From an uncultured Muribaculaceae bacterium (lineage in GTDB: Bacteria > Bacteroidota > Bacteroidia > Bacteroidales > Muribaculaceae): DNA of 50,432 nt. Every line of letters begins with the position of its first letter. Within the stretch, counting starts at the first letter, position 1. The DNA lies in NCBI GenBank assembly GCA_947179295.1, contig CAMXAZ010000012.1:1-50432 (forward strand), given 5' to 3'. A model generated the notes under the pieces. The model saw only the letters and a program-made list of their open reading frames with translations. It was not told where the DNA came from and searched no databases. Position numbers and translations under genes: made by a program. Positions 1 to 50,432 of the stretch are shown one piece after another.

Positions 1-8
1 TAATAATA

Positions 9-41
9 TTTTTTCTCCCGCCTATTGTAAGAGAGAAAAAA
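9..41. terminator. Possible bidirectional terminator
   Basis: TTTTTTCTC at 9-17 is complementary to GAGAAAAAA at 33-41 with a 15-nt loop. The stem is AT-rich with T or A runs on either side. It may end transcription of a gene left of the window. Weak because the stem has few G-C pairs. Confidence 0.35.
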
Positions 42-95
42 AGTACATTCGTACAAAGAGGGCGTTTACATTTGCAAATCAGTGGTTTAGGTGGC

Positions 96-183
96 GCACG
101 AATTTTGCACTTTTGCGCACGAATGCACCGTTGTACAAATTCAGGAATGATGAGCACATTTAGGCCGTACTTTTTGCACGAAT
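96..183. repeat. Three GCACGAAT direct repeats (possible operator)
   Basis: The octamer GCACGAAT occurs at 96-103, 117-124 and 176-183. The first two are 21 bases apart, two helical turns, which would place them on the same DNA face. They lie 140-280 bases upstream of the first gene, so they could be binding sites for a phage regulator. No regulator is assigned. Confidence 0.4.
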
Positions 184-326
184 TGTGTGCGCTATTAACG
201 TCCTGATATATTGCGTGATGGCTTAAAGCGCACACTTGCACACCAAAAAGGCACCTGCCTGTCCAAAAGATTCAGAATGAATTAATCTATTTGAGAATGC
301 AAACTTAATCAATTAGAGAAATTTTG

Positions 327-334
327 TATATTTG
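327..334 (+). promoter_or_regulatory. Bacteroidetes -7 box, TATATTTG
   Basis: TATATTTG matches the Bacteroidetes -7 consensus TAnnTTTG and lies 40 bases before the ATG at 375. No clear -33 TTTG is found at the usual 19-21 base spacing, so the promoter may be weak or activator-dependent. Confidence 0.4.
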
Positions 335-374
335 CATTGATGATCTGTTAGCATAATCAATAGTATATTATCAC

Positions 375-836
375 ATGTCTCAATTTTCCGTCTATATCAA
401 CCCGCCCGAATACCTTGGGCAATGGTTACGTCACGACTTTTGGGATTCCGAATCTGAGCGAGTAGTATTCCCGCGAGGTTCCGCCCCACGTGCGGTTCTT
501 TATTCTTTGCTTCGAAAAGCCCCCCGCGATTCACGTCATGTAGATACATCGACTCTGATCCCAATTGAAGTCCCGACATTCAAGGGGCTAAATCCGGCTA
601 CTTTCAATTATCTCTCTCCGACAGGCCAGACAGCTTTGATCTCAGCTTGTAAAAAACTATTTCAGGCCACACTCTTCAATGAGCTGCATGAGCTATTCGA
701 TCATGATGTTCAGATAACCGACATTATTTATGAGTTCATGGATCGACACGGTATTGACCGCAGCGAGCGCAATTGGGAGACGATCCGCCAGATGTATTTG
801 CGTCTGCGCAAAAAAAGTCAAGCGCAAAATAGTTAA
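375..836 (+). CDS. Conserved Bacteroides-phage hypothetical protein
   Basis: A 153-residue protein starting at ATG 375. It resembles a protein I recognise from Bacteroides prophages that sits at the front of a late block and is always of unknown function. The C-terminal third is helical and strongly basic (ending near RLRLRKK-like residues), with the pattern NWETIRQMY about 25 residues from the end, which would suit nucleic-acid binding. No signal peptide or membrane segment. It lies immediately upstream of the late genes with only 16 bases to the next gene. Its position would suit a late-gene activator, but that is only an inference from place and charge. Confidence 0.7.
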   Translation: MSQFSVYINPPEYLGQWLRHDFWDSESERVVFPRGSAPRAVLYSLLRKAPRDSRHVDTSTLIPIEVPTFKGLNPATFNYLSPTGQTALISACKKLFQATLFNELHELFDHDVQITDIIYEFMDRHGIDRSERNWETIRQMYLRLRKKSQAQNS

Positions 837-852
837 ATACAGTTAAAAGGCG

Positions 853-1365
853 TTGACTATAGCGCATGAAAATACCAGACTGCACATTCAGCCCATTTCA
901 TTCGAAGCAATCAAAACAACCAAAAGAACCAAAACGCACATTTGTATGAGTTGCTATTCTCTTCCAGGAATCAGAAAAATTCAGATAGTACGGAGCGAAC
1001 ATCTTGTAGCCGGTGTAATGCTCCATTCTATCTGTGGTTGCGAAGTCATCATAACAGCTCCTGCTGTGACGATAGACTTTGTTGGAAGACCAATGTTGAA
1101 ATGGGAGGGGTCAAAAGTCAATGGTAGCCGCCAGGAGAAATCTACATTGGAATTTTCGACTGTACATCCTTTGCCGGAGAATGAAAATCTGGCCTTTGTG
1201 GTCACGAGTGTAAGTGGGCGCCAATACTTGATCGGATCACGTGAAGGCCGTCATCCGGTAGTCAGTTATTCCGGGACTACAGGTGAGCCGAGTGGTAGTG
1301 CTGCGGTGCTGGCATATAAAATAACCCATATAGCGCAAAAATCAGTGTTGCCTTGCATTCTTTAA
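853..1365 (+). CDS. Conserved phage hypothetical, TTG start
   Basis: A 170-residue reading frame that begins with TTG at 853; the only early in-frame ATG is at 946 and would remove the conserved-looking N-terminal part (ISFEAIKTTKRTKTHIC), so TTG is preferred. Two Cys of a C-x2-C motif (HICMSC) are present, then a beta-rich body and a segment GRQYLIGSREGRHPVV that I recognise from Bacteroides phage proteins of unknown role. No signal peptide. It follows the preceding gene by 16 bases and is followed by the specificity/methyltransferase pair, suggesting one operon. Function unknown; a minor virion or DNA-associated protein are both possible. Confidence 0.65.
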   Translation: MTIAHENTRLHIQPISFEAIKTTKRTKTHICMSCYSLPGIRKIQIVRSEHLVAGVMLHSICGCEVIITAPAVTIDFVGRPMLKWEGSKVNGSRQEKSTLEFSTVHPLPENENLAFVVTSVSGRQYLIGSREGRHPVVSYSGTTGEPSGSAAVLAYKITHIAQKSVLPCIL

Positions 1366-1377
1366 CGTTCAATTTTT

Positions 1378-2088
1378 ATGGATGATATAAAAACGATTGT
1401 TGTCCGGCTGTCGGATTGTTGTGAATTTTTGGTCGGCCGCAATATAGATAAATCAAAACTGAATGAAGCTGGTAAAGGCCTTCCATATGTTGTTGGTGCT
1501 TCAGACATGCAATTAGGCCGCTTTGTCCCGAAACGTTATTGCGTCGCAGAAATTCGAGATCCGGTATATAGTGAGTCTGGAGACTTATTGATCAGTATAG
1601 TCGGAACTCTTGGCAAAATGGCTGTCAATACCTTTGGCCGGGTTATACTCTCAAGGCATGTCTGCGCACTGAGAATACGTCCCCAAGTCTCTCGTCAGTA
1701 TGTTATGGCTATGGTTTCACGACTGATCCTTGAGGCTATTCCGGATAACACCGGAATAGTTACAGGATTTCAATCCAAACTGAATATAGACGACCTGAAA
1801 TCCATCCGCTTTGTCCTTCCCGAACTTGTTATGCAGGACTGGTTAGTGGCAAGGCTATCATCCATAGCATTAATGCTACTGGCTAAAAATGATACTCCTG
1901 AGGACTATCGTAGTCTTGAATCCTTAGCCCGTGTCATTGATGACGAGCGTACAGAACAGCGTCGTATCGTGAAGAAACATGCTGACACATTACAGCTTCT
2001 TCGAGATCGCATGGCCGATCTTCCGGAATTAGCCGAAATAGTAAGAGACACAGACTCAATAATAAAACGGTTACAAAAAATACAATAA
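1378..2088 (+). CDS. HsdS-like single-TRD DNA specificity protein
   Basis: A 236-residue protein. Residues about 8-165 show the Methylase_S pattern of type I restriction specificity subunits: an opening LSDCCEF-like helix, a GLPYVVGASDMQ strand region, GDLLISIVGTLGK, a SRHVCALRI strand, and the closing LNIDDLKSIRFVLPEL. The C-terminal 60 residues form a charged coiled coil like the HsdS spacer helix. Normal HsdS has two target-recognition domains and about 400 residues; this has one. The stop codon shares one base with the methyltransferase ATG (TAATG), so the two are translationally coupled. Likely role: give sequence specificity to the adjacent methyltransferase, protecting phage DNA. No HsdR nearby. 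Confidence 0.75.
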   Translation: MDDIKTIVVRLSDCCEFLVGRNIDKSKLNEAGKGLPYVVGASDMQLGRFVPKRYCVAEIRDPVYSESGDLLISIVGTLGKMAVNTFGRVILSRHVCALRIRPQVSRQYVMAMVSRLILEAIPDNTGIVTGFQSKLNIDDLKSIRFVLPELVMQDWLVARLSSIALMLLAKNDTPEDYRSLESLARVIDDERTEQRRIVKKHADTLQLLRDRMADLPELAEIVRDTDSIIKRLQKIQ

Positions 2089-2810
2089 TGAAAATCGACC
2101 AAGCAGTAATAGAAGTACTTAAGAGTTGCGAGATTGAAGGTTGTTCACTTCGGTTTCCAGGACAGCTTGACCGCCGGCTCTATGAAAAAACCGCCAAGAT
2201 TTTGAAATCCATTGGAGGAAAATGGAGCAGTTCAAAGAAAGCATTCATATTTAATGACGATGTCGGAGATATAGTAACTGCAATTGTTGAATCGGGAGAA
2301 TTTATTGCGCCAAAAAAACTTTATCAGTTTTTTCCGACTCCCGATACTCTTGCTGCGGATCTTGTGGCAATGGCAGGCATTCGAGCTGGAGAAATATGCC
2401 TTGAACCATCTGCCGGTCATGGTGCTATAGCTCGCCATATGCCATCTCCGCTGTGTATTGAACTTGATCCCGCCAACCAAGAATTGCTAAGGGCAGAAGG
2501 GTTTCAGGTGGTTGGATCTGATTTTTTAGAATATGTACCAGACATCAAACCTGATGTGATCGTAATGAATCCACCTTTCAGTCATAGTCAAGATGCGATT
2601 CATATTATAAAGGCAATTGAGATAAGCCGTCGGTGTGTAGTCGCAGTGGCTTCATCATCTGTTGTTTGGAAAAATGACCGGCACTGTGCCAGATTGAGAG
2701 ATCTTGTCAGCCAATATGGGGGCACAATAACAGAACTGCCGGCCGGATCATTCAAAGACAGTGGTACGATGGTAAAAACGGTTGTTATTCATGTCGAGAA
2801 ACAAAAATAG
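2088..2810 (+). CDS. Adenine-specific DNA methyltransferase (N6, NPPF type)
   Basis: A 240-residue SAM-dependent methyltransferase. Motif I is EPSAGHGA at about 106-113 and motif IV NPPF at 161-164, the signature of N6-adenine or N4-cytosine amino-methyltransferases; NPPF favours adenine. FFPTP near 81-85 precedes motif I as in many phage enzymes. The first 75 residues form a small domain (QLDRRLYEKT, GGKWSSSKKAF) common in phage methyltransferases. No large target-recognition insertion is visible, which fits recognition being supplied by the HsdS-like protein encoded just upstream. Probably modifies phage DNA against host restriction. A terminator follows at 2839-2860. Confidence 0.85.
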   Translation: MKIDQAVIEVLKSCEIEGCSLRFPGQLDRRLYEKTAKILKSIGGKWSSSKKAFIFNDDVGDIVTAIVESGEFIAPKKLYQFFPTPDTLAADLVAMAGIRAGEICLEPSAGHGAIARHMPSPLCIELDPANQELLRAEGFQVVGSDFLEYVPDIKPDVIVMNPPFSHSQDAIHIIKAIEISRRCVVAVASSSVVWKNDRHCARLRDLVSQYGGTITELPAGSFKDSGTMVKTVVIHVEKQK

Positions 2811-2831
2811 AGGGTGTAAACCTCCTGTTTA

Positions 2832-2867
2832 GTCTTTTAATGGCCCTGACAGGGGCCATTAATTTTG
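2832..2867 (+). promoter_or_regulatory. Phage late promoter 1 (GTCTTTT ... TAATTTTG)
   Basis: GTCTTTT at 2832-2838 is followed after 21 bases by TAATTTTG at 2860-2867. This is one of five such pairs in the window. Here the upstream terminator hairpin sits inside the spacer. It would start transcription about 15 bases before the head protease ATG. Confidence 0.6.
2839..2860 (+). terminator. Terminator after methyltransferase
   Basis: AATGGCCC at 2839-2846 pairs with GGGCCATT at 2853-2860 across a TGACAG loop and is followed by AATTTT. It separates the methyltransferase unit from the head operon and overlaps late promoter 1. Confidence 0.65.
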
Positions 2868-2888
2868 TGGCATAGACAATCAACCGCT

Positions 2889-3923
2889 ATGCCAAAAAAT
2901 TACAATCTCTACCTCAAAGGCTATGTAGGCGACTGGTATTTCTCCGCTGACATGGTCAACGCTGTCCTTGACAAGTACAAGGACAAAAAGGTCTGCGTCT
3001 TGATTGACTCTACCGGAGGGCGTGTCGATACAGCCCTCTCTATTTCCTCTCTCTTTAAGCTACATGGGAATGTTCATTGCCACTATGTCGGCATGAACGC
3101 TTCGGCAGCTACCATCGCCTCGATGGGAGCCAAACACGTTTCCATTGACGCTAATGCTCTGTTCCTTGTGCATAAGTGCATGAGTGTGGTTTTCGAGTGG
3201 GATTACATGAACGCCGACGAATTGGCCGCTCATATTGCCGACCTCGAAAAACTCAAAAAGGACAATGAGACAATCGACGGTTGTATCGCCGGCATGTATG
3301 CCTCGCGTTGCAAGAAACCCAAAGAGGACCTCTTGGCCCTCATGAAAGAGGGTGCTTGGCTCACCGCCAAACAGGCCCTCGAATGGGGGTTTGTCGATGA
3401 AATCACCGATGATCCGGAGGACGCTGCCCCCGAAATCACCGATGTCGTGGCCGATGCGCTTGCAAAAGAGGGAATCCCCATGCCTCCGGTTGATGTCAAA
3501 AAAGGCTCATTCCTTGAACGCGTTTTGCAGTTCTTTACTCCATCACATTCTAAACCCGCTGCCGAGGCCAAATCGCCGGAAGCCGCACAAACCACTCCTC
3601 AAATGTCAAAAGCTCTCACCGCTGTCGCCGCTCTCGTCGGCGCCAATGTCGCTGTGGCCGATGGTAAGCTGACCCTTACCGAGGACCAGGCCGACAAGCT
3701 TGAGGCTGCTGTCGCCGCTCATGACGCGACTGTCAACGACCTCAATTCCAAAATCACCGAGAAGGAAAACAAAATCACCGAGCTCAATGCCAAAATTGCT
3801 GATCTCGTCAAAGAACCGGCTTCTAACACAGCCGACGTAATCGATACCTCGAAGGACACAAATCCTCTCAACGGTCTCGACATCGACAAGGTCTGCGACG
3901 CCCTCTGTAAAGGTCTCGACTAA
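2889..3923 (+). CDS. ClpP-type head maturation protease with scaffold-like tail
   Basis: From ATG 2889 the protein has 344 residues. Residues 1-180 are a ClpP/S14 fold: DSTGGRVD near 40-47, the nucleophile Ser72 in GMNASAAT, and catalytic His95 in FLVHK. An upstream TTG at 2865 is in frame but overlaps the promoter box, so ATG 2889 is chosen. The C-terminal 120 residues are alanine-rich and end in a coiled coil (repeated KITE/ITELNAKI units), typical of a scaffold domain fused to the protease as in lambda C/Nu3-type proteins. It would process the prohead and cleave its own scaffold. First gene after late promoter 1, directly before the capsid gene. Confidence 0.9.
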   Translation: MPKNYNLYLKGYVGDWYFSADMVNAVLDKYKDKKVCVLIDSTGGRVDTALSISSLFKLHGNVHCHYVGMNASAATIASMGAKHVSIDANALFLVHKCMSVVFEWDYMNADELAAHIADLEKLKKDNETIDGCIAGMYASRCKKPKEDLLALMKEGAWLTAKQALEWGFVDEITDDPEDAAPEITDVVADALAKEGIPMPPVDVKKGSFLERVLQFFTPSHSKPAAEAKSPEAAQTTPQMSKALTAVAALVGANVAVADGKLTLTEDQADKLEAAVAAHDATVNDLNSKITEKENKITELNAKIADLVKEPASNTADVIDTSKDTNPLNGLDIDKVCDALCKGLD

Positions 3924-3949
3924 TATTTAACTTAAAATCTCTCTCCACA

Positions 3950-4933
3950 ATGTCAGAAAACTCAACGAAAATCGTCATCACGGACGAGGTCCTTCAGGAG
4001 TACAAGGACACCTGTATTCAGTGGGACCCTGTCCTCCGACAACTTCCCATCAGGGCAGCAGCCGATGTGCTGAAATATTTCAGCCCGGTAAAAAAACTTC
4101 GCGGAAAGCGCCGTTTCGGCGGAATTTCCGGGAAATCTCAGTTTGCCCCCTTTAAGCGCGATCGTATTTCCAAAGCTTCTGTCGACATTGACTATCGTGA
4201 AATTGAAACCTTCCACGGCAATGTAGTCGAAACTTTCGCACCGGTCGATTATCTCGATATCCCTCTCGGTTATGATGATCCGGTAATTACCGACGCGATC
4301 AAGAAAGCCGGCACCACATTCCTCGTTCTTGCTCAGCTTGTCAAGGCCCGCGGACAGCACATAGCCCAGTGCGCATTCACCGGCAAGCGCAATCCTGATG
4401 GTGACACGACACTTGATCTCTGCGACGGTCTTCTTACAATCGCCGATCAGGAAATCGAAGCCGGCAATATATCTGTCGGAAAAGGCAACCTCTACAAAGT
4501 TGGCGAGGAAGTGACCAAAGTCAATGCTTGTGACATCGCCAAAGAGATCTTGTTCTCATCGAATCAGTTCCTGCGCCGCGAGAACAGTGTCTTACTCTGT
4601 CCTACCTCCTTCGCCGACGCTTACAACGAGTCCTATCTGCTTTCGCACACCGGCCTCGTCTACAACAAGCAGTATGATCAGCCATATGTCGAGGGTTCCG
4701 GACACAAACTCACAATCATCCCGGTTCCTGAACTCGACGGCACAGACAGAGCATTGATCACTCAGAGATCAAACCTCCTCTACGGTACATACAACGATGC
4801 AGACCAGACTTCGGTCGATATTCTCCGTTTAGGCCACTACGATCTTTCTATGGCCTCGGATATGTGGCTTGGTTTCCAGTTCCGCACCATCGATCCCCGC
4901 CGTTTCCGTTATATTGATCTTTCGGTTGCCTAA
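3950..4933 (+). CDS. Major capsid protein (HK97-like, inferred)
   Basis: A 327-residue soluble protein directly after the protease-scaffold gene, the normal place for the major head protein. It has a basic KKLRGKRRFGG stretch near residue 50, a long helix around 115-150, and a C-terminal strand ending RRFRYIDLSVA. No signal peptide or membrane segment. Size and position fit an HK97-fold capsid subunit of phages infecting Bacteroides; there is no short motif that proves the fold. The start ATG 3950 is preceded by a CU-rich tract rather than a Shine-Dalgarno sequence. The next gene begins 18 bases later. Confidence 0.85.
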   Translation: MSENSTKIVITDEVLQEYKDTCIQWDPVLRQLPIRAAADVLKYFSPVKKLRGKRRFGGISGKSQFAPFKRDRISKASVDIDYREIETFHGNVVETFAPVDYLDIPLGYDDPVITDAIKKAGTTFLVLAQLVKARGQHIAQCAFTGKRNPDGDTTLDLCDGLLTIADQEIEAGNISVGKGNLYKVGEEVTKVNACDIAKEILFSSNQFLRRENSVLLCPTSFADAYNESYLLSHTGLVYNKQYDQPYVEGSGHKLTIIPVPELDGTDRALITQRSNLLYGTYNDADQTSVDILRLGHYDLSMASDMWLGFQFRTIDPRRFRYIDLSVA

Positions 4934-4951
4934 CCTTAAACCTGTTGAACT

Positions 4952-5533
4952 ATGGCAGAAAACTTAATAAACAAATGTTTCAGCACTCTGCACGATATGA
5001 AATATTGTCAGGGTACGCCCGTGACTCCGGGTGTTAAGCGCCGTGCGTGGTTCATCTCCATCGGTGCTATCGTCGGCTGGCCCAAGATTCCTGTCGATGA
5101 GTATGACCGCCCCACCTCGTCTATCTACGATGGGTCTTTCACGCTCGCCGAGGGTGAGAAGTGGCACCCCCTCGACCACCTCCCCGGCAAAGCCGACTTC
5201 AAGTCCGAGACTCAGGGTGAGGAGCCTTCGCGCACTTTCAAGGTGACTGGTTCCTTCATCCATCCGAAAGTTGATGAAAATGCAGCCACAGCAGCGACCT
5301 CTCTCATCAACACTCGTATCGTCGTGCTCGTCGAGGACATGAGAGGCAAATACCGCGTTATCGGCTGTGAGAAGTACGACGGCGCTCTCGTCTCTCCCTC
5401 ACGCGACAACGGTCAGGGTGCTACCGGTTCCGCCGGCACGACTATTCTTGTTGAAGCTGATGACCCCGTCGAAACGCCCTTCTACACCGGGCCTATCGAC
5501 ACCGAGGACGGTATCATCAATGAGCAAGCCTGA
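4952..5533 (+). CDS. Probable major tail tube or virion structural protein
   Basis: A 193-residue beta-rich protein with no membrane segment. The middle reads like a tube or decoration protein: SRTFKVTGSFIHPKVDE, then a RYRVIG-like strand, then GQGATGSAGTTILVEADD, a pattern of alternating strands and glycine turns seen in phage tail tube proteins. It lies right behind the capsid gene, so a head decoration protein is an alternative. Its last 14 bases overlap the start of the phosphoribosyltransferase-like gene, which suggests coupled translation. Confidence 0.6.
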   Translation: MAENLINKCFSTLHDMKYCQGTPVTPGVKRRAWFISIGAIVGWPKIPVDEYDRPTSSIYDGSFTLAEGEKWHPLDHLPGKADFKSETQGEEPSRTFKVTGSFIHPKVDENAATAATSLINTRIVVLVEDMRGKYRVIGCEKYDGALVSPSRDNGQGATGSAGTTILVEADDPVETPFYTGPIDTEDGIINEQA

Positions 5534-6206
5534 CCCGCCTGACAAGAACACCGGGAGCCTGCTGGCTGACGTCACCTCAATCCTTGCGGATTTTGAGCTG
5601 GCCGATGGCTCTCCGGCTCTCGGTGATCTCTCTCTTGATGGTCATGCCATAGGTCCTGCCGCTTGCAAAGACATTTTCGCAGTCCGGGAGCGCAAGGCGT
5701 GGGATAAATCTACCGAGGCAAGATGTAATTTCGACTTTCGCCCAAGAATCTCACCGAGAGCCGGTTTATGGTTCTTGTCGCTTTGGCAAAAGTCGATAAT
5801 GGGCAGAACTCTTACTGAGATTAAATCCGACCCGGCTGAAATACCGCATTTTGCGGAAGCCGTGTCGGATTTTCTCTTTAAGTACCTCGGACCTGCGCTT
5901 CCCTCCGGTCACTGGTGCATCTGCACATCCCCGAAGCGAAGACATAAAGAGCGAAATTTTGCTTCGCTTATATGCGAACAGATAAGCGAGAAACTGCAAA
6001 TCCCTTTTTATGAAGATGTCGCTTTTTGTCAATCTCGTCAGCGAATCAATGCGGTATTCACTTTAAACGTGCTTCCGGCGGAGCCTAATATCATCGTCTT
6101 TGATGACTTTGTCACCACCGGTTCTACTCTAAAAGGTATGCACGAGCTTTTACTGAAACACGGCAAAAACACACTGTTTGTAGCCGGTATTAACAATAAG
6201 TTATGA
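5520..6206 (+). CDS. ComF-like phosphoribosyltransferase domain protein
   Basis: From ATG 5520 the protein has 228 residues. Near the C-terminus is a classical PRPP-binding loop, IIVFDDFVTTGST at 191-203, preceded by RRHKERNFASL (about 141-150) and CQSRQRIN, the arrangement of ComF-type phosphoribosyltransferases. The N-terminal 70 residues lack the zinc ribbon of bacterial ComF. The start codon sits inside the end of the upstream structural gene and the stop overlaps the next gene by ATGA, so it belongs to the late operon. Its role in a phage is unknown; nucleotide salvage, DNA handling during packaging, or a non-enzymatic binding role are possible. Longer upstream starts would duplicate the previous coding sequence and are rejected. 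Confidence 0.72.
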   Translation: MSKPDPPDKNTGSLLADVTSILADFELADGSPALGDLSLDGHAIGPAACKDIFAVRERKAWDKSTEARCNFDFRPRISPRAGLWFLSLWQKSIMGRTLTEIKSDPAEIPHFAEAVSDFLFKYLGPALPSGHWCICTSPKRRHKERNFASLICEQISEKLQIPFYEDVAFCQSRQRINAVFTLNVLPAEPNIIVFDDFVTTGSTLKGMHELLLKHGKNTLFVAGINNKL

Positions 6207-6943
6207 TTGACCTCGAACTCACTCCTCAAATAAAAAAATGGCTCGAATCAGAGCCGTCGCAGCGCAATCTTCAGGAAGGCGCCGACCTCCTGCTCCGGGT
6301 GACCAGGAATAAAATTCTATATGCCAACATCACGCGCAATATAGCCCGTCATGCCGGCACTATTGAATATCATCTTAATAAAATCTACAAGACACGTCTT
6401 AACGACATAACTCATGAACAGGTACACGCTATGATATCTGATGTCAATGCCATCGCCCAGACGAGAGGCCTTGACTTGCCGGAAGGAGCGTCTAAGCGCA
6501 CCGAATTGCAGCGTGGCAAAAGAGCAGATCATGACGAGCTGCCTGATGAAATCCAACAGCTCTACATTGATAACGCCAACATACTCCGCAAAATGCGAGA
6601 ATGTCATGTCAGGCTTCGCATGATCACGCCCGAAAATTCTACATGTCCGGATTCTGACCGATATCCCTGGGCCAAGGAAATCATCTCCCTTGATTCGCTG
6701 TACCGCGAGAACTGGAATCGCTATGACCACTACATAAAGGGAACCTCGCCTGGGGCGGTTCAGCTTGTCACTGATCCCCGCTCAGATACACGTAACGCTT
6801 CGCGTGTCATCCATCTGTTACTCGGTAAATATAGTGCTAATCCGAATGAAGCATTGGCTGACCGCATACGTGAGACGTATGCCCGTATTGCCTCGCCAAC
6901 TGTGGCTATCCGTGAAAAAATGTCTGCTGCCGGACTGCTCTGA
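6203..6943 (+). CDS. Unknown protein in phosphoribosyltransferase/PLD block
   Basis: A 246-residue, mostly helical, charged protein of unknown function. The first 65 residues look like an elongated helical domain (LTPQIKKWLESE, RNIARHAGTIEYHLNKIYKTRL), and the centre is rich in basic residues (ASKRTELQRGKRAD). No motif known to me, no signal peptide. It overlaps the genes on both sides (ATGA with the phosphoribosyltransferase, TGATG with the PLD-like gene), so the three are translationally coupled and probably act together. Confidence 0.65.
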   Translation: MIDLELTPQIKKWLESEPSQRNLQEGADLLLRVTRNKILYANITRNIARHAGTIEYHLNKIYKTRLNDITHEQVHAMISDVNAIAQTRGLDLPEGASKRTELQRGKRADHDELPDEIQQLYIDNANILRKMRECHVRLRMITPENSTCPDSDRYPWAKEIISLDSLYRENWNRYDHYIKGTSPGAVQLVTDPRSDTRNASRVIHLLLGKYSANPNEALADRIRETYARIASPTVAIREKMSAAGLL

Positions 6944-7461
6944 TGAACCGCTCCACCTCTATAACCGATATTCTGTTGCCGCTCACCGACAATGGATATC
7001 AGGCGTATTTGAGCAATGCCCTCCAAGTGGCCGACATTCTCAAATGGACGCTCTCGCAGACCGGCCCCGCCGACGTGCGGATGACCTCCTTCTCAATTTC
7101 CGAAGAATTCCTCCGACGTATATTCTTCATCGAGAAAGAGGGGCTTGTGCGCTCTCTTGATATTGTCCTTGACTTCAAGGCCACTAACAAAACCCTCAAG
7201 CTGTGGCCGTTCATCGCGCAGACTGTCGAAAACTGCTACCTTTCCGACAATCACTCGAAAATCTTGCTCGTGTCGAATGAGGTTTGGAAAGTAGCTGTGG
7301 TCATGTCGCAGAACCTAACTCGCGGCAACCGCTATGAGTCTGGTTTCATTACCACGGACGCCTCAGTCTTTGACAATCTCCACCAACAGCTCGATTATGT
7401 AATAACCCGTCAATCCGTGCCATTTCATGATATATTCAGCAGAACAGTTGACCACCATTGA
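6943..7461 (+). CDS. PLD-like fold protein, probably not catalytic
   Basis: A 172-residue protein. The segment around 104-132 reads HSKILLVSN ... MSQNLTRGNRYES, close to the HxK(x4)D ... N(T/L)xRGNRxE pattern of phospholipase D-like nucleases. The Asp of HKD is replaced by Ser/Asn, so catalysis is doubtful. Half the usual two-HKD length, as in PLD proteins that dimerise. Overlaps its upstream neighbour by TGATG and the following small gene by 35 bases. It could bind nucleic acid in the packaging region just ahead of terminase. The assignment is by motif resemblance only. Confidence 0.55.
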   Translation: MNRSTSITDILLPLTDNGYQAYLSNALQVADILKWTLSQTGPADVRMTSFSISEEFLRRIFFIEKEGLVRSLDIVLDFKATNKTLKLWPFIAQTVENCYLSDNHSKILLVSNEVWKVAVVMSQNLTRGNRYESGFITTDASVFDNLHQQLDYVITRQSVPFHDIFSRTVDHH

Positions 7462-7702
7462 ACAGATGGCTGCTCTCTACATCACGCCAACAGAAATAGC
7501 CATTACTCTTGACCTCCCGGAAGAAGAATTCAAAAGCGACATTGCGATGTCCGACTCTCCGGCCCGCAAGGCTTATCTGCGTGGTAAGCTTTCGCAGAAG
7601 ATTGAAACCCGCAAGCAGATGGCTATGCTCGCCCGTGTTGGCTCACCCGCAGCTCTGGAAATGTCGGAGCGCGCCTTGCTCGATATGGAAGACGATGAGT
7701 AG
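7427..7702 (+). CDS. Small HTH-type protein ahead of terminase
   Basis: A 91-residue acidic protein with an N-terminal helix-turn-helix-like stretch (TTIEQMAALYITPTEIAITLDL) and a helix KAYLRGKLSQKIETRKQ. I recognise the family from Bacteroides prophages, where it sits before the terminase genes. It could be an accessory small terminase component. Start 7427 overlaps the previous gene; an in-frame ATG at 7466 would begin just after that gene's stop and cannot be excluded, but the family usually keeps the longer N-terminus. Confidence 0.65.
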   Translation: MIYSAEQLTTIEQMAALYITPTEIAITLDLPEEEFKSDIAMSDSPARKAYLRGKLSQKIETRKQMAMLARVGSPAALEMSERALLDMEDDE

Positions 7703-7722
7703 GTTTATAACCTCTTTCCTCT

Positions 7723-8355
7723 ATGCCAAATCTCCTCTCTCCCCTTGAAGCTTGCAAGGTCGACCTCTTTGCCGCTGAAGACGAGCTGCGCGAAAAATAT
7801 CCGCTCGCCCTCGCTGAGCGCGTTCTGCGCCTCCGCGAGATGTATAACTATTGGCTGGCGAATCCCTCCATGAAGGACCGCCAGTTGCGCGACGCCATCA
7901 TGTCGAGATATGATGTCTCGCAGTCGACGGCCTATTCTGATATAAATATCATTCATCAGCTCGTGCCTCTCCTCTCGCAGAAATCTCGTGATTTCCACCG
8001 GGCGCGAGCAAATGAGATGTTTCTGGAAACCTACGCAATGGCTAAAGCCCGTAAGGATACAAAGACTATGGAACGTGTAGCCGCCTCTTATGCCAAGTAT
8101 AACCGCGTTGACATGGAGGACGAAATGACAATGCCTTACGACGAGATTGTCATTCAGCCGTTCTGCGCCACCCTCGATGTTCGTGTCCTCGGTCTTGAAC
8201 CTATCCCTGACGCTTACAACTACATCGCCAAGCTCACTAAAGAGCTTTCGCGCGATTTCCGTGACATCGTCGATGTGGAATTTGAAGAACCTGACCTCGA
8301 AGAAAAACAACTTTTCGCACCTCTCTCCGATGGGACTGATCAACCCCAAAGCTAA
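7723..8355 (+). CDS. Probable terminase small subunit
   Basis: A 210-residue protein. An HTH at about 47-75 (RDAIMSRYDVSQSTAYSDI) is followed by a helical body and an acidic C-terminus, the layout of phage small terminases that bind pac or cos sites. It lies directly upstream of the large terminase gene and overlaps it by 26 bases. ATG 7723 is preceded by the CU-rich tract CCTCTTTCCTCT. No motif proves it; the call rests on HTH, size and position. Confidence 0.75.
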   Translation: MPNLLSPLEACKVDLFAAEDELREKYPLALAERVLRLREMYNYWLANPSMKDRQLRDAIMSRYDVSQSTAYSDINIIHQLVPLLSQKSRDFHRARANEMFLETYAMAKARKDTKTMERVAASYAKYNRVDMEDEMTMPYDEIVIQPFCATLDVRVLGLEPIPDAYNYIAKLTKELSRDFRDIVDVEFEEPDLEEKQLFAPLSDGTDQPQS

Positions 8356-9976
8356 GCCTACATATTTCAACCGCCCTCAGATGTTGGCTCAGCTCATAGG
8401 CGCCCGCACCACAGTTATTGTGGCCGGGCGTCGTACAGGCAAAACTGACTCTATCGCGGCGCCATACACGCTGAAAATGATGCAACGAATGCCCGGATCT
8501 ACCGGCGGCATTGTCGTGCCGACTTTCAAGCATGGCCTCACAAACACGCTCCCCGGTTTGTTCGCAGCGTGGGAGCGTTGGGGCTACAAAAAGGGCGTTC
8601 ATTATGTTGTAGGACGTCGACCGCCTAAATCTTTCGCCAAGCCTATTACCGAACCTCACGACTGGGAACAGGTAATCTCCTTCTATAATGGATCGGTGGC
8701 CATCATTCTATCTCAGGACCGAACAGGAGCCGCCAACTCTCTTACCTTGTCGTGGCTCCTTATCGACGAGGCCAAATTCATTGACCCCGTCCGGCTTCAT
8801 GAGGAAACATTCCCCGCCAATGGTGGTATCAAGACCCATTTCTCCCGGCACTCATTCAATCATGCCGTCCTCATTCTCTCGGATATGCCACAGAGCAAAA
8901 AAGGCTCGTGGTTCCTCGAATATGAGAAGAAGATGAATCCGGAAGTTATACACGCTATTGAGGCAGGCGTGTATGAACAATGGCGGCAGAAACAGAAAAT
9001 CCTCGAAATGAGGAAAAAAGGTATAGAACCGCCGGCTTATCTCCGTGGCCATCTCCGGCGCCTTGACGCTAACATCAATAAGCTCCGCTCAATCGCCACA
9101 TACTACCGTGAATATTCCTCGGTAGAGAATGTGCAGCTCTTGGGCGAGCAATACCTTCGTGACATGAAGCGCGACCTCACTCCGCTCACGTTTCAGACTT
9201 CTATCATGTGTCAGAAAATCGGTATTGCCCGTGATGGCTTTTATTCCTCAATGAAAGAAGGCCACAAGTATAATGACAGCGATTTCGAGTACCTTGACCA
9301 CATAGGCTACGATTTTCATCCTGAAGCTCTTGATTGCCGTGCTGACCGCGATCTCGATCGATACAAGCCGATCTGTATAGGTATGGACTACAACGCCAAT
9401 ATCAACTGGATCGTTGCCGGACAGCCAGACGAGCCCCTTGGGCGTCTAAATATTCTAAAATCGTTCTATGTCAAGTACGAACGCAAACTTCCCGCGCTAA
9501 TCGCGGAGTTCTGCCGGTATTATGCACATCACAAGTGTAAAACAGTGGTCTACTATTATGACACCACAGCTCTTGGGTCCAACTATGCGGTCAATTCGGT
9601 CGATTTCAGACACACAATTATTGACGAGTTTAGCAAAAGAGGGTGGTACGTTGCAGCAACGCCACTCGGCAACCCTATGAGGCATGAGGAAAAATACCAT
9701 TTAATAAATCACGGTTTCGCCGGCCATAACCGTCTGACACCTTATTTCAACCGCCAGAATAACGATGATCTTATCCTCGCTATTCAGTCTGCCGGCGTCA
9801 CACGTGGCAGAAATGGCTTCCACAAAGACAAGTCCGGCGAAAAACTCGCCGAGACGGAAGATGACCGTCTCGAATTGCGTACCGATGGTACGGACGCTTT
9901 TGACACCCTATACATCGGCTGTGAGAATTTTCCATATTTCGGCAGTTCGTTTGTTGATGCATCCGGTGTTATGTAG
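8330..9976 (+). CDS. terL: Terminase large subunit
   Basis: From ATG 8330 the protein has 548 residues, the usual size. Walker A is AGRRTGKT at 32-39; Walker B is WLLIDE at 142-147. The nuclease domain opens with the acidic residue Asp353 in CIGMDYNAN, followed by VVYYYDTT and a final acidic segment near DTLYIG. It translocates DNA into the head and cuts concatemers. The start lies inside the end of the small subunit gene, a common coupling. Longer upstream frames read through the neighbouring coding sequence and are rejected. Confidence 0.93.
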   Translation: MGLINPKAKPTYFNRPQMLAQLIGARTTVIVAGRRTGKTDSIAAPYTLKMMQRMPGSTGGIVVPTFKHGLTNTLPGLFAAWERWGYKKGVHYVVGRRPPKSFAKPITEPHDWEQVISFYNGSVAIILSQDRTGAANSLTLSWLLIDEAKFIDPVRLHEETFPANGGIKTHFSRHSFNHAVLILSDMPQSKKGSWFLEYEKKMNPEVIHAIEAGVYEQWRQKQKILEMRKKGIEPPAYLRGHLRRLDANINKLRSIATYYREYSSVENVQLLGEQYLRDMKRDLTPLTFQTSIMCQKIGIARDGFYSSMKEGHKYNDSDFEYLDHIGYDFHPEALDCRADRDLDRYKPICIGMDYNANINWIVAGQPDEPLGRLNILKSFYVKYERKLPALIAEFCRYYAHHKCKTVVYYYDTTALGSNYAVNSVDFRHTIIDEFSKRGWYVAATPLGNPMRHEEKYHLINHGFAGHNRLTPYFNRQNNDDLILAIQSAGVTRGRNGFHKDKSGEKLAETEDDRLELRTDGTDAFDTLYIGCENFPYFGSSFVDASGVM

Positions 9977-9984
9977 CCTTTCCT

Positions 9985-10019
9985 GTCTTTTGCCGTACAT
10001 TCGTACACCTGTACCTTTG
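9985..10019 (+). promoter_or_regulatory. Phage late promoter 2 (GTCTTTT ... TACCTTTG)
   Basis: GTCTTTT at 9985-9991 and TACCTTTG at 10012-10019 are separated by 20 bases. A TTTG at 9989-9992 also gives the ordinary -33/-7 arrangement with 19-base spacing. The spacer contains GTACATTCGTACA (9995-10007), which recurs at 43-55 and may be an operator. It drives the lysis genes. Confidence 0.65.
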
Positions 10020-10044
10020 CCGCGTAATCAATCATCTCTCCGCA

Positions 10045-10251
10045 ATGAAAAAGTCAACTATTCAAACTCATCGCCATATTCTCGGAATTATACTCATTGT
10101 TGTGGCTATGGCTCTTATACTCTATGATTTCTTCAGCCCGCCGGTTGGAGAACTCAGCAACGTCACACTTATTCTTTTTGCAAAGATTATCGCCATTGCC
10201 GGCTCTCTAATGAATATCAATCTAAAAAATTCTGACGATGTTACCGGCTGA
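10045..10251 (+). CDS. Small two-helix membrane protein, holin candidate
   Basis: A 68-residue protein with a basic N-terminus, a first membrane helix (ILGIILIVVAMALILYDFF) and a second (VTLILFAKIIAIAGSLM). It is the first gene after late promoter 2 and stands 42 bases before the endolysin gene, which is typical of a class II holin. Another small membrane protein lies at the end of the cassette, so which one is the holin is not settled. Confidence 0.7.
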   Translation: MKKSTIQTHRHILGIILIVVAMALILYDFFSPPVGELSNVTLILFAKIIAIAGSLMNINLKNSDDVTG

Positions 10252-10293
10252 AAGTCGAATCGCTCATCTTAAAATCTATAATCTCCCGGTATA

Positions 10294-10887
10294 ATGCAAA
10301 CTCTCCGTTTAGGCAGTCGCGGCCAGGACGTCCGCATCTTGCAACAGGCTCTCGCCCTCCATGTCGACGGCATTTTCGGTCCTGTTACCGAAGAAGCTGT
10401 CAAGTTCTTCCAGACCCGGAAATCCCTCGTCGCTGACGGCATTGTCGGCCCGAATACCTGGGCGGTTCTGGACATCGGACAATCCCGCCGCTCAATCTCA
10501 AAAATCATTCTCCACTGCACCGCCACACCCGAAGGCCGCGATTTTTCTGTAGAGCAGGTTAGACAGTGGCATCTCGCCCGTGGTTTCTCGGACATAGGCT
10601 ATCACTATCTTGTCGGCCGCGACGGCACTATATATGCCGGCCGCCCTGAATCAGTTGTCGGCGCGCATTGCACAGGCCAGAACACCTGTTCTATCGGTGT
10701 GTGCTATGTCGGCGGTGAAGAATCCGACGGCAGCCACCGTCCTAAGGACACTCGCACCCCTGCACAGAAAAAGGCCCTGCGCGAGCTCGTGGACTCTCTC
10801 TTGAAGGAATATCCCGGTGCCACCGTACACGGCCATTATGAATTTGCCAACAAAGCCTGTCCTTCATTCAAGATATGCGACTTATAG
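10294..10887 (+). CDS. Endolysin: N-acetylmuramoyl-L-alanine amidase with peptidoglycan-binding domain
   Basis: A 197-residue protein. Residues 1-60 are a PG_binding_1 domain (LGSRGQDVRILQQAL ... VDGIFGP ... ADGIVGPNTW). Residues 68-195 are an Amidase_2/T7-lysozyme-like domain with zinc ligands His74 (ILHCTATP), His181 (HGHYEF) and Cys189 (KACPSF); the 8-residue spacing of the last two matches T7 lysozyme. No signal peptide, so export depends on a holin. It cuts the bond between muramic acid and L-alanine. The 3' end overlaps the spanin gene by 13 bases. Confidence 0.92.
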   Translation: MQTLRLGSRGQDVRILQQALALHVDGIFGPVTEEAVKFFQTRKSLVADGIVGPNTWAVLDIGQSRRSISKIILHCTATPEGRDFSVEQVRQWHLARGFSDIGYHYLVGRDGTIYAGRPESVVGAHCTGQNTCSIGVCYVGGEESDGSHRPKDTRTPAQKKALRELVDSLLKEYPGATVHGHYEFANKACPSFKICDL

Positions 10888-11351
10888 TCATCCTCCTTTT
10901 TCTATCGGCTCTGTTCTCGTGCCGTTCTTCCCGCCAGTCCGTTACCGACTACGCCAACACAACTGCCGTTGTCATCAGCGAAATCGAAGCCACGCACTCT
11001 ACTGATGATCTCCTCTCTCTCATCTCCTCCTCGCGCGAGCTGAATCTGTCGGGCATTACGGTTGAGTTCTTCCCTCCAGACTCGGTTCACCCGGACTCTC
11101 GTGGCGCCCCCAAGTCTATCAAAATCGAGAACGCTAACGCAAAGGAGTCAACAGAACAGGCCACCCATGAACAGGCTACGGTCGATGAGCAAAAGACTGT
11201 AAATCTTTCGGCTCAATCCTCTACCGCTGTCGCTGAAAACACCCGGACCGATAATGACCTGCTCCGACCCGCAGACTGGGTGGTTTTCTTCTTGATTCTA
11301 TCAGCAATCATCATCATTTCGCTAATCTACTTCATCAAATATCGCAAATGA
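10875..11351 (+). CDS. Unimolecular spanin (u-spanin) candidate
   Basis: A 158-residue protein with a lipoprotein signal at the N-terminus (lipobox LFSC, Cys16) and one membrane helix at the very C-terminus (about 134-154, WVVFFLILSAIIIISLIYF), joined by a polar, alanine/threonine-rich linker. That layout, outer-membrane lipid anchor plus inner-membrane helix in one chain, defines u-spanins such as T1 gp11, which fuse the two membranes in the last step of lysis. It overlaps the endolysin upstream and the next membrane protein by ATGA. The linker is less strand-rich than in T1, so this is a topological assignment. Confidence 0.75.
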   Translation: MRLIVILLFLSALFSCRSSRQSVTDYANTTAVVISEIEATHSTDDLLSLISSSRELNLSGITVEFFPPDSVHPDSRGAPKSIKIENANAKESTEQATHEQATVDEQKTVNLSAQSSTAVAENTRTDNDLLRPADWVVFFLILSAIIIISLIYFIKYRK

Positions 11352-11644
11352 CACTCTGCAAAGACAAACGCGGTTTCGACAAACTCCTTCATTTCATCGT
11401 TGGACTTGTCATCGCTCTCATCGTCGGCGTTATCTTCGCCCATATTCCACCGCACATGCCCTGGTGGACGTTGACTGTCGCGCTCGCGGCTGTAGCTGTC
11501 GTTGGGTTCATCAAAGAAATCCACGACTCCCGTATGACCGGGAATCATTTCTGCCTATGGGACTGGCTCTGGACCATGTCCGGCGCCCTTGCTATCTGTT
11601 GGCTCCCGTGGCTCGCAGCTTATCTCTTGGCTATCGATGGCTAA
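11348..11644 (+). CDS. Membrane protein of lysis cassette
   Basis: A 98-residue protein with two or three membrane helices (LLHFIVGLVIALIVGVIFA, WTLTVALAAVAVVGFI, ALAICWLPWLAAYLLA). The motifs DKLLHF near the start and GFIKEIHDSR in the middle recall a family of small conserved phage and bacterial membrane proteins (DUF2279/YfiM-like in pattern). It is the last gene of the lysis operon, followed by a terminator. It may be a holin, antiholin or lysis modulator. Confidence 0.65.
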   Translation: MTLCKDKRGFDKLLHFIVGLVIALIVGVIFAHIPPHMPWWTLTVALAAVAVVGFIKEIHDSRMTGNHFCLWDWLWTMSGALAICWLPWLAAYLLAIDG

Positions 11645-11665
11645 CACATTCTCCTCTCTCTCCGC

Positions 11666-11707
11666 AGGTCGTTCTCGGTTATTCCGGGGGCGACCTTTTG
11701 TTTTTTT
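11666..11707 (+). terminator. Rho-independent terminator of lysis operon
   Basis: AGGTCGTTCTCGG (11666-11678) pairs with CCGGGGGCGACCT (11684-11696) through 13 pairs including G-U, loop TTATT, followed by TTTGTTTTTTT. A strong plus-strand terminator 22 bases after the last lysis gene. Confidence 0.85.
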
Positions 11708-11784
11708 GAGTCGCCCTGCGGGCCGGGCTGTCATGCTGCGCACCGAGCCTAAGGTCTCGGCCTATCGGTTTCTATCCCTGACTC

Positions 11785-11821
11785 AAAAAAAAGCGGCCGG
11801 CAGTCACTCTCTGCCGGCCGC
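11785..11821 (-). terminator. Terminator of the RHH repressor gene
   Basis: GCGGCCGGCAG at 11793-11803 pairs with CTGCCGGCCGC at 11811-11821. On the minus strand the stem is followed by a run of T (A8 at 11785-11792 on plus), so it ends transcription of the minus-strand gene. Confidence 0.85.
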
Positions 11822-11825
11822 ATGG

Positions 11826-12068
11826 TCATTTCTCTTTGGTATAGCTGATTTCTATGCCGAGAATCGTCCGTTTGCGTTGCTCGCGGTCGTATGCCCTTAC
11901 GGCCTCGATGATATAGGCAGAGCGGTTCTCCTGGCGGTCGAGAATCTCCGCCACGTCCTCAGGTATGCGGAGAGCTATTGTCCGCGTGCTCGGATTCTCA
12001 CTGCGCCGTCCGGCACCTTCGCGCCGTCCGCCCCATCCGTTTTTTCGCTTTCCTTTTGGTTCGTCCAT
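11826..12068 (-). CDS. Ribbon-helix-helix DNA-binding protein
   Basis: From the ATG at 12068 the protein has 80 residues. The N-terminus carries GWGGRREGAGRR, a basic glycine-rich motif common in small DNA-binding proteins of Bacteroidetes mobile elements. Residues 32-65 read RTIALRIPEDVAEIL ... RSAYIIEAVRAY, a strand plus two helices as in RHH repressors. It is the only minus-strand gene in the body of the prophage besides the integrase. A plus-strand promoter (12055-12086) overlaps its start codon, so binding there could control both directions. An upstream in-frame ATG at 12152 would add 28 residues and read through that promoter, so it is less likely. Confidence 0.75.
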   Translation of the reverse strand: MDEPKGKRKNGWGGRREGAGRRSENPSTRTIALRIPEDVAEILDRQENRSAYIIEAVRAYDREQRKRTILGIEISYTKEK

Positions 12069-12086
12069 GATTAAATCGTAAATTTG
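12055..12086 (+). promoter_or_regulatory. Promoter facing away from RHH gene
   Basis: TTTG at 12055-12058 and TAAATTTG at 12079-12086, spacer 20, match the Bacteroidetes consensus. The promoter overlaps the start codon of the minus-strand RHH gene, an arrangement suited to autoregulation and transcription interference. Confidence 0.7.
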
Positions 12087-12091
12087 CAGTG

Positions 12092-12140
12092 GTTTAACCC
12101 CGACAAGCAAAGGGCGCCTCCTTTTTCGGAGGTCTTTAAG
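12092..12140 (+). ncRNA. Possible short transcript from the RHH-divergent promoter
   Basis: No plausible coding frame follows the promoter. CCTCC at 12117-12121 pairs with GGAGG at 12128-12132 and is followed by TCTTT, a weak terminator-like hairpin, so a small RNA of about 50 nt could be made. Evidence is thin; the transcript may instead run on to the retropepsin-like gene. Confidence 0.3.
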
Positions 12141-12218
12141 GCTCTCGGCCACCCTTGCTGGATCAGAAGATTGTCAGAGTGATTTTTACAACCTTCAGTT
12201 TCCAAATCTTAAAGCAAA

Positions 12219-12248
12219 TTGTCCAGGAAAACATATTACTTAGATTTG
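12219..12248 (+). promoter_or_regulatory. Promoter TTG-N19-TAGATTTG
   Basis: TTG at 12219-12221 and TAGATTTG at 12241-12248 with 19-base spacing. The same -7 octamer is used by leader elements A and B. It would transcribe the structured leader and the retropepsin-like gene. Confidence 0.55.
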
Positions 12249-12303
12249 TCAGGGGTTAAGCCTTTCTTTTTTCGGCATCAGGCTTTGTCCGTCGTAACCT
12301 CTC

Positions 12304-12337
12304 TTTGATTACACTACAAAGATACAGATTATATTTG
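12304..12337 (+). promoter_or_regulatory. Promoter TTTG-N22-TATATTTG
   Basis: TTTG at 12304-12307 and TATATTTG at 12330-12337. The 22-base spacing is slightly long. It lies about 50 bases before the retropepsin-like gene. Confidence 0.45.
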
Positions 12338-12388
12338 AATCCGCAAAACAAAATCAAGATTATTTTCTGATAAATACTCGATTTTTTC

Positions 12389-12970
12389 ATGGACAACAAA
12401 GCATATAAGCCATTCGCTATCACCGCCACAGCACTCGGCCACCCAGCCAAGCTATACACACCGATAACGGTGTTGAATGTCTCTGAAGATAACGAGCTTG
12501 TCGCTGCTACGGTCAATGCCATGTGGGATACCGGGGCGGACTTGTGCCTTATGTCTCGTAGGCTGGCAGAGGCCCTGCGCGTCGATTTTAAGAATACGAT
12601 TCCCGCAAATGGGTTGCTTGGCGGTGATAACGTGGAAGTCGGGATGACCCGCGTGGCATTGTTGAGCAATGGCGAAACAATCGACACTTATGCCGCAATT
12701 GTCGACACCGTCTCGCCAACAAATCAATACTCGTTCATCATAGGCATGGATTTCATCCGAAAGGGAGCGCTCGTCATAAGCTCTGACCCCATGAGCACGA
12801 CATTATCATTCACGATACCCTCGCCCGATCCAATTGACTTCACCCGCATTCTTGACATGGCTCGCGGAGCGTATAGATTCCTCCCGCTCAGCAAAGGCTC
12901 AGATGACATACGGCCTCTTTTCGGCCCTGACGCATTGGAGTTAATTGTGCCTTCTCCAAAAATCGAGTAA
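12389..12970 (+). CDS. Retropepsin-like aspartic protease
   Basis: A 193-residue cytoplasmic protein. The catalytic motif AMWDTGADLCLMS (Asp47) fits the hydrophobic-hydrophobic-D-T/S-G-A pattern of retroviral-type aspartic proteases, and a second signature SFIIGMDFIRKG at about 115-126 matches the (I/L)LG(M/R)DFL element after the flap. Such single-domain enzymes act as dimers. It has its own promoters and stands alone between the RHH gene and leader element A, so it is not part of the head operon. A role in repressor cleavage or processing of a virion protein is possible; the substrate is unknown. Confidence 0.8.
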   Translation: MDNKAYKPFAITATALGHPAKLYTPITVLNVSEDNELVAATVNAMWDTGADLCLMSRRLAEALRVDFKNTIPANGLLGGDNVEVGMTRVALLSNGETIDTYAAIVDTVSPTNQYSFIIGMDFIRKGALVISSDPMSTTLSFTIPSPDPIDFTRILDMARGAYRFLPLSKGSDDIRPLFGPDALELIVPSPKIE

Positions 12971-12974
12971 AATT

Positions 12975-13006
12975 TTTGCCCATGTGATTTTTTTGTCGTA
13001 GATTTG
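12975..13006 (+). promoter_or_regulatory. Promoter of leader element A
   Basis: TTTG at 12975-12978 and TAGATTTG at 12999-13006, spacer 20. Transcription would start just before the first pairing segment of the leader. Confidence 0.75.
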
Positions 13007-13010
13007 CAGT

Positions 13011-13224
13011 GCCAACGTACATCATAGTTAACTATGCCGCATGAGCTCCGGTCAGAAGCTCGAATATTTCATCGGGTATTTTTTATGCCCTTACATAAAC
13101 AGCTACGGCTGTCATATCCTAATCATATAGCTCTGCGGAGCAACTGTGATGTACGTTTGGCGACGGGATATGGCAGCCGTCTTTTTTATACCACTGCCTC
13201 AAACAGCCAAACGTACATCACAGT
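13011..13224 (+). ncRNA. Structured leader element, copy A
   Basis: Order of parts: segment 1 (13011-13029); hairpin GAGCT/AGCTC (13043-13061); hairpin GGGTA/TGCCC (13074-13090); segment L ACGGCTGTCATATCC (13105-13119); hairpin GCTC/GAGC (13130-13141); segment 2 (13142-13161); segment R GGATATGGCAGCCGT (13166-13180), also folding as GACGG/CCGTC plus T6; segment 3 GCCAAACGTACATCACAGT (13206-13224), touching the ATG. Segment 2 pairs perfectly over 19 bases with segment 3, or with segment 1 with one bulge and one G-U. L pairs with R over 15 bases. The two states are mutually exclusive and would hide or free the start codon. Confidence 0.8.
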
Positions 13225-13614
13225 ATGAACAAATTTGAAAAACGAATGAACGCCCTGCGTCGCCAGTTCGCCGCCGAGCTCGACCAGATCACCCGCGACA
13301 CTTACCGTCACATCGGCCATCTCAACACCGCCATCTCTCAAATCTCCTTCCCCGAAGTCCGCGAAGCTCTCCGCGCCGAGAAGGAGCGCGTATATGAGGC
13401 CATGCGAGCCTCGCACCGCTACAATCGCCTCTGCTACCTCCAGCAGCTCGAAATGATCGAGGACGAGTACCAACACCACCGCACAAAGAACCCATCAGCC
13501 CGTCAGCTTCGCCGCATGATGACAATCCTACGCAAATCCGCTGAACAGAGCGGTCAGTCCTCCCTCTCAATCTCGCTTGGCGATAACCGCACCGCCACGG
13601 TCACATTCGGCTGA
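13225..13614 (+). CDS. Small helical accessory protein, family 1 (element A cargo)
   Basis: A 129-residue, highly charged, helical protein (FEKRMNALRRQFAAELDQI; EVREALRAEKERVYEAM) likely to form a coiled coil; no signal or membrane segment. Its first 90 residues are almost the same as the gene at 19599, with very similar DNA, while the C-termini differ. Start ATG is fixed by the leader, whose segment 3 abuts it. Function unknown. The pair looks like a recent duplication of leader plus gene. Confidence 0.75.
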   Translation: MNKFEKRMNALRRQFAAELDQITRDTYRHIGHLNTAISQISFPEVREALRAEKERVYEAMRASHRYNRLCYLQQLEMIEDEYQHHRTKNPSARQLRRMMTILRKSAEQSGQSSLSISLGDNRTATVTFG

Positions 13615-13662
13615 TCAGACTCCCATGCCGCCCAAGTACATCGCATAAAACGTCATCGCAAA

Positions 13663-13830
13663 CTGTCATCAACCGTGGTTGTAGTAACCACAGTTGCCGA
13701 CGATGGAAAGCAGCGTGAGATGATATGCCTGCCCTTGCATTACATACTCAGTTCAACTGCCTTTATGGTAAAGGCTGTTGCCGCTGATGAAAAAGACCGG
13801 GAAATGCTCTGCCTTCCCCTTGAGTATGTC
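13663..13830 (+). repeat. 84-bp in-frame tandem duplication
   Basis: Two adjacent 84-base units encode related 28-residue segments, both starting LSST and containing REM(I/L)CLPL(H/E)Y. The DNA of the two units has diverged at many third positions, so the duplication is not very recent. Confidence 0.7.
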
Positions 13831-14115
13831 TACGGCTGGATCTTCACAATTGATGCCAACCTTGTCGCAGAAACTAATCGAGAGTCCGTGGCTACCTACC
13901 AGCAAGAGTGCTATCAGGCACTTTACCGCCACTTCGCGGGTTCGCTTAAAAGGCAGCTTGACGCGAACGCTGCGGAAATCGAAGCTCTGCAGGCTATCAA
14001 TGACGCCATCTCACGCGAACGACAGGCAAAAGCTGACCGCCGCAAAGCCGAGGAGCACCTCGCCAACGTTCGCGCATCTCGTCTCGATTCTTCTCCTTGT
14101 CTGGAGTTCGAATAA
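13663..14115 (+). pseudogene. 5'-truncated P22_AR_N antirepressor with internal duplication
   Basis: The open frame runs from after a stop at 13612-13614; the first usual start codon is GTG 13675 (146 residues). The body matches the phage antirepressor N-terminal domain: REMLCLPLEYVYGWIFTID, then a TYQQECYQALYRHF helix and a coiled coil. The normal first 40-50 residues (the PIxxxLGID-type part) are missing, and no ATG lies upstream. A 28-codon unit beginning LSST and ending near LPLHYI/LPLEYV is tandemly duplicated (13663-13746 and 13747-13830). Probably non-functional, or a shortened derivative expressed from GTG. No promoter is seen; it follows the family 1 gene by 48 bases. Confidence 0.65.
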
Positions 14116-14131
14116 TAGATTAATTTTTCTT

Positions 14132-14171
14132 TTCCGCCGGACGCAAAGAGTTGCACCCGGCGGAATTTTTT
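14132..14171 (+). terminator. Rho-independent terminator
   Basis: TTCCGCCGG at 14132-14140 pairs with CCGGCGGAA at 14157-14165 and is followed by TTTTTT. It ends the element A transcription unit before promoter B. Confidence 0.8.
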
Positions 14172-14181
14172 CCTCCAAAAT

Positions 14182-14212
14182 TTTGCAGGCTCGAAAACTT
14201 GTCGTAGATTTG
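14182..14212 (+). promoter_or_regulatory. Promoter of leader element B
   Basis: TTTG at 14182-14185 and TAGATTTG at 14205-14212 with a 19-base spacer. Confidence 0.75.
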
Positions 14213-14216
14213 CAGT

Positions 14217-14429
14217 GCCAACAAACAACAGTGCAGTGTCACTGCCGCGGAGCCTCGGTCATAGGCTCGAACATATTCGGGCATTTTTTATGCCCATACA
14301 TAAATGGCTACGGCTGTTATATCCTACAACTTTTTTGCTCCTCGGAGTGAACACTGTTGTTTGTTTGGCGACGGGATATGGCAGCCGTCTTTCTATACCC
14401 CTGCCTATAAATGCCAAATAAACAACAGT
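14217..14429 (+). ncRNA. Structured leader element, copy B
   Basis: Same order of parts as copy A. Segment 1 is 14217-14233, L 14310-14324, segment 2 CACTGTTGTTTGTTTGGC 14352-14369, R 14374-14388, segment 3 GCCAAATAAACAACAGT 14413-14429, touching the ATG. Segment 2 pairs with segment 3 with one G-U and with segment 1 with one bulge. Hairpins GAGCCT/AGGCTC and GGGCA/TGCCC are kept. The bases of segments 1-3 differ from copy A but remain complementary to one another. Confidence 0.8.
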
Positions 14430-14624
14430 ATGAACAAACCCAAACAAACCCGCCGCGTGAGCTCCAGGAAGCTGCGCGCCGCATTTAATGACATTGCCGA
14501 CATGATCTGTGGCGGTCAGGACCGAATCACCCTCTCCCTCTCCGGCAACACCTTCGAAATCCATCTCGAAAACGCCACCATTAACATTTCAGTCAACGAA
14601 TCCAAGGAAGGAGGTGACAGATGA
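14430..14624 (+). CDS. Small accessory protein (element B cargo)
   Basis: A 64-residue protein starting at the ATG that abuts segment 3 of leader B. The basic N-terminus (KPKQTRRVSSRKLRAAF) is followed by a short beta hairpin (RITLSLSGNTFEIHLENATINISV). No recognised family. It overlaps the next gene by ATGA, so both are expressed from the same leader. An upstream in-frame ATG inside the leader is rejected because it would translate the structured RNA. Confidence 0.65.
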   Translation: MNKPKQTRRVSSRKLRAAFNDIADMICGGQDRITLSLSGNTFEIHLENATINISVNESKEGGDR

Positions 14625-14857
14625 GCCCCGGACAGATCACGATCCTTGACGGTTGGATCTCTCAATATACCCCTACGGAGACCTTTGACCCTGCTCTCGA
14701 TCATGTTTTCACTACCGAGCAGATTGTGGCCGACCTTTCGGATATGGCAGAGTGGGACACAAATGAAGTGGCCGATTACATAGCACAGGCCGGATTCCGC
14801 GTCCATCCCTGCTTCATAGGCTGCCCTCATGGGTGGATCTTCAGAGTAAAAAAATAA
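14621..14857 (+). CDS. Small accessory protein, family 2
   Basis: A 78-residue acidic protein. It is related to the product at 26967: both share PTET(F/Y)D, a central acidic region, (A/E)(Q/K)(A/G)GFR-like residues and the C-terminal GWI(F/L)(R/K)(V/L)K ending. Both lie behind a copy of the leader element (B here, D there). No signal or membrane segment. Function unknown; small acidic proteins of phages are often inhibitors or mimics, but nothing here proves it. Confidence 0.65.
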   Translation: MSPGQITILDGWISQYTPTETFDPALDHVFTTEQIVADLSDMAEWDTNEVADYIAQAGFRVHPCFIGCPHGWIFRVKK

Positions 14858-14891
14858 AAGTACATTTTTTATTGACATATACAAAAATCAG

Positions 14892-14918
14892 CAAGGTCTG
14901 CCGTGATGGCAGGCCTTG
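14892..14918 (+). terminator. Terminator with GTGAT loop
   Basis: CAAGGTCTGCC (14892-14902) pairs with GGCAGGCCTTG (14908-14918), loop GTGAT. It ends the element B unit. The T-rich stretch behind it contains the GTCTTTT box of the next promoter. Confidence 0.75.
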
Positions 14919-14931
14919 TTTGGTTTTGTTT

Positions 14932-14966
14932 GTCTTTTATAAGTCTGTGGGTAGGATCTACTTTTG
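14932..14966 (+). promoter_or_regulatory. Phage late promoter 3 (GTCTTTT ... TACTTTTG)
   Basis: GTCTTTT at 14932-14938, 20 bases, TACTTTTG at 14959-14966. The eleven bases TTGTCTTTTAT (14930-14940) are identical to those of late promoters 4 and 5. The start codon of the next gene is only 4 bases after the -7 box. Confidence 0.65.
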
Positions 14967-14970
14967 TTGC

Positions 14971-16044
14971 ATGGCAACACTGATTATCTCTTCTCCATCC
15001 GCCTCTGATCCGGTTCTTACATCGGCAATCGGACCCATCAGGGCCAGTACCGACAAATCAAAAGTACTGGTCGAGATTGTACGCGATCCGGAAGGTGAAA
15101 TTGATTTATTTTTTTCCACGACACTTTATCCTTATGACAATATTGTCGAACTGAATGACATCGGATCTCTGATAGAAGATCGGCTTCGGGCCGTTAATCG
15201 TATTTGGGACATGATAGAAATTCGCATTGATGGTGCTACCGCTGAATTTACGGCACTTTACTGTGAATATCTGTTAGCTCCGGATTTCAGACATGATACC
15301 TGCTTTCTATGCTCGGCCGCCACGTCCATAGTCCATCGCAATTCAGCCATATCTTTGGCACATTGGGATAATGGATCAAAAGAATATCAGGTTAAGGTTG
15401 TAGGACTTGATGAAAATGGCAAAACGGTTGCTCTCTCAGCGGTATTTTACCGCACACTTGAATCGAATCACGTGTCTTTTTCCGTCAATGACATCCTTGG
15501 CTTTGCGTTGAACAGATCTTCGATAGAGACCGGAGATGTTATGAGCTCAGTTTCCTACTTTGCTATATCTCATGGCGCCATACAGAAGGTTTTCTATCTG
15601 ATGGATCATCCGTTCTTCCTGACATTCTGTTTCCGGAACATATTCAATGCCATAGAATATGTTGACATTGCCGGCCTCGCTACCAGAATAACCAAAGTTA
15701 ATCGGGATACAGCCTATGTAGCCGGCCGGATGCAGCAATACGATCAGGCCATAGAGCGGTCCTTTGAAATGCACACCGGCCCTCTCACTGCTGACCAGGT
15801 GAAAGAAATTGAACAGCTTGTAGGTTCCAGAACAATTTATTTGTGTGCGTCTGATCGTGATTACAGAGTAATGATAACAGACCATACACTTGAATATGAT
15901 AATGATGATGAATCCCTGCCGTCGGCCAAATTTACCTTCTGTTTTGCAGACAAACGGCCAGTCCTTACATCCGGTGATATAGGAGCCCTTCTTCCCTCCG
16001 GCAACCATATTTTCACACATGAATTTACAGCTGAATTCTCATGA
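14971..16044 (+). CDS. Phage virion-associated protein of unknown role
   Basis: A 357-residue protein with mainly beta-strand character and no signal peptide, first gene of the portal operon. ATG 14971 is chosen because the frame upstream reads through the promoter. The distance from the -7 box implies a leaderless or nearly leaderless mRNA. No motif is recognised. Its position before the portal and head-tail genes, and overlap (ATGA) with the next small gene, suggest a structural or adaptor role. Confidence 0.7.
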   Translation: MATLIISSPSASDPVLTSAIGPIRASTDKSKVLVEIVRDPEGEIDLFFSTTLYPYDNIVELNDIGSLIEDRLRAVNRIWDMIEIRIDGATAEFTALYCEYLLAPDFRHDTCFLCSAATSIVHRNSAISLAHWDNGSKEYQVKVVGLDENGKTVALSAVFYRTLESNHVSFSVNDILGFALNRSSIETGDVMSSVSYFAISHGAIQKVFYLMDHPFFLTFCFRNIFNAIEYVDIAGLATRITKVNRDTAYVAGRMQQYDQAIERSFEMHTGPLTADQVKEIEQLVGSRTIYLCASDRDYRVMITDHTLEYDNDDESLPSAKFTFCFADKRPVLTSGDIGALLPSGNHIFTHEFTAEFS

Positions 16045-16274
16045 CAAAATCAATACATATTTCACAGGCCCTCAAAATGCTTGATCAGGGCAAAATTGTA
16101 TCTCTTAGAGTTGTCACAGCCAAAGGCCGGATCATGGAGTGTGACGACGTGATCTCGTTGAGTTATGATCGCTATAAAGGTACGCGGTCTATCAAATTCA
16201 TCCGGTCAGGCCAGATACGCACAATACATGATGTCTGTATTATCGGGCTGAATGATTTCGACGTATATCTCTAA
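16041..16274 (+). CDS. Small conserved phage protein
   Basis: A 77-residue protein, predicted as a small beta barrel (KIVSLRVVTAKGRIMECDDV ... GTRSIKFIRSGQIRTIHDV). It overlaps the previous gene by ATGA and precedes the portal gene by 20 bases. It is not recognised beyond being typical of Bacteroides phage head-tail regions. Confidence 0.6.
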   Translation: MTKSIHISQALKMLDQGKIVSLRVVTAKGRIMECDDVISLSYDRYKGTRSIKFIRSGQIRTIHDVCIIGLNDFDVYL

Positions 16275-16294
16275 TTCTATAACCTCTCTCTTCA

Positions 16295-17707
16295 ATGTCA
16301 AAAACAAAAATACCACGCTCAGCTCCGTTTCATTCCGGTTCTTACTATATAGATTCATTTTCTGTTCATCTCGTCCCGCGAACAAATGTCCGGGCTGCGA
16401 TCATCACGAAAACCACTACAGTTTTCCGTGAAGCGAATAACCTAAACATCAACACCACCCATGACGGGAAACAATACGTCACCTGGGGCGCCGATGACAT
16501 GCTCCCTTACAATCTTATTGACTTGATCGAAAAAGATGAAACCCTCTCGACCTGTCAGATATTCAATGCCGAAGTCTGCTATGGCAGCGGCCTTAAATAC
16601 TGCACGGAGGGAGCGTCACCGGCGGTCAAATCGGAGGTCGAGGATTTCCTTCTCGACAATCCTATGCCTGATTATTTCCTCGGAGTGTGTCAGGACTTCA
16701 AGCACTACAATTTTGCCGTCTCCGTCATAATCCTTAACGAAGACGGCGACAAAATTGTAGAGCTTCACCGCAAACCGGCCTGCTATTGTCGGTTCTGTCC
16801 GGCTGATGAGAAAACAGGCCGCATTACAAAGGTGCTGTTCGCCCCGTTCCGCAACCTCTCCCAGTGCGACTCGGTAGAGGAACTTGAATTGCTCGACCCT
16901 CGCTCTCCTTGGAAAGACCTTCAACAGCGTATGGCCCTGAGGGCGACCCGCGAGAATAGCGCCGGAGAGAACAAGACCAAGACCCGCAAATTTGCTATCC
17001 TGTCGAGATTCCCCGGCGTGGACTCAATGTACTATCCGATTCCTCACTACGCCGCTCTGTTCAAAGGCAGCTGGTACAACATAAAGCGGCTCATCGGGGA
17101 GGCGAAGATGGCCAAGCTCAAAAACGCTGCCCCTATAAAATACGTCATCGAAGTCTCGCCCAGATATTGGGACAACCTTTTTGCAAAACTCCATATCGTA
17201 GATCACAAAAAACAGGAGGAGCTGATGAATGAAAAGAAACAGGAAATGTTGGAGTTCCTTACCAACGTGGAGAACACCGGCTCGGTACTCTTTACGCCTA
17301 AGAGCATTTCGCTCGACGGCAAGGGTGAGACGGCTGACATCACAGTCACCTCGATCGACAGTAAGACGAAGGAAGGTGGCGACTGGGAGTCCGACATCGC
17401 CGAGGCCGTGAACATGGTGTGCTTTACTATGCGGGTGCATAGTAATCTTGTTGGCTCTGTGCCGGGAAAGGCTCAGACCAATAACTCCGGTTCTGACAAG
17501 CGCGAACTTTATACTATTGCTCAGGCCTTGCAGAAGCCCTACCACGATATTCTCTTTCTCGTTCACCAAATCATCATCAAATTCAACCGATGGAAGGGCG
17601 TCCATGTCGATTGCCCGTTCATTCAGCTTACCACCCTCGACGAGCATTCTGATGCCAGAGAAGTAACAACCAAAAATGTAGCTAAACCCGATGAATCTGA
17701 CTCTTGA
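16295..17707 (+). CDS. Portal protein
   Basis: A 470-residue protein. The pattern fits a portal subunit: an N-terminal beta region, WGADDMLPYNLIDLIEKD near 70-85, a long central domain with IPHYAALFKGSWYNIKRLIGEAKMA, a helical stem (KKQEELMNEKKQEMLEFL), and NMVCFTMRVHSNLVG ... KRELYTIAQALQKPYHDIL near the end, typical of Bacteroides phage portals. It forms the dodecameric DNA channel at the head vertex. ATG 16295 is preceded by CCTCTCTCTTC. It overlaps the next gene by 17 bases. Unusually it lies 6 kb after the terminase, with the lysis cassette between. Confidence 0.8.
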   Translation: MSKTKIPRSAPFHSGSYYIDSFSVHLVPRTNVRAAIITKTTTVFREANNLNINTTHDGKQYVTWGADDMLPYNLIDLIEKDETLSTCQIFNAEVCYGSGLKYCTEGASPAVKSEVEDFLLDNPMPDYFLGVCQDFKHYNFAVSVIILNEDGDKIVELHRKPACYCRFCPADEKTGRITKVLFAPFRNLSQCDSVEELELLDPRSPWKDLQQRMALRATRENSAGENKTKTRKFAILSRFPGVDSMYYPIPHYAALFKGSWYNIKRLIGEAKMAKLKNAAPIKYVIEVSPRYWDNLFAKLHIVDHKKQEELMNEKKQEMLEFLTNVENTGSVLFTPKSISLDGKGETADITVTSIDSKTKEGGDWESDIAEAVNMVCFTMRVHSNLVGSVPGKAQTNNSGSDKRELYTIAQALQKPYHDILFLVHQIIIKFNRWKGVHVDCPFIQLTTLDEHSDAREVTTKNVAKPDESDS

Positions 17708-18524
17708 TAATAACAGACTGCGTTCTCTTATACCGAATGTTATTCATGAAGTAGAAGGGGAGACATCTCTTTTCGACAAACTGCAGCCTTGGATCTCATT
17801 CGCTCGCTTTTGGGTGGAGCGATATTTTCTCGGCGACTTGCAGCCGGAAGGCCATATCTATGAATTGGCTGAGAATATTATCGTTAACAAAGCTTTCTCC
17901 GATGCAATACCTTCCCTCGATGTCACGCTTAGCCCTGCCGGCTTCGCTGTCATCAATACCGATGGCCGGGCACCGGCTTCTAAGGAACGTATTGAACGAC
18001 TTATCGCCTCTCTGAATTCTTTCGTTGACGAGAGTGCCACAGCCCTACTGGAGGAGCTACATCGCAATCACGAATGGTCTTTATCTGAGAATCGCCGATG
18101 GTTCTGTGCTACATTTATTCCTACATTCTGCGATGTCCCGAAGTTCAGGCGCGAGCAGGACCTCATTGGCACCTATCTGAATATGCGTGACATAGCGTTA
18201 GCTTTTGAACAGACATTGGCAGATCGCTATCTCGGCCACGGGTTCCTTTCCTTCTTGCGGTCTTCGTTCCCTGTTTTCAAGGACAATGGTACTGCGGAGA
18301 TATTCGAGATGATTCATGCTGCAGAGCTTCGCTACATCACTTATCATATTAGAGACTCAAAAGCCAAGTGTCCGGATGAACATGAAGTGTGGCACATGGT
18401 TCAGCCAATCGTTGCAAAGCTTAGCTGTTGGCCGGAACTGAAAAACACATGGGAAGCTGAGATGGGTGATAAGTTCAAAGTACAACCTTTCAAAAACACC
18501 GTCAAGGGCGGTTTCTATTTCTGA
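17691..18524 (+). CDS. Head-tail connector-like protein (DUF6712-like)
   Basis: A 277-residue helical protein directly behind the portal. It has a pattern I associate with a Bacteroides phage family of unknown function near connector genes (LFDKLQPWISFARFWVERYF; helix-rich C-terminus with HEVWHMVQPIVAKLS). Its place suggests a head-completion or connector role. The stop overlaps the next ATG as TGATG. Confidence 0.55.
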   Translation: MNLTLDNNRLRSLIPNVIHEVEGETSLFDKLQPWISFARFWVERYFLGDLQPEGHIYELAENIIVNKAFSDAIPSLDVTLSPAGFAVINTDGRAPASKERIERLIASLNSFVDESATALLEELHRNHEWSLSENRRWFCATFIPTFCDVPKFRREQDLIGTYLNMRDIALAFEQTLADRYLGHGFLSFLRSSFPVFKDNGTAEIFEMIHAAELRYITYHIRDSKAKCPDEHEVWHMVQPIVAKLSCWPELKNTWEAEMGDKFKVQPFKNTVKGGFYF

Positions 18525-19312
18525 TGGCTACAGTTGTTAATGTCAATGTCCCTAAAGGGTGGACGGAACTGTCTCAGCAGCAACTCCGCTTCCTCCTTAC
18601 AACTATGGTGACCGTCAATCTTGACAACACGAATGTCGGCTTCCGGTCGCAGGATGACTATGCGCTTCATATAGCAGCTCAGGTGCAGACCATATGCTTC
18701 TTCAAATGGTCCGGTCTGACTGTCGTGTGCCCATATGATTCCGGTTATCTCGTGCGCTCCGGCGACATAGAGTTTATGCTGTCGGCCGAAACGGTGGCTG
18801 CTGCTCTTTCTCATCTCTCCTGGACTAAGGAACTACCTGCGGACCCGATCCGCCTTGATACTGTTGACGGAGCCAACGCTATCCCGGCCGATATTTCTTC
18901 GGGGCTCTCCTTCGATGCTTGGCTCGCTTGTGACACCCTATGGCAGCGGTATCAGCTCAGCACAGATGAAGCATTGCTCAGACAGATGGCTGAAATTCTC
19001 TACAATAAAGAGAATATTAAAATGACAGCAGCCGAAACTCTTGGAATATTCTACTGGTGGGCCGGCGTAAAAAATCTTGTCTCGGCTATGTTCCCCAATT
19101 TCTTCAAGCCTGCAGCTGTGGACTCTGAACCAACTCCGCCATCTTATGATGAGTTGCGAAGAAACATTGACGCTCAGATCCGGGCATTGACAAAGGGTGA
19201 TATTACCAAAGAAAAAGAGATTCTGGCGCTTGATGCAATGCGAGCTCTTACAGAGCTTGACGCTCAAGCCCGCGAATATGATGAAATCCGTAAAAAATAC
19301 CCATCAAAATAG
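18524..19312 (+). CDS. Phage structural-region protein of unknown role
   Basis: A 262-residue protein with an N-terminal mixed region (GWTELSQQQLRFLLTTMV) and a helical C-terminal half ending in a charged coiled coil. No signal peptide. It is translationally coupled to the gene before it. In Bacteroides prophages a similar protein follows the connector gene; function unknown. It is the last gene before leader element C. Confidence 0.6.
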   Translation: MATVVNVNVPKGWTELSQQQLRFLLTTMVTVNLDNTNVGFRSQDDYALHIAAQVQTICFFKWSGLTVVCPYDSGYLVRSGDIEFMLSAETVAAALSHLSWTKELPADPIRLDTVDGANAIPADISSGLSFDAWLACDTLWQRYQLSTDEALLRQMAEILYNKENIKMTAAETLGIFYWWAGVKNLVSAMFPNFFKPAAVDSEPTPPSYDELRRNIDAQIRALTKGDITKEKEILALDAMRALTELDAQAREYDEIRKKYPSK

Positions 19313-19341
19313 TTTTTTCGTAAAAATGTCGGAGATCATGA

Positions 19342-19371
19342 TTGCCCATTCAAAATTTCTCCGTACATTTG
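19342..19371 (+). promoter_or_regulatory. Promoter of leader element C
   Basis: TTG at 19342-19344 and TACATTTG at 19364-19371, spacer 19. Confidence 0.7.
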
Positions 19372-19375
19372 CAGT

Positions 19376-19598
19376 GCCAACCTAATCAACAGTGTTTGTC
19401 ACTGCCGAAGAGCCCCGGTCAGAGGCTCGAAAATCTTTCGGGCATTTTTTATGCCCCTACATACACAGCTTAGCGGCTGTCATATCCTACAACTTTTTTT
19501 TTGCTCTTCGGAGTGAACACTGTTGTTTAGTTTGGCGACGGGATATGGCAGCCGTCTTTTTTTATACACTGCCTGTAATTGCCAAACTAAATAACAGT
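19376..19598 (+). ncRNA. Structured leader element, copy C
   Basis: Segment 1 is 19376-19394, L 19474-19487, segment 2 CACTGTTGTTTAGTTTGGC 19518-19536, R 19541-19554, segment 3 GCCAAACTAAATAACAGT 19581-19598, touching the ATG. Segments 2 and 3 pair over 18 bases with one G-U; segments 1 and 2 pair less well, with a mismatch and a bulge. Hairpins GAGCC/GGCTC and GGGCA/TGCCC are conserved. The terminator-like hairpin GACGG/CCGTC is followed by seven T. Confidence 0.8.
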
Positions 19599-19910
19599 AT
19601 GAACAAATTTGAAAAACGAATGAACGCCCTGCGCCGACAGTTCGCCGCCGAGCTCGACCAGATCACCCGCGACGCTTATCGTCGCGTCTGTCATCTCAAC
19701 ACCGCCATCTCTCAAATCTCCTTCCCCGAAGTCCGCGAAGCTCTCCGCGCCGAGAAGGAGCGCGTATATGAGGCCATGCGCACCTCCCACAAGTACAATC
19801 GCCTCTGCTACCTACAGCAGCTCGAACTTCTTGAGAATGAATACCGCCTGCACCTCGCCGCACACCCCTCTAAAAGTCAGCAGCGCCGATTGGCCGCTGA
19901 TGCCGTCTGA
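19599..19910 (+). CDS. Small helical accessory protein, family 1 (element C cargo)
   Basis: A 103-residue paralogue of the product of 13225: the first 90 residues are nearly the same (differences such as DAYRRVCH for DTYRHIGH), then the C-terminus is shorter and different. The start abuts leader segment 3. Charged, helical, probably coiled-coil. Function unknown. A strong terminator follows 21 bases downstream, so it is a single-gene unit inserted between two structural operons. Confidence 0.75.
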   Translation: MNKFEKRMNALRRQFAAELDQITRDAYRRVCHLNTAISQISFPEVREALRAEKERVYEAMRTSHKYNRLCYLQQLELLENEYRLHLAAHPSKSQQRRLAADAV

Positions 19911-19931
19911 AACCTATTAGCGTCTGACCTC

Positions 19932-19968
19932 GACAAAGAGGCTCGCCGTGATGGCGAGCCTCTTTGTC
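19932..19968 (+). terminator. Terminator with GTGAT loop
   Basis: A perfect 16-bp stem: GACAAAGAGGCTCGCC (19932-19947) and GGCGAGCCTCTTTGTC (19953-19968), loop GTGAT, then TTTT. The descending arm overlaps the GTCTTTT box of late promoter 4. Confidence 0.85.
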
Positions 19969-20000
19969 TTTTATGGCGCGACATCCTATGCCTAACTTTG
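19966..20000 (+). promoter_or_regulatory. Phage late promoter 4 (GTCTTTT ... TAACTTTG)
   Basis: GTCTTTT at 19966-19972, 20 bases, TAACTTTG at 19993-20000. It drives the neck and tail-fibre genes; the ATG of the first is 24 bases downstream. Confidence 0.65.
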
Positions 20001-20024
20001 TGCCATCATAAAACAGCAAGTTCA

Positions 20025-20525
20025 ATGAATGACTCGAATTTCAATTGGAACGCGGCTGCCTTCTTTGAAAGGCTGACCGGTCTTAACCGCTTTGCCAAGG
20101 AGCATTCCTATCGCTTTTCAAGTGTTTCCTCTCTTGAGGGCTTCCACGATGCTCTCGGCTCCATGACGTCGACAACAGCTTTTGTCGCAGTCAGCGATAC
20201 ATCGCAGGGCGGCCTTGACATAGAGAACACACCGCACACCCGTAGAGTTAAGACGGTGTTTCTCGCAAAGCGCCATGCTGTCGATGATATGAAAGCGCGC
20301 GAACGTTGCATGGCCAATATGCGAGAGTTGTTCAGGCAGTTTATGTCGATATTGATCCTGGAGAAAACGAAACTCGAAGAAAATGATATTTTTCTCGTTC
20401 CTCGAATCTCCTTTACTGAAATTGACCGGTATTTCTTCACCGGCTGTGCCTGTGCGTTCTTCCAGATCGCTCTCGATACATATACTGATCTTTCTTATAA
20501 TCCTGACGAATGGCAACCGGAATAA
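20025..20525 (+). CDS. Neck/tail-completion-like phage protein
   Basis: From ATG 20025 the protein has 166 residues, no signal peptide, and ends with the pattern FFTGCACAFFQIALDTYTDLSYNPDEW. I recognise this only as typical of Bacteroides phage head-tail regions. It overlaps the next gene by 16 bases and is the first gene after late promoter 4. A neck or tail terminator role is inferred from position. Confidence 0.6.
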   Translation: MNDSNFNWNAAAFFERLTGLNRFAKEHSYRFSSVSSLEGFHDALGSMTSTTAFVAVSDTSQGGLDIENTPHTRRVKTVFLAKRHAVDDMKARERCMANMRELFRQFMSILILEKTKLEENDIFLVPRISFTEIDRYFFTGCACAFFQIALDTYTDLSYNPDEWQPE

Positions 20526-21052
20526 CATCACAGAAAGAAATAGAAACCCGTAGAAAGTGGATTGAAGGATGGAACAGGACTATGATCTCGATTTGGAAGG
20601 AGCGTATTGACCTGTTAGACGTAAAGGATACAGAGAAACTCTATAAATCTCCTGCGTTGGTAGAGTTTGCAGTAGATCCAGATGGTCGGTTGTTGGGATT
20701 TCATATTAAATTTGAATACACAGAATATGGGCTGTGGCAAGATCTTGGAACCGGTAGAGAATTCACTCATGACAATGGTGGAGACCTTCCGTTTCTTGAT
20801 GCCGACTATCGAGAAACCCACGGTCTTGATAAACCCAAAAAGAGAGGCCCTGCCTGGGGTGGCGGATTTACGAGTGGTTTGCCTCGTGCTCGTAGACGCT
20901 GGTTTTCTACCAAATATTATACTTCTGTAATGAGTCTTAAAAAATTCATGGCCGAGTCAATAGGCGATGAATTCAAAGCTTTGTTTACAAGCCTTGATGC
21001 GGAAGACTATAGGTATAATACAGAGTATTACAAGAAAAAAGGGTGGGGCTGA
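20510..21052 (+). CDS. Tail-completion (HK97 gp10-like) protein, putative
   Basis: A 180-residue basic protein. LWKER-like helices at the start are followed by KFEYTEYGLWQDLGTGREFTH, close to the Y(A/G)xxxxxGTG pattern of neck or tail-completion proteins, and RRRWFSTKYYTSVMSLKKFM near the end. No signal peptide. Base composition is more AT-rich than its neighbours. The next reading frame begins directly after the stop. Confidence 0.55.
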   Translation: MATGITSQKEIETRRKWIEGWNRTMISIWKERIDLLDVKDTEKLYKSPALVEFAVDPDGRLLGFHIKFEYTEYGLWQDLGTGREFTHDNGGDLPFLDADYRETHGLDKPKKRGPAWGGGFTSGLPRARRRWFSTKYYTSVMSLKKFMAESIGDEFKALFTSLDAEDYRYNTEYYKKKGWG

Positions 21053-21106
21053 TTGTCTTTTACCGCATTGCTCTTAACCACTAAATTAGCTACAAATTCG
21101 AAACAA

Positions 21107-22681
21107 ATGTTAGAAACAACCTCTCTCCAAAAGAAAATTGATGCCGTCATTACAGAGATACGTAATGATGCCATAACTCCATTGATTATAGGTACGATCC
21201 TATCGGAAATTCTAACCCTTATCCGATCCGGAGACTTGACCGACTGGCAGCCACAGGTTCAAAAATCTCTTGAGTCTCTTTCGTCCGCTATTGCATCTGA
21301 AGCCACCCTTCGAGCCTCGGATGATAATGAACAGCGGGCTGCAATAGCCTTACTCCGGCGCGCTCTTGACGAGTCAGAGGACGGAACATTCGCACAGTCT
21401 GTCAGGGAGGATATACGGGATATATTCAGCCATCTGACTTTCTTGCGCGATGACCTGACTCTGACAGACCACGAAATAAATCGGATAAACGATGTCATTG
21501 ATTCCATTTTAGGCGAAAACGCATCGGATGCAATTGAAAATTTCCATGAGATCCTTTCCTTTCTGGATGGCGTTAAGGACACAGATTCGCTTGTTGGGCT
21601 GCTTGACCGTATCAGGCAGAGTATTAATGCCAACTCTAACCGTTTGTCGGAGCTTTATCCATTCAGTGCTGTAAGGTGTCCTGAAAGTGAAGTCGGTGTT
21701 ATTATGGATGGTACTTCGCGGCTAGGTTCAGTCCGATATTATGAGACTACAGATACATATCGTAATGTCGTTATTGTCACAACTGTTGATGATAACACCT
21801 TCATTCAGTATCGTTTCTCTGAGAAAGGGATTGATTATAGGCGTGGACGCTGGGACGCTGATGATAACGTGAGATATAATACCGAATGGCTCCCTTTGAC
21901 AGAGCTGTTTGAATCGCTTACATCGACCTTAAAATTAAAAGCCGACCGCTCGGAACTGAGCAACGTCCTTGCAGATCCCACATCGTTTGAGGATGATGAC
22001 GAGTTTGAATCGGTTTCTGGCTTTCAGCGCGAAGATCTCAAACTTGATCTGCTGATTGATCTTTGGGCCGAGGCTTTCAAGATCGGGGCCAATGTTTATG
22101 GCAAATATGATCCGAATAATGCTCCTGATCCAGAACATCCGTTCCGAGCCTATGATCTTTGGCTGACATATGAAGAGGCTATCGCCGTCATATTGGCCGG
22201 ACGGCCATACAACAATGATGATACTGCGAGGTTTTACAAAGCAAAGCCGATCAGAACCAATTTGCCTTTTCTTTCATCTCCACAATCCGGATTTGGCGAA
22301 TTTGCATTCGCCAATAATACGGCGGAAGTACTCAGGCTCTCTGACGGTAGCAATACAATAACATCACCTTATGCTTTTTATCATTGTTCGAAACTTCATA
22401 CTATTATAAATCGTATCATAGCTGAATCAGGCTATGTATTTGGACATTGCCCTAAGCTGGTTTCAGTACAAGTTGCCATAAAATCCGGCTTGATATTTTA
22501 TCTTGATACGTGCCCGTCTTTGAGTCTCGAAAGTTTCAGATATATGGTAGATAATTCCGAATCCTGCTCTCTGATTGTCCACCCCGACGTCTACGCCAAA
22601 CTCACAGACGAGGCAAACACCCAATGGCACCAAATCCTGCTCGATGCCGCAGAAAAGAATATAAACTTTGCAACCGTATAA
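21107..22681 (+). CDS. Tail-fibre / receptor-binding-like protein 1
   Basis: From ATG 21107 the protein has 524 residues; a TTG at 21053 is also in frame. The first 200 residues are helical with heptad character, like a fibre shaft. Then comes a domain with YGKYDPNNAPDPEHPFRAYDLWLTYEEA and a leucine-rich-repeat-like region (FYHCSKLHTIIN, FGHCPKLVSVQV), ending with HPDVYAKLTDEA ... NINFATV. The C-terminal module is shared with the next two genes and the broken fourth copy. A role in host-surface binding is inferred. Confidence 0.75.
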   Translation: MLETTSLQKKIDAVITEIRNDAITPLIIGTILSEILTLIRSGDLTDWQPQVQKSLESLSSAIASEATLRASDDNEQRAAIALLRRALDESEDGTFAQSVREDIRDIFSHLTFLRDDLTLTDHEINRINDVIDSILGENASDAIENFHEILSFLDGVKDTDSLVGLLDRIRQSINANSNRLSELYPFSAVRCPESEVGVIMDGTSRLGSVRYYETTDTYRNVVIVTTVDDNTFIQYRFSEKGIDYRRGRWDADDNVRYNTEWLPLTELFESLTSTLKLKADRSELSNVLADPTSFEDDDEFESVSGFQREDLKLDLLIDLWAEAFKIGANVYGKYDPNNAPDPEHPFRAYDLWLTYEEAIAVILAGRPYNNDDTARFYKAKPIRTNLPFLSSPQSGFGEFAFANNTAEVLRLSDGSNTITSPYAFYHCSKLHTIINRIIAESGYVFGHCPKLVSVQVAIKSGLIFYLDTCPSLSLESFRYMVDNSESCSLIVHPDVYAKLTDEANTQWHQILLDAAEKNINFATV

Positions 22682-22692
22682 CCGCAATGGCA
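22577..22692 (+). repeat. Direct repeat at fibre gene 3' end, copy 1
   Basis: A block of about 116 bases covering the end of fibre gene 1, the spacer and the start of gene 2 is nearly identical (3 differences) to 23542-23657. It encodes the shared HPDVYAKLTDEA ... INFATV end plus the ACCGCAATGGCA junction. Confidence 0.8.
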
Positions 22693-23646
22693 AAAACGAC
22701 AACCCTCAGGGAACGAGGCTCATTGCAGCCTCTTTACCCCAAAACAATCTCATCACAGGTCATACTCCCAGACGGTCACAACCTAGACCATGAGTTATCT
22801 AAACAAAGCAACGTTCTTGCCGTCTCCACCGAAAACCGGATCGAGGAGATCGAGCCCGGCATCATCACCGATGCGCTGAGAAAGGTTCCGCAGGTGCTGA
22901 CCCCTGAAGAGCAGGAGCAGGTAAAAGCCAACATCGGAGTGAGCAAGATGGAGTTGTTCTGCGATCTGTTTACTGAAGCCTGCATAGTTTATGGCAGAAA
23001 TGGAGGTATCAAGCAGCAATGTGGATATGCGCGCATTACAGATGGTCTATTTGACTGTATGCTGAACGGTCTGTCTCTTACATTATCTGAAGCCCTCAAA
23101 ATTTATTCCGCTGGGCGCATACGCACTCCGAATGCTTCACGAGCCTATTACGCAGCCAAGATAAGAACGAATCTACCGCCGAGCGTCGGTGCTGCGGGTG
23201 GAGTCCACCCTGCAAACCTCAGTGCATATGAGTTGTATTATGGCCCTTGGATGGAGGTTCTTAACCTTGTACCAACCGGGGAGGACACCAAATATACGCT
23301 ATCTTCCGGCAGCACACAGATTTTTCATGAAGCCTCACTTCTTCATACAATTTTAGGCCCGGTCTCGCTATTTAATATGCCCTCAGGCGCAGCTCCTTTT
23401 TCAGGTGCGCCAAAGTTGGCGAATGTTCAACTTCAGCAGGTGTCCAAAAATCTGTCATTGTCAAATCTCGCCTTCCTGTCTTTGGATTCAGTCTCATATC
23501 TTGTGCACAATGCCTCCAATACGACCTCAATCACTCTCACCGTCCACCCCGACGTCTACGCCAAGCTCACAGACGAGGCAAACACCCAATGGCACCAAGT
23601 CCTGATCGATGCCGCAGAAAAGAATATAAACTTTGCAACCGTATAA
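22687..23646 (+). CDS. Tail-fibre-like protein 2
   Basis: A 319-residue paralogue starting at ATG 22687, six bases after the previous gene. The N-terminus (TTTLRERGSLQPLYPKT) resembles that of the next protein (ITTLTDRQSGAPLYPVT). The middle is variable, and the C-terminus repeats the shared module (LAFLSLDSVSYLVHNASN, HPDVYAKLTDEA). An earlier in-frame start lies in the preceding coding sequence and is rejected. Likely another adhesin attached by its N-terminus. Confidence 0.75.
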   Translation: MAKTTTLRERGSLQPLYPKTISSQVILPDGHNLDHELSKQSNVLAVSTENRIEEIEPGIITDALRKVPQVLTPEEQEQVKANIGVSKMELFCDLFTEACIVYGRNGGIKQQCGYARITDGLFDCMLNGLSLTLSEALKIYSAGRIRTPNASRAYYAAKIRTNLPPSVGAAGGVHPANLSAYELYYGPWMEVLNLVPTGEDTKYTLSSGSTQIFHEASLLHTILGPVSLFNMPSGAAPFSGAPKLANVQLQQVSKNLSLSNLAFLSLDSVSYLVHNASNTTSITLTVHPDVYAKLTDEANTQWHQVLIDAAEKNINFATV

Positions 23647-23657
23647 CCGCAATGGCA
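23542..23657 (+). repeat. Direct repeat at fibre gene 3' end, copy 2
   Basis: Second copy of the block at 22577-22692. Homologous recombination between the two would delete or exchange gene 2 precisely in frame. Confidence 0.8.
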
Positions 23658-24593
23658 CAGATAACAACACTTACCGACCGCCAGTCCGGCGCTCCGCTCT
23701 ATCCCGTGACAAGCACCAAAGCTGTATTCTCAGGCGCGGGTGAAGATCTCGACGCTCTTCTCGCTGGGCAGAAGCAGGACCTCCAGAACTCGCTTCGGGA
23801 CTACGCTCAGAAAACCGATCTCACCGATGGCCTTGCCAAAAAGCAAGACACCCTCTCAACCTCAGAGGATCTGCAGATCACAGACGGCAATCAGCTCTCG
23901 CTGACGGCTATGGCGAAGATGCGACTGTTCATCGACATGTGGAACGAGGCGTGCGGCACCTACGGCAAATACGATCCGGCCAACGCTCCGGACCCGGACC
24001 ATCCGTTCTATCTCAACACCCTTTGGCTGACATATGAAGAGGCGGTAGCCGTGATGATTTTGCCAGTAATGAATCCGAGCAACCTGAACAGGCTTTACCA
24101 TGATGTAAAAACGGCGAGGACGCATATGCCGACATTGTCGTACATGAGCGTCTCAGCCGGGGTCGGCACATTTATTGGTTCATCGTTTGAGGTAATTGAG
24201 GCTGGTAGTATCTCTGTCGGCCGTGACATGTTTAATAACTGCAACAATCTCAGACGTGTCAGTATTTATGCGCCTAATAATAACACCCTGATTCCAGATA
24301 TATGGAGCGGGTGCGCAAAACTTGAAAATGTAGAATTTTCTGTTGTTTATCGCACGTCTTTTTCGCTCAGTGATTCTCCGCTGTTGTCGTTGCCTACAGC
24401 ACAGCGTATTGTAAGCAAAACATCCGCATCAGGAACGGCGTTTACCATCACCGTCCATCAGAATGTGTATGCCAAGCTTACAGGAGATACCACCAACGAG
24501 GCTGCTGCGGCACTTATGCCGGAAGAGTCGGCGCAGTGGCAGCAGGTGTTGCTCGACGCTGTAGCCAAAAACATTTCATTTGCTACCGTCTAA
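23652..24593 (+). CDS. Tail-fibre-like protein 3
   Basis: A 313-residue paralogue, six bases after gene 2. It carries the N-terminal ITTLTDRQSGAPLYP motif, a short coiled coil (RDYAQKTDLTDGLAKKQDTL), the YGKYDPANAPDPDHPF / LWLTYEEA motif, LRR-like strands (FNNCNNLRRVSIY, WSGCAKLENVEFS) and a longer version of the C-terminal module with an extra TGDTTNEAAAALMPEES insertion. A receptor-binding or accessory fibre role is inferred. Confidence 0.75.
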   Translation: MAQITTLTDRQSGAPLYPVTSTKAVFSGAGEDLDALLAGQKQDLQNSLRDYAQKTDLTDGLAKKQDTLSTSEDLQITDGNQLSLTAMAKMRLFIDMWNEACGTYGKYDPANAPDPDHPFYLNTLWLTYEEAVAVMILPVMNPSNLNRLYHDVKTARTHMPTLSYMSVSAGVGTFIGSSFEVIEAGSISVGRDMFNNCNNLRRVSIYAPNNNTLIPDIWSGCAKLENVEFSVVYRTSFSLSDSPLLSLPTAQRIVSKTSASGTAFTITVHQNVYAKLTGDTTNEAAAALMPEESAQWQQVLLDAVAKNISFATV

Positions 24594-24609
24594 AAATAAT
24601 AATTAAACA

Positions 24610-25324
24610 ATGGAAACAAGGATAATAAATTCATTAACAGAGATTAACATTTCGGGGGGGGTAATTTCATTACCGAGAATTATGCCACATACTTCCCTAC
24701 GTTCTCCACCTGCCGGATACTTCTGCCGTCGCAGACCGCCGATGACTTCCGTGAGATCACAGCCGCCGAAAAGTCGCGTCTTGAAGCCGCCGCAGCCTCT
24801 TGGTCGCGGCCGCCGCAGCTATTCATTGATCTTTGGGATAAAGCCTGCGCAAACTACGGGCGATACAACGAAGCTACCGGCTACTTCGAGCTGAACGGCC
24901 TGACCGATATAACCTATGAGGAGGCTCAGAAAATATATAGTGCGTATATCGGAGATACTATGATCCGCGGATGTCGCACTAATCTGCCATTGCCGGAATA
25001 TTATGACGCTCCTAAAAATAATGGGCGGCGATTTACAAATACAGATGTGGAGATCATAAATGCCAGACTGGATTATGATGTTGAGATTTTGAACACTCAT
25101 TCTCTAAGAGAAATTTCGACAATATATTTGATCGACACAAATGCAAATAATTTTTTAGTTCAAAGTCGATCTCTGGAATATGTAAGATTCACTCATCAGA
25201 ATCATTCTCAACCATCACCGTTCATCCGGATGTCTACGCCAAGCTTACAGATGAAACCAATGAAGAATGGCACAAGGTGTTGACGGATGCAGCTGATAAA
25301 AACATAAACTTTGCAACAATTTAA
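24610..25324 (+). pseudogene. Broken fourth tail-fibre-like gene
   Basis: Starts normally at ATG 24610 (METRIINSLTEINISGG), then loses frame at a run of eight G (24654-24661). The second frame continues the family domain (LFIDLWDKACANYGRYNE, ITYEEAQKIYSAYI, LRR-like strands) to about 25190. A further frame change with a missing stretch of roughly 30 residues follows, after which the usual ending (ITVHPDVYAKLTDET ... NINFATI) is found up to the stop at 25322-25324. One extra or two fewer G would restore the first frame but not the second lesion. Confidence 0.8.
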
Positions 25325-25337
25325 CAATAACAGAACA

Positions 25338-25865
25338 ATGACAACAACAGAACTCAAAGGCGGACTTGTCAGCCTTCAGGCCCAGGAAGGCTACCTGCTC
25401 CGCAGAATCGGGGCCGATCCCCACACCACCATCACCCGGACAACCGTCAAGGCCGACCAGCTCGCACAGTGGGAAGAAGTTCCCGCCGGTCAAGTCCCCG
25501 TCTACACCAAGGCGGAGTATGATGCCAAGGTTTCCGAAATGGTCCGTCAGCGCTATTCAGCCGACGAGGAATTCGCCATTCAGCGCAAGCTGATCAGCGC
25601 CATGCTTAACCCGACAGCCATGACCCTCGGTGAGAATGACCAGCCATCCACACCGGGAGCCATCGAAGAGTTCAACGCCTACAACACATATGTGGAGCAA
25701 TGCAAGGCCCGCGCCAAAGATCATGTACTTTATACCCGCACCGATGACACGACCGCACGACTGTCTGAAGATCCCTCTTCTTCTCCTAACGTCATCCAAA
25801 CCGAGGCCTCTATCCCCGACACATTAGATCCGGACTCAGACAGCCCGGACAACGCTGCCGAATAG
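25338..25865 (+). CDS. Tail-fibre-associated / assembly-like protein
   Basis: From ATG 25338 a 175-residue protein. The pattern (LVSLQAQEGYLLRRIGADPHTTITRTTV, then DEEFAIQRKLISAMLNP, then EEFNAYNTYVEQCKARAK) is common behind Bacteroides phage fibre genes; function not known. It may be a fibre chaperone. The C-terminus is acidic and disordered. It ends the fibre operon; a 22-bp hairpin follows. Confidence 0.65.
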   Translation: MTTTELKGGLVSLQAQEGYLLRRIGADPHTTITRTTVKADQLAQWEEVPAGQVPVYTKAEYDAKVSEMVRQRYSADEEFAIQRKLISAMLNPTAMTLGENDQPSTPGAIEEFNAYNTYVEQCKARAKDHVLYTRTDDTTARLSEDPSSSPNVIQTEASIPDTLDPDSDSPDNAAE

Positions 25866-25880
25866 ACCGCCGCACCTGAA

Positions 25881-25928
25881 TAAAGTCAAATAGCGTCAGT
25901 TTCCATAAACTGACGCTATTTGACTTTA
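25881..25928. terminator. Perfect 22-bp hairpin terminator
   Basis: The arms 25881-25902 and 25907-25928 are perfectly complementary over 22 bases with a CCAT loop. The outer bases are A/T-rich on both sides, so it can terminate in either direction. It separates the fibre operon from the large non-coding region. Confidence 0.8.
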
Positions 25929-25929
25929 T

Positions 25930-26560
25930 AGGGGAGAGGTGTGGCGCACGTTCCAGAGGAACACTTACGCCACTCATTTCATAATCCCGCCCGCATCCCC
26001 CTCGTAGAAGCGCATCCACGGCACAAAGCTCCACGCCATCGACACATTTACATTACAGTCGGGAGAGAGTATTGTCATAGTCCTTTGGCCTATTCCACGG
26101 CGCTTAACGTTCGCATTTGCCGTCAGCTCAACCGATCGGGGCTGACATTGGCCTGAAGCAAGTATCGAGGCTCCGCATCGACACACACGTCTGGCCGCAG
26201 TCCGGGCGCCCCTCCCGGAAGAGCTGACGGCAAGGCGGTCCTAAGGACACACTTCAAAGCACCGTCTACTCATTCCCTTCTTTCATTTCCATGTGCTTCT
26301 GACGTTCCGCCAAGCGCCTAATCACCGCTTCTACGAGCCTAAGGCACCCGCAAGGGGCAGAGCAATCACCGGCCAGGAGTCATCCCCCTCACAGAGTCGG
26401 GATGACTTATGCGCCGGCCTCATTACCGTGCGGCTTTTGGATCGGCCCGCACATGGGACTCTGCATATTCCGCAAACTCCAAAGAAGCCGATCCTCCTCG
26501 CTCCGTAGGGCGGACGGGGGCGCTTCCGACGGAAAAAGGGGAAAATTTCCCCTTTTAACC
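25930..26560. ncRNA. Candidate large structured phage RNA (strand unproven)
   Basis: About 600 bases without a credible gene in an otherwise packed genome. Long-range complementarity is strong: CTCGTAGAAGCG (26001-26012) with CGCTTCTACGAG (26326-26337); inside it GCCGTCAGCTC (26119-26129) with GAGCTGACGGC (26221-26231). Local hairpins: GTGGCG/CGCCAC (25941-25973) around GTTCC/GGAAC; CCGGG/CCCGG (26202-26218); GTCC/GGAC (26238-26248); AGTCATCCC/GGGATGACT (26378-26407) enclosed by CCGGC/GCCGG (26369-26417); GTGCGG/CCGCAC (26428-26452), with an alternative GGATCGG/CCGATCC (26439-26494). Terminator-like hairpins bound it on both sides. The plus strand is favoured because all neighbours are plus. 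Confidence 0.65.
26534..26556. terminator. Terminator-like hairpin after structured region
   Basis: AAAAGGGGA (26534-26542) pairs with TCCCCTTTT (26548-26556) and works on either strand because of the A and T runs. It marks the right end of the non-coding region. Confidence 0.6.
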
Positions 26561-26644
26561 CCTTTAATACCTTGAAATTTACGCCTTTGTATTTTTAACT
26601 ACTGGAAAATCGCAAAAAATCGTAAAAATTCAAGGAGAATTGCA

Positions 26645-26773
26645 ATGAAGACACATTTGAGTGACAGGTATTTACATACTCTGAAAAATCAGCGAAAATT
26701 TTTCGGGTGTTGCGTTGTTGTCGTATCAGATATATTTTGTAAATTTGCAGAGCCAACGAACCATAACGGTTAG
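26645..26773 (+). CDS. Possible 42-residue protein
   Basis: ATG 26645 is preceded by AAGGAGA at 26632-26638, one of few Shine-Dalgarno-like sequences here. The frame runs 42 codons to TAG 26773, with a cysteine-rich middle (FFGCCVVVV). It reads through promoter D and the first segment of leader D, so it may be chance. No relative is known to me. Confidence 0.25.
   Translation: MKTHLSDRYLHTLKNQRKFFGCCVVVVSDIFCKFAEPTNHNG
26718..26747 (+). promoter_or_regulatory. Promoter of leader element D
   Basis: TTG at 26718-26720 and TAAATTTG at 26740-26747 with a 19-base spacer. Confidence 0.7.
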
Positions 26774-26964
26774 CCCGTTCCGAGGAGTCACGGTCATCGG
26801 CTCGAACATTCTTCGGGCATTTTTTATGCCCTTACAGTCTTAGACGGCTGCTGTATTCTCACAACTTTTGTTCTTCGGAACGGAAACCTTGTGGTTCGTT
26901 TGGCGACGGAATATGGCAGCCGTCTTTTTTTACTCTGCCTATAAACGCCAAATGAACTACAAGT
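26752..26964 (+). ncRNA. Structured leader element, copy D
   Basis: The most diverged copy. Segment 1 is 26752-26771, L 26844-26858, segment 2 ACCTTGTGGTTCGTTTGGC 26886-26904, segment 3 GCCAAATGAACTACAAGT 26947-26964, two bases before the ATG. Segments 2 and 3 pair with two G-U. In the L/R stem a G-C pair of copies A-C is an A-U pair (R has GGAATAT, L has TATTC), a compensatory change. The small apical hairpin is GTTC/GGAAC here versus GCTC/GAGC in A, again compensatory. GACGG/CCGTC plus T7 is kept. Confidence 0.78.
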
Positions 26965-26966
26965 AA

Positions 26967-27221
26967 ATGGAAGAATTAAAACAACTGACAGCAGGGCAGA
27001 AGGCTGTTGTGGACGCCTACCTCGCAGCCTATGATCCAACAGAAACCTATGATGATACTACCTGCGAGCTGCGCGACACTCAGATAATGATCTTTGACAT
27101 GGGCACCATGTGTGACTTCGATGAAAACCTCCTTTGCGATTATCTCGCGGAGAAGGGCTTTCGGGCCCACTATATTCACAAAGATGCCGTTTCGGGATGG
27201 ATTTTAAAACTAAAAAGATAA
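26967..27221 (+). CDS. Small accessory protein, family 2 (element D cargo)
   Basis: An 84-residue acidic protein, paralogue of the product of 14621: PTETYD near residue 23, DMGTMCDFDENLLCDYLAEKGFRAH and the ending GWILKLK. Two extra Cys. No signal or membrane segment. It is the first gene after leader D. Function unknown. Confidence 0.7.
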   Translation: MEELKQLTAGQKAVVDAYLAAYDPTETYDDTTCELRDTQIMIFDMGTMCDFDENLLCDYLAEKGFRAHYIHKDAVSGWILKLKR

Positions 27222-27225
27222 GAAT

Positions 27226-27399
27226 ATGGAAGGCATAATCATCATAATAATAGTGATCGCGGTATTGTCCGCTATTCCGGGTGGGAAATCATCACCCCCT
27301 TCCCGCAGACGCAATCGACATCGATCCGACAAGCCTTACGGGCTGCCGTGGATGGGTGGATCAATGAAAGAGAAGAAAAAAGATTATTTTTCAGACTGA
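27226..27399 (+). CDS. 57-residue single-helix membrane peptide
   Basis: ATG 27226, five bases after the family 2 gene. Residues 3-18 are a membrane helix made of six isoleucines in a row followed by VIAVLSAIPGG; the rest is short and very basic (RRRNRHR). Ends at TGA 27399, just before a terminator. It could be a small membrane effector or holin-like peptide; no relative is recognised. Confidence 0.5.
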   Translation: MEGIIIIIIVIAVLSAIPGGKSSPPSRRRNRHRSDKPYGLPWMGGSMKEKKKDYFSD

Positions 27400-27406
27400 T
27401 TTATAC

Positions 27407-27443
27407 AGAACGCCATACCGACTACTGATCGGTGTGGCGTTCT
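27407..27443 (+). terminator. Terminator before tape measure operon
   Basis: A 15-pair stem with one G-T: AGAACGCCATACCGA (27407-27421) and TCGGTGTGGCGTTCT (27429-27443), followed by TGTCTTTT. The T-rich tail is also the upstream box of late promoter 5. Confidence 0.8.
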
Positions 27444-27444
27444 T

Positions 27445-27479
27445 GTCTTTTATTCCATGATTCTTTGCTCATAGCTTTG
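27445..27479 (+). promoter_or_regulatory. Phage late promoter 5 (GTCTTTT ... TAGCTTTG)
   Basis: GTCTTTT at 27445-27451, 20 bases, TAGCTTTG at 27472-27479. It drives the tape measure and tail-tip genes; ATG follows 20 bases downstream. Confidence 0.65.
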
Positions 27480-27499
27480 CGAGAAAATTCTCTCCAACT

Positions 27500-30400
27500 A
27501 TGAGCACTATTAATGATAAAGCTACTGTCAGCCTATTCGTTAACGGAGAACAGGCTGAACAGGCTATGACACGTCTTAGCAAGCGGGCCAATGAGCTTAA
27601 GACCGCTATTCAGGCCGCAGATGAAGCCGGGAATCTTAAGGAATATAAAAAACTCCAGCGTGAACTTGACAAAGTCAATAAAGAGATGGGCCGGTGTCAG
27701 TCAACGGCTAAAGGGGTAGGGATCGTCCTTAATGATCTGAGTAACGCTTCGATTCACGGCTTAAGGAATACCCTTAAATATCTTCAAACGGAATTGAAAC
27801 TGGCAAGGCCCGATTCCGAGGTCTGGCGCCGCTATTCAGAGCAAATAGACTGGGTAAAAGCCAGACTGGATGAATTGACAGGTAAAATCAATGAAAATCA
27901 GTCTGCGTGGGAACGATTTAAGAAGTGGTCTGTCAGTGTATGGGCGCCCATTGATCTTATAAGTCGTGGTTACAATAGTGTCATAAACGGGATGCGTGAT
28001 TCTGTCGATGCTTTTGCAGAGATGGATCAGGAAATGGCCAATGTCCGAAAATTTACAGGCATGACCGAACAGCAGGTGGCGGATCTTAATGAGGAATTCA
28101 AAAAGATCGACACCCGTTCCGGACGTGACGAACTCAACCGCCTCGCGCAGGAAGCAGGAAGACTTGGTAAAACATCCGAAGAAGATGTCCTTGGTTTTGT
28201 TCGTGCTGCCGATCAGATCAATGTCGCTCTTGACGATCTCGGAGATGGTGCCACACTGACACTGTCGAAGCTAACGGGTATATTCGGTGACGAACAGCGT
28301 TATGGTACGGAACAGTCTCTGCTGAAAGTCGGATCTGTGATCAATGAACTGTCGCAGACCTGCTCGGCCTCGGCCCCGTATCTTGCAGAATTTTCTTCAC
28401 GTCTTGGCGGTGTAGGCGCACAGGCAGGCATGACCATTCAGCAGATCATGGGCTTTGGTGCTGTTCTGGACTCAAATGCACAGAAAGTAGAGGCTTCAGC
28501 TACGGCTCTGTCTCAGATCATTGTTCGCCTCTATCAGGAACCGGCCAAATATGCCAAAGTAGCCGGCCTTGATGTCGAGAAGTTCTCCCGTCTGATGCGA
28601 GAGGACGCAAATGCCGCTTTGATACTCTTCCTTGAGACACTGCAAAAAGCCGGTGGTATGGATGTCCTTTCGCCGATGTTTAAGGACATGGGTGAAAACG
28701 GATCACATGCTATTACGGCCCTTTCAACTCTTGCAACACACATTGATCAGGTCAAAGCTCAGCAGCAAGTGGCTAATCAGGCTTTTGAAGAGGGAACATC
28801 CGTCACAAAGGAATTCATGGTACAGAACACCACCGCTCAGGCCGCTCTTGAAAAGCATAAAAAACGTGCTCAGGAACTCAGAATCGAACTTGGAGAGAAA
28901 TTGTATCCCGTCATGGGCTATCTTCTTATTTCAAGTTCCGCCCTTATGCGTGCCATGTTGACCACGATGGAATTCATCTCACGCAATAAGGAAATTGTGG
29001 TGTCTCTTTCATTGGCTATTGCTATGTGGACCATAGTTGTTAATGCTCACACATTAGCGGTGAAAGCAAACGCAGTGGCTCAGGCTTTGTGCACAAAAGG
29101 ACTTGCCATTTGGCAAACAGCAGCAAAGGCGGCTAATTTGGTGTGGATCATGATGACAGGGTCTATTACGAAGGCCACGGCTGCTCAGAGATTGTTCAAT
29201 ATGACGTTCAAGTCCACGCCATTTGGCCTGTTTATCTCCGGAATTACTCTCGCAATCGGATGGTTGATGAAGTGGCAGCGCGAGGCCAAAGCAGCTGCTG
29301 AAGCTCAGAAAAAGTTGAAGGAAGAACAAGCCGAGTATCAAAAAGGACTTCGAGATTTGACCGAAGCGACTGCCGCCAATTCAAAAGAAGAATTGGCCCG
29401 TGTGAAGGTATTGTATGAAACGGCGACATCCGAAAGGAAGTCCCGGTCCGAACGAGAGAACGCCGCCCGGTCTCTCATAAAAACTTATCCTGAATTGTTT
29501 GAAAAAATGTCGGTGGAAACTGTAATGCTGGGACAGGCCCAGGCTGCCTATGACTCCCTTACTAAATCCATCCTTGAAAACGCAAGAGCAAAGGCTGCCG
29601 CAGAGAAGTATAACGAAAATATGGGGAAAGTCGTTGATAAAGAGATCTCCATCCGGCAGGCAGAAAAGAAACGTCTTGAAATGGTTCAGGCACGTGATGA
29701 ACTTAAAAAGAATTTGGCTGATACGATAGAGGAGAGCGGCATGACAACTGATCGCGCCAAAGCTCTTTCGATAGAATTCCATGCCGCCGAGGACGCTTTA
29801 TATGATCTTAATGGTCAAATTACAAAGTTATATGATGAACGGGAGGAAATATTGGCCGCGAATACAGAGCTGATGGACGCATATAATCTTACGGAGGTAA
29901 TGACGTCTACTCCTGCTGCAAAGACGGTTGCTCCATCCACCCCTTACGTATCAACTACCCAATCTGAGAAAGATAAGAAAAAGGCTGGGCTTGAACAGCG
30001 CCGGGCTCTTGCCAAGGCAAAGGCTGAGTTCAAACAGCAGATGGAAAACGCCAAAGGAGACTGGGAGGCCGGATCTGCGGAAAACCTCATTGATTATAGC
30101 CAGGGGGTAAAAACTTATGAAGAATATCTTGCAGAAAAAGAACGGCTTGATCTTAAATATCTTGATGACAAGATCAGTATCTATGATTCCCTATATGACA
30201 AAGAATCGGAAACTGATCAAAAGCTACTGAAGCTCTATGACGAGGATTATCAGGAATTTTTACTTAAGAGGGCTGAGCTTACCAACAAACATCGTCAGGC
30301 TGAAAACAAGCGATCGGTAGAAGACCTTCAGCGACAATATAAGATGGAGGTTGCAGCTCTTGAGTTTGAATTTAATTCTCCGAGCAGTAAATATTATGGT

Positions 30401-31909
30401 GATTCAAGAGCCCAGCAACAGCGCCTTCATGAACTCAAAATAGATTATCTGCTGCAATATCAGAAGCAATACCAGAAACAATCCAAAGAGTGGCTTGAAT
30501 ATGAACGACAGATTGCGGATGCGGAGCAAGCTAACATCCTTGACCGCCGTAAAGCCTATATGCAGAAATATGAGGAATTCGCCGCTGCATATACAGACTT
30601 TTCGGCAAAGCGTAGGTATGAGATTGAGCTTTCTATGATTGAAGAACTTCTGAAACAGCGCAAAATCTCAGAAGAGGATTATCAGATCTGGGTTGTAAAA
30701 CTGCGCGAAAAATACCGCTCGGAATCAAATAGCGCCTCTTCTAATCGGACAGAGGCGAAATATACTGTAGATGGACCCGGCGGAAAAATTGATATCAGAT
30801 CTGATGATCAGAAAACAGAGTCACGCATTAAGTCGCTGACTAAAGACCGGGATGATGCCACATCTGAACTTCGCAAGCGTTTTGCCGCCGGGCTTATTTC
30901 TCAGGAAGAATTGGATCAGGGTATCCGGAATATTGAGAGCGCATACAATAAAGCTCTTAGAGACCCGGTTCGGTCGATTCTTGATGAGCAGACAAGAATG
31001 CTTTATGATCTTGGTGTTTCATGGGCTGATTTTTTCGAGAGCATTTCCGAAAATGGGAAACTCAGCTTCGAAGATATAACCTCTGTTGCTCAAAGTTCGG
31101 TGGCCACACTGTGTGCCGGCTTGGAAATATATTCCCAGTTCCTCGAAGCTCAGACGCGCAGAGACATTGCTAATGTAGAGAAGCGCTACGACAAGGAAAT
31201 AGAATATGCTCAGGGAAATTCCTACAAGGTAGCAAAAGCCGAAAAGAAGAAAGAGCAGGAAACTCAAAAAATAAAGGCCGAAGCTGCAAAAAAAGAGTTT
31301 GCTGTCAAGGTGATTATGGCTGTGGCTCAGACTGCACAAAATGCCTTGTTGGGATATGCCGCCGGTTTGCAGGCAGGTTTCCCGCAGGCTACTTGGCTTG
31401 CTCCCTTATTGGCCGGGCTCGCTACTGCTCAAGGTATGGTCCAGATAGCTCTTTTGAAAAAACAGCAGCAGGCAGCCGCGGCTGAAGGCTACTCAAAGGG
31501 CGGTTTTACCAAGCCCGGTGCCGTTGATGAGCCGGCCGGCATAGTCCATGCCGGAGAGTGGGTTGCCTCGCAGAAACTTCTTTCGAATCCCGTGGCCAGA
31601 CCCTTGATCAATGCTCTTGATCTTGCGCAGCGCACAAACACCATTGGTTCTCTCAGGGCCGAGGATGTTTCGCGGTCGATCACCGCCAATAATTCCCTTG
31701 TCCGGATTGCCGAAAGCGACGGGGGATCAGCGCTCATGGTGGCGGCCGCTGCTCAGATGTCTCGCACGGTCGACAGTTTGACTGAGCGTCTCAAAATGCC
31801 TTTCGTTACAGTTAATACTGTCACCGGCGATCAAGGTATCAAAAAAGCTCAGGATGATTATTCCCGGCTTATGAATAATGTTACACCGAAATCAAAACGT
31901 AAAAAATGA
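27500..31909 (+). CDS. Tail tape measure protein
   Basis: At 1469 residues, the longest gene in the window. Residues 1-140 are helical; about 160-400 match the TP901-type tape measure domain (DAFAEMDQEMANVRKFTGMT, RLAQEAGRLGKTSEEDVLGF, GAQAGMTIQQIMGF). Hydrophobic segments lie around 495-515 and 575-590. The rest is long coiled coil with Lys/Glu/Gln-rich heptads. Near residue 1270-1310 is an alanine-rich hydrophobic stretch (AAGLQAGFPQATWLAPLLAG) and then GGFTKPGAVDEPAGIVHAGEWV, a common tape-measure motif. It sets tail length and helps DNA entry. The implied tail is long, so the phage is probably a siphovirus. Overlaps the next gene by ATGA. Confidence 0.92.
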   Translation: MSTINDKATVSLFVNGEQAEQAMTRLSKRANELKTAIQAADEAGNLKEYKKLQRELDKVNKEMGRCQSTAKGVGIVLNDLSNASIHGLRNTLKYLQTELKLARPDSEVWRRYSEQIDWVKARLDELTGKINENQSAWERFKKWSVSVWAPIDLISRGYNSVINGMRDSVDAFAEMDQEMANVRKFTGMTEQQVADLNEEFKKIDTRSGRDELNRLAQEAGRLGKTSEEDVLGFVRAADQINVALDDLGDGATLTLSKLTGIFGDEQRYGTEQSLLKVGSVINELSQTCSASAPYLAEFSSRLGGVGAQAGMTIQQIMGFGAVLDSNAQKVEASATALSQIIVRLYQEPAKYAKVAGLDVEKFSRLMREDANAALILFLETLQKAGGMDVLSPMFKDMGENGSHAITALSTLATHIDQVKAQQQVANQAFEEGTSVTKEFMVQNTTAQAALEKHKKRAQELRIELGEKLYPVMGYLLISSSALMRAMLTTMEFISRNKEIVVSLSLAIAMWTIVVNAHTLAVKANAVAQALCTKGLAIWQTAAKAANLVWIMMTGSITKATAAQRLFNMTFKSTPFGLFISGITLAIGWLMKWQREAKAAAEAQKKLKEEQAEYQKGLRDLTEATAANSKEELARVKVLYETATSERKSRSERENAARSLIKTYPELFEKMSVETVMLGQAQAAYDSLTKSILENARAKAAAEKYNENMGKVVDKEISIRQAEKKRLEMVQARDELKKNLADTIEESGMTTDRAKALSIEFHAAEDALYDLNGQITKLYDEREEILAANTELMDAYNLTEVMTSTPAAKTVAPSTPYVSTTQSEKDKKKAGLEQRRALAKAKAEFKQQMENAKGDWEAGSAENLIDYSQGVKTYEEYLAEKERLDLKYLDDKISIYDSLYDKESETDQKLLKLYDEDYQEFLLKRAELTNKHRQAENKRSVEDLQRQYKMEVAALEFEFNSPSSKYYGDSRAQQQRLHELKIDYLLQYQKQYQKQSKEWLEYERQIADAEQANILDRRKAYMQKYEEFAAAYTDFSAKRRYEIELSMIEELLKQRKISEEDYQIWVVKLREKYRSESNSASSNRTEAKYTVDGPGGKIDIRSDDQKTESRIKSLTKDRDDATSELRKRFAAGLISQEELDQGIRNIESAYNKALRDPVRSILDEQTRMLYDLGVSWADFFESISENGKLSFEDITSVAQSSVATLCAGLEIYSQFLEAQTRRDIANVEKRYDKEIEYAQGNSYKVAKAEKKKEQETQKIKAEAAKKEFAVKVIMAVAQTAQNALLGYAAGLQAGFPQATWLAPLLAGLATAQGMVQIALLKKQQQAAAAEGYSKGGFTKPGAVDEPAGIVHAGEWVASQKLLSNPVARPLINALDLAQRTNTIGSLRAEDVSRSITANNSLVRIAESDGGSALMVAAAAQMSRTVDSLTERLKMPFVTVNTVTGDQGIKKAQDDYSRLMNNVTPKSKRKK

Positions 31910-33762
31910 AAATCTTAGTTAATGGCATGGAGGCTGCTGTCAGATCGGACCTCTCGTTTGATTATGTCATTGAAAACCGGCTTTTCCTTGGCCGTGACGG
32001 TTATACACTTGATATCACCTTCCCGCTTCGTGAATGTCCGGAGAATCAGGATATATTTGGTCATATCAATCGGCCGGATGTCTCGACAGAGACAATTTAT
32101 TTCCCTTGTGAGATATCAGACAGCCATGTCAGCCTGTCAGGGCTGCTGCTGGTGACTGGAATCTCGGAAGCAGAAGTAAAATGTCAATTCCTGGAGGGGC
32201 GGTGTGAACATACTGCTGTTGACCCGTTTGAAGATCGGTTTATCAATGAGCTGGATTTGGGACGTCCGGCGATTGTGGATGCTGCGGCGGTCACTCCGGA
32301 TGAAGCATGGCTGCAAACAAATAAGGAAGTTGCTCTCCCTTGGATAAATGAAAATTATCCGCTTGTCGCTAATAACTGGGTCGACTTTGTCAAAGGGACT
32401 TACCGTTGGCACAAAGATGTAAAGAAGCTATCATGGCAGCCATATCTGATTGAAATTGCCAGACGGATATGCAAGGCAATTGGATATAATTGTGATTTTT
32501 CCAGATGGGAACAGTCGGAATATCGCTATCTGATTATATGTAATTCATTGCCGGGATCATGGGAAATGCCGGATTATAAATATGTAATGCCCAAATGGAC
32601 AGTGTCAGAGTTTTTTGAAAAACTTGAGCTATTGTTGATGGGGGAGTTCAATTTTGATCACCGGATAAAAAATGTGTCATTCGAATTCTCAAAAACAGTT
32701 ATAGACTCTACTCCTGCAGTAAAAATAGAAAGTGTCCTGGATGAATTCTCTGGAGAAATTTCTTCAGACTCTGACGATAGTTCCTGTGAGTACATCTCCG
32801 CAAAAAGGTTGGCCTATAAAGAGTGTAGTCATTCTCTATGGCCTTATTACTCTTGCGACTGGATTCTTGATTCAGTCATCCCTTGGCGTTATGATACCAT
32901 TGATCAACTGATAGAAGAAAACAAATGCCGCATTGAAGTCACAGACCAGGGAGACAAGCAGTATCTTTACGGGAAAGAAATCCCTGCCCTGTATCCGGTG
33001 TCCAACACAAAAGGGCAGTTGCTTTACGCCAAAGATGTAGACTGTTATTTTGTTATGCGTAGTGTTGGGACCATCAAATCTAAAGCCTATGTGACATCTT
33101 TTGATACTGAGTTAGGTGAGCTTAAGGTCTATAAAACTGTGTACTTCCCGCGATATGTTCTACAGCAGGTAAACGTATTTGGGTGCGGATCTCCGGAGTC
33201 TGATGATGTCGAGACTCAAGAAATCGAATTTGTCCCTGCGTGTATCATGGATACTTGGATCTCAGACAAAGATGACAAAGGGCTGATGATGTTCCTGTCA
33301 TTTTCCGGAGACGGTTCGGAGGTCCAGGATTATCAGGAAGACGAGGAGTCTAAGCAGATCGGTGTTGCAAAAATGATAGAGGCCGGCAACGAAAAAGAGG
33401 CTGTCGAATATTATGACTGCATTCAGGTTGCTTATTGGGATGGGATGGTTCCGGATTGGGGAAAAATGCCGTTCCCGGTAATAGACGGTGAAATTATAAC
33501 ATCCGACTGGCGTTCAATCCGGATTCATTTCGGAGGTTTGAGACTAACAGGGACCGGACGGAATATTTATAAGAATATCCCGCAGATCCAACCGAAGAAA
33601 AAGTATAAATTTTCGTGGCTCAGTCCCTCTATCCCGGATACTCGTGCCATATACCATATCAGGGGCAAACGCTATGTGTGTGAGAAAATAACCGCGACAT
33701 TTACCGCAGATGGTATGTCGCAGTTACTCAAAGGTGAGTTTTATCCGTTGGCTGATGATTAG
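31906..33762 (+). CDS. Tail-tip / distal tail protein, putative
   Basis: A 618-residue beta-rich protein directly coupled to the tape measure, the usual place of distal tail or tail-associated proteins. The N-terminus (DLSFDYVIENRLFLGRDGYT) and PFEDRFINELDLG are recognisable from Bacteroides phages, where no function is proven. Many aromatic residues and no signal peptide. Last gene of the tail operon; a terminator follows. Confidence 0.65.
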   Translation: MKILVNGMEAAVRSDLSFDYVIENRLFLGRDGYTLDITFPLRECPENQDIFGHINRPDVSTETIYFPCEISDSHVSLSGLLLVTGISEAEVKCQFLEGRCEHTAVDPFEDRFINELDLGRPAIVDAAAVTPDEAWLQTNKEVALPWINENYPLVANNWVDFVKGTYRWHKDVKKLSWQPYLIEIARRICKAIGYNCDFSRWEQSEYRYLIICNSLPGSWEMPDYKYVMPKWTVSEFFEKLELLLMGEFNFDHRIKNVSFEFSKTVIDSTPAVKIESVLDEFSGEISSDSDDSSCEYISAKRLAYKECSHSLWPYYSCDWILDSVIPWRYDTIDQLIEENKCRIEVTDQGDKQYLYGKEIPALYPVSNTKGQLLYAKDVDCYFVMRSVGTIKSKAYVTSFDTELGELKVYKTVYFPRYVLQQVNVFGCGSPESDDVETQEIEFVPACIMDTWISDKDDKGLMMFLSFSGDGSEVQDYQEDEESKQIGVAKMIEAGNEKEAVEYYDCIQVAYWDGMVPDWGKMPFPVIDGEIITSDWRSIRIHFGGLRLTGTGRNIYKNIPQIQPKKKYKFSWLSPSIPDTRAIYHIRGKRYVCEKITATFTADGMSQLLKGEFYPLADD

Positions 33763-33805
33763 AAATATCTTCTCTATGAGCTTCTATTTTGGATAATGAG
33801 CCATT

Positions 33806-33833
33806 AGGGCTAAGTTAACGTTTTAGCCCTTTT
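33806..33833 (+). terminator. Terminator of tail operon
   Basis: AGGGCTAA (33806-33813) pairs with TTAGCCCT (33823-33830), followed by TTT. It ends the rightward phage transcripts. Confidence 0.7.
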
Positions 33834-33850
33834 GCAAATGTACAAGTCAG

Positions 33851-33877
33851 CAATGTCCGCCGTGATGGCGGACATTG
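33851..33877. terminator. Hairpin with GTGAT loop between tail operon and integrase
   Basis: A perfect 11-bp stem, CAATGTCCGCC (33851-33861) and GGCGGACATTG (33867-33877), loop GTGAT (ATCAC on minus). It lies between convergent tail and integrase genes and could terminate either. The loop and closing pairs match the terminators at 14892 and 19932. Confidence 0.6.
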
Positions 33878-33884
33878 TCTGGTT

Positions 33885-35105
33885 TCAGAGAGCTCCGTCA
33901 AGGTTAATGATATCTTTGTTTGCCGAGGTATTGTGCCGGGTGTATATGTCTGTGATTGCAAGCGATGAATGTCGCGCCTGGTCTCGGACTGCGATTGAGG
34001 CCATCTTCCGGTCACACATTTCGGTTATTCCGGTATCTTTCAGAGAATAGAATTTCCACTCTTTTTTCAGTCTTAGTGCGCGCCTTACATTGTCCCAGTG
34101 ATCTCGAAAATGTTTTGGATCAATTTCTTCCCGGCCGGGCTTCAGCCTATAGGAAAAAATGAAATCGTCAGCTGGCGCAGTGAACACTCCAATTTCAATG
34201 CCATATTGTATTACTTTCTTTGGAAGAGTGACTGTCTGAGTTTTTTTATTCTTACTCAGTTCTCCTGGTATGGTCAGAGTGCAATTTTTAAGATTGAAAT
34301 GCCGCACTTTGAGACGTGTCATTTCGACCGGGCGGATAAAGCAGTAGTAAAGCAGGTAGCAGGCAAATAGGAAATCCGGTTCCTTCTCCCGGCAATAGTC
34401 CGCGATCCTGGCCACAACATCGAGAGGTATGCACTCGCGCTCTTTTTTGTAGAGCCGCTTGCTGATAGGGGAGATTCCGTCGGTCGGTTTGCTCTTGAGA
34501 TAGCCTTTCTCGACAAGGAACCCGGAAAATACGCGGAGAAAATTCAAGTAGTTGTTCCTCGTCTGAGCGCCATTGTCGCGCTCGATGAACACGTAATCGA
34601 GGAAGTCAACGCAGAACGAGCGGTCGAACTGGTAGACATAGTAAGTCGGACGCTTCTTCAAGATATACTCGCGCATGATCTTGACGTAGGATTTATATCC
34701 GTCGTATGTTTCCTTGCGGTAGTAACCGCTCGCCAACATCTTCTCGATATGCGACTCGTATCTCTTGACTACCTCGTCGAATACTATCAGGTCGCCGGTG
34801 TCATTCGCTATCCACGGATTCCACCCATTGTTTAATTGCTCTGTTAAGCGCTTAATCACTCTCCGAGCATAGGTTCTGCGATTGGTTACGCCCTTAACCC
34901 GATTGAGTTTAATTGTCTTGCGACGCATTTTCCCCCGCTCAGGATCGTAAGCTCTGAACTCGATGTAGCCTCCGGCTCCATTTTCCTTGTAGACGGGAAG
35001 GTCAAACTGGCGAGCAGCCTGAACGCCGCTCTGGTTTGTAAGATTGGGATTGTTGCCTGATTTTTTAGGCGTGGAAAAATTTTCCGGGCACATTTTTTTT
35101 GACAT
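33885..35105 (-). CDS. int: Tyrosine recombinase / prophage integrase
   Basis: A 406-residue phage integrase. An N-terminal arm-binding part with a basic region, then a SAM-like core-binding domain (about 130-230), then the catalytic domain: Arg I in FIRPVEMTRLK, a lysine in the beta-hairpin, the second block LKDTGITEM where HxxR is normally found, RHSSL, and the nucleophile Tyr in IYTRH. The change of HxLR to KDTG occurs in some Bacteroidetes integrases. It inserts and excises the prophage, most likely at the neighbouring tRNA-Pro. The start codon is buried in a 9-bp hairpin. Confidence 0.93.
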   Translation of the reverse strand: MSKKMCPENFSTPKKSGNNPNLTNQSGVQAARQFDLPVYKENGAGGYIEFRAYDPERGKMRRKTIKLNRVKGVTNRRTYARRVIKRLTEQLNNGWNPWIANDTGDLIVFDEVVKRYESHIEKMLASGYYRKETYDGYKSYVKIMREYILKKRPTYYVYQFDRSFCVDFLDYVFIERDNGAQTRNNYLNFLRVFSGFLVEKGYLKSKPTDGISPISKRLYKKERECIPLDVVARIADYCREKEPDFLFACYLLYYCFIRPVEMTRLKVRHFNLKNCTLTIPGELSKNKKTQTVTLPKKVIQYGIEIGVFTAPADDFIFSYRLKPGREEIDPKHFRDHWDNVRRALRLKKEWKFYSLKDTGITEMCDRKMASIAVRDQARHSSLAITDIYTRHNTSANKDIINLDGAL

Positions 35106-35124
35106 TTTCAGGCTCGAAAATGTC
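35101..35124 (-). promoter_or_regulatory. Hairpin covering integrase start codon
   Basis: GACATTTTC (35101-35109) is complementary to GAAAATGTC (35116-35124). In the integrase mRNA the ATG lies inside the 3' arm, so folding would block initiation and keep integrase low. Confidence 0.5.
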
Positions 35125-35183
35125 GGTTAAAAACTATGCGGTAAAAAACGGCGTGTTCCGTTTTTGTTCCGGCAAATTAATGA

Positions 35184-35216
35184 AGTAGGCTGCAAGTCAC
35201 AGACTTGCAGCCTACT
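35184..35216. terminator. 15-bp hairpin next to tRNA 3' end
   Basis: AGTAGGCTGCAAGTC (35184-35198) pairs perfectly with GACTTGCAGCCTACT (35202-35216), loop ACA. It lies 12 bases past the tRNA 3' end. It may be the tRNA terminator, or part of the attachment region; the T-run is poor. Confidence 0.5.
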
Positions 35217-35228
35217 GCTTTTGATTTG

Positions 35229-35302
35229 TCGGGGTGACTAGACTCGAACTAGCGACCTCACGCCCCCCAGACGCGTACTCTAACCAACTGAGCTACACCC
35301 CG
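35229..35302 (-). tRNA. tRNA-Pro (anticodon GGG), probable attachment gene
   Basis: Cloverleaf on the minus strand: acceptor CGGGGTG/CACCCCG, D arm GCTCAGTTGGTTAGAGT, anticodon stem CGCGT with loop CTGGGGG (anticodon GGG), T arm GCTAG-TTCGAGT-CTAGT, discriminator A. CCA is not encoded. Its 3' end faces the integrase, the standard geometry for integration into a tRNA 3' end. The gene is intact, so the phage must carry or restore the 3' part. Confidence 0.92.
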
Positions 35303-35344
35303 ATTAACTTTTCAAAAGCGTTGCTTTGTTTCTCAAAAGCGATG

Positions 35345-35376
35345 CAAAGGTAGGGAGTTATTTTGAAACTTCCAAA
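35345..35376 (-). promoter_or_regulatory. Promoter of tRNA-Pro
   Basis: On the minus strand TTTG (35376-35373), 20 bases, TACCTTTG (35352-35345): a full match to the Bacteroidetes consensus, about 40 bases upstream of the tRNA 5' end. Confidence 0.75.
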
Positions 35377-35442
35377 TATTTACCGTGAAATTAACTCGCA
35401 TTAACTTAAAATTACTGTTTTGAAGCTTAAATGTTAATTATT

Positions 35443-36576
35443 TTAGCATTTTGAGGCCTCAGATAGCTCTGTATCCTTCTTTCGGTTTCTGCGCTTTTTT
35501 TCATGAGGACGTATAAAATATTCTTCATAATAGGCGAGGACGAGGGTGGTGAGGGGGAGAGCTATGATCAGTCCGATCAGTCCGAAGAGTGTTCCCCATA
35601 CAGAGAGCGACAGAAAAATGATGGCCGGATTCATGCTCATGGCTTTTCCGATGATCTTCGGGGTGAGCACGAGGTCCTGGATGGCCTGCACTATGCAATA
35701 GACGGCTATCATCTCCCAAAACAATGTCCAGAAGCTGATCTCTCCGCCGACTGCCACGACTATACATATAAGAGTGGCCGGGATGAGTGACACGAGTTGG
35801 AGATAGGGCACCATGTTGAGCAGGCCGATGAACATGCCGAGCACTATGGCCATCGGCAGGCCTATTATGAGGAATCCGATGCTGAAGAGGATGCCGACGA
35901 TGAAGGCCACGAGTGCCTGTCCGCGGAAATAGTGGTTCATCGAGACTTTCACGTCATGGCCGATCTTGAAGACGATGCGGCGATATTTCGGCATGACCAT
36001 GCGACGGAACCCTGACGATATTTTTTCGTAATCGAGCATGATGAACACTACATAGAGGAATACTATGACCCAGCTGAAGAGGCTCATGACAAGCGAGATC
36101 GATCCGGTGATCACCTGCCAGGAGGCCGAGAAGCCTTCTTCGATCATCTTCATCCATTCCTCGTGGGAGAGTTTCCGGGCTATAAGTTCGAAGTTCACGT
36201 TTTTTCTGAGGAATTCATGAAGTTCTTCCGGCACGAACGGTATTTTGAGGTCTGTGGCGGCATAGGCTTTGATAAGTCCGGCCATCTGGCTGGACTCACG
36301 GACAATCATCGGGACCAGCAGATAGCAGAGCACAATAAAGAAAAACGTCATCTCGAACAGGGTCACGAACGTTGCGATGGTCCGGCCTTTGAGATTCAGC
36401 AGCTGGCGGTTGAACTGGACGAACGGCTCCAGCAGATAGGCTATCAGACAGCCTACGCAGAAGGGGAGGAGCACTCCTTTGAGTATGTTGACCAGCCAGA
36501 TCAGTCCGACAAACAGTACACAGTTGATCAGAAGTCTGACTGTCCGGTCAAGATCATAGCGTTGACGTACAAGCAT
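35443..36576 (-). CDS. AI-2E family (PerM/TqsA-like) membrane transporter
   Basis: A 377-residue inner-membrane protein with about eight helices: a first pair (LLINCVLFVGLIWLVNI; LPFCVGCLIAYLLEPFV), a periplasmic amphipathic middle region, and a conserved C-terminal half with FSIGFLIIGLPMAIVLGMFIGLLNMVPYL and LGTLFGLIGLIIALPL-like motifs. The family exports small molecules or ions (autoinducer-2 in TqsA, sodium/proton exchange in others); the substrate here is unknown. Basic C-terminal tail. Divergent from the MFS gene. Confidence 0.88.
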   Translation of the reverse strand: MLVRQRYDLDRTVRLLINCVLFVGLIWLVNILKGVLLPFCVGCLIAYLLEPFVQFNRQLLNLKGRTIATFVTLFEMTFFFIVLCYLLVPMIVRESSQMAGLIKAYAATDLKIPFVPEELHEFLRKNVNFELIARKLSHEEWMKMIEEGFSASWQVITGSISLVMSLFSWVIVFLYVVFIMLDYEKISSGFRRMVMPKYRRIVFKIGHDVKVSMNHYFRGQALVAFIVGILFSIGFLIIGLPMAIVLGMFIGLLNMVPYLQLVSLIPATLICIVVAVGGEISFWTLFWEMIAVYCIVQAIQDLVLTPKIIGKAMSMNPAIIFLSLSVWGTLFGLIGLIIALPLTTLVLAYYEEYFIRPHEKKRRNRKKDTELSEASKC

Positions 36577-36665
36577 AATGGAAATTAGAGTTGTGGTGGT
36601 GAAACGTGTGTAGGATATTTTGCCACGAAATTACAATTTAAATTCTGATTTCCCATTATTTTGCG

Positions 36666-36673
36666 TAATTTTG
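36666..36673 (+). promoter_or_regulatory. -7 box TAATTTTG of MFS gene
   Basis: TAATTTTG fits TAnnTTTG and lies about 90 bases before the MFS start. No clear -33 at the proper distance. Confidence 0.4.
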
Positions 36674-36762
36674 TAATGCTTAACATGCGCTTTCGCTGTG
36701 GCCTGCCGGGGCTGTCAGTTGCGCCTGAGGCAGACAATTCAATTAAAATCACATATTTATCA

Positions 36763-38208
36763 ATGGAAAATTTAAATCAAAATGTCGTTCAGCCTGTGCG
36801 TCAGCTGCTTTCTGACAAAGCATGGGCACGATGGACAGCTCTGGCGCTTGTGGCGTCGATGATGCTGTTCGCTTACATGTTTGTCGACGTGATGTCGCCC
36901 CTGCAGTCGCTTGTCCAGACCCAGCGCGGATGGTCGCCCGACGCATTCGGCTATTATGCCGGAGCCGAGTATATCCTCAACGTCTTCGGGTTCCTGATCC
37001 TCGCCGGCATCATCCTCGACAAGATGGGAGTCCGTTTCACCGGTACACTTTCAGCCTCCCTCATGGTGGTCGGAGCTTTCATCAAGCTCTATGCCATCAG
37101 CGATGCATTTCAGGGCACAGCCCTTGACCAGTGGCTCGGTTCATGGTGGACCGCCATGCCCGGCAGCGCCAAGCTTGCCGCTCTCGGCTTCATGATCTTT
37201 GGCTGCGGCTGCGAAATGGCCGGCATCACCGTTTCCAAGACTCTTGCCAAATGGTTTGAAGGCAAGGAAATGGCTCTCGCAATGGGCCTTGAAATGGCTA
37301 TCGCGCGCGTGGGCGTGTTCTTCATCTTCACCATCTCGCCCCGTCTGGCCGACTGGTCAGTGCCTCCTACAGTGGTAGTGCCCGTGGCGTTCTGCTCGGC
37401 TCTCCTCTGCATCGGTCTGCTTTGCTTCATAGTGTTCACCTTCATGGACTCGAAACTCGACAAGGAAATGGGTGCTGCCAAGGTTGAAGAAGCCGCTTCC
37501 GACGAAGAGTTCAAGCTCTCTGACGTGGGTGCCATCTTCGGCAGCAAACTTTTCTGGATCATCGCCATGCTCTGTGTGCTTTACTACTCAGCCATCTTCC
37601 CCTTCCAGCGTTATGCGGCCAATATGCTTCAGTGCAACCTCGGTATCTCCGAGACCCAGGCTTCCGATATTTTCCGCTGGTTCCCCATCGGGGCCGCTGT
37701 GCTCACTCCCTTCCTCGGCTATTTCCTTGACCGCAAGGGCAAAGGCGCGAGCATGCTCATTCTTGGCGCGATACTGATGATTGTCTGCCACCTGACTTTC
37801 GCATTTGTTGTCCCGACAACTCAGAGCGAACTGATAACCTACTCGGCCATCGTTGTTCTCGGCATTTCGTTCTCGCTTGTGCCTGCGGCTCTGTGGCCCT
37901 CAGTGCCCAAGATCATGGACAAGCGTTTCCTCGGCAGCGCCTATTCTCTGATTTTCTGGGTGCAGAACATCGGTCTGGCATTTGTGCCCATCATTATCGG
38001 CAAGGTCATCACATGGTCCAACCCCGGCATCACTGATCCCTTGCAGTACAACTACACTGTGCCGATGTGTTGCTTCGCTTCACTCGGCGTACTTGCACTG
38101 ATCTTCGGCATCATCCTCAAATCAATGAACGCTATCCACCACTACGGACTTGAAGATCCCAACATCAAGGAAGACTTCGAAGATGTCCGCATTGACGGCG
38201 AGGCATAA
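36763..38208 (+). CDS. MFS transporter
   Basis: From ATG 36763 the protein has 481 residues and about twelve membrane helices. The first loop motif LDKMGVRFTGTLSA (residues ~85-98) and the related FLDRKGKGASMLILGA in the second half are the MFS A-motif pair. A cytosolic acidic linker (KLDKEMGAAKVEEAASDEE) divides the halves. The pattern is that of a widespread Bacteroidales MFS family resembling MFSD1-type carriers; substrate not known, peptides being one possibility. A TTG at 36661 is also in frame but gives a non-family extension. It has its own terminator. Confidence 0.88.
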   Translation: MENLNQNVVQPVRQLLSDKAWARWTALALVASMMLFAYMFVDVMSPLQSLVQTQRGWSPDAFGYYAGAEYILNVFGFLILAGIILDKMGVRFTGTLSASLMVVGAFIKLYAISDAFQGTALDQWLGSWWTAMPGSAKLAALGFMIFGCGCEMAGITVSKTLAKWFEGKEMALAMGLEMAIARVGVFFIFTISPRLADWSVPPTVVVPVAFCSALLCIGLLCFIVFTFMDSKLDKEMGAAKVEEAASDEEFKLSDVGAIFGSKLFWIIAMLCVLYYSAIFPFQRYAANMLQCNLGISETQASDIFRWFPIGAAVLTPFLGYFLDRKGKGASMLILGAILMIVCHLTFAFVVPTTQSELITYSAIVVLGISFSLVPAALWPSVPKIMDKRFLGSAYSLIFWVQNIGLAFVPIIIGKVITWSNPGITDPLQYNYTVPMCCFASLGVLALIFGIILKSMNAIHHYGLEDPNIKEDFEDVRIDGEA

Positions 38209-38234
38209 GCCTTTATCAGAAAAGACAAATAAAA

Positions 38235-38290
38235 CGAGTCCCGCAGACCGGCCGGCTTTCGGCTTTGAGTCTGCGGGACTCGCTTGTTTT
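38235..38290 (+). terminator. Rho-independent terminator of MFS gene
   Basis: CGAGTCCCGCAGAC (38235-38248) pairs with GTCTGCGGGACTCG (38269-38282), followed by CTTGTTTTG. It may also serve the convergent outer-membrane gene. Confidence 0.8.
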
Positions 38291-38319
38291 GTGAAGAAGT
38301 GATGAGGATCTGCCGGATC

Positions 38320-40404
38320 TTATCGGCTGCCGGCCGATGACTGATCAACGTTGGCATCGGCGTTGACAATCTTGCTGGCGCCGCGTTTCTGATGTCCCCA
38401 CTGGATATTGTATCGCACCTGGATGAATGGCATCGGCGCCATGTCAAGCCTGATGTGGGTCGAATTGGTATTGTATTTGTTCAGCGATTTCGAACCACGG
38501 TCATACTTTGTGAACGGGCATATGGCTCCGGCAGTGAATTCCCACTTGCTCCATTCATAGCTCAGAGCGAGAATTGACAGAGATTCGCCCCAGGTGATGG
38601 ATTCGCCCCAGAGATCACGCTGTGCCCTCTGATACTGTGCCGTGAGGGTGAAGTCCCAGTGCTGCAGCATGGCTGTGACATCGCCGCTCCAGTCATGGTT
38701 GCGGAGCCGGTAGTCGCGTCCGCGCATCTGTTCGGCGCGATATTGTATTGTTCCGCTGACATTCAGCCATTCGGGTATGATTTCCACTTGCGGCGAGAGG
38801 TAGAAACTCAGATTTTTCAGACCGCGGCTGTTTTCGTATGACTTTATCAGACGGTCTTCGCTCCATTCAAAGCAGGGGGTGATAGCGTCAGGGCTTGTGA
38901 AGGCTCTGACACCGAAGGTGCCCATCACTTTCGGGAAGGTGAAATTATAGCGCAGCGTAAGCATGTATGACGACGAGGTCTTGAGGTGAGGATTGCCTAC
39001 GAGCCATTGGAAGCCGTCGATCTGCTGCGGAGCCACGTTGGTCTGCGCGAGTGTAGGAGCGGATTGCCAGGTAGTGAAATTCAGTCTGAACTGTGAGTTT
39101 TCATTGAGCCGGTAAGTGGCTGTGAACTGAGGCCGCAGGTTCCAGCTTGAGTTTCCTTGATCTGTTTCTTTGAAGAGAAACGATGTGTACTGGGCGCCGA
39201 GACCGGCTGTAAGGGTTACATTTTTGATCCGCTGGAAATACTCTCCGAAGAAGTAGACCTTGTCCTGACTCTGGTGGAAGATGGTTCCGCCGAGATTTTC
39301 ATAGGTTGAGCGGTTACGGTTGGCTGTATATGAAATTCCGGCTGTCAGGCGTGAATTTTTCCAATTTTTGATATAGTTGGCCTCGATGCCGTAGGCCTGG
39401 TTGCAGTCGCGGATTTGAGTGTTGACATCGGTGAGCTGATTCTCTGAGGCTGCATCGCGCTCGTTGTAGTTATGGGTGGTGCGGCCGTTATAGAGAGAAC
39501 CGTTGAAGTCAATGGCAATGAGTTGGCCACGGCTGAAATGCTGCTCAAGATAGGCCTGGAAACTTGGAGTGAAACCCTTTTTTGAGTTGTAGTCATGCAG
39601 CAGTATGGCATCTGGAGAGTTGCTGAGAGAAAGCAGCCCTTCATAGAGGCTGGTCTCAGGCCATGCCTTGTAGCCGTGGACTGCCACCCACAGTACTGTC
39701 GTATCTGGCTTTATATAGCTGTAGTCAAGCTGAAGGCCACCGAAAGTATCGTCCATATATCCGCGGGTAGGAGTTTCAGTGCGTGTCAGAGTCTGCCCGT
39801 CGGGGTAGGTGAACACCTCGTGATATTCGCGGTGCATTTCCACCTTGTTGGTCAGCTTGAAATTAGCGCTCATTCCGAATTGCGATCGGCCGTTGTTGAG
39901 TTTGAGCCCGGCATTGTATTGTCCCCACGAACAGTTCAGAGCCGGCATCGCCTGCGTCATAAGCGAACCGCCCGCAGACGGGTTGATCACTATGAAGTTG
40001 AGCACGGCATTGGCTCCTTTGTATCTCAGTCCGGGATTATCTATCCATTCCACCCGCTTTATAGTCTCAGGCAAGAGATTGCGTACCTGATCAAGACTTG
40101 CCTCGCGGCCGTTGATCCGGACTTGAACACTCTGGCCTGATGATGTCACGCTTGAGAGTGCCTCATTGACGGTGAGTGTGGGGATCATTAGATTTTTAAG
40201 CATCTGCAGCCCGTTTTTTGAATGCTCGATGGCACTGACTGAAGGGTAGAACACATCCATATCGGATTTGCGCACCACTTTGGGCGCCTGGATGACGATT
40301 TCCTGCAACTCCTGGGTGGCGATGGAGTCGGGCTGCTGTTGCTGGGCCGACACAAGTAGTGATGAGGCTGTGATAAAGATAACTGATAGCTGTTGACGTA
40401 ACAT
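38320..40404 (-). CDS. Outer-membrane beta-barrel protein with plug-like domain
   Basis: A 694-residue protein with a Sec signal peptide (about 1-20, ending VSAQ). Residues 30-135 form a TonB-plug-like domain (IQAPKVVRKSDMDVFYPS, VQVRINGREAS, IKRVEWIDNPGLRYKG), with no N-terminal carboxypeptidase-like domain. The rest is a long run of amphipathic strands of an outer-membrane barrel (OMP_b-brl_3 type). Such proteins in Bacteroidetes resemble TonB receptors without a clear TonB box; substrate unknown. A single gene, flanked by MFS and rodA. Confidence 0.82.
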   Translation of the reverse strand: MLRQQLSVIFITASSLLVSAQQQQPDSIATQELQEIVIQAPKVVRKSDMDVFYPSVSAIEHSKNGLQMLKNLMIPTLTVNEALSSVTSSGQSVQVRINGREASLDQVRNLLPETIKRVEWIDNPGLRYKGANAVLNFIVINPSAGGSLMTQAMPALNCSWGQYNAGLKLNNGRSQFGMSANFKLTNKVEMHREYHEVFTYPDGQTLTRTETPTRGYMDDTFGGLQLDYSYIKPDTTVLWVAVHGYKAWPETSLYEGLLSLSNSPDAILLHDYNSKKGFTPSFQAYLEQHFSRGQLIAIDFNGSLYNGRTTHNYNERDAASENQLTDVNTQIRDCNQAYGIEANYIKNWKNSRLTAGISYTANRNRSTYENLGGTIFHQSQDKVYFFGEYFQRIKNVTLTAGLGAQYTSFLFKETDQGNSSWNLRPQFTATYRLNENSQFRLNFTTWQSAPTLAQTNVAPQQIDGFQWLVGNPHLKTSSSYMLTLRYNFTFPKVMGTFGVRAFTSPDAITPCFEWSEDRLIKSYENSRGLKNLSFYLSPQVEIIPEWLNVSGTIQYRAEQMRGRDYRLRNHDWSGDVTAMLQHWDFTLTAQYQRAQRDLWGESITWGESLSILALSYEWSKWEFTAGAICPFTKYDRGSKSLNKYNTNSTHIRLDMAPMPFIQVRYNIQWGHQKRGASKIVNADANVDQSSAGSR

Positions 40405-40487
40405 TTGGTTTGTTATGTGTATGATTTCGAACTATGGATTCGGATTCGTATGTATGACGTTAGATGCCGGGCATGCTGACGGAGTTA

Positions 40488-40495
40488 CAAAGTTA
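40488..40495 (-). promoter_or_regulatory. -7 box TAACTTTG of barrel gene
   Basis: On the minus strand TAACTTTG lies about 85 bases before the barrel start codon, in the gap after rodA. A -33 element is not evident. Confidence 0.45.
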
Positions 40496-40527
40496 CGACA
40501 AAAAATCCCCCCGGTAATTAAAAAATG

Positions 40528-41991
40528 TTAAAACGAACGTTCGCGGCGTGAGGCATCAATACGCAGCAATATAAAAAGGAGGAAAGTGAATCCCCACAGC
40601 GATGAACCTCCATAGCTGAAGAAGGGGAGCGGGATGCCTATGACCGGACACAGCCCGATCACCATGCCGATATTAATCGATATGTGGAAAATCAGATAGC
40701 TTGCCACACAGTAGGCGTAGACTCTGCCGAACACCGTAGGCTGCCGCTCGGCGATATTGATGATACGAAGTATCAGAATCAGAAACAGAACGATAACCGC
40801 CGTTGATCCCCAGAGACCTTCCTCTTCGCCCACGGTGCAGAAAATGAAGTCCGTGTGCTGTTCAGGCACATATTTCAGCTTGGTCTGTGTGCCGTTAAGA
40901 AATCCTTTGCCCCAGACACCGCCTGATCCGATGGCGATTTTCGACTGGTTGACGTTATAGCCGGCACCTCGGAGATCTTCTTCCATGCCGAGCGCCACCT
41001 TGATTCGCATCTGCTGGTGGGGCTGGAGGATGGAAGTGAAGGCATAGTTTACTGAAAACAGAAATACAATGGCGGCCAGGGCTGTCGCCACTGTTATGAT
41101 AAGTTTGCGGGCTGTGGTTTTGAACATCAGCAGCACGCAGTAGGCCAGTGACGCCATGATCACAGCTATGAAAAAGATTGTCCCCGGAACTTCTACTCCG
41201 CATAATTCAAGCACAGTGACTGCAATGCCGGTGCCTGCGAACCAGAGAAATACATTGCGGGCTGCCGTGAATTCCTTGCAGTAGACAGCGAGCATCGCCA
41301 CTATCAGCACCATGATCATGATGAAAACCGCTGCCTGACCGGAGGGGATGCCGAGGAGCATCGAGCCGGTGAATTTCACTGCGACTACAAAGAATGTCAC
41401 CGCACACAATGCGGCAAGCAGCACCAGGCCGCTCATTCCCTCGCGGTAGAGCACAAAAAACAATGATAGATAGACCAGCGCCGATCCGGTTTCGTTTTGG
41501 GCGAGAATCAGGACCACAGGCAGGAATATTATCATCAATGCGAGCATATAATTCTTGCGCGAGGCATTGAGAACGAAGTTGTAGCTTGAAAAGAGTTTGG
41601 CAAGGCACAACGCAGTGGCGAATTTGCCGAATTCAGCCGGTTGCAGACTCATCGGCCCGAGCACAAGCCATGAATGTGATCCTTTGGTATCAGGAGCTAT
41701 GAATATGGTGATCAGCAGCAATAGCAATACCGCGCCGTAGATAACATAGGCATAGTTCTCATATACCCTGACATCTATCAGCAGCAGTACGAGTCCCAAC
41801 ACGAGCGAGAGCCCGATCCACCTGAACTGCTTGCCTGAGAACTCGGTGAAACTTAGCATATTCGCATGGTCGAAATCATAGCTCGCGGCATAGATGCTCA
41901 CCATGCCTGCCATTACAAGTATTAGATATAGGATGACTGTGAACCAGTCAACCTGTTTCAATACTGAACCGCTGTTTTCCTGTTGCTGCAC
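40528..41991 (-). CDS. rodA: Rod-shape SEDS glycosyltransferase RodA
   Basis: A 487-residue polytopic SEDS protein that polymerises lipid II during side-wall growth. Recognisable parts: early helices with FSGKQFRWIGLSLVLGL, SHSWLVLGPMSLQPAEFGK (the catalytic-loop region preceding conserved QPAEF), AQNETGSALVYLSLF, and the C-terminal GIPLPFFSYGGSS signature. A central stretch with extra helices makes it longer than the 370 residues of E. coli RodA, as usual in Bacteroidetes. Last gene of the rod operon, 75 bases after its partner PBP2. Confidence 0.94.
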   Translation of the reverse strand: MQQQENSGSVLKQVDWFTVILYLILVMAGMVSIYAASYDFDHANMLSFTEFSGKQFRWIGLSLVLGLVLLLIDVRVYENYAYVIYGAVLLLLLITIFIAPDTKGSHSWLVLGPMSLQPAEFGKFATALCLAKLFSSYNFVLNASRKNYMLALMIIFLPVVLILAQNETGSALVYLSLFFVLYREGMSGLVLLAALCAVTFFVVAVKFTGSMLLGIPSGQAAVFIMIMVLIVAMLAVYCKEFTAARNVFLWFAGTGIAVTVLELCGVEVPGTIFFIAVIMASLAYCVLLMFKTTARKLIITVATALAAIVFLFSVNYAFTSILQPHQQMRIKVALGMEEDLRGAGYNVNQSKIAIGSGGVWGKGFLNGTQTKLKYVPEQHTDFIFCTVGEEEGLWGSTAVIVLFLILILRIINIAERQPTVFGRVYAYCVASYLIFHISINIGMVIGLCPVIGIPLPFFSYGGSSLWGFTFLLFILLRIDASRRERSF

Positions 41992-42066
41992 CTTGGTTGT
42001 CTGTTTTTATTGTTGAGTGAAAATATGGTGGATAGGGCGATGTGGAGATGTAATGCTGCCGGCTGA

Positions 42067-43929
42067 TCAATGCTTTTTGGTGCCGGCAAACTGTATGGTG
42101 TTGGACTGCAGCATTCGTTCCTCAAGATATTTGCGTTCCGGAGGAATGTAGCCGCGCAGATAGCGCTCCATGACGAGCGAGCCGATCGGCACACCGAACG
42201 TGGCGCCGAATCCGGCGTTCTCCACATAGACTGCTATGGCGATCTTCGGATCGTGATAGGGGGCGAAGCCCATGAAGGCCGAGTGGTCGCGTCCGTGCGG
42301 GTTCTGCGCCGTACCGGTCTTGCCGCAGACTTCAATGTCCGGGAGGTTGGCTATTCGGCATGTACCGCCGGTCACGGCCATTCGCATACCTTCGGCAATG
42401 TCGTTATACCAGTGGGCTGCGATAGTAGGCGTATGTTTCTCAAGATACTGGGCAGGCATCACCGTATCCTGTATCTCCTTGACCACATGGGGTGTGATGA
42501 AATGACCTCGGTTGGCTATGGTGGCTGCGAGGTTGGCTATCTGCAGCGGTGTTGCAAGGATCTCTCCCTGGCCGATAGACACCGATATAATAGTGTTGGC
42601 GCTCCAGTGACCTTCTCCGTAATATCCGTTATAGGTTTTGGAGTTGGGTATATAGCCTCGGTATTCGCCGGGCAGGTCAATGCCGAGTTTGTAGCCGTAG
42701 CCCATTGAGACGAGGTGGTTTTTCCAGATTTCGAAAGCATTGGCTGACGAGCCGTACTTGCTCCGCTTGTCGATCATAGCCTTGAACCCCCAGCAGAAAT
42801 ATGCGTTGCACGATGTCTGGAGTGCCGGTTTCAGTGGCAGGGGAGAGCCGTGGCCGTGGCAGCCGACTCTAAGACCTCCTGAAATGAATCCGTGGGCACA
42901 AGGAAACATTGTGCCGGTGGTGATGATGTTCTCTTCAAGCAGAATGAGGCCCTGTGTAGGCTTGAAGGTAGAGCCCGGAGGATAGACGGCCTGGATCGCG
43001 CGGTTGAAAAGTGGCTTGTCAAGGTCGCGCATCATTTCGTTGTAGTTCTTTCCACGCTCGCGCCCTACGAGCAGACGCGGATCGTAAGAGGGTGCTGATA
43101 CCAGGCAGAGAATCTCGCCCGTCGACGGCTCGATTGCCACTACAGCACCTTTCTTGTTGACCATCAGCGATTCGGCATATTGCTGAAGCTCGATGTTGAG
43201 CGAAAGTTTGATGTTTTTTCCGGCCACGGCGTCGCGGTCGAGAGCTCCGTCTTCGTAGCGTCCCTGGATTCGTCCGAGTGCATCGCGCATCAGAACTTCG
43301 GCTCCTTTGCTGCCTCGGAGATATTCCTCATAGGTATGCTCGATGCCGATGTCGCCTATATAGTCGCCGGGCATGTAGTATGGGTCCTTGTCGATGTCTT
43401 TCTGCGCTACTTCGCGGATATTTCCGAGCACATTGGCCGCGGTGCGGTAATTATACTCGCGCAGAATACGTTTCTGGATATAGAAACCCGGAAAGCGGTA
43501 GAGCTTTTCCTGGAGGCGTCCGTACTCCTCGGCGCTCAGATGGGTGAGAAGCCGCTGCGGCGAATATGACGAATAGCCCGGATTCCGGCGCTTGTCTTTC
43601 ATGTCGATGAAGCGTTTGCGCAGATCTTCGGGCGTGATGTTGATGGCGCGGCAGAAATCGAGGGTGTCGAACTCCTTGACGTCGCGCGGAATTATCATCA
43701 CATCATAGGCCGGCTGGTTGTAGACCACCAGGCGGCCGTCGCGGTCATAGATTATGCCGCGCGAGGGGTAGACCGCCTTGCGCAGAAATGCGTTGGAGTC
43801 GGCATATTCTTTATATTTCGAGTCCAGTACCTGCAGACTGACAAGACGTGCTATGTATATAAGGGCTATAACCACGATAAAACCGCTGATGATATAGCGC
43901 CTTTTTTCGAGATTATAATCTTTTCTCAC
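42067..43929 (-). CDS. mrdA: Penicillin-binding protein 2 (transpeptidase)
   Basis: A 620-residue class B PBP. One membrane anchor near residues 12-32 (FIVVIALIYIARLVSLQVL), then the dimerisation domain with YPSRGIIYDRDGRLVVYN, then the transpeptidase with active serine in GSTFKPTQG, SCN in QTSCNAYFCWG, and KTG in VCGKTGTAQN. It crosslinks peptidoglycan made by RodA. The start overlaps mreD by 17 bases. Confidence 0.95.
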   Translation of the reverse strand: MRKDYNLEKRRYIISGFIVVIALIYIARLVSLQVLDSKYKEYADSNAFLRKAVYPSRGIIYDRDGRLVVYNQPAYDVMIIPRDVKEFDTLDFCRAINITPEDLRKRFIDMKDKRRNPGYSSYSPQRLLTHLSAEEYGRLQEKLYRFPGFYIQKRILREYNYRTAANVLGNIREVAQKDIDKDPYYMPGDYIGDIGIEHTYEEYLRGSKGAEVLMRDALGRIQGRYEDGALDRDAVAGKNIKLSLNIELQQYAESLMVNKKGAVVAIEPSTGEILCLVSAPSYDPRLLVGRERGKNYNEMMRDLDKPLFNRAIQAVYPPGSTFKPTQGLILLEENIITTGTMFPCAHGFISGGLRVGCHGHGSPLPLKPALQTSCNAYFCWGFKAMIDKRSKYGSSANAFEIWKNHLVSMGYGYKLGIDLPGEYRGYIPNSKTYNGYYGEGHWSANTIISVSIGQGEILATPLQIANLAATIANRGHFITPHVVKEIQDTVMPAQYLEKHTPTIAAHWYNDIAEGMRMAVTGGTCRIANLPDIEVCGKTGTAQNPHGRDHSAFMGFAPYHDPKIAIAVYVENAGFGATFGVPIGSLVMERYLRGYIPPERKYLEERMLQSNTIQFAGTKKH

Positions 43930-44524
43930 TTTGTGGTGTCATGAAACTGTCAATCCCTATCATGAGGGCCATTGAGAGAATGGTGCTGAAGACTATGCGC
44001 AGCAGCAGTCTGACGGGATTGAAGAATGTGAATGCTTCGATAAGGAATATGAGGCTGCAATAGAGCAGCGTCAATGTGAGCAGATATTTCAGATAAGTGG
44101 CTGTACCGAGCGAATACATCGACGGTTCAGGACGGGTGAGGTCTTCCTCGCGGGGCACGTAGAGACGCAGGATAGGCTTGCGCATCATAGCCTCGATAGT
44201 GCAGGCGAGGGTATTCATTCCGTATGTGTCGGAGAAGATGTCGACTGTCAGGCCAAGGAAAAATCCGATTGTAAGCATCCAGTTGACCGACAGGGTGATA
44301 GGCAGTCGCACCAGCAGATAGATGAATACCAGCGGTACGGCCACGTTGAAGAGGCAGATGTGGTTGAACACTATCACCTGCGCCAGCACGAGGATGAATC
44401 CCAACAATATGAACTGAAGCACCGTTTTGCTCACGTAGCGCTTGTTTTTTATGAAATTCCTCCGCCGGATTCTCGGAAACGGGGAATCCGGCGGTGGTTT
44501 TTCAGTTGACGTTTTTGATTTCAA
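43913..44524 (-). CDS. mreD: Rod shape-determining protein MreD
   Basis: A 203-residue inner-membrane protein with five or six helices and a cytosolic N-terminus rich in Pro and Arg. The motif GFFLGLTVDIFSDTYGMNTLA is typical of MreD, and LACTIEAMMRKPILRLYV follows. It links MreC to the elongation complex. It overlaps mreC and mrdA, fitting one operon. An in-frame later start could shorten the N-terminus by about 25 residues. Confidence 0.9.
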   Translation of the reverse strand: MKSKTSTEKPPPDSPFPRIRRRNFIKNKRYVSKTVLQFILLGFILVLAQVIVFNHICLFNVAVPLVFIYLLVRLPITLSVNWMLTIGFFLGLTVDIFSDTYGMNTLACTIEAMMRKPILRLYVPREEDLTRPEPSMYSLGTATYLKYLLTLTLLYCSLIFLIEAFTFFNPVRLLLRIVFSTILSMALMIGIDSFMTPQSEKRL

Positions 44525-45356
44525 GTTCTTTCTCCACGGTCTTGAGCTCGTCTTTCATCTTGTCGCGGATGACGCGGACGGTCGAGAGGGTAGAGAAGTC
44601 TGTGAACAGTTTGATTCGCAGTGTGTAGAAATTGTCCTCGCGGTCGCGCGACCCTGAGAGGATCGTGCCAACGGGGACTCCTTCGGGGAACACCGAAGAG
44701 TAGCCTGAGGTGACAATCGTGTCGCCTTTCACGAATTTGGCGTGTTTGGGCAGCTCTTCGAGTATCGCTTCGCCCGGATCGCGTCCGTCCCAGACCAGCG
44801 AACCTACCTGATCCTCGCCTTTGACTTTGCAGGAAAGACGCAGATAGGGGTTGAGCACTGAGATGAGACGCGCCGTGTGATCGCCAACAACGTTGACAAT
44901 CCCGACAATACCGTTCTGGTCCATGACTCCCATCTCCGGCTCCACTCCGTCAAGCCGTCCTTTTTCTATAGTTATATAGTTGTGGGAATGGTTGATAGAG
45001 TTGTTGATCACGTGGGCGATCAGGAACTGATAGCGGGTGAGGGCCGAGTCGACGGTCATCGTGTCGGCATAGATCTGCTGCTGATAGCCGCGTATCACTT
45101 CCTTGAGCTTGTAGATTTCAAGCTCAAGGTCGGAGTTGCGGAGTTGCAGATCTTCGTTGATGTCGCGCAGAGAGAAGTAGGAGGTGACGTTGTTGGTCGT
45201 CTTGTAGACGGCCGAAGCGATCGAGTTGGCCGACGACAGATAGACATGGTGCTGATATGGGTTGCGCGAGAACAGTAGGGCGCAACCTGCCACCAGATAG
45301 GCGGCAAACAGGAACCATGAACTGTATTTGACGAAAAACTTTAGTAGCTCGCTCAA
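44502..45356 (-). CDS. mreC: Rod shape-determining protein MreC
   Basis: A 284-residue protein with one N-terminal membrane helix (SWFLFAAYLVAGCALLF), a coiled coil (LQLRNSDLELEIYKLKEVI), and the beta-rich periplasmic domain with KGRLDGVEPEMGVMDQNGIVGIV, GDHTARLISVLNP and KGDTIVTSGYSSVFPEGVPVG. It connects PBP2/RodA with MreB filaments. It begins 15 bases after mreB. Confidence 0.94.
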   Translation of the reverse strand: MSELLKFFVKYSSWFLFAAYLVAGCALLFSRNPYQHHVYLSSANSIASAVYKTTNNVTSYFSLRDINEDLQLRNSDLELEIYKLKEVIRGYQQQIYADTMTVDSALTRYQFLIAHVINNSINHSHNYITIEKGRLDGVEPEMGVMDQNGIVGIVNVVGDHTARLISVLNPYLRLSCKVKGEDQVGSLVWDGRDPGEAILEELPKHAKFVKGDTIVTSGYSSVFPEGVPVGTILSGSRDREDNFYTLRIKLFTDFSTLSTVRVIRDKMKDELKTVEKELEIKNVN

Positions 45357-45371
45357 TTCTTCTCAGTCTGT

Positions 45372-46391
45372 TTAGCGGATCAGGAAGGAGAATGTTTCGA
45401 TATTCTTGAGTGCCACGCCGGTACCCTTGGCCACTGCGAGAAGCGGGTCTTCGGCAATGTGGAACTGGATGCCGATCTTGTCAGTGAGGCGCTTGTCAAG
45501 ACCGCGGAGCATTGCGCCGCCGCCTGCAAGGAAGATGCCGTTCATTACAATGTCGGAGTAGAGTTCCGGCGGAGTCTCGTCGAGAGCCTGAAGCACGGCG
45601 GCTTCGATGCGCGAGATTGATTTCTCGATACAGTGGGAGATTTCCTGGTAGCTGACAGGCACTTCCATCGGAAGGGCGGTCATCTTGTTCGGTCCGTGGA
45701 CAATGAAGTCTTCCGGCGGATTTTCAAGCTCGGTGAGGGCTGAGCCTACGTGGATCTTGATCTGCTCTGCGGTGCGTTCGCCGACCTTGACGTTGTGCAC
45801 GCGGCTCATGTGTTCCATGATGTCGTCTGTCAGGTCGTCGCCTGCCACCTGGATGCTCTTGTTCGAGACAATGCCTCCGAGTGAGATGACGGCGATTTCG
45901 GTTGTACCGCCACCTATGTCGACGATCATGTTGCCCTGGGGGGCGAGCACGTCGATGCCGATACCGAGGGCTGCTGCCATCGGTTCATAGATCATGTAGA
46001 CGTCGCGTCCGCCGGCGTGTTCCGACGAGTCGCGCACGGCGCGGATTTCAACTTCGGTCGAGCCTGAAGGAATTCCGACCACCATTTTCATGGAGGGTGA
46101 GAACCAGTTGCTCTTGGAGCTTGCTTTCTTGATGAGGCCTCGGATCATCATTTCCGCAGCGTTGAAGTTGGCGATCACGCCTTTGCGGAGCGGACGGATG
46201 GTCTCGATGCCGTCATTTTCTTTACCCTGCATGAGTTTGGCTTCGCGGCCAACGGCTATGAGTTTGCCGGTGCGCTTTTCCAACGCTACGATCGAGGGTT
46301 CGTCAATGACAATCTTGTCATTGTGTATGATAATCGTATTGGCCGTTCCGAGGTCAATTGCGATTTCCTTGGTGAATGAAAATAATCCCAT
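45372..46391 (-). CDS. mreB: Actin-like cell-shape protein MreB
   Basis: A 339-residue actin homologue. Phosphate 1 loop EIAIDLGTANT, phosphate 2 MIVDIGGGTTEIAVISLGG, and the adenosine motif IFLAGGGAMLRGLD are all present. It forms membrane-bound filaments that position the elongation machinery. It lies 24 bases after purH, so it may be co-transcribed with it. Confidence 0.97.
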   Translation of the reverse strand: MGLFSFTKEIAIDLGTANTIIIHNDKIVIDEPSIVALEKRTGKLIAVGREAKLMQGKENDGIETIRPLRKGVIANFNAAEMMIRGLIKKASSKSNWFSPSMKMVVGIPSGSTEVEIRAVRDSSEHAGGRDVYMIYEPMAAALGIGIDVLAPQGNMIVDIGGGTTEIAVISLGGIVSNKSIQVAGDDLTDDIMEHMSRVHNVKVGERTAEQIKIHVGSALTELENPPEDFIVHGPNKMTALPMEVPVSYQEISHCIEKSISRIEAAVLQALDETPPELYSDIVMNGIFLAGGGAMLRGLDKRLTDKIGIQFHIAEDPLLAVAKGTGVALKNIETFSFLIR

Positions 46392-46415
46392 GTGTTGTCG
46401 GTTGTGTCAGTCTGA

Positions 46416-47963
46416 TTAGTGCTTGAAATGACGGAATCCGGTGATGGCCATTGCGATTCCGTGGGCGTTGCAGTAGTCCACGCTCTCCTGGTCGCGGATC
46501 GAGCCGCCGGGATGTACGACTGCTGTCACACCGGCTTCGCCGGCAATCTCCACGCAGTCGGGGAAGGGGAAGAAGGCGTCAGAGGCCATGACTGCGCCGT
46601 GAAGGTCAAAGCCAAACGAGCGTGCTTTTTCGATGGCTTGCTTGAGGGCATCGACACGTGAGGTCTGGCCTACGCCGCTTGCCAGGAGCATGCCGTTTTT
46701 GGCAAGTACGATGGCGTTGCTCTTAGAGTTCTTGACGATCTTGTTGGCGAAGAGGAGGTCAGCAGCCTGTTCGGGGGTGATGGCTTTCTCTGTAACCTGC
46801 TTGAGATCTTCTACAGTCTCGATCTTAAGGTCGCGGTCCTGCACGAGAGCGCCGTTGAGGATAGAACGGAACTGGCGGGTGGTGTCAAGAGGTTTCTTGA
46901 TGATCAGGATGATGCGGTTTTTCTTCTGCTTGAGGATTTCGAGCGCGTCGTCTGTATATGCGGGAGCTATGATAACCTCGAAGAAGATTTTGTTGATTTC
47001 TTCAGCTGCTGCGGCGTCGACAGTGCCGTTGGTGATGAGCACTCCGCCGAATGCGCTGACGGGGTCGCCGGCGAGAGCGTCTTTCCAGGCTTCGGCTATG
47101 GTAGGACGAGTTGCGAGACCGCAGGCGTTGTTGTGCTTGAGCACTGCGAATGTCGGCTCGGTGAATTCTGAAATCAGAGTTACGGCTGCGTCGATGTCAA
47201 GAAGGTTGTTGTAGGAGATTTCTTTGCCGTGGAGCTGGGTGAACATAGCGTCGAAGTCGCCGAAGAATGTGCCCTTCTGATGGGGATTCTCGCCGTAGCG
47301 CATCTGCTTCGCGTCGTCAAACGCTATGCGGAGCTCGTCGGTGTGTTCGATCGGCGATTCAACTTCAGTCGATGCGAAGTAGTTGAAGATATCGGTGTCA
47401 TAGCCTGAAGAGACTGCGAATGCCTGAGCGGCGAACCAGCGGCGTTCGGCAAGCGATGATTCGGCTTTGCCGTTGCGCTTGAGCATTTCGGCCAGAGGTT
47501 TGTACTGGGCTTTCGAGGCTACGATGATCACGTCGTTGTAGTTCTTGGCGGCAGCACGGATGAGCGAGATACCGCCTATGTCGATCTTTTCGATGATGTC
47601 GGCTTCAGGTGCTCCGGAAGCTACAGTGGCACGGAAGGGGTAGAGGTCTACGATCACCAGATCGATTTCGGGAATTTCATATTGGGCTATCTGGCCGCGG
47701 TCTCCTTCGTTGTCACGACGGTTGAGGATGCCTCCGAACACTTTGGGGTGGAGTGTCTTTACGCGGCCGCCGAGTATTGACGGGTAGCCGGTGAGATCTT
47801 CGACTGCCTCACATTCGTAGCCTAAGCCTTCGATGAATGAGCGGGTGCCGCCGGTTGAGAGAAATTTCACGCCGTCTGCGTGGAGTAATGAAAGGATTTC
47901 TTCCAGTCCGTCTTTGTAAAAGACTGAAATGAGTGCGGTTTTGATACGTTTGTTGTCAGACAT
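46416..47963 (-). CDS. purH: Bifunctional AICAR transformylase / IMP cyclohydrolase
   Basis: A 515-residue enzyme of the last two steps of IMP synthesis. The N-terminal MGS-like cyclohydrolase domain holds FLSTGGTRSFIEGLG, GGRVKTLHPKVFGGIL and ISLIRAAAKN. The transformylase domain carries RYGENPHQ, LKHNNACGLA and the C-terminal MASDAFFPFPD and HPGGSIRDQ motifs with catalytic Lys-His. Some divergence from the E. coli order, but the complete set is present. It heads the cell-shape operon; this gene pairing is common in Bacteroidales. Confidence 0.96.
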   Translation of the reverse strand: MSDNKRIKTALISVFYKDGLEEILSLLHADGVKFLSTGGTRSFIEGLGYECEAVEDLTGYPSILGGRVKTLHPKVFGGILNRRDNEGDRGQIAQYEIPEIDLVIVDLYPFRATVASGAPEADIIEKIDIGGISLIRAAAKNYNDVIIVASKAQYKPLAEMLKRNGKAESSLAERRWFAAQAFAVSSGYDTDIFNYFASTEVESPIEHTDELRIAFDDAKQMRYGENPHQKGTFFGDFDAMFTQLHGKEISYNNLLDIDAAVTLISEFTEPTFAVLKHNNACGLATRPTIAEAWKDALAGDPVSAFGGVLITNGTVDAAAAEEINKIFFEVIIAPAYTDDALEILKQKKNRIILIIKKPLDTTRQFRSILNGALVQDRDLKIETVEDLKQVTEKAITPEQAADLLFANKIVKNSKSNAIVLAKNGMLLASGVGQTSRVDALKQAIEKARSFGFDLHGAVMASDAFFPFPDCVEIAGEAGVTAVVHPGGSIRDQESVDYCNAHGIAMAITGFRHFKH

Positions 47964-48021
47964 GACTGATTTTATTCTTATCTGATTTAAAATGATAGAA
48001 CTGATTTCGGTTTTGAAAGTG

Positions 48022-48029
48022 CAAAGTTA
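48022..48029 (-). promoter_or_regulatory. -7 box TAACTTTG of purH-rod operon
   Basis: On the minus strand TAACTTTG lies about 60 bases before the purH ATG. No -33 at standard spacing is seen. Confidence 0.5.
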
Positions 48030-48130
48030 GTGAAAATTACTCAGCAATGGAATTAAAAATAATTATAAATGTCGGGTCGGCCGATAATTTCTTTTGATTT
48101 TTCCCTGAATCTGTCCCGATCACAATGTAT

Positions 48131-48150
48131 GATTGCTCCCCGGAGCATCC
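48131..48150. repeat. REP-like palindrome, copy 1 (downstream of transposase)
   Basis: GATTGCTCCCCGGAGCATCC, an imperfect version (one base change in the left arm) of the palindrome found twice in the neighbouring transposase gene. Confidence 0.7.
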
Positions 48151-48175
48151 GGTCGATCCAGTATGGTAAGTCGCG

Positions 48176-48772
48176 TTATTCACCGTTATAAAAACAATCG
48201 GAATTCCATCGGGCCACATTGTTCAGTATGTAATCGGCTATATTATTACCGTCCGTTGTCCCTCTTATTATGTGGTCATGATATCGGCTTTGCCAGTTGA
48301 ATTCGATGTTGTTACGTCGGGCAAATCTTGTAACTGATTGTTTGTAACCGCCAACTATCACTCCAAGCGCCGTTCTGATTGTAGGGATGCTCCCCGGAGC
48401 ATCCGCCGGTTCGGTGATGCGGATTATTGCATGAATATGATTTGGCATGACGACAAATAGCAGCGTTTCGGCGTATGGATAGTGCGTATGCAAAGTTTCC
48501 AAAGCATCGTGCGCATATTTCCCTATCTCAGAAAATTTCATTTTTCCGTCATGAATTTTACCGAAATAGTGGTATTTGTCTTTTGTGCAGATCGTTATGA
48601 AATAGTCGCCACCGGAATAGTCATGAAATTCTGCACGAATGTTTTTCCGTTGAGGCAGTTGGGTTTGTAGAGGCGCGGTATCGGGGGTAGTGTGGAGTGA
48701 ATCGCGGACGGGATTGTTGGCGGGGGCGGATGCTCCGGGGAGCATCCCTACGATTTGAGTATTGTGTTTCAT
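48176..48772 (-). CDS. REP-associated tyrosine transposase (RAYT, Y1/IS200-like)
   Basis: A 198-residue protein. It has GGDYFITICTKDKYHYFG, the HUH signature MPNHIHAII at about 110-118, and the late Y/QSRYHDHIIR and IADYILNNVARW pattern of Y1 transposases, whose Tyr acts on single-stranded DNA. No IS ends or accessory genes are seen, as for RAYT genes, which move REP palindromes rather than themselves. Two REP-like palindromes are embedded in the coding sequence (encoding GMLPGASAP and ADAPGSIPT), one more lies downstream. The N-terminus before residue 40 is low-complexity and may be extra sequence from such an insertion. Confidence 0.85.
   Translation of the reverse strand: MKHNTQIVGMLPGASAPANNPVRDSLHTTPDTAPLQTQLPQRKNIRAEFHDYSGGDYFITICTKDKYHYFGKIHDGKMKFSEIGKYAHDALETLHTHYPYAETLLFVVMPNHIHAIIRITEPADAPGSIPTIRTALGVIVGGYKQSVTRFARRNNIEFNWQSRYHDHIIRGTTDGNNIADYILNNVARWNSDCFYNGE
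48385..48404. repeat. REP-like palindrome, copy 2 (inside transposase gene)
   Basis: GGATGCTCCCCGGAGCATCC lies in the coding sequence of the transposase. With flanking GTAG and GCC it is the exact inverted copy of the 27 bases around copy 3. Confidence 0.8.
48728..48747. repeat. REP-like palindrome, copy 3 (transposase N-terminus)
   Basis: GGATGCTCCGGGGAGCATCC lies near the start of the transposase gene, in opposite orientation to copy 2; together they form a long-distance inverted pair. Confidence 0.8.
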
Positions 48773-48952
48773 TGGTGTCAGGCGTTTAGCTGTTTTAGCT
48801 GTTGGGTCTTAGGGCAAAAATACAATAAACATTTCGCATAAACATAAGTTGGGGTGGTTTTATTGCTTATCCCGGTTGTCTGTGTTGGAGGCGGGCAACA
48901 AAAGATATCTGTTTGGTGTTGTATGGAGTAAAAGAGACTGAAATTTGAGCTG

Positions 48953-49294
48953 ATGACACGGTCCATAGCTATCATATCATGCTTGTTTGCTGTCCTGTTT
49001 CTTTCCTTAGGATCGGAAGAGGGCGGTGATATTCCTGATTTTGGGTGCGTGGTGGATTCCGATGTGGAGTGCGTGGTGTCTCAGCCGTCATTCTCGAAAT
49101 TCAAAGGATTTGTAAATTCCAGTGTCCGTCGTCCCAATCTTTCCGGGCAGCAGCATTCGGCTGCGGCATATTGGAAATCGGTAGCTGCTGTTCCTGGTTG
49201 TCGGTATTTGCCGGTACGGCTTATGGTCTCTGTGCTGTCCGTCCGCATGCAGTTGCTTCCTGTAAGAATTCTCTATTGTGTATTCCGTGAGTGA
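48953..49294 (+). CDS. Small putative secreted protein
   Basis: A 113-residue frame with an N-terminal signal peptide-like stretch (RSIAIISCLFAVLFLSLGS). The rest has no recognised domain and is cysteine-containing. No clear promoter, and the C-terminal half looks little constrained. It may be a real small secreted protein or a decayed gene. Confidence 0.4.
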   Translation: MTRSIAIISCLFAVLFLSLGSEEGGDIPDFGCVVDSDVECVVSQPSFSKFKGFVNSSVRRPNLSGQQHSAAAYWKSVAAVPGCRYLPVRLMVSVLSVRMQLLPVRILYCVFRE

Positions 49295-49368
49295 TCCGTA
49301 TAGGATGAGGTTTCGCTTTTGCGGAGCGTTTTCTGCTTATACGTTTAATTTTTCAGAAATAATTACTC

Positions 49369-50361
49369 ATGACACTTATACTTTTATATTTATTCGGTGC
49401 GCTTGCCGTTTCTTTTCTGTGTTCCGTCCTGGAAGCTGTGTTGCTTTCCACTCCCGTTTCATTCCTTTCGATGAAAGAAAGCCAGGGGGCTAAGAATGCT
49501 CCTCTGATGATGGCCTATAAAACCAATGTCGATCGTCCGGTTGCGGCGATTCTGACTCTCAACACCGTGGCCCATACAATCGGTGCGGCGGGTGTCGGCT
49601 CTGAATCGGTAAAGGTGTTCGGCGAGGCTTACTTCGGTATAATATCGGCAATTCTGACTTTGCTTATCCTTGTGCTGTCGGAAATTATCCCCAAGACGAT
49701 AGGGGCTTCTTACTGGCGTCAGCTTGCTATGCCTTCGGCCAGGGTCATACAGGTGATGATTGTGATTACCTATCCGCTTGTGTGGCTTTCGGAACTGCTC
49801 ACGCGTTGTTTTTCTCCAAAGATACAGCCTTTGACTGTAAGCCGTGAGGAGGTTGCGGCTATGGTCAATGTGGGCGTTGACGAGGGCGTTATAGATGTGG
49901 CCGAAAATCAGGTGATTCAGAATTTTCTGAAGCTTTCAGGAAAGTGTGCGGCTGAGATAATGACTCTTTCCGAGTCGGTGGCTTGTGTGCCGGAGTCAAT
50001 GAGCATGAAAGAGTTTTATGACGATAAGTCGCTGGCGGCTTTTTCGCGTATTCTGGTCTATGACAGCCGGCGTGAAATGGTAGTGGGCTATGTGTGCAGG
50101 ATGACTGTGCTTGAAATGCTTTCTCAGGATAAGTTCTCGATGCGGGTCGGCGAGATCATGAGGCCGATTCCTGTTTTTGCTGAGGCTGACAGGGTTTTGG
50201 ATATCTGGCAGAAGATGCTTGAGGATAAGGAGCATATTTCTGTTATCGCCGACGGTCAGGGGCGCATGCTTGGTGTTGTGACAATGGAAGATATCATAGA
50301 GGCGATGCTTGGTGTCGAAATTGCTGACGAGCGTGATCTTGATGTTGCCGCGGGGTTCTGA
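49369..50361 (+). CDS. CNNM/CorC-type (DUF21 plus CBS) membrane protein
   Basis: A 330-residue protein. Residues 1-170 are the CNNM transmembrane domain with three or four helices, including ILVLSEIIPKTIGASYW. Residues 190-320 contain a CBS pair (IMTLSESVACVPESM; EIMRPIPVFAEADRVLD ... GVVTMEDIIEAMLG). The C-terminal CorC_HlyC domain of longer members is absent. Likely role: magnesium/divalent-cation export or homeostasis. A terminator follows. Confidence 0.88.
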   Translation: MTLILLYLFGALAVSFLCSVLEAVLLSTPVSFLSMKESQGAKNAPLMMAYKTNVDRPVAAILTLNTVAHTIGAAGVGSESVKVFGEAYFGIISAILTLLILVLSEIIPKTIGASYWRQLAMPSARVIQVMIVITYPLVWLSELLTRCFSPKIQPLTVSREEVAAMVNVGVDEGVIDVAENQVIQNFLKLSGKCAAEIMTLSESVACVPESMSMKEFYDDKSLAAFSRILVYDSRREMVVGYVCRMTVLEMLSQDKFSMRVGEIMRPIPVFAEADRVLDIWQKMLEDKEHISVIADGQGRMLGVVTMEDIIEAMLGVEIADERDLDVAAGF

Positions 50362-50378
50362 GATTCGGCTCAATAAAA

Positions 50379-50424
50379 AGAGGCTGTGTCGTAATTAAGT
50401 TTTACGGCGCAGCCTCTCTTTTTT
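50379..50424 (+). terminator. Rho-independent terminator
   Basis: AGAGGCTGTGTCGTAA (50379-50394) pairs with TTACGGCGCAGCCTCT (50402-50417) with one mismatch or wobble, followed by CTTTTTT. Confidence 0.85.
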
Positions 50425-50432
50425 GAGTGTTG

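Follow-up and report, generated by a model that had tools for sequence, protein, structure and literature searches.

A repeated leader RNA family in Muribaculaceae prophages as a candidate three-strand switch before small, in part antirepressor-like genes

The prophage described here carries four copies of a promoter–leader–gene cassette. Each cassette is probably a phage unit with transcription of its own, in which the leader acts in cis as an RNA switch based on three-strand exchange (probability about 0.6). This reading starts from features that can be read directly from the sequence: the leader family, its promoter motif, a three-way complementarity, covariation of a second helix (AT:T), a U-tract, the placement of the leader's end at the start codon and the cargo matches. 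The window, i.e. the whole stretch of DNA analysed, comprises 50,432 nt of a contig from an uncultured Muribaculaceae bacterium. The leader belongs to an unlisted RNA family that is common in prophages of the Muribaculaceae and sited where lysis–lysogeny control may be expected. It may serve as a handle on the switching of poorly understood gut prophages, and it suggests regulatory roles for nameless small genes.

The four cassettes and their leader family

An earlier note on this DNA had described four promoter–leader–gene cassettes with a leader of about 215 nt, and all four are present where it placed them in the prophage. In each copy, the end of the TAnnTTTG element is followed by 4 nt, the leader and the ATG of the cargo. 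From strand a through the start codon, the copies span 13011-13227 (A), 14217-14432 (B), 19376-19601 (C) and 26752-26969 (D). The features are listed below, with the supporting evidence in brackets.

12975..13006, +, cassette A promoter: TTTG, 20 nt, TAGATTTG (family-wide motif count)
13011..13029, +, cassette A strand a, the 5' end of the leader, complementary to M
13072..13090, +, cassette A hairpin P4 with a U-rich loop (hairpin count versus shuffles)
13105..13119, +, cassette A strand AT, partner of T (AT:T covariation)
13142..13161, +, cassette A strand M, partner of a or a' (own versus swapped pairing)
13163..13187, +, cassette A strand T and U-tract, putative terminator with AT (covariation, U-tract count)
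13206..13224, +, cassette A strand a', adjoining the start codon (own versus swapped pairing)
13225..13614, +, cassette A cargo gene 1, 129 aa, without family match
13675..14115, +, cassette A gene 2, P22_AR_N domain, antirepressor-like (E 1.2e-20, profile 51-110 of 115)
14205..14212, +, cassette B -7 promoter element TAGATTTG
14217..14429, +, cassette B leader, a to a' (M 14350-14369, T and U-tract 14371-14392, a' 14413-14429)
14430..14857, +, cassette B cargo: a 64 aa gene and an overlapping 78 aa gene
19364..19371, +, cassette C -7 promoter element TACATTTG
19376..19598, +, cassette C leader, a to a' (M 19516-19536, T and U-tract 19538-19563, a' 19581-19598)
19599..19910, +, cassette C cargo, 103 aa, paralogue of A gene 1 (86% over 300 nt)
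19936..19972, +, cassette C 3' terminator-like hairpin with a T-rich tail
26740..26747, +, cassette D -7 promoter element TAAATTTG
26752..26963, +, cassette D leader, a to a' (M 26884-26904, T and U-tract 26906-26931, a' 26947-26963)
26967..27221, +, cassette D cargo gene 1, 84 aa, predicted H-E-H-H-E-E
27226..27399, +, cassette D cargo gene 2, 57 aa, N-terminus hydrophobic

The internal hairpin TCGGGCATTTTTTATGCCC, with up to three mismatches, occurs four times versus 0.02 times expected in shuffled sequences, and the four copies score 153-167 bits with the covariance model R1, which was built from 17 sequences including these four. The likeness of the copies is therefore not due to chance. 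Folding against shuffles, performed for copies A and C, gave z values of -5.7 and -4.8, respectively.

The earlier note had proposed a covariance-model search and a comparison with Rfam. R1 had matches in 53 of the 297 genomes examined from the host family, at 82 places in all, and 18 of these genomes harbour at least two places; the leader is rare in the rest of the host order and present in many viral contigs. The viral set was retrieved by a P4 pattern. For later matches, R1 was run on 80 of 120 stretches. The leader had no match in Rfam 15, riboswitches included, when the window, nine viral loci, copies A and B, and locus L176 were searched with cmscan. On this evidence, the leader is a real RNA family unlisted in Rfam 15, and the claim of a repeated, unlisted leader with its own promoter is borne out. 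The strict TAnnTTTG motif precedes 73 of 99 unique leaders, against 3 of the 99 when the window searched was shifted as a control, and it stands 4 nt before strand a in 64 of the 73. A looser score (five of six letters) does not separate leaders (95/99) from controls (76/99). The set of 99 excludes the six weakest places (G051:C505, G248, G039, G130, G083 and G094), the loci L065, L067 and L071, and later R1 matches in viral contigs.

Several candidate matches were discarded. L003, from Bacillota, is a chance pattern match, and an antisense R1 match at 13099-13250 is attributed to the self-complementarity of the leader. With L176 as the query, the phage records that matched were two microviruses, over 33 nt surrounding the promoter, which was taken as chance; the L068 leader had no match among phage records. 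The leader does not behave as a coding sequence: each frame is stop-free in only 8-11 of 99, and lengths are spread evenly modulo 3.

Pairing strands and the proposed switch

Strand a at the 5' end of the leader and strand a' at the start codon share a single complement, the middle strand M. Across the 99 unique leaders, a:M scores 13.4 for own versus 6.1 for swapped strands (99th percentile of swapped, 10.0), and M:a' scores 16.0 versus 7.5 (99th percentile, 11.6). The control used 12 random swaps per leader, relatives included. The median distance from the end of a' to the start codon is 0 (95 leaders). The two duplexes are balanced, with medians of -25.7 kcal/mol for a:M and -24.8 kcal/mol for M:a' (n=93). 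The notion that strand a is always the weaker partner was rejected, as M:a' is the more stable duplex in only 36 of the 93. In prefix folding of copy A, helix P1 (a:M) appears from 140-150 nt, and M:a' takes over at 210 nt.

A U-tract stands at the end of the second long-range helix, AT:T; it was found in 92 of 93 leaders and is short or broken in some, such as copy B. Over 100 distinct rows, 91.7% of cells are paired and 26 of 27 counted pairs vary on both sides; the covariation score is 0.493 versus 0.180 for shuffled and at most 0.077 for slid strands. The AT:T part was absent from the model behind the alignment used. The GACGG/CCGTC hairpin with a T-tract, which the earlier note had pointed out, is seen in the four copies but is not a family-wide stem. 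As a conserved terminator it was rejected, since inspection by eye shows it to be missing from L007, L013 and L014, whereas AT:T is retained throughout the family. That note had proposed just an expression module; it had missed the a/M/a' triple and the AT:T helix, which point to a switch, and the antirepressor-type cargo.

From these features we infer termination, translation control, the ON and OFF assignment, the order of events and a signal. Transcription would begin at or beside strand a. During synthesis, local hairpins would form first, and the emerging strand M would then pair with a to give P1. This would be the ON fold, in which a' and the start codon stay free. P1 should oppose termination at AT:T and the U-tract because it encloses AT, the upstream terminator half. 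Without P1, AT would pair with T, and transcription would stop after about 180 nt (OFF). In read-through RNA, a' may displace a from M, thereby masking the start codon (OFF). Since M is almost contiguous with T, coaxial stacking of AT:T and M:a' would be possible.

The predicted layout, a stem (AT:T) with a U-tract and a competing helix (P1) that crosses it, is that of an attenuator. With nested energy models of the RNA cut at the U-tract, P1 is favoured over AT:T in 83 of 84 cases by a median of 9.6 kcal; termination would therefore need some factor that blocks P1. Like attenuators and riboswitch platforms, the leader combines mutually exclusive helices with a putative terminator, a U-tract and start-codon sequestration. 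Unlike them, it has hypervariable switching strands in an otherwise conserved RNA and a three-way complementarity, and it is phage-borne, multi-copy and without a known ligand.

It is quite conceivable, if less than probable, that the leader is a riboswitch or attenuator responding to a ligand or protein, with P3 and P4 as the sensor and a/M/a' as the expression platform only. By reading, P3 and P4 appear far more conserved than the pairing strands, although in the viral set the conservation of P4 is partly a selection artefact because that set was fetched by a P4 pattern. The cargo gives no hint of a ligand, however, and no riboswitch in Rfam matched. Such a sensor is compatible with the three-strand switch, in which the conserved P3 loop and the U-rich P4 loop would be the likely contacts for a signal, be it a protein, a ligand or an RNA. 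A natural three-strand-exchange switch of this kind would have a specificity code separable from its conserved core, and it might be useful both for studying how RNA folds and for controlling genes in Bacteroides.

Cargo genes and the comparison with c4

The small accessory genes noted earlier follow all four leaders, as listed above, and small variable genes are also found behind leaders elsewhere: an ATG ORF of at least 35 aa follows in 95 of 99, a raw count without a chance control. Pfam matched 8 of 110 cargo proteins, 7 of them through phage antirepressor or related domains, while 102 have no Pfam family at E 0.001. A scan of 70 first genes found an antirepressor-type domain in five (L037, L060, L063, L068 and L107). 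L068 encodes Bro-N followed by KilA-N, and L176, outside the 70, Bro-N plus ANT/KilAC. The cargo thus probably consists of phage control genes, antirepressor-type where recognisable and otherwise small nameless proteins. The 78 aa protein of cassette B is related to a cassette D protein (32% identity). The structure model of the D cargo (pLDDT 93.8) had no PDB match reaching E 0.001; the best-ranked matches are weak, chiefly to winged-helix regulators such as the MarR and CodY types. Cargo sequence searched against PDB gave no match at E 5, and the model of B gene 1 is moderate (pLDDT 84.3, pTM 0.59). The cassettes had been placed between structural operons; a minor-tail or tape-measure gene was recognised after D, but PHROGs gave no match at E 0.01 for ten proteins (cargo and neighbours).

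Many cargo proteins are, by reading, small and hydrophobic-looking. Together with a single SymE-type protein among the 110, this could indicate type I toxin–antitoxin-like units, which we consider improbable given that the other seven Pfam matches are of the antirepressor type.

The antirepressor link recalls c4, an RNA with a same-strand layout that pairs at a start region. The leader, too, is complementary to the start region of its downstream gene and, from the layout, would share a transcript with it. The P1 gene order is C4, ant1/2, kilA (PMC8201110); like c4 of P1 and P7, the leader is a phage RNA, at some loci followed by an antirepressor-type gene that it may control, and L068 echoes the P1 order. 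It differs in having one long M strand, a third strand a and several copies per phage, and it extends about 180 nt to the U-tract, whereas the title of a 1992 paper names c4 a processed 77-base RNA. No Rfam C4 (RF01695) match was obtained by cmscan in the window, the nine viral loci, copies A and B, or L176. An own-genome C4 search was also negative, as were its controls, which makes it weak alone.

In a c4-like trans-antisense mechanism, the terminated RNA of about 180 nt would be the product, M would repress a' on transcripts of its own phage or of one that enters the cell, the M sequence would set the immunity type, and strand a would be an internal target mimic. Besides the position before an antirepressor gene, as in P1 c4 and ant, and the Bro-N domains of L068 and L176, this reading draws on the divergence of M between co-resident copies. 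In eight same-genome pairs with related cargo, identity is 0.855 at 4-fold sites and 0.643 in M, M being the lower in 7 of 8. However, the nine different-genome pairs with 4-fold identity of at least 0.7 among those listed (near-identical L107/L108 excluded) have a mean M identity of 0.63. Selection for orthogonality of co-resident copies was therefore rejected, and only general hypervariability is supported. Co-resident copies are mostly orthogonal in duplex energy (medians of -25.2 kcal for 42 own, -9.4 for 92 co-resident cross and -8.3 for 399 between-genome pairs), but copies B and C cross-pair at -21 kcal. Some of the ORFs counted behind the leaders were taken in the wrong frame because of an overlapping ATG upstream (e.g. 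L054, L083, L093, L097, L092_1236), and this weakens part of the own-pair energies (95th percentile, -4.7 kcal).

Further points speak against trans action. Strand a is retained though needless for it, and M is buried in P1 in 89 of 93 nested folds of the RNA cut at the U-tract. A second-target search with A and D, out of five copies, found no site for A and one 2-mismatch site for D; it is weak because it missed D's own a' (G-U pairs) and the reversed control also matched once. A c4-like mechanism is accordingly rather unlikely. Slightly less likely still is a wider scheme of RNA-coded immunity in Bacteroidales phages, in which each leader would hold a private, fast-changing a/M/a' code, the short terminated RNA would act both in trans and in cis, and up to five codes per phage would each guard their own antirepressor-like cargo. 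If so, related phages would differ in immunity type through RNA sequence.

Antirepressors as a controlled output also occur in Gifsy prophages, where small trans-acting antirepressors are controlled by LexA instead of an RNA leader (PMC3121763). Some Bacteroidetes candidate motifs lie near phage domains according to PMC8040213, and the present family could be among them.

Copying and gain of cassettes

The earlier suggestion of a mobile or repeatedly copied module holds for copying and modular gain, whereas mobility is unsupported. Cassettes A and C show 86% identity along 300 nt that take in the beginnings of their cargo genes. Cassette C fills a gap of 712 nt in the window, and the corresponding flanking genes are 18 nt apart in L242 and 13 nt apart in L244, two relatives without a leader between these syntenic neighbours. 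It was thus likely acquired as a module. Morons have their own promoter, a terminator-like end and small cargo, and are present or absent between phage genes; the cassettes resemble them in these features and add a conserved RNA switch before the cargo.

That cassette C is found or missing as one unit might also suggest that the repeats are ends of mobile elements or recombination sites and not RNA. This is very improbable: the three-way match of the copy-specific strands holds inside each copy but not from one copy to another, which is unexpected for DNA ends, and the spacing from promoter to strand a is fixed. No recombinase family is found among the 110 cargo proteins (Pfam, E 0.001), and by reading neither terminal repeats nor, at the one junction read, target repeats were seen. 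The matching ends of each cassette are the RNA pairing strands.

Four cassettes in a prophage

The four copies proposed in the earlier note lie where it had placed them, and alignment upholds their common order: a TAnnTTTG promoter element (for the Bacteroides promoter consensus, see PMC7366714), a structured core of about 180 nt and, after a U-tract, the start codon. The P4 hairpin of the core alone occurs four times, against 0.02 expected. The prophage setting also holds, as the window carries an integrase, an amidase and a minor-tail/tape-measure gene.

Features of the window
1378-2088: protein matching a type I restriction specificity domain (PF01420, E 6.9e-5)
12389-12970: retropepsin-like aspartyl protease domain (PF13650, PF13975), directly 5' of cassette A
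12975-13224, 14182-14429, 19342-19598, 26718-26964: copies A, B, C and D
14891-14927, 19936-19972, 33835-33886: operon-end hairpins with the common tip GCCGTGATGGC and a T-rich tail
21053-25325: paralogous genes in tandem with repeats of about 110 nt, 75-95% identical; possibly tail-fibre or receptor-binding genes
33885-35105: integrase, adjoining tRNA-Pro

Elements of the leader, 5' to 3', by reading
a: GCC/GCT/GTC and about 12 copy-specific nt
P0: small hairpin between strand a and P3
P3: hairpin GAGCC-loop-GGCTC
P4: hairpin of GGGC, a U-rich loop and GCCC
AT: strand complementary to T
P6: hairpin between AT and M
M: middle strand, complement of a and also of a'
T: strand complementary to AT
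U-tract
a': second strand complementary to M
ATG: start codon of the cargo

Two further helices can be drawn. P2 (CCGAAGAGC:GCTCTTCGG) has letters in common with P3 and P6, and T2 is a short helix of GGCAG in T with CTGCC 3' of the U-tract. Of 93 leaders, 62 have a T2-matching 5-mer, including variants such as GACAG:CTGTC and TACAG:CTGTA.

An RNA family beyond the window

Pattern searches led to three loci (L001, L002, L004) and 19 viral stretches, all of which were matched by R1, a covariance model built from 17 of the sequences and then run over genomes. Such a search, proposed in the earlier note, places the leader well beyond the window. R1 matched 53 of 297 genomes of the host family at E 0.001 (82 places, at least two in 18 genomes), 12 of 393 of the order (several weakly) and 3 of 395 of the phylum (two of them weakly, at 25.6 and 31.9 bits); each count includes the window's own genome, and the genomes were draws from larger groups under stricter filters. 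The own genome has five matches, the fifth (L028, G000:C14:214-392) standing at a contig end with different cargo. A further pattern scan of viral sequences gave at least 120 stretches, and R1, run on 80 of them, matched 16 (18 matches, one antisense). MT835542.1, a GenBank human-gut phage record, carries a clear copy whose a' adjoins the ATG; a search of 50,697 phage records matched neither the leader nor the protein of copy D.

Among 30 proteins of seven long loci and three window proteins, phage integrase, tape-measure, terminase, portal and Mu-like transposition families were matched. Because these counts were pooled over loci, and because ordinary host families also appear among the matches, they show a phage setting in general, not locus by locus.

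The earlier note had left room for a known Rfam family. In a gathering-level scan of the window and nine viral loci, tRNA was the sole match, and permissive scans of copies A and B and of L176, a compact leader, gave hits all far below gathering scores. No description was found in the open-licence literature searched, nor in passages of PMC2864571 and PMC8040213. The leader is a real, widespread RNA family, and its strand pairing suggests an RNA switch or attenuator 5' of phage genes.

Strand pairing and a proposed switch

The 103 R1 matches over 95 loci, less one antisense hit and three duplicates, gave 99 leaders. In these, contiguous pairing with their own partners reaches 13.4 for a:M and 16.0 for M:a', against 6.1 and 7.5 with swapped partners. 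Among the five copies of the own genome, pairing of M with the a' of the same copy ranges from -19.5 to -33.8 kcal, and with the a' of another copy from -6.4 to -21.0. Covariation was counted on 103 rows (100 distinct) for P1, the a:M helix (14 pairs), P3 (5) and AT:T (8) alone. Over these helices 91.7% of cells are paired, both sides have changed in 26 of 27 pairs, and the score is 0.493, compared with 0.180 shuffled and 0.042-0.077 slid. The counts for P1 and P3 lean towards pairing, because the model behind the alignment included part of P1 as well as P3; AT:T was absent from it.

Median duplex energies in 93 leaders are -25.7 (a:M), -24.8 (M:a') and -28.7 kcal/mol (AT:T), the first two of which make a and a' balanced competitors. 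With helices enforced and the RNA cut at the U-tract, P1 is more favourable than AT:T in 83 of 84 leaders; in the full RNA, M:a' is favoured over P1 in 59 of 84, and the two lie within 3 kcal in 35. When copy A, a single copy, was grown in silico, P1 appeared at 140-150 nt and was replaced by M:a' at 210 nt. These energies and the growth of copy A suggest a switch in which P1 would be the early, permissive fold, and the gene could be shut off by two routes: the putative terminator formed by AT:T and the U-tract, or M:a'. Judging from the near-adjacent spacing of M and T, the two helices could stack.

In four distant leaders (L063, L068, L070, L107), P6 is replaced by a different, longer hairpin with CCCCGTG...AATG; three of them stand 5' of Bro-N genes.

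Cargo genes and evolution of the cassettes

An ATG ORF of at least 35 aa follows 95 of the 99 leaders (a raw count, with a few picks out of frame), at a median gap of 0 from the end of a'. A second ORF follows 86 of these 95, overlapping the first by 4 nt (ATGA) in 53, and second-gene types recur, by reading, behind differing first genes. First cargo genes often have KGG codons at their 3' ends. Those of cassette B (window 14600-14624) read GGAGGTGA and are likely the ribosome-binding site of the overlapping second gene; the first gene, by contrast, lies behind a'.

With near-duplicates left out, 110 cargo proteins (70 first, 40 second) were scanned, and eight matched Pfam families at E 0.001: Bro-N in three, and pRha, P22_AR_N, AntA, KilA-N and SymE in one each. 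Anti-repressor is the name of 16 among the 25 PHROGs families listed, of 40. L176 stands 5' of Bro-N plus ANT/KilAC, and L068 5' of Bro-N, then KilA-N. Gene 2 of cassette B encodes a relative of the D-type protein, and several second genes of other cassettes encode more distant ones. The predicted H-E-H-H-E-E order of the D-type protein is winged-helix-like, and its matches in the PDB were weak only.

In phage P1, c4 and ant share a strand, and the immunity difference between P1 and P7 runs through c4. According to PMC8546580 and PMC8201110, c4 RNA of P1 represses synthesis of the Ant antirepressor; it is reportedly a processed 77-base RNA, going by the title of one paper. The leader family is similar in placement and cargo but has no match to the C4 model, and it additionally has the U-tract, strand a and multiple copies; in role it is perhaps c4-like.

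Among 96 anchored leaders, M is less identical than the rest of the leader in pairs whose remainder is 80-95% identical, with bin means of 0.50-0.67 in 17 same-genome and 0.61-0.82 in 127 different-genome pairs (shuffled baseline 0.46); the pairs are non-independent and only 15 M sites were scored. For the 44 related-cargo pairs, identities at 4-fold sites, in the rest of the leader and in M are 0.855, 0.845 and 0.643 within a genome (8 pairs) and 0.583, 0.777 and 0.665 between genomes (36 pairs). In close pairs, then, change tends to be faster in M than at 4-fold sites despite the need for three strands to match, which may reflect either selection or exchange.

Two genes separated by 18 nt in G031 (L242) and by 13 nt in G215 (L244), with no leader at this site in either genome, stand 712 nt apart in the window, where cassette C fills the gap. 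The extra stretch comprises promoter, leader, gene and a terminator-like hairpin. By reading, a new TAnnTTTG-like element stands 5' of the gene after cassette C, and such elements also occur beyond the ends of cassettes B and D.
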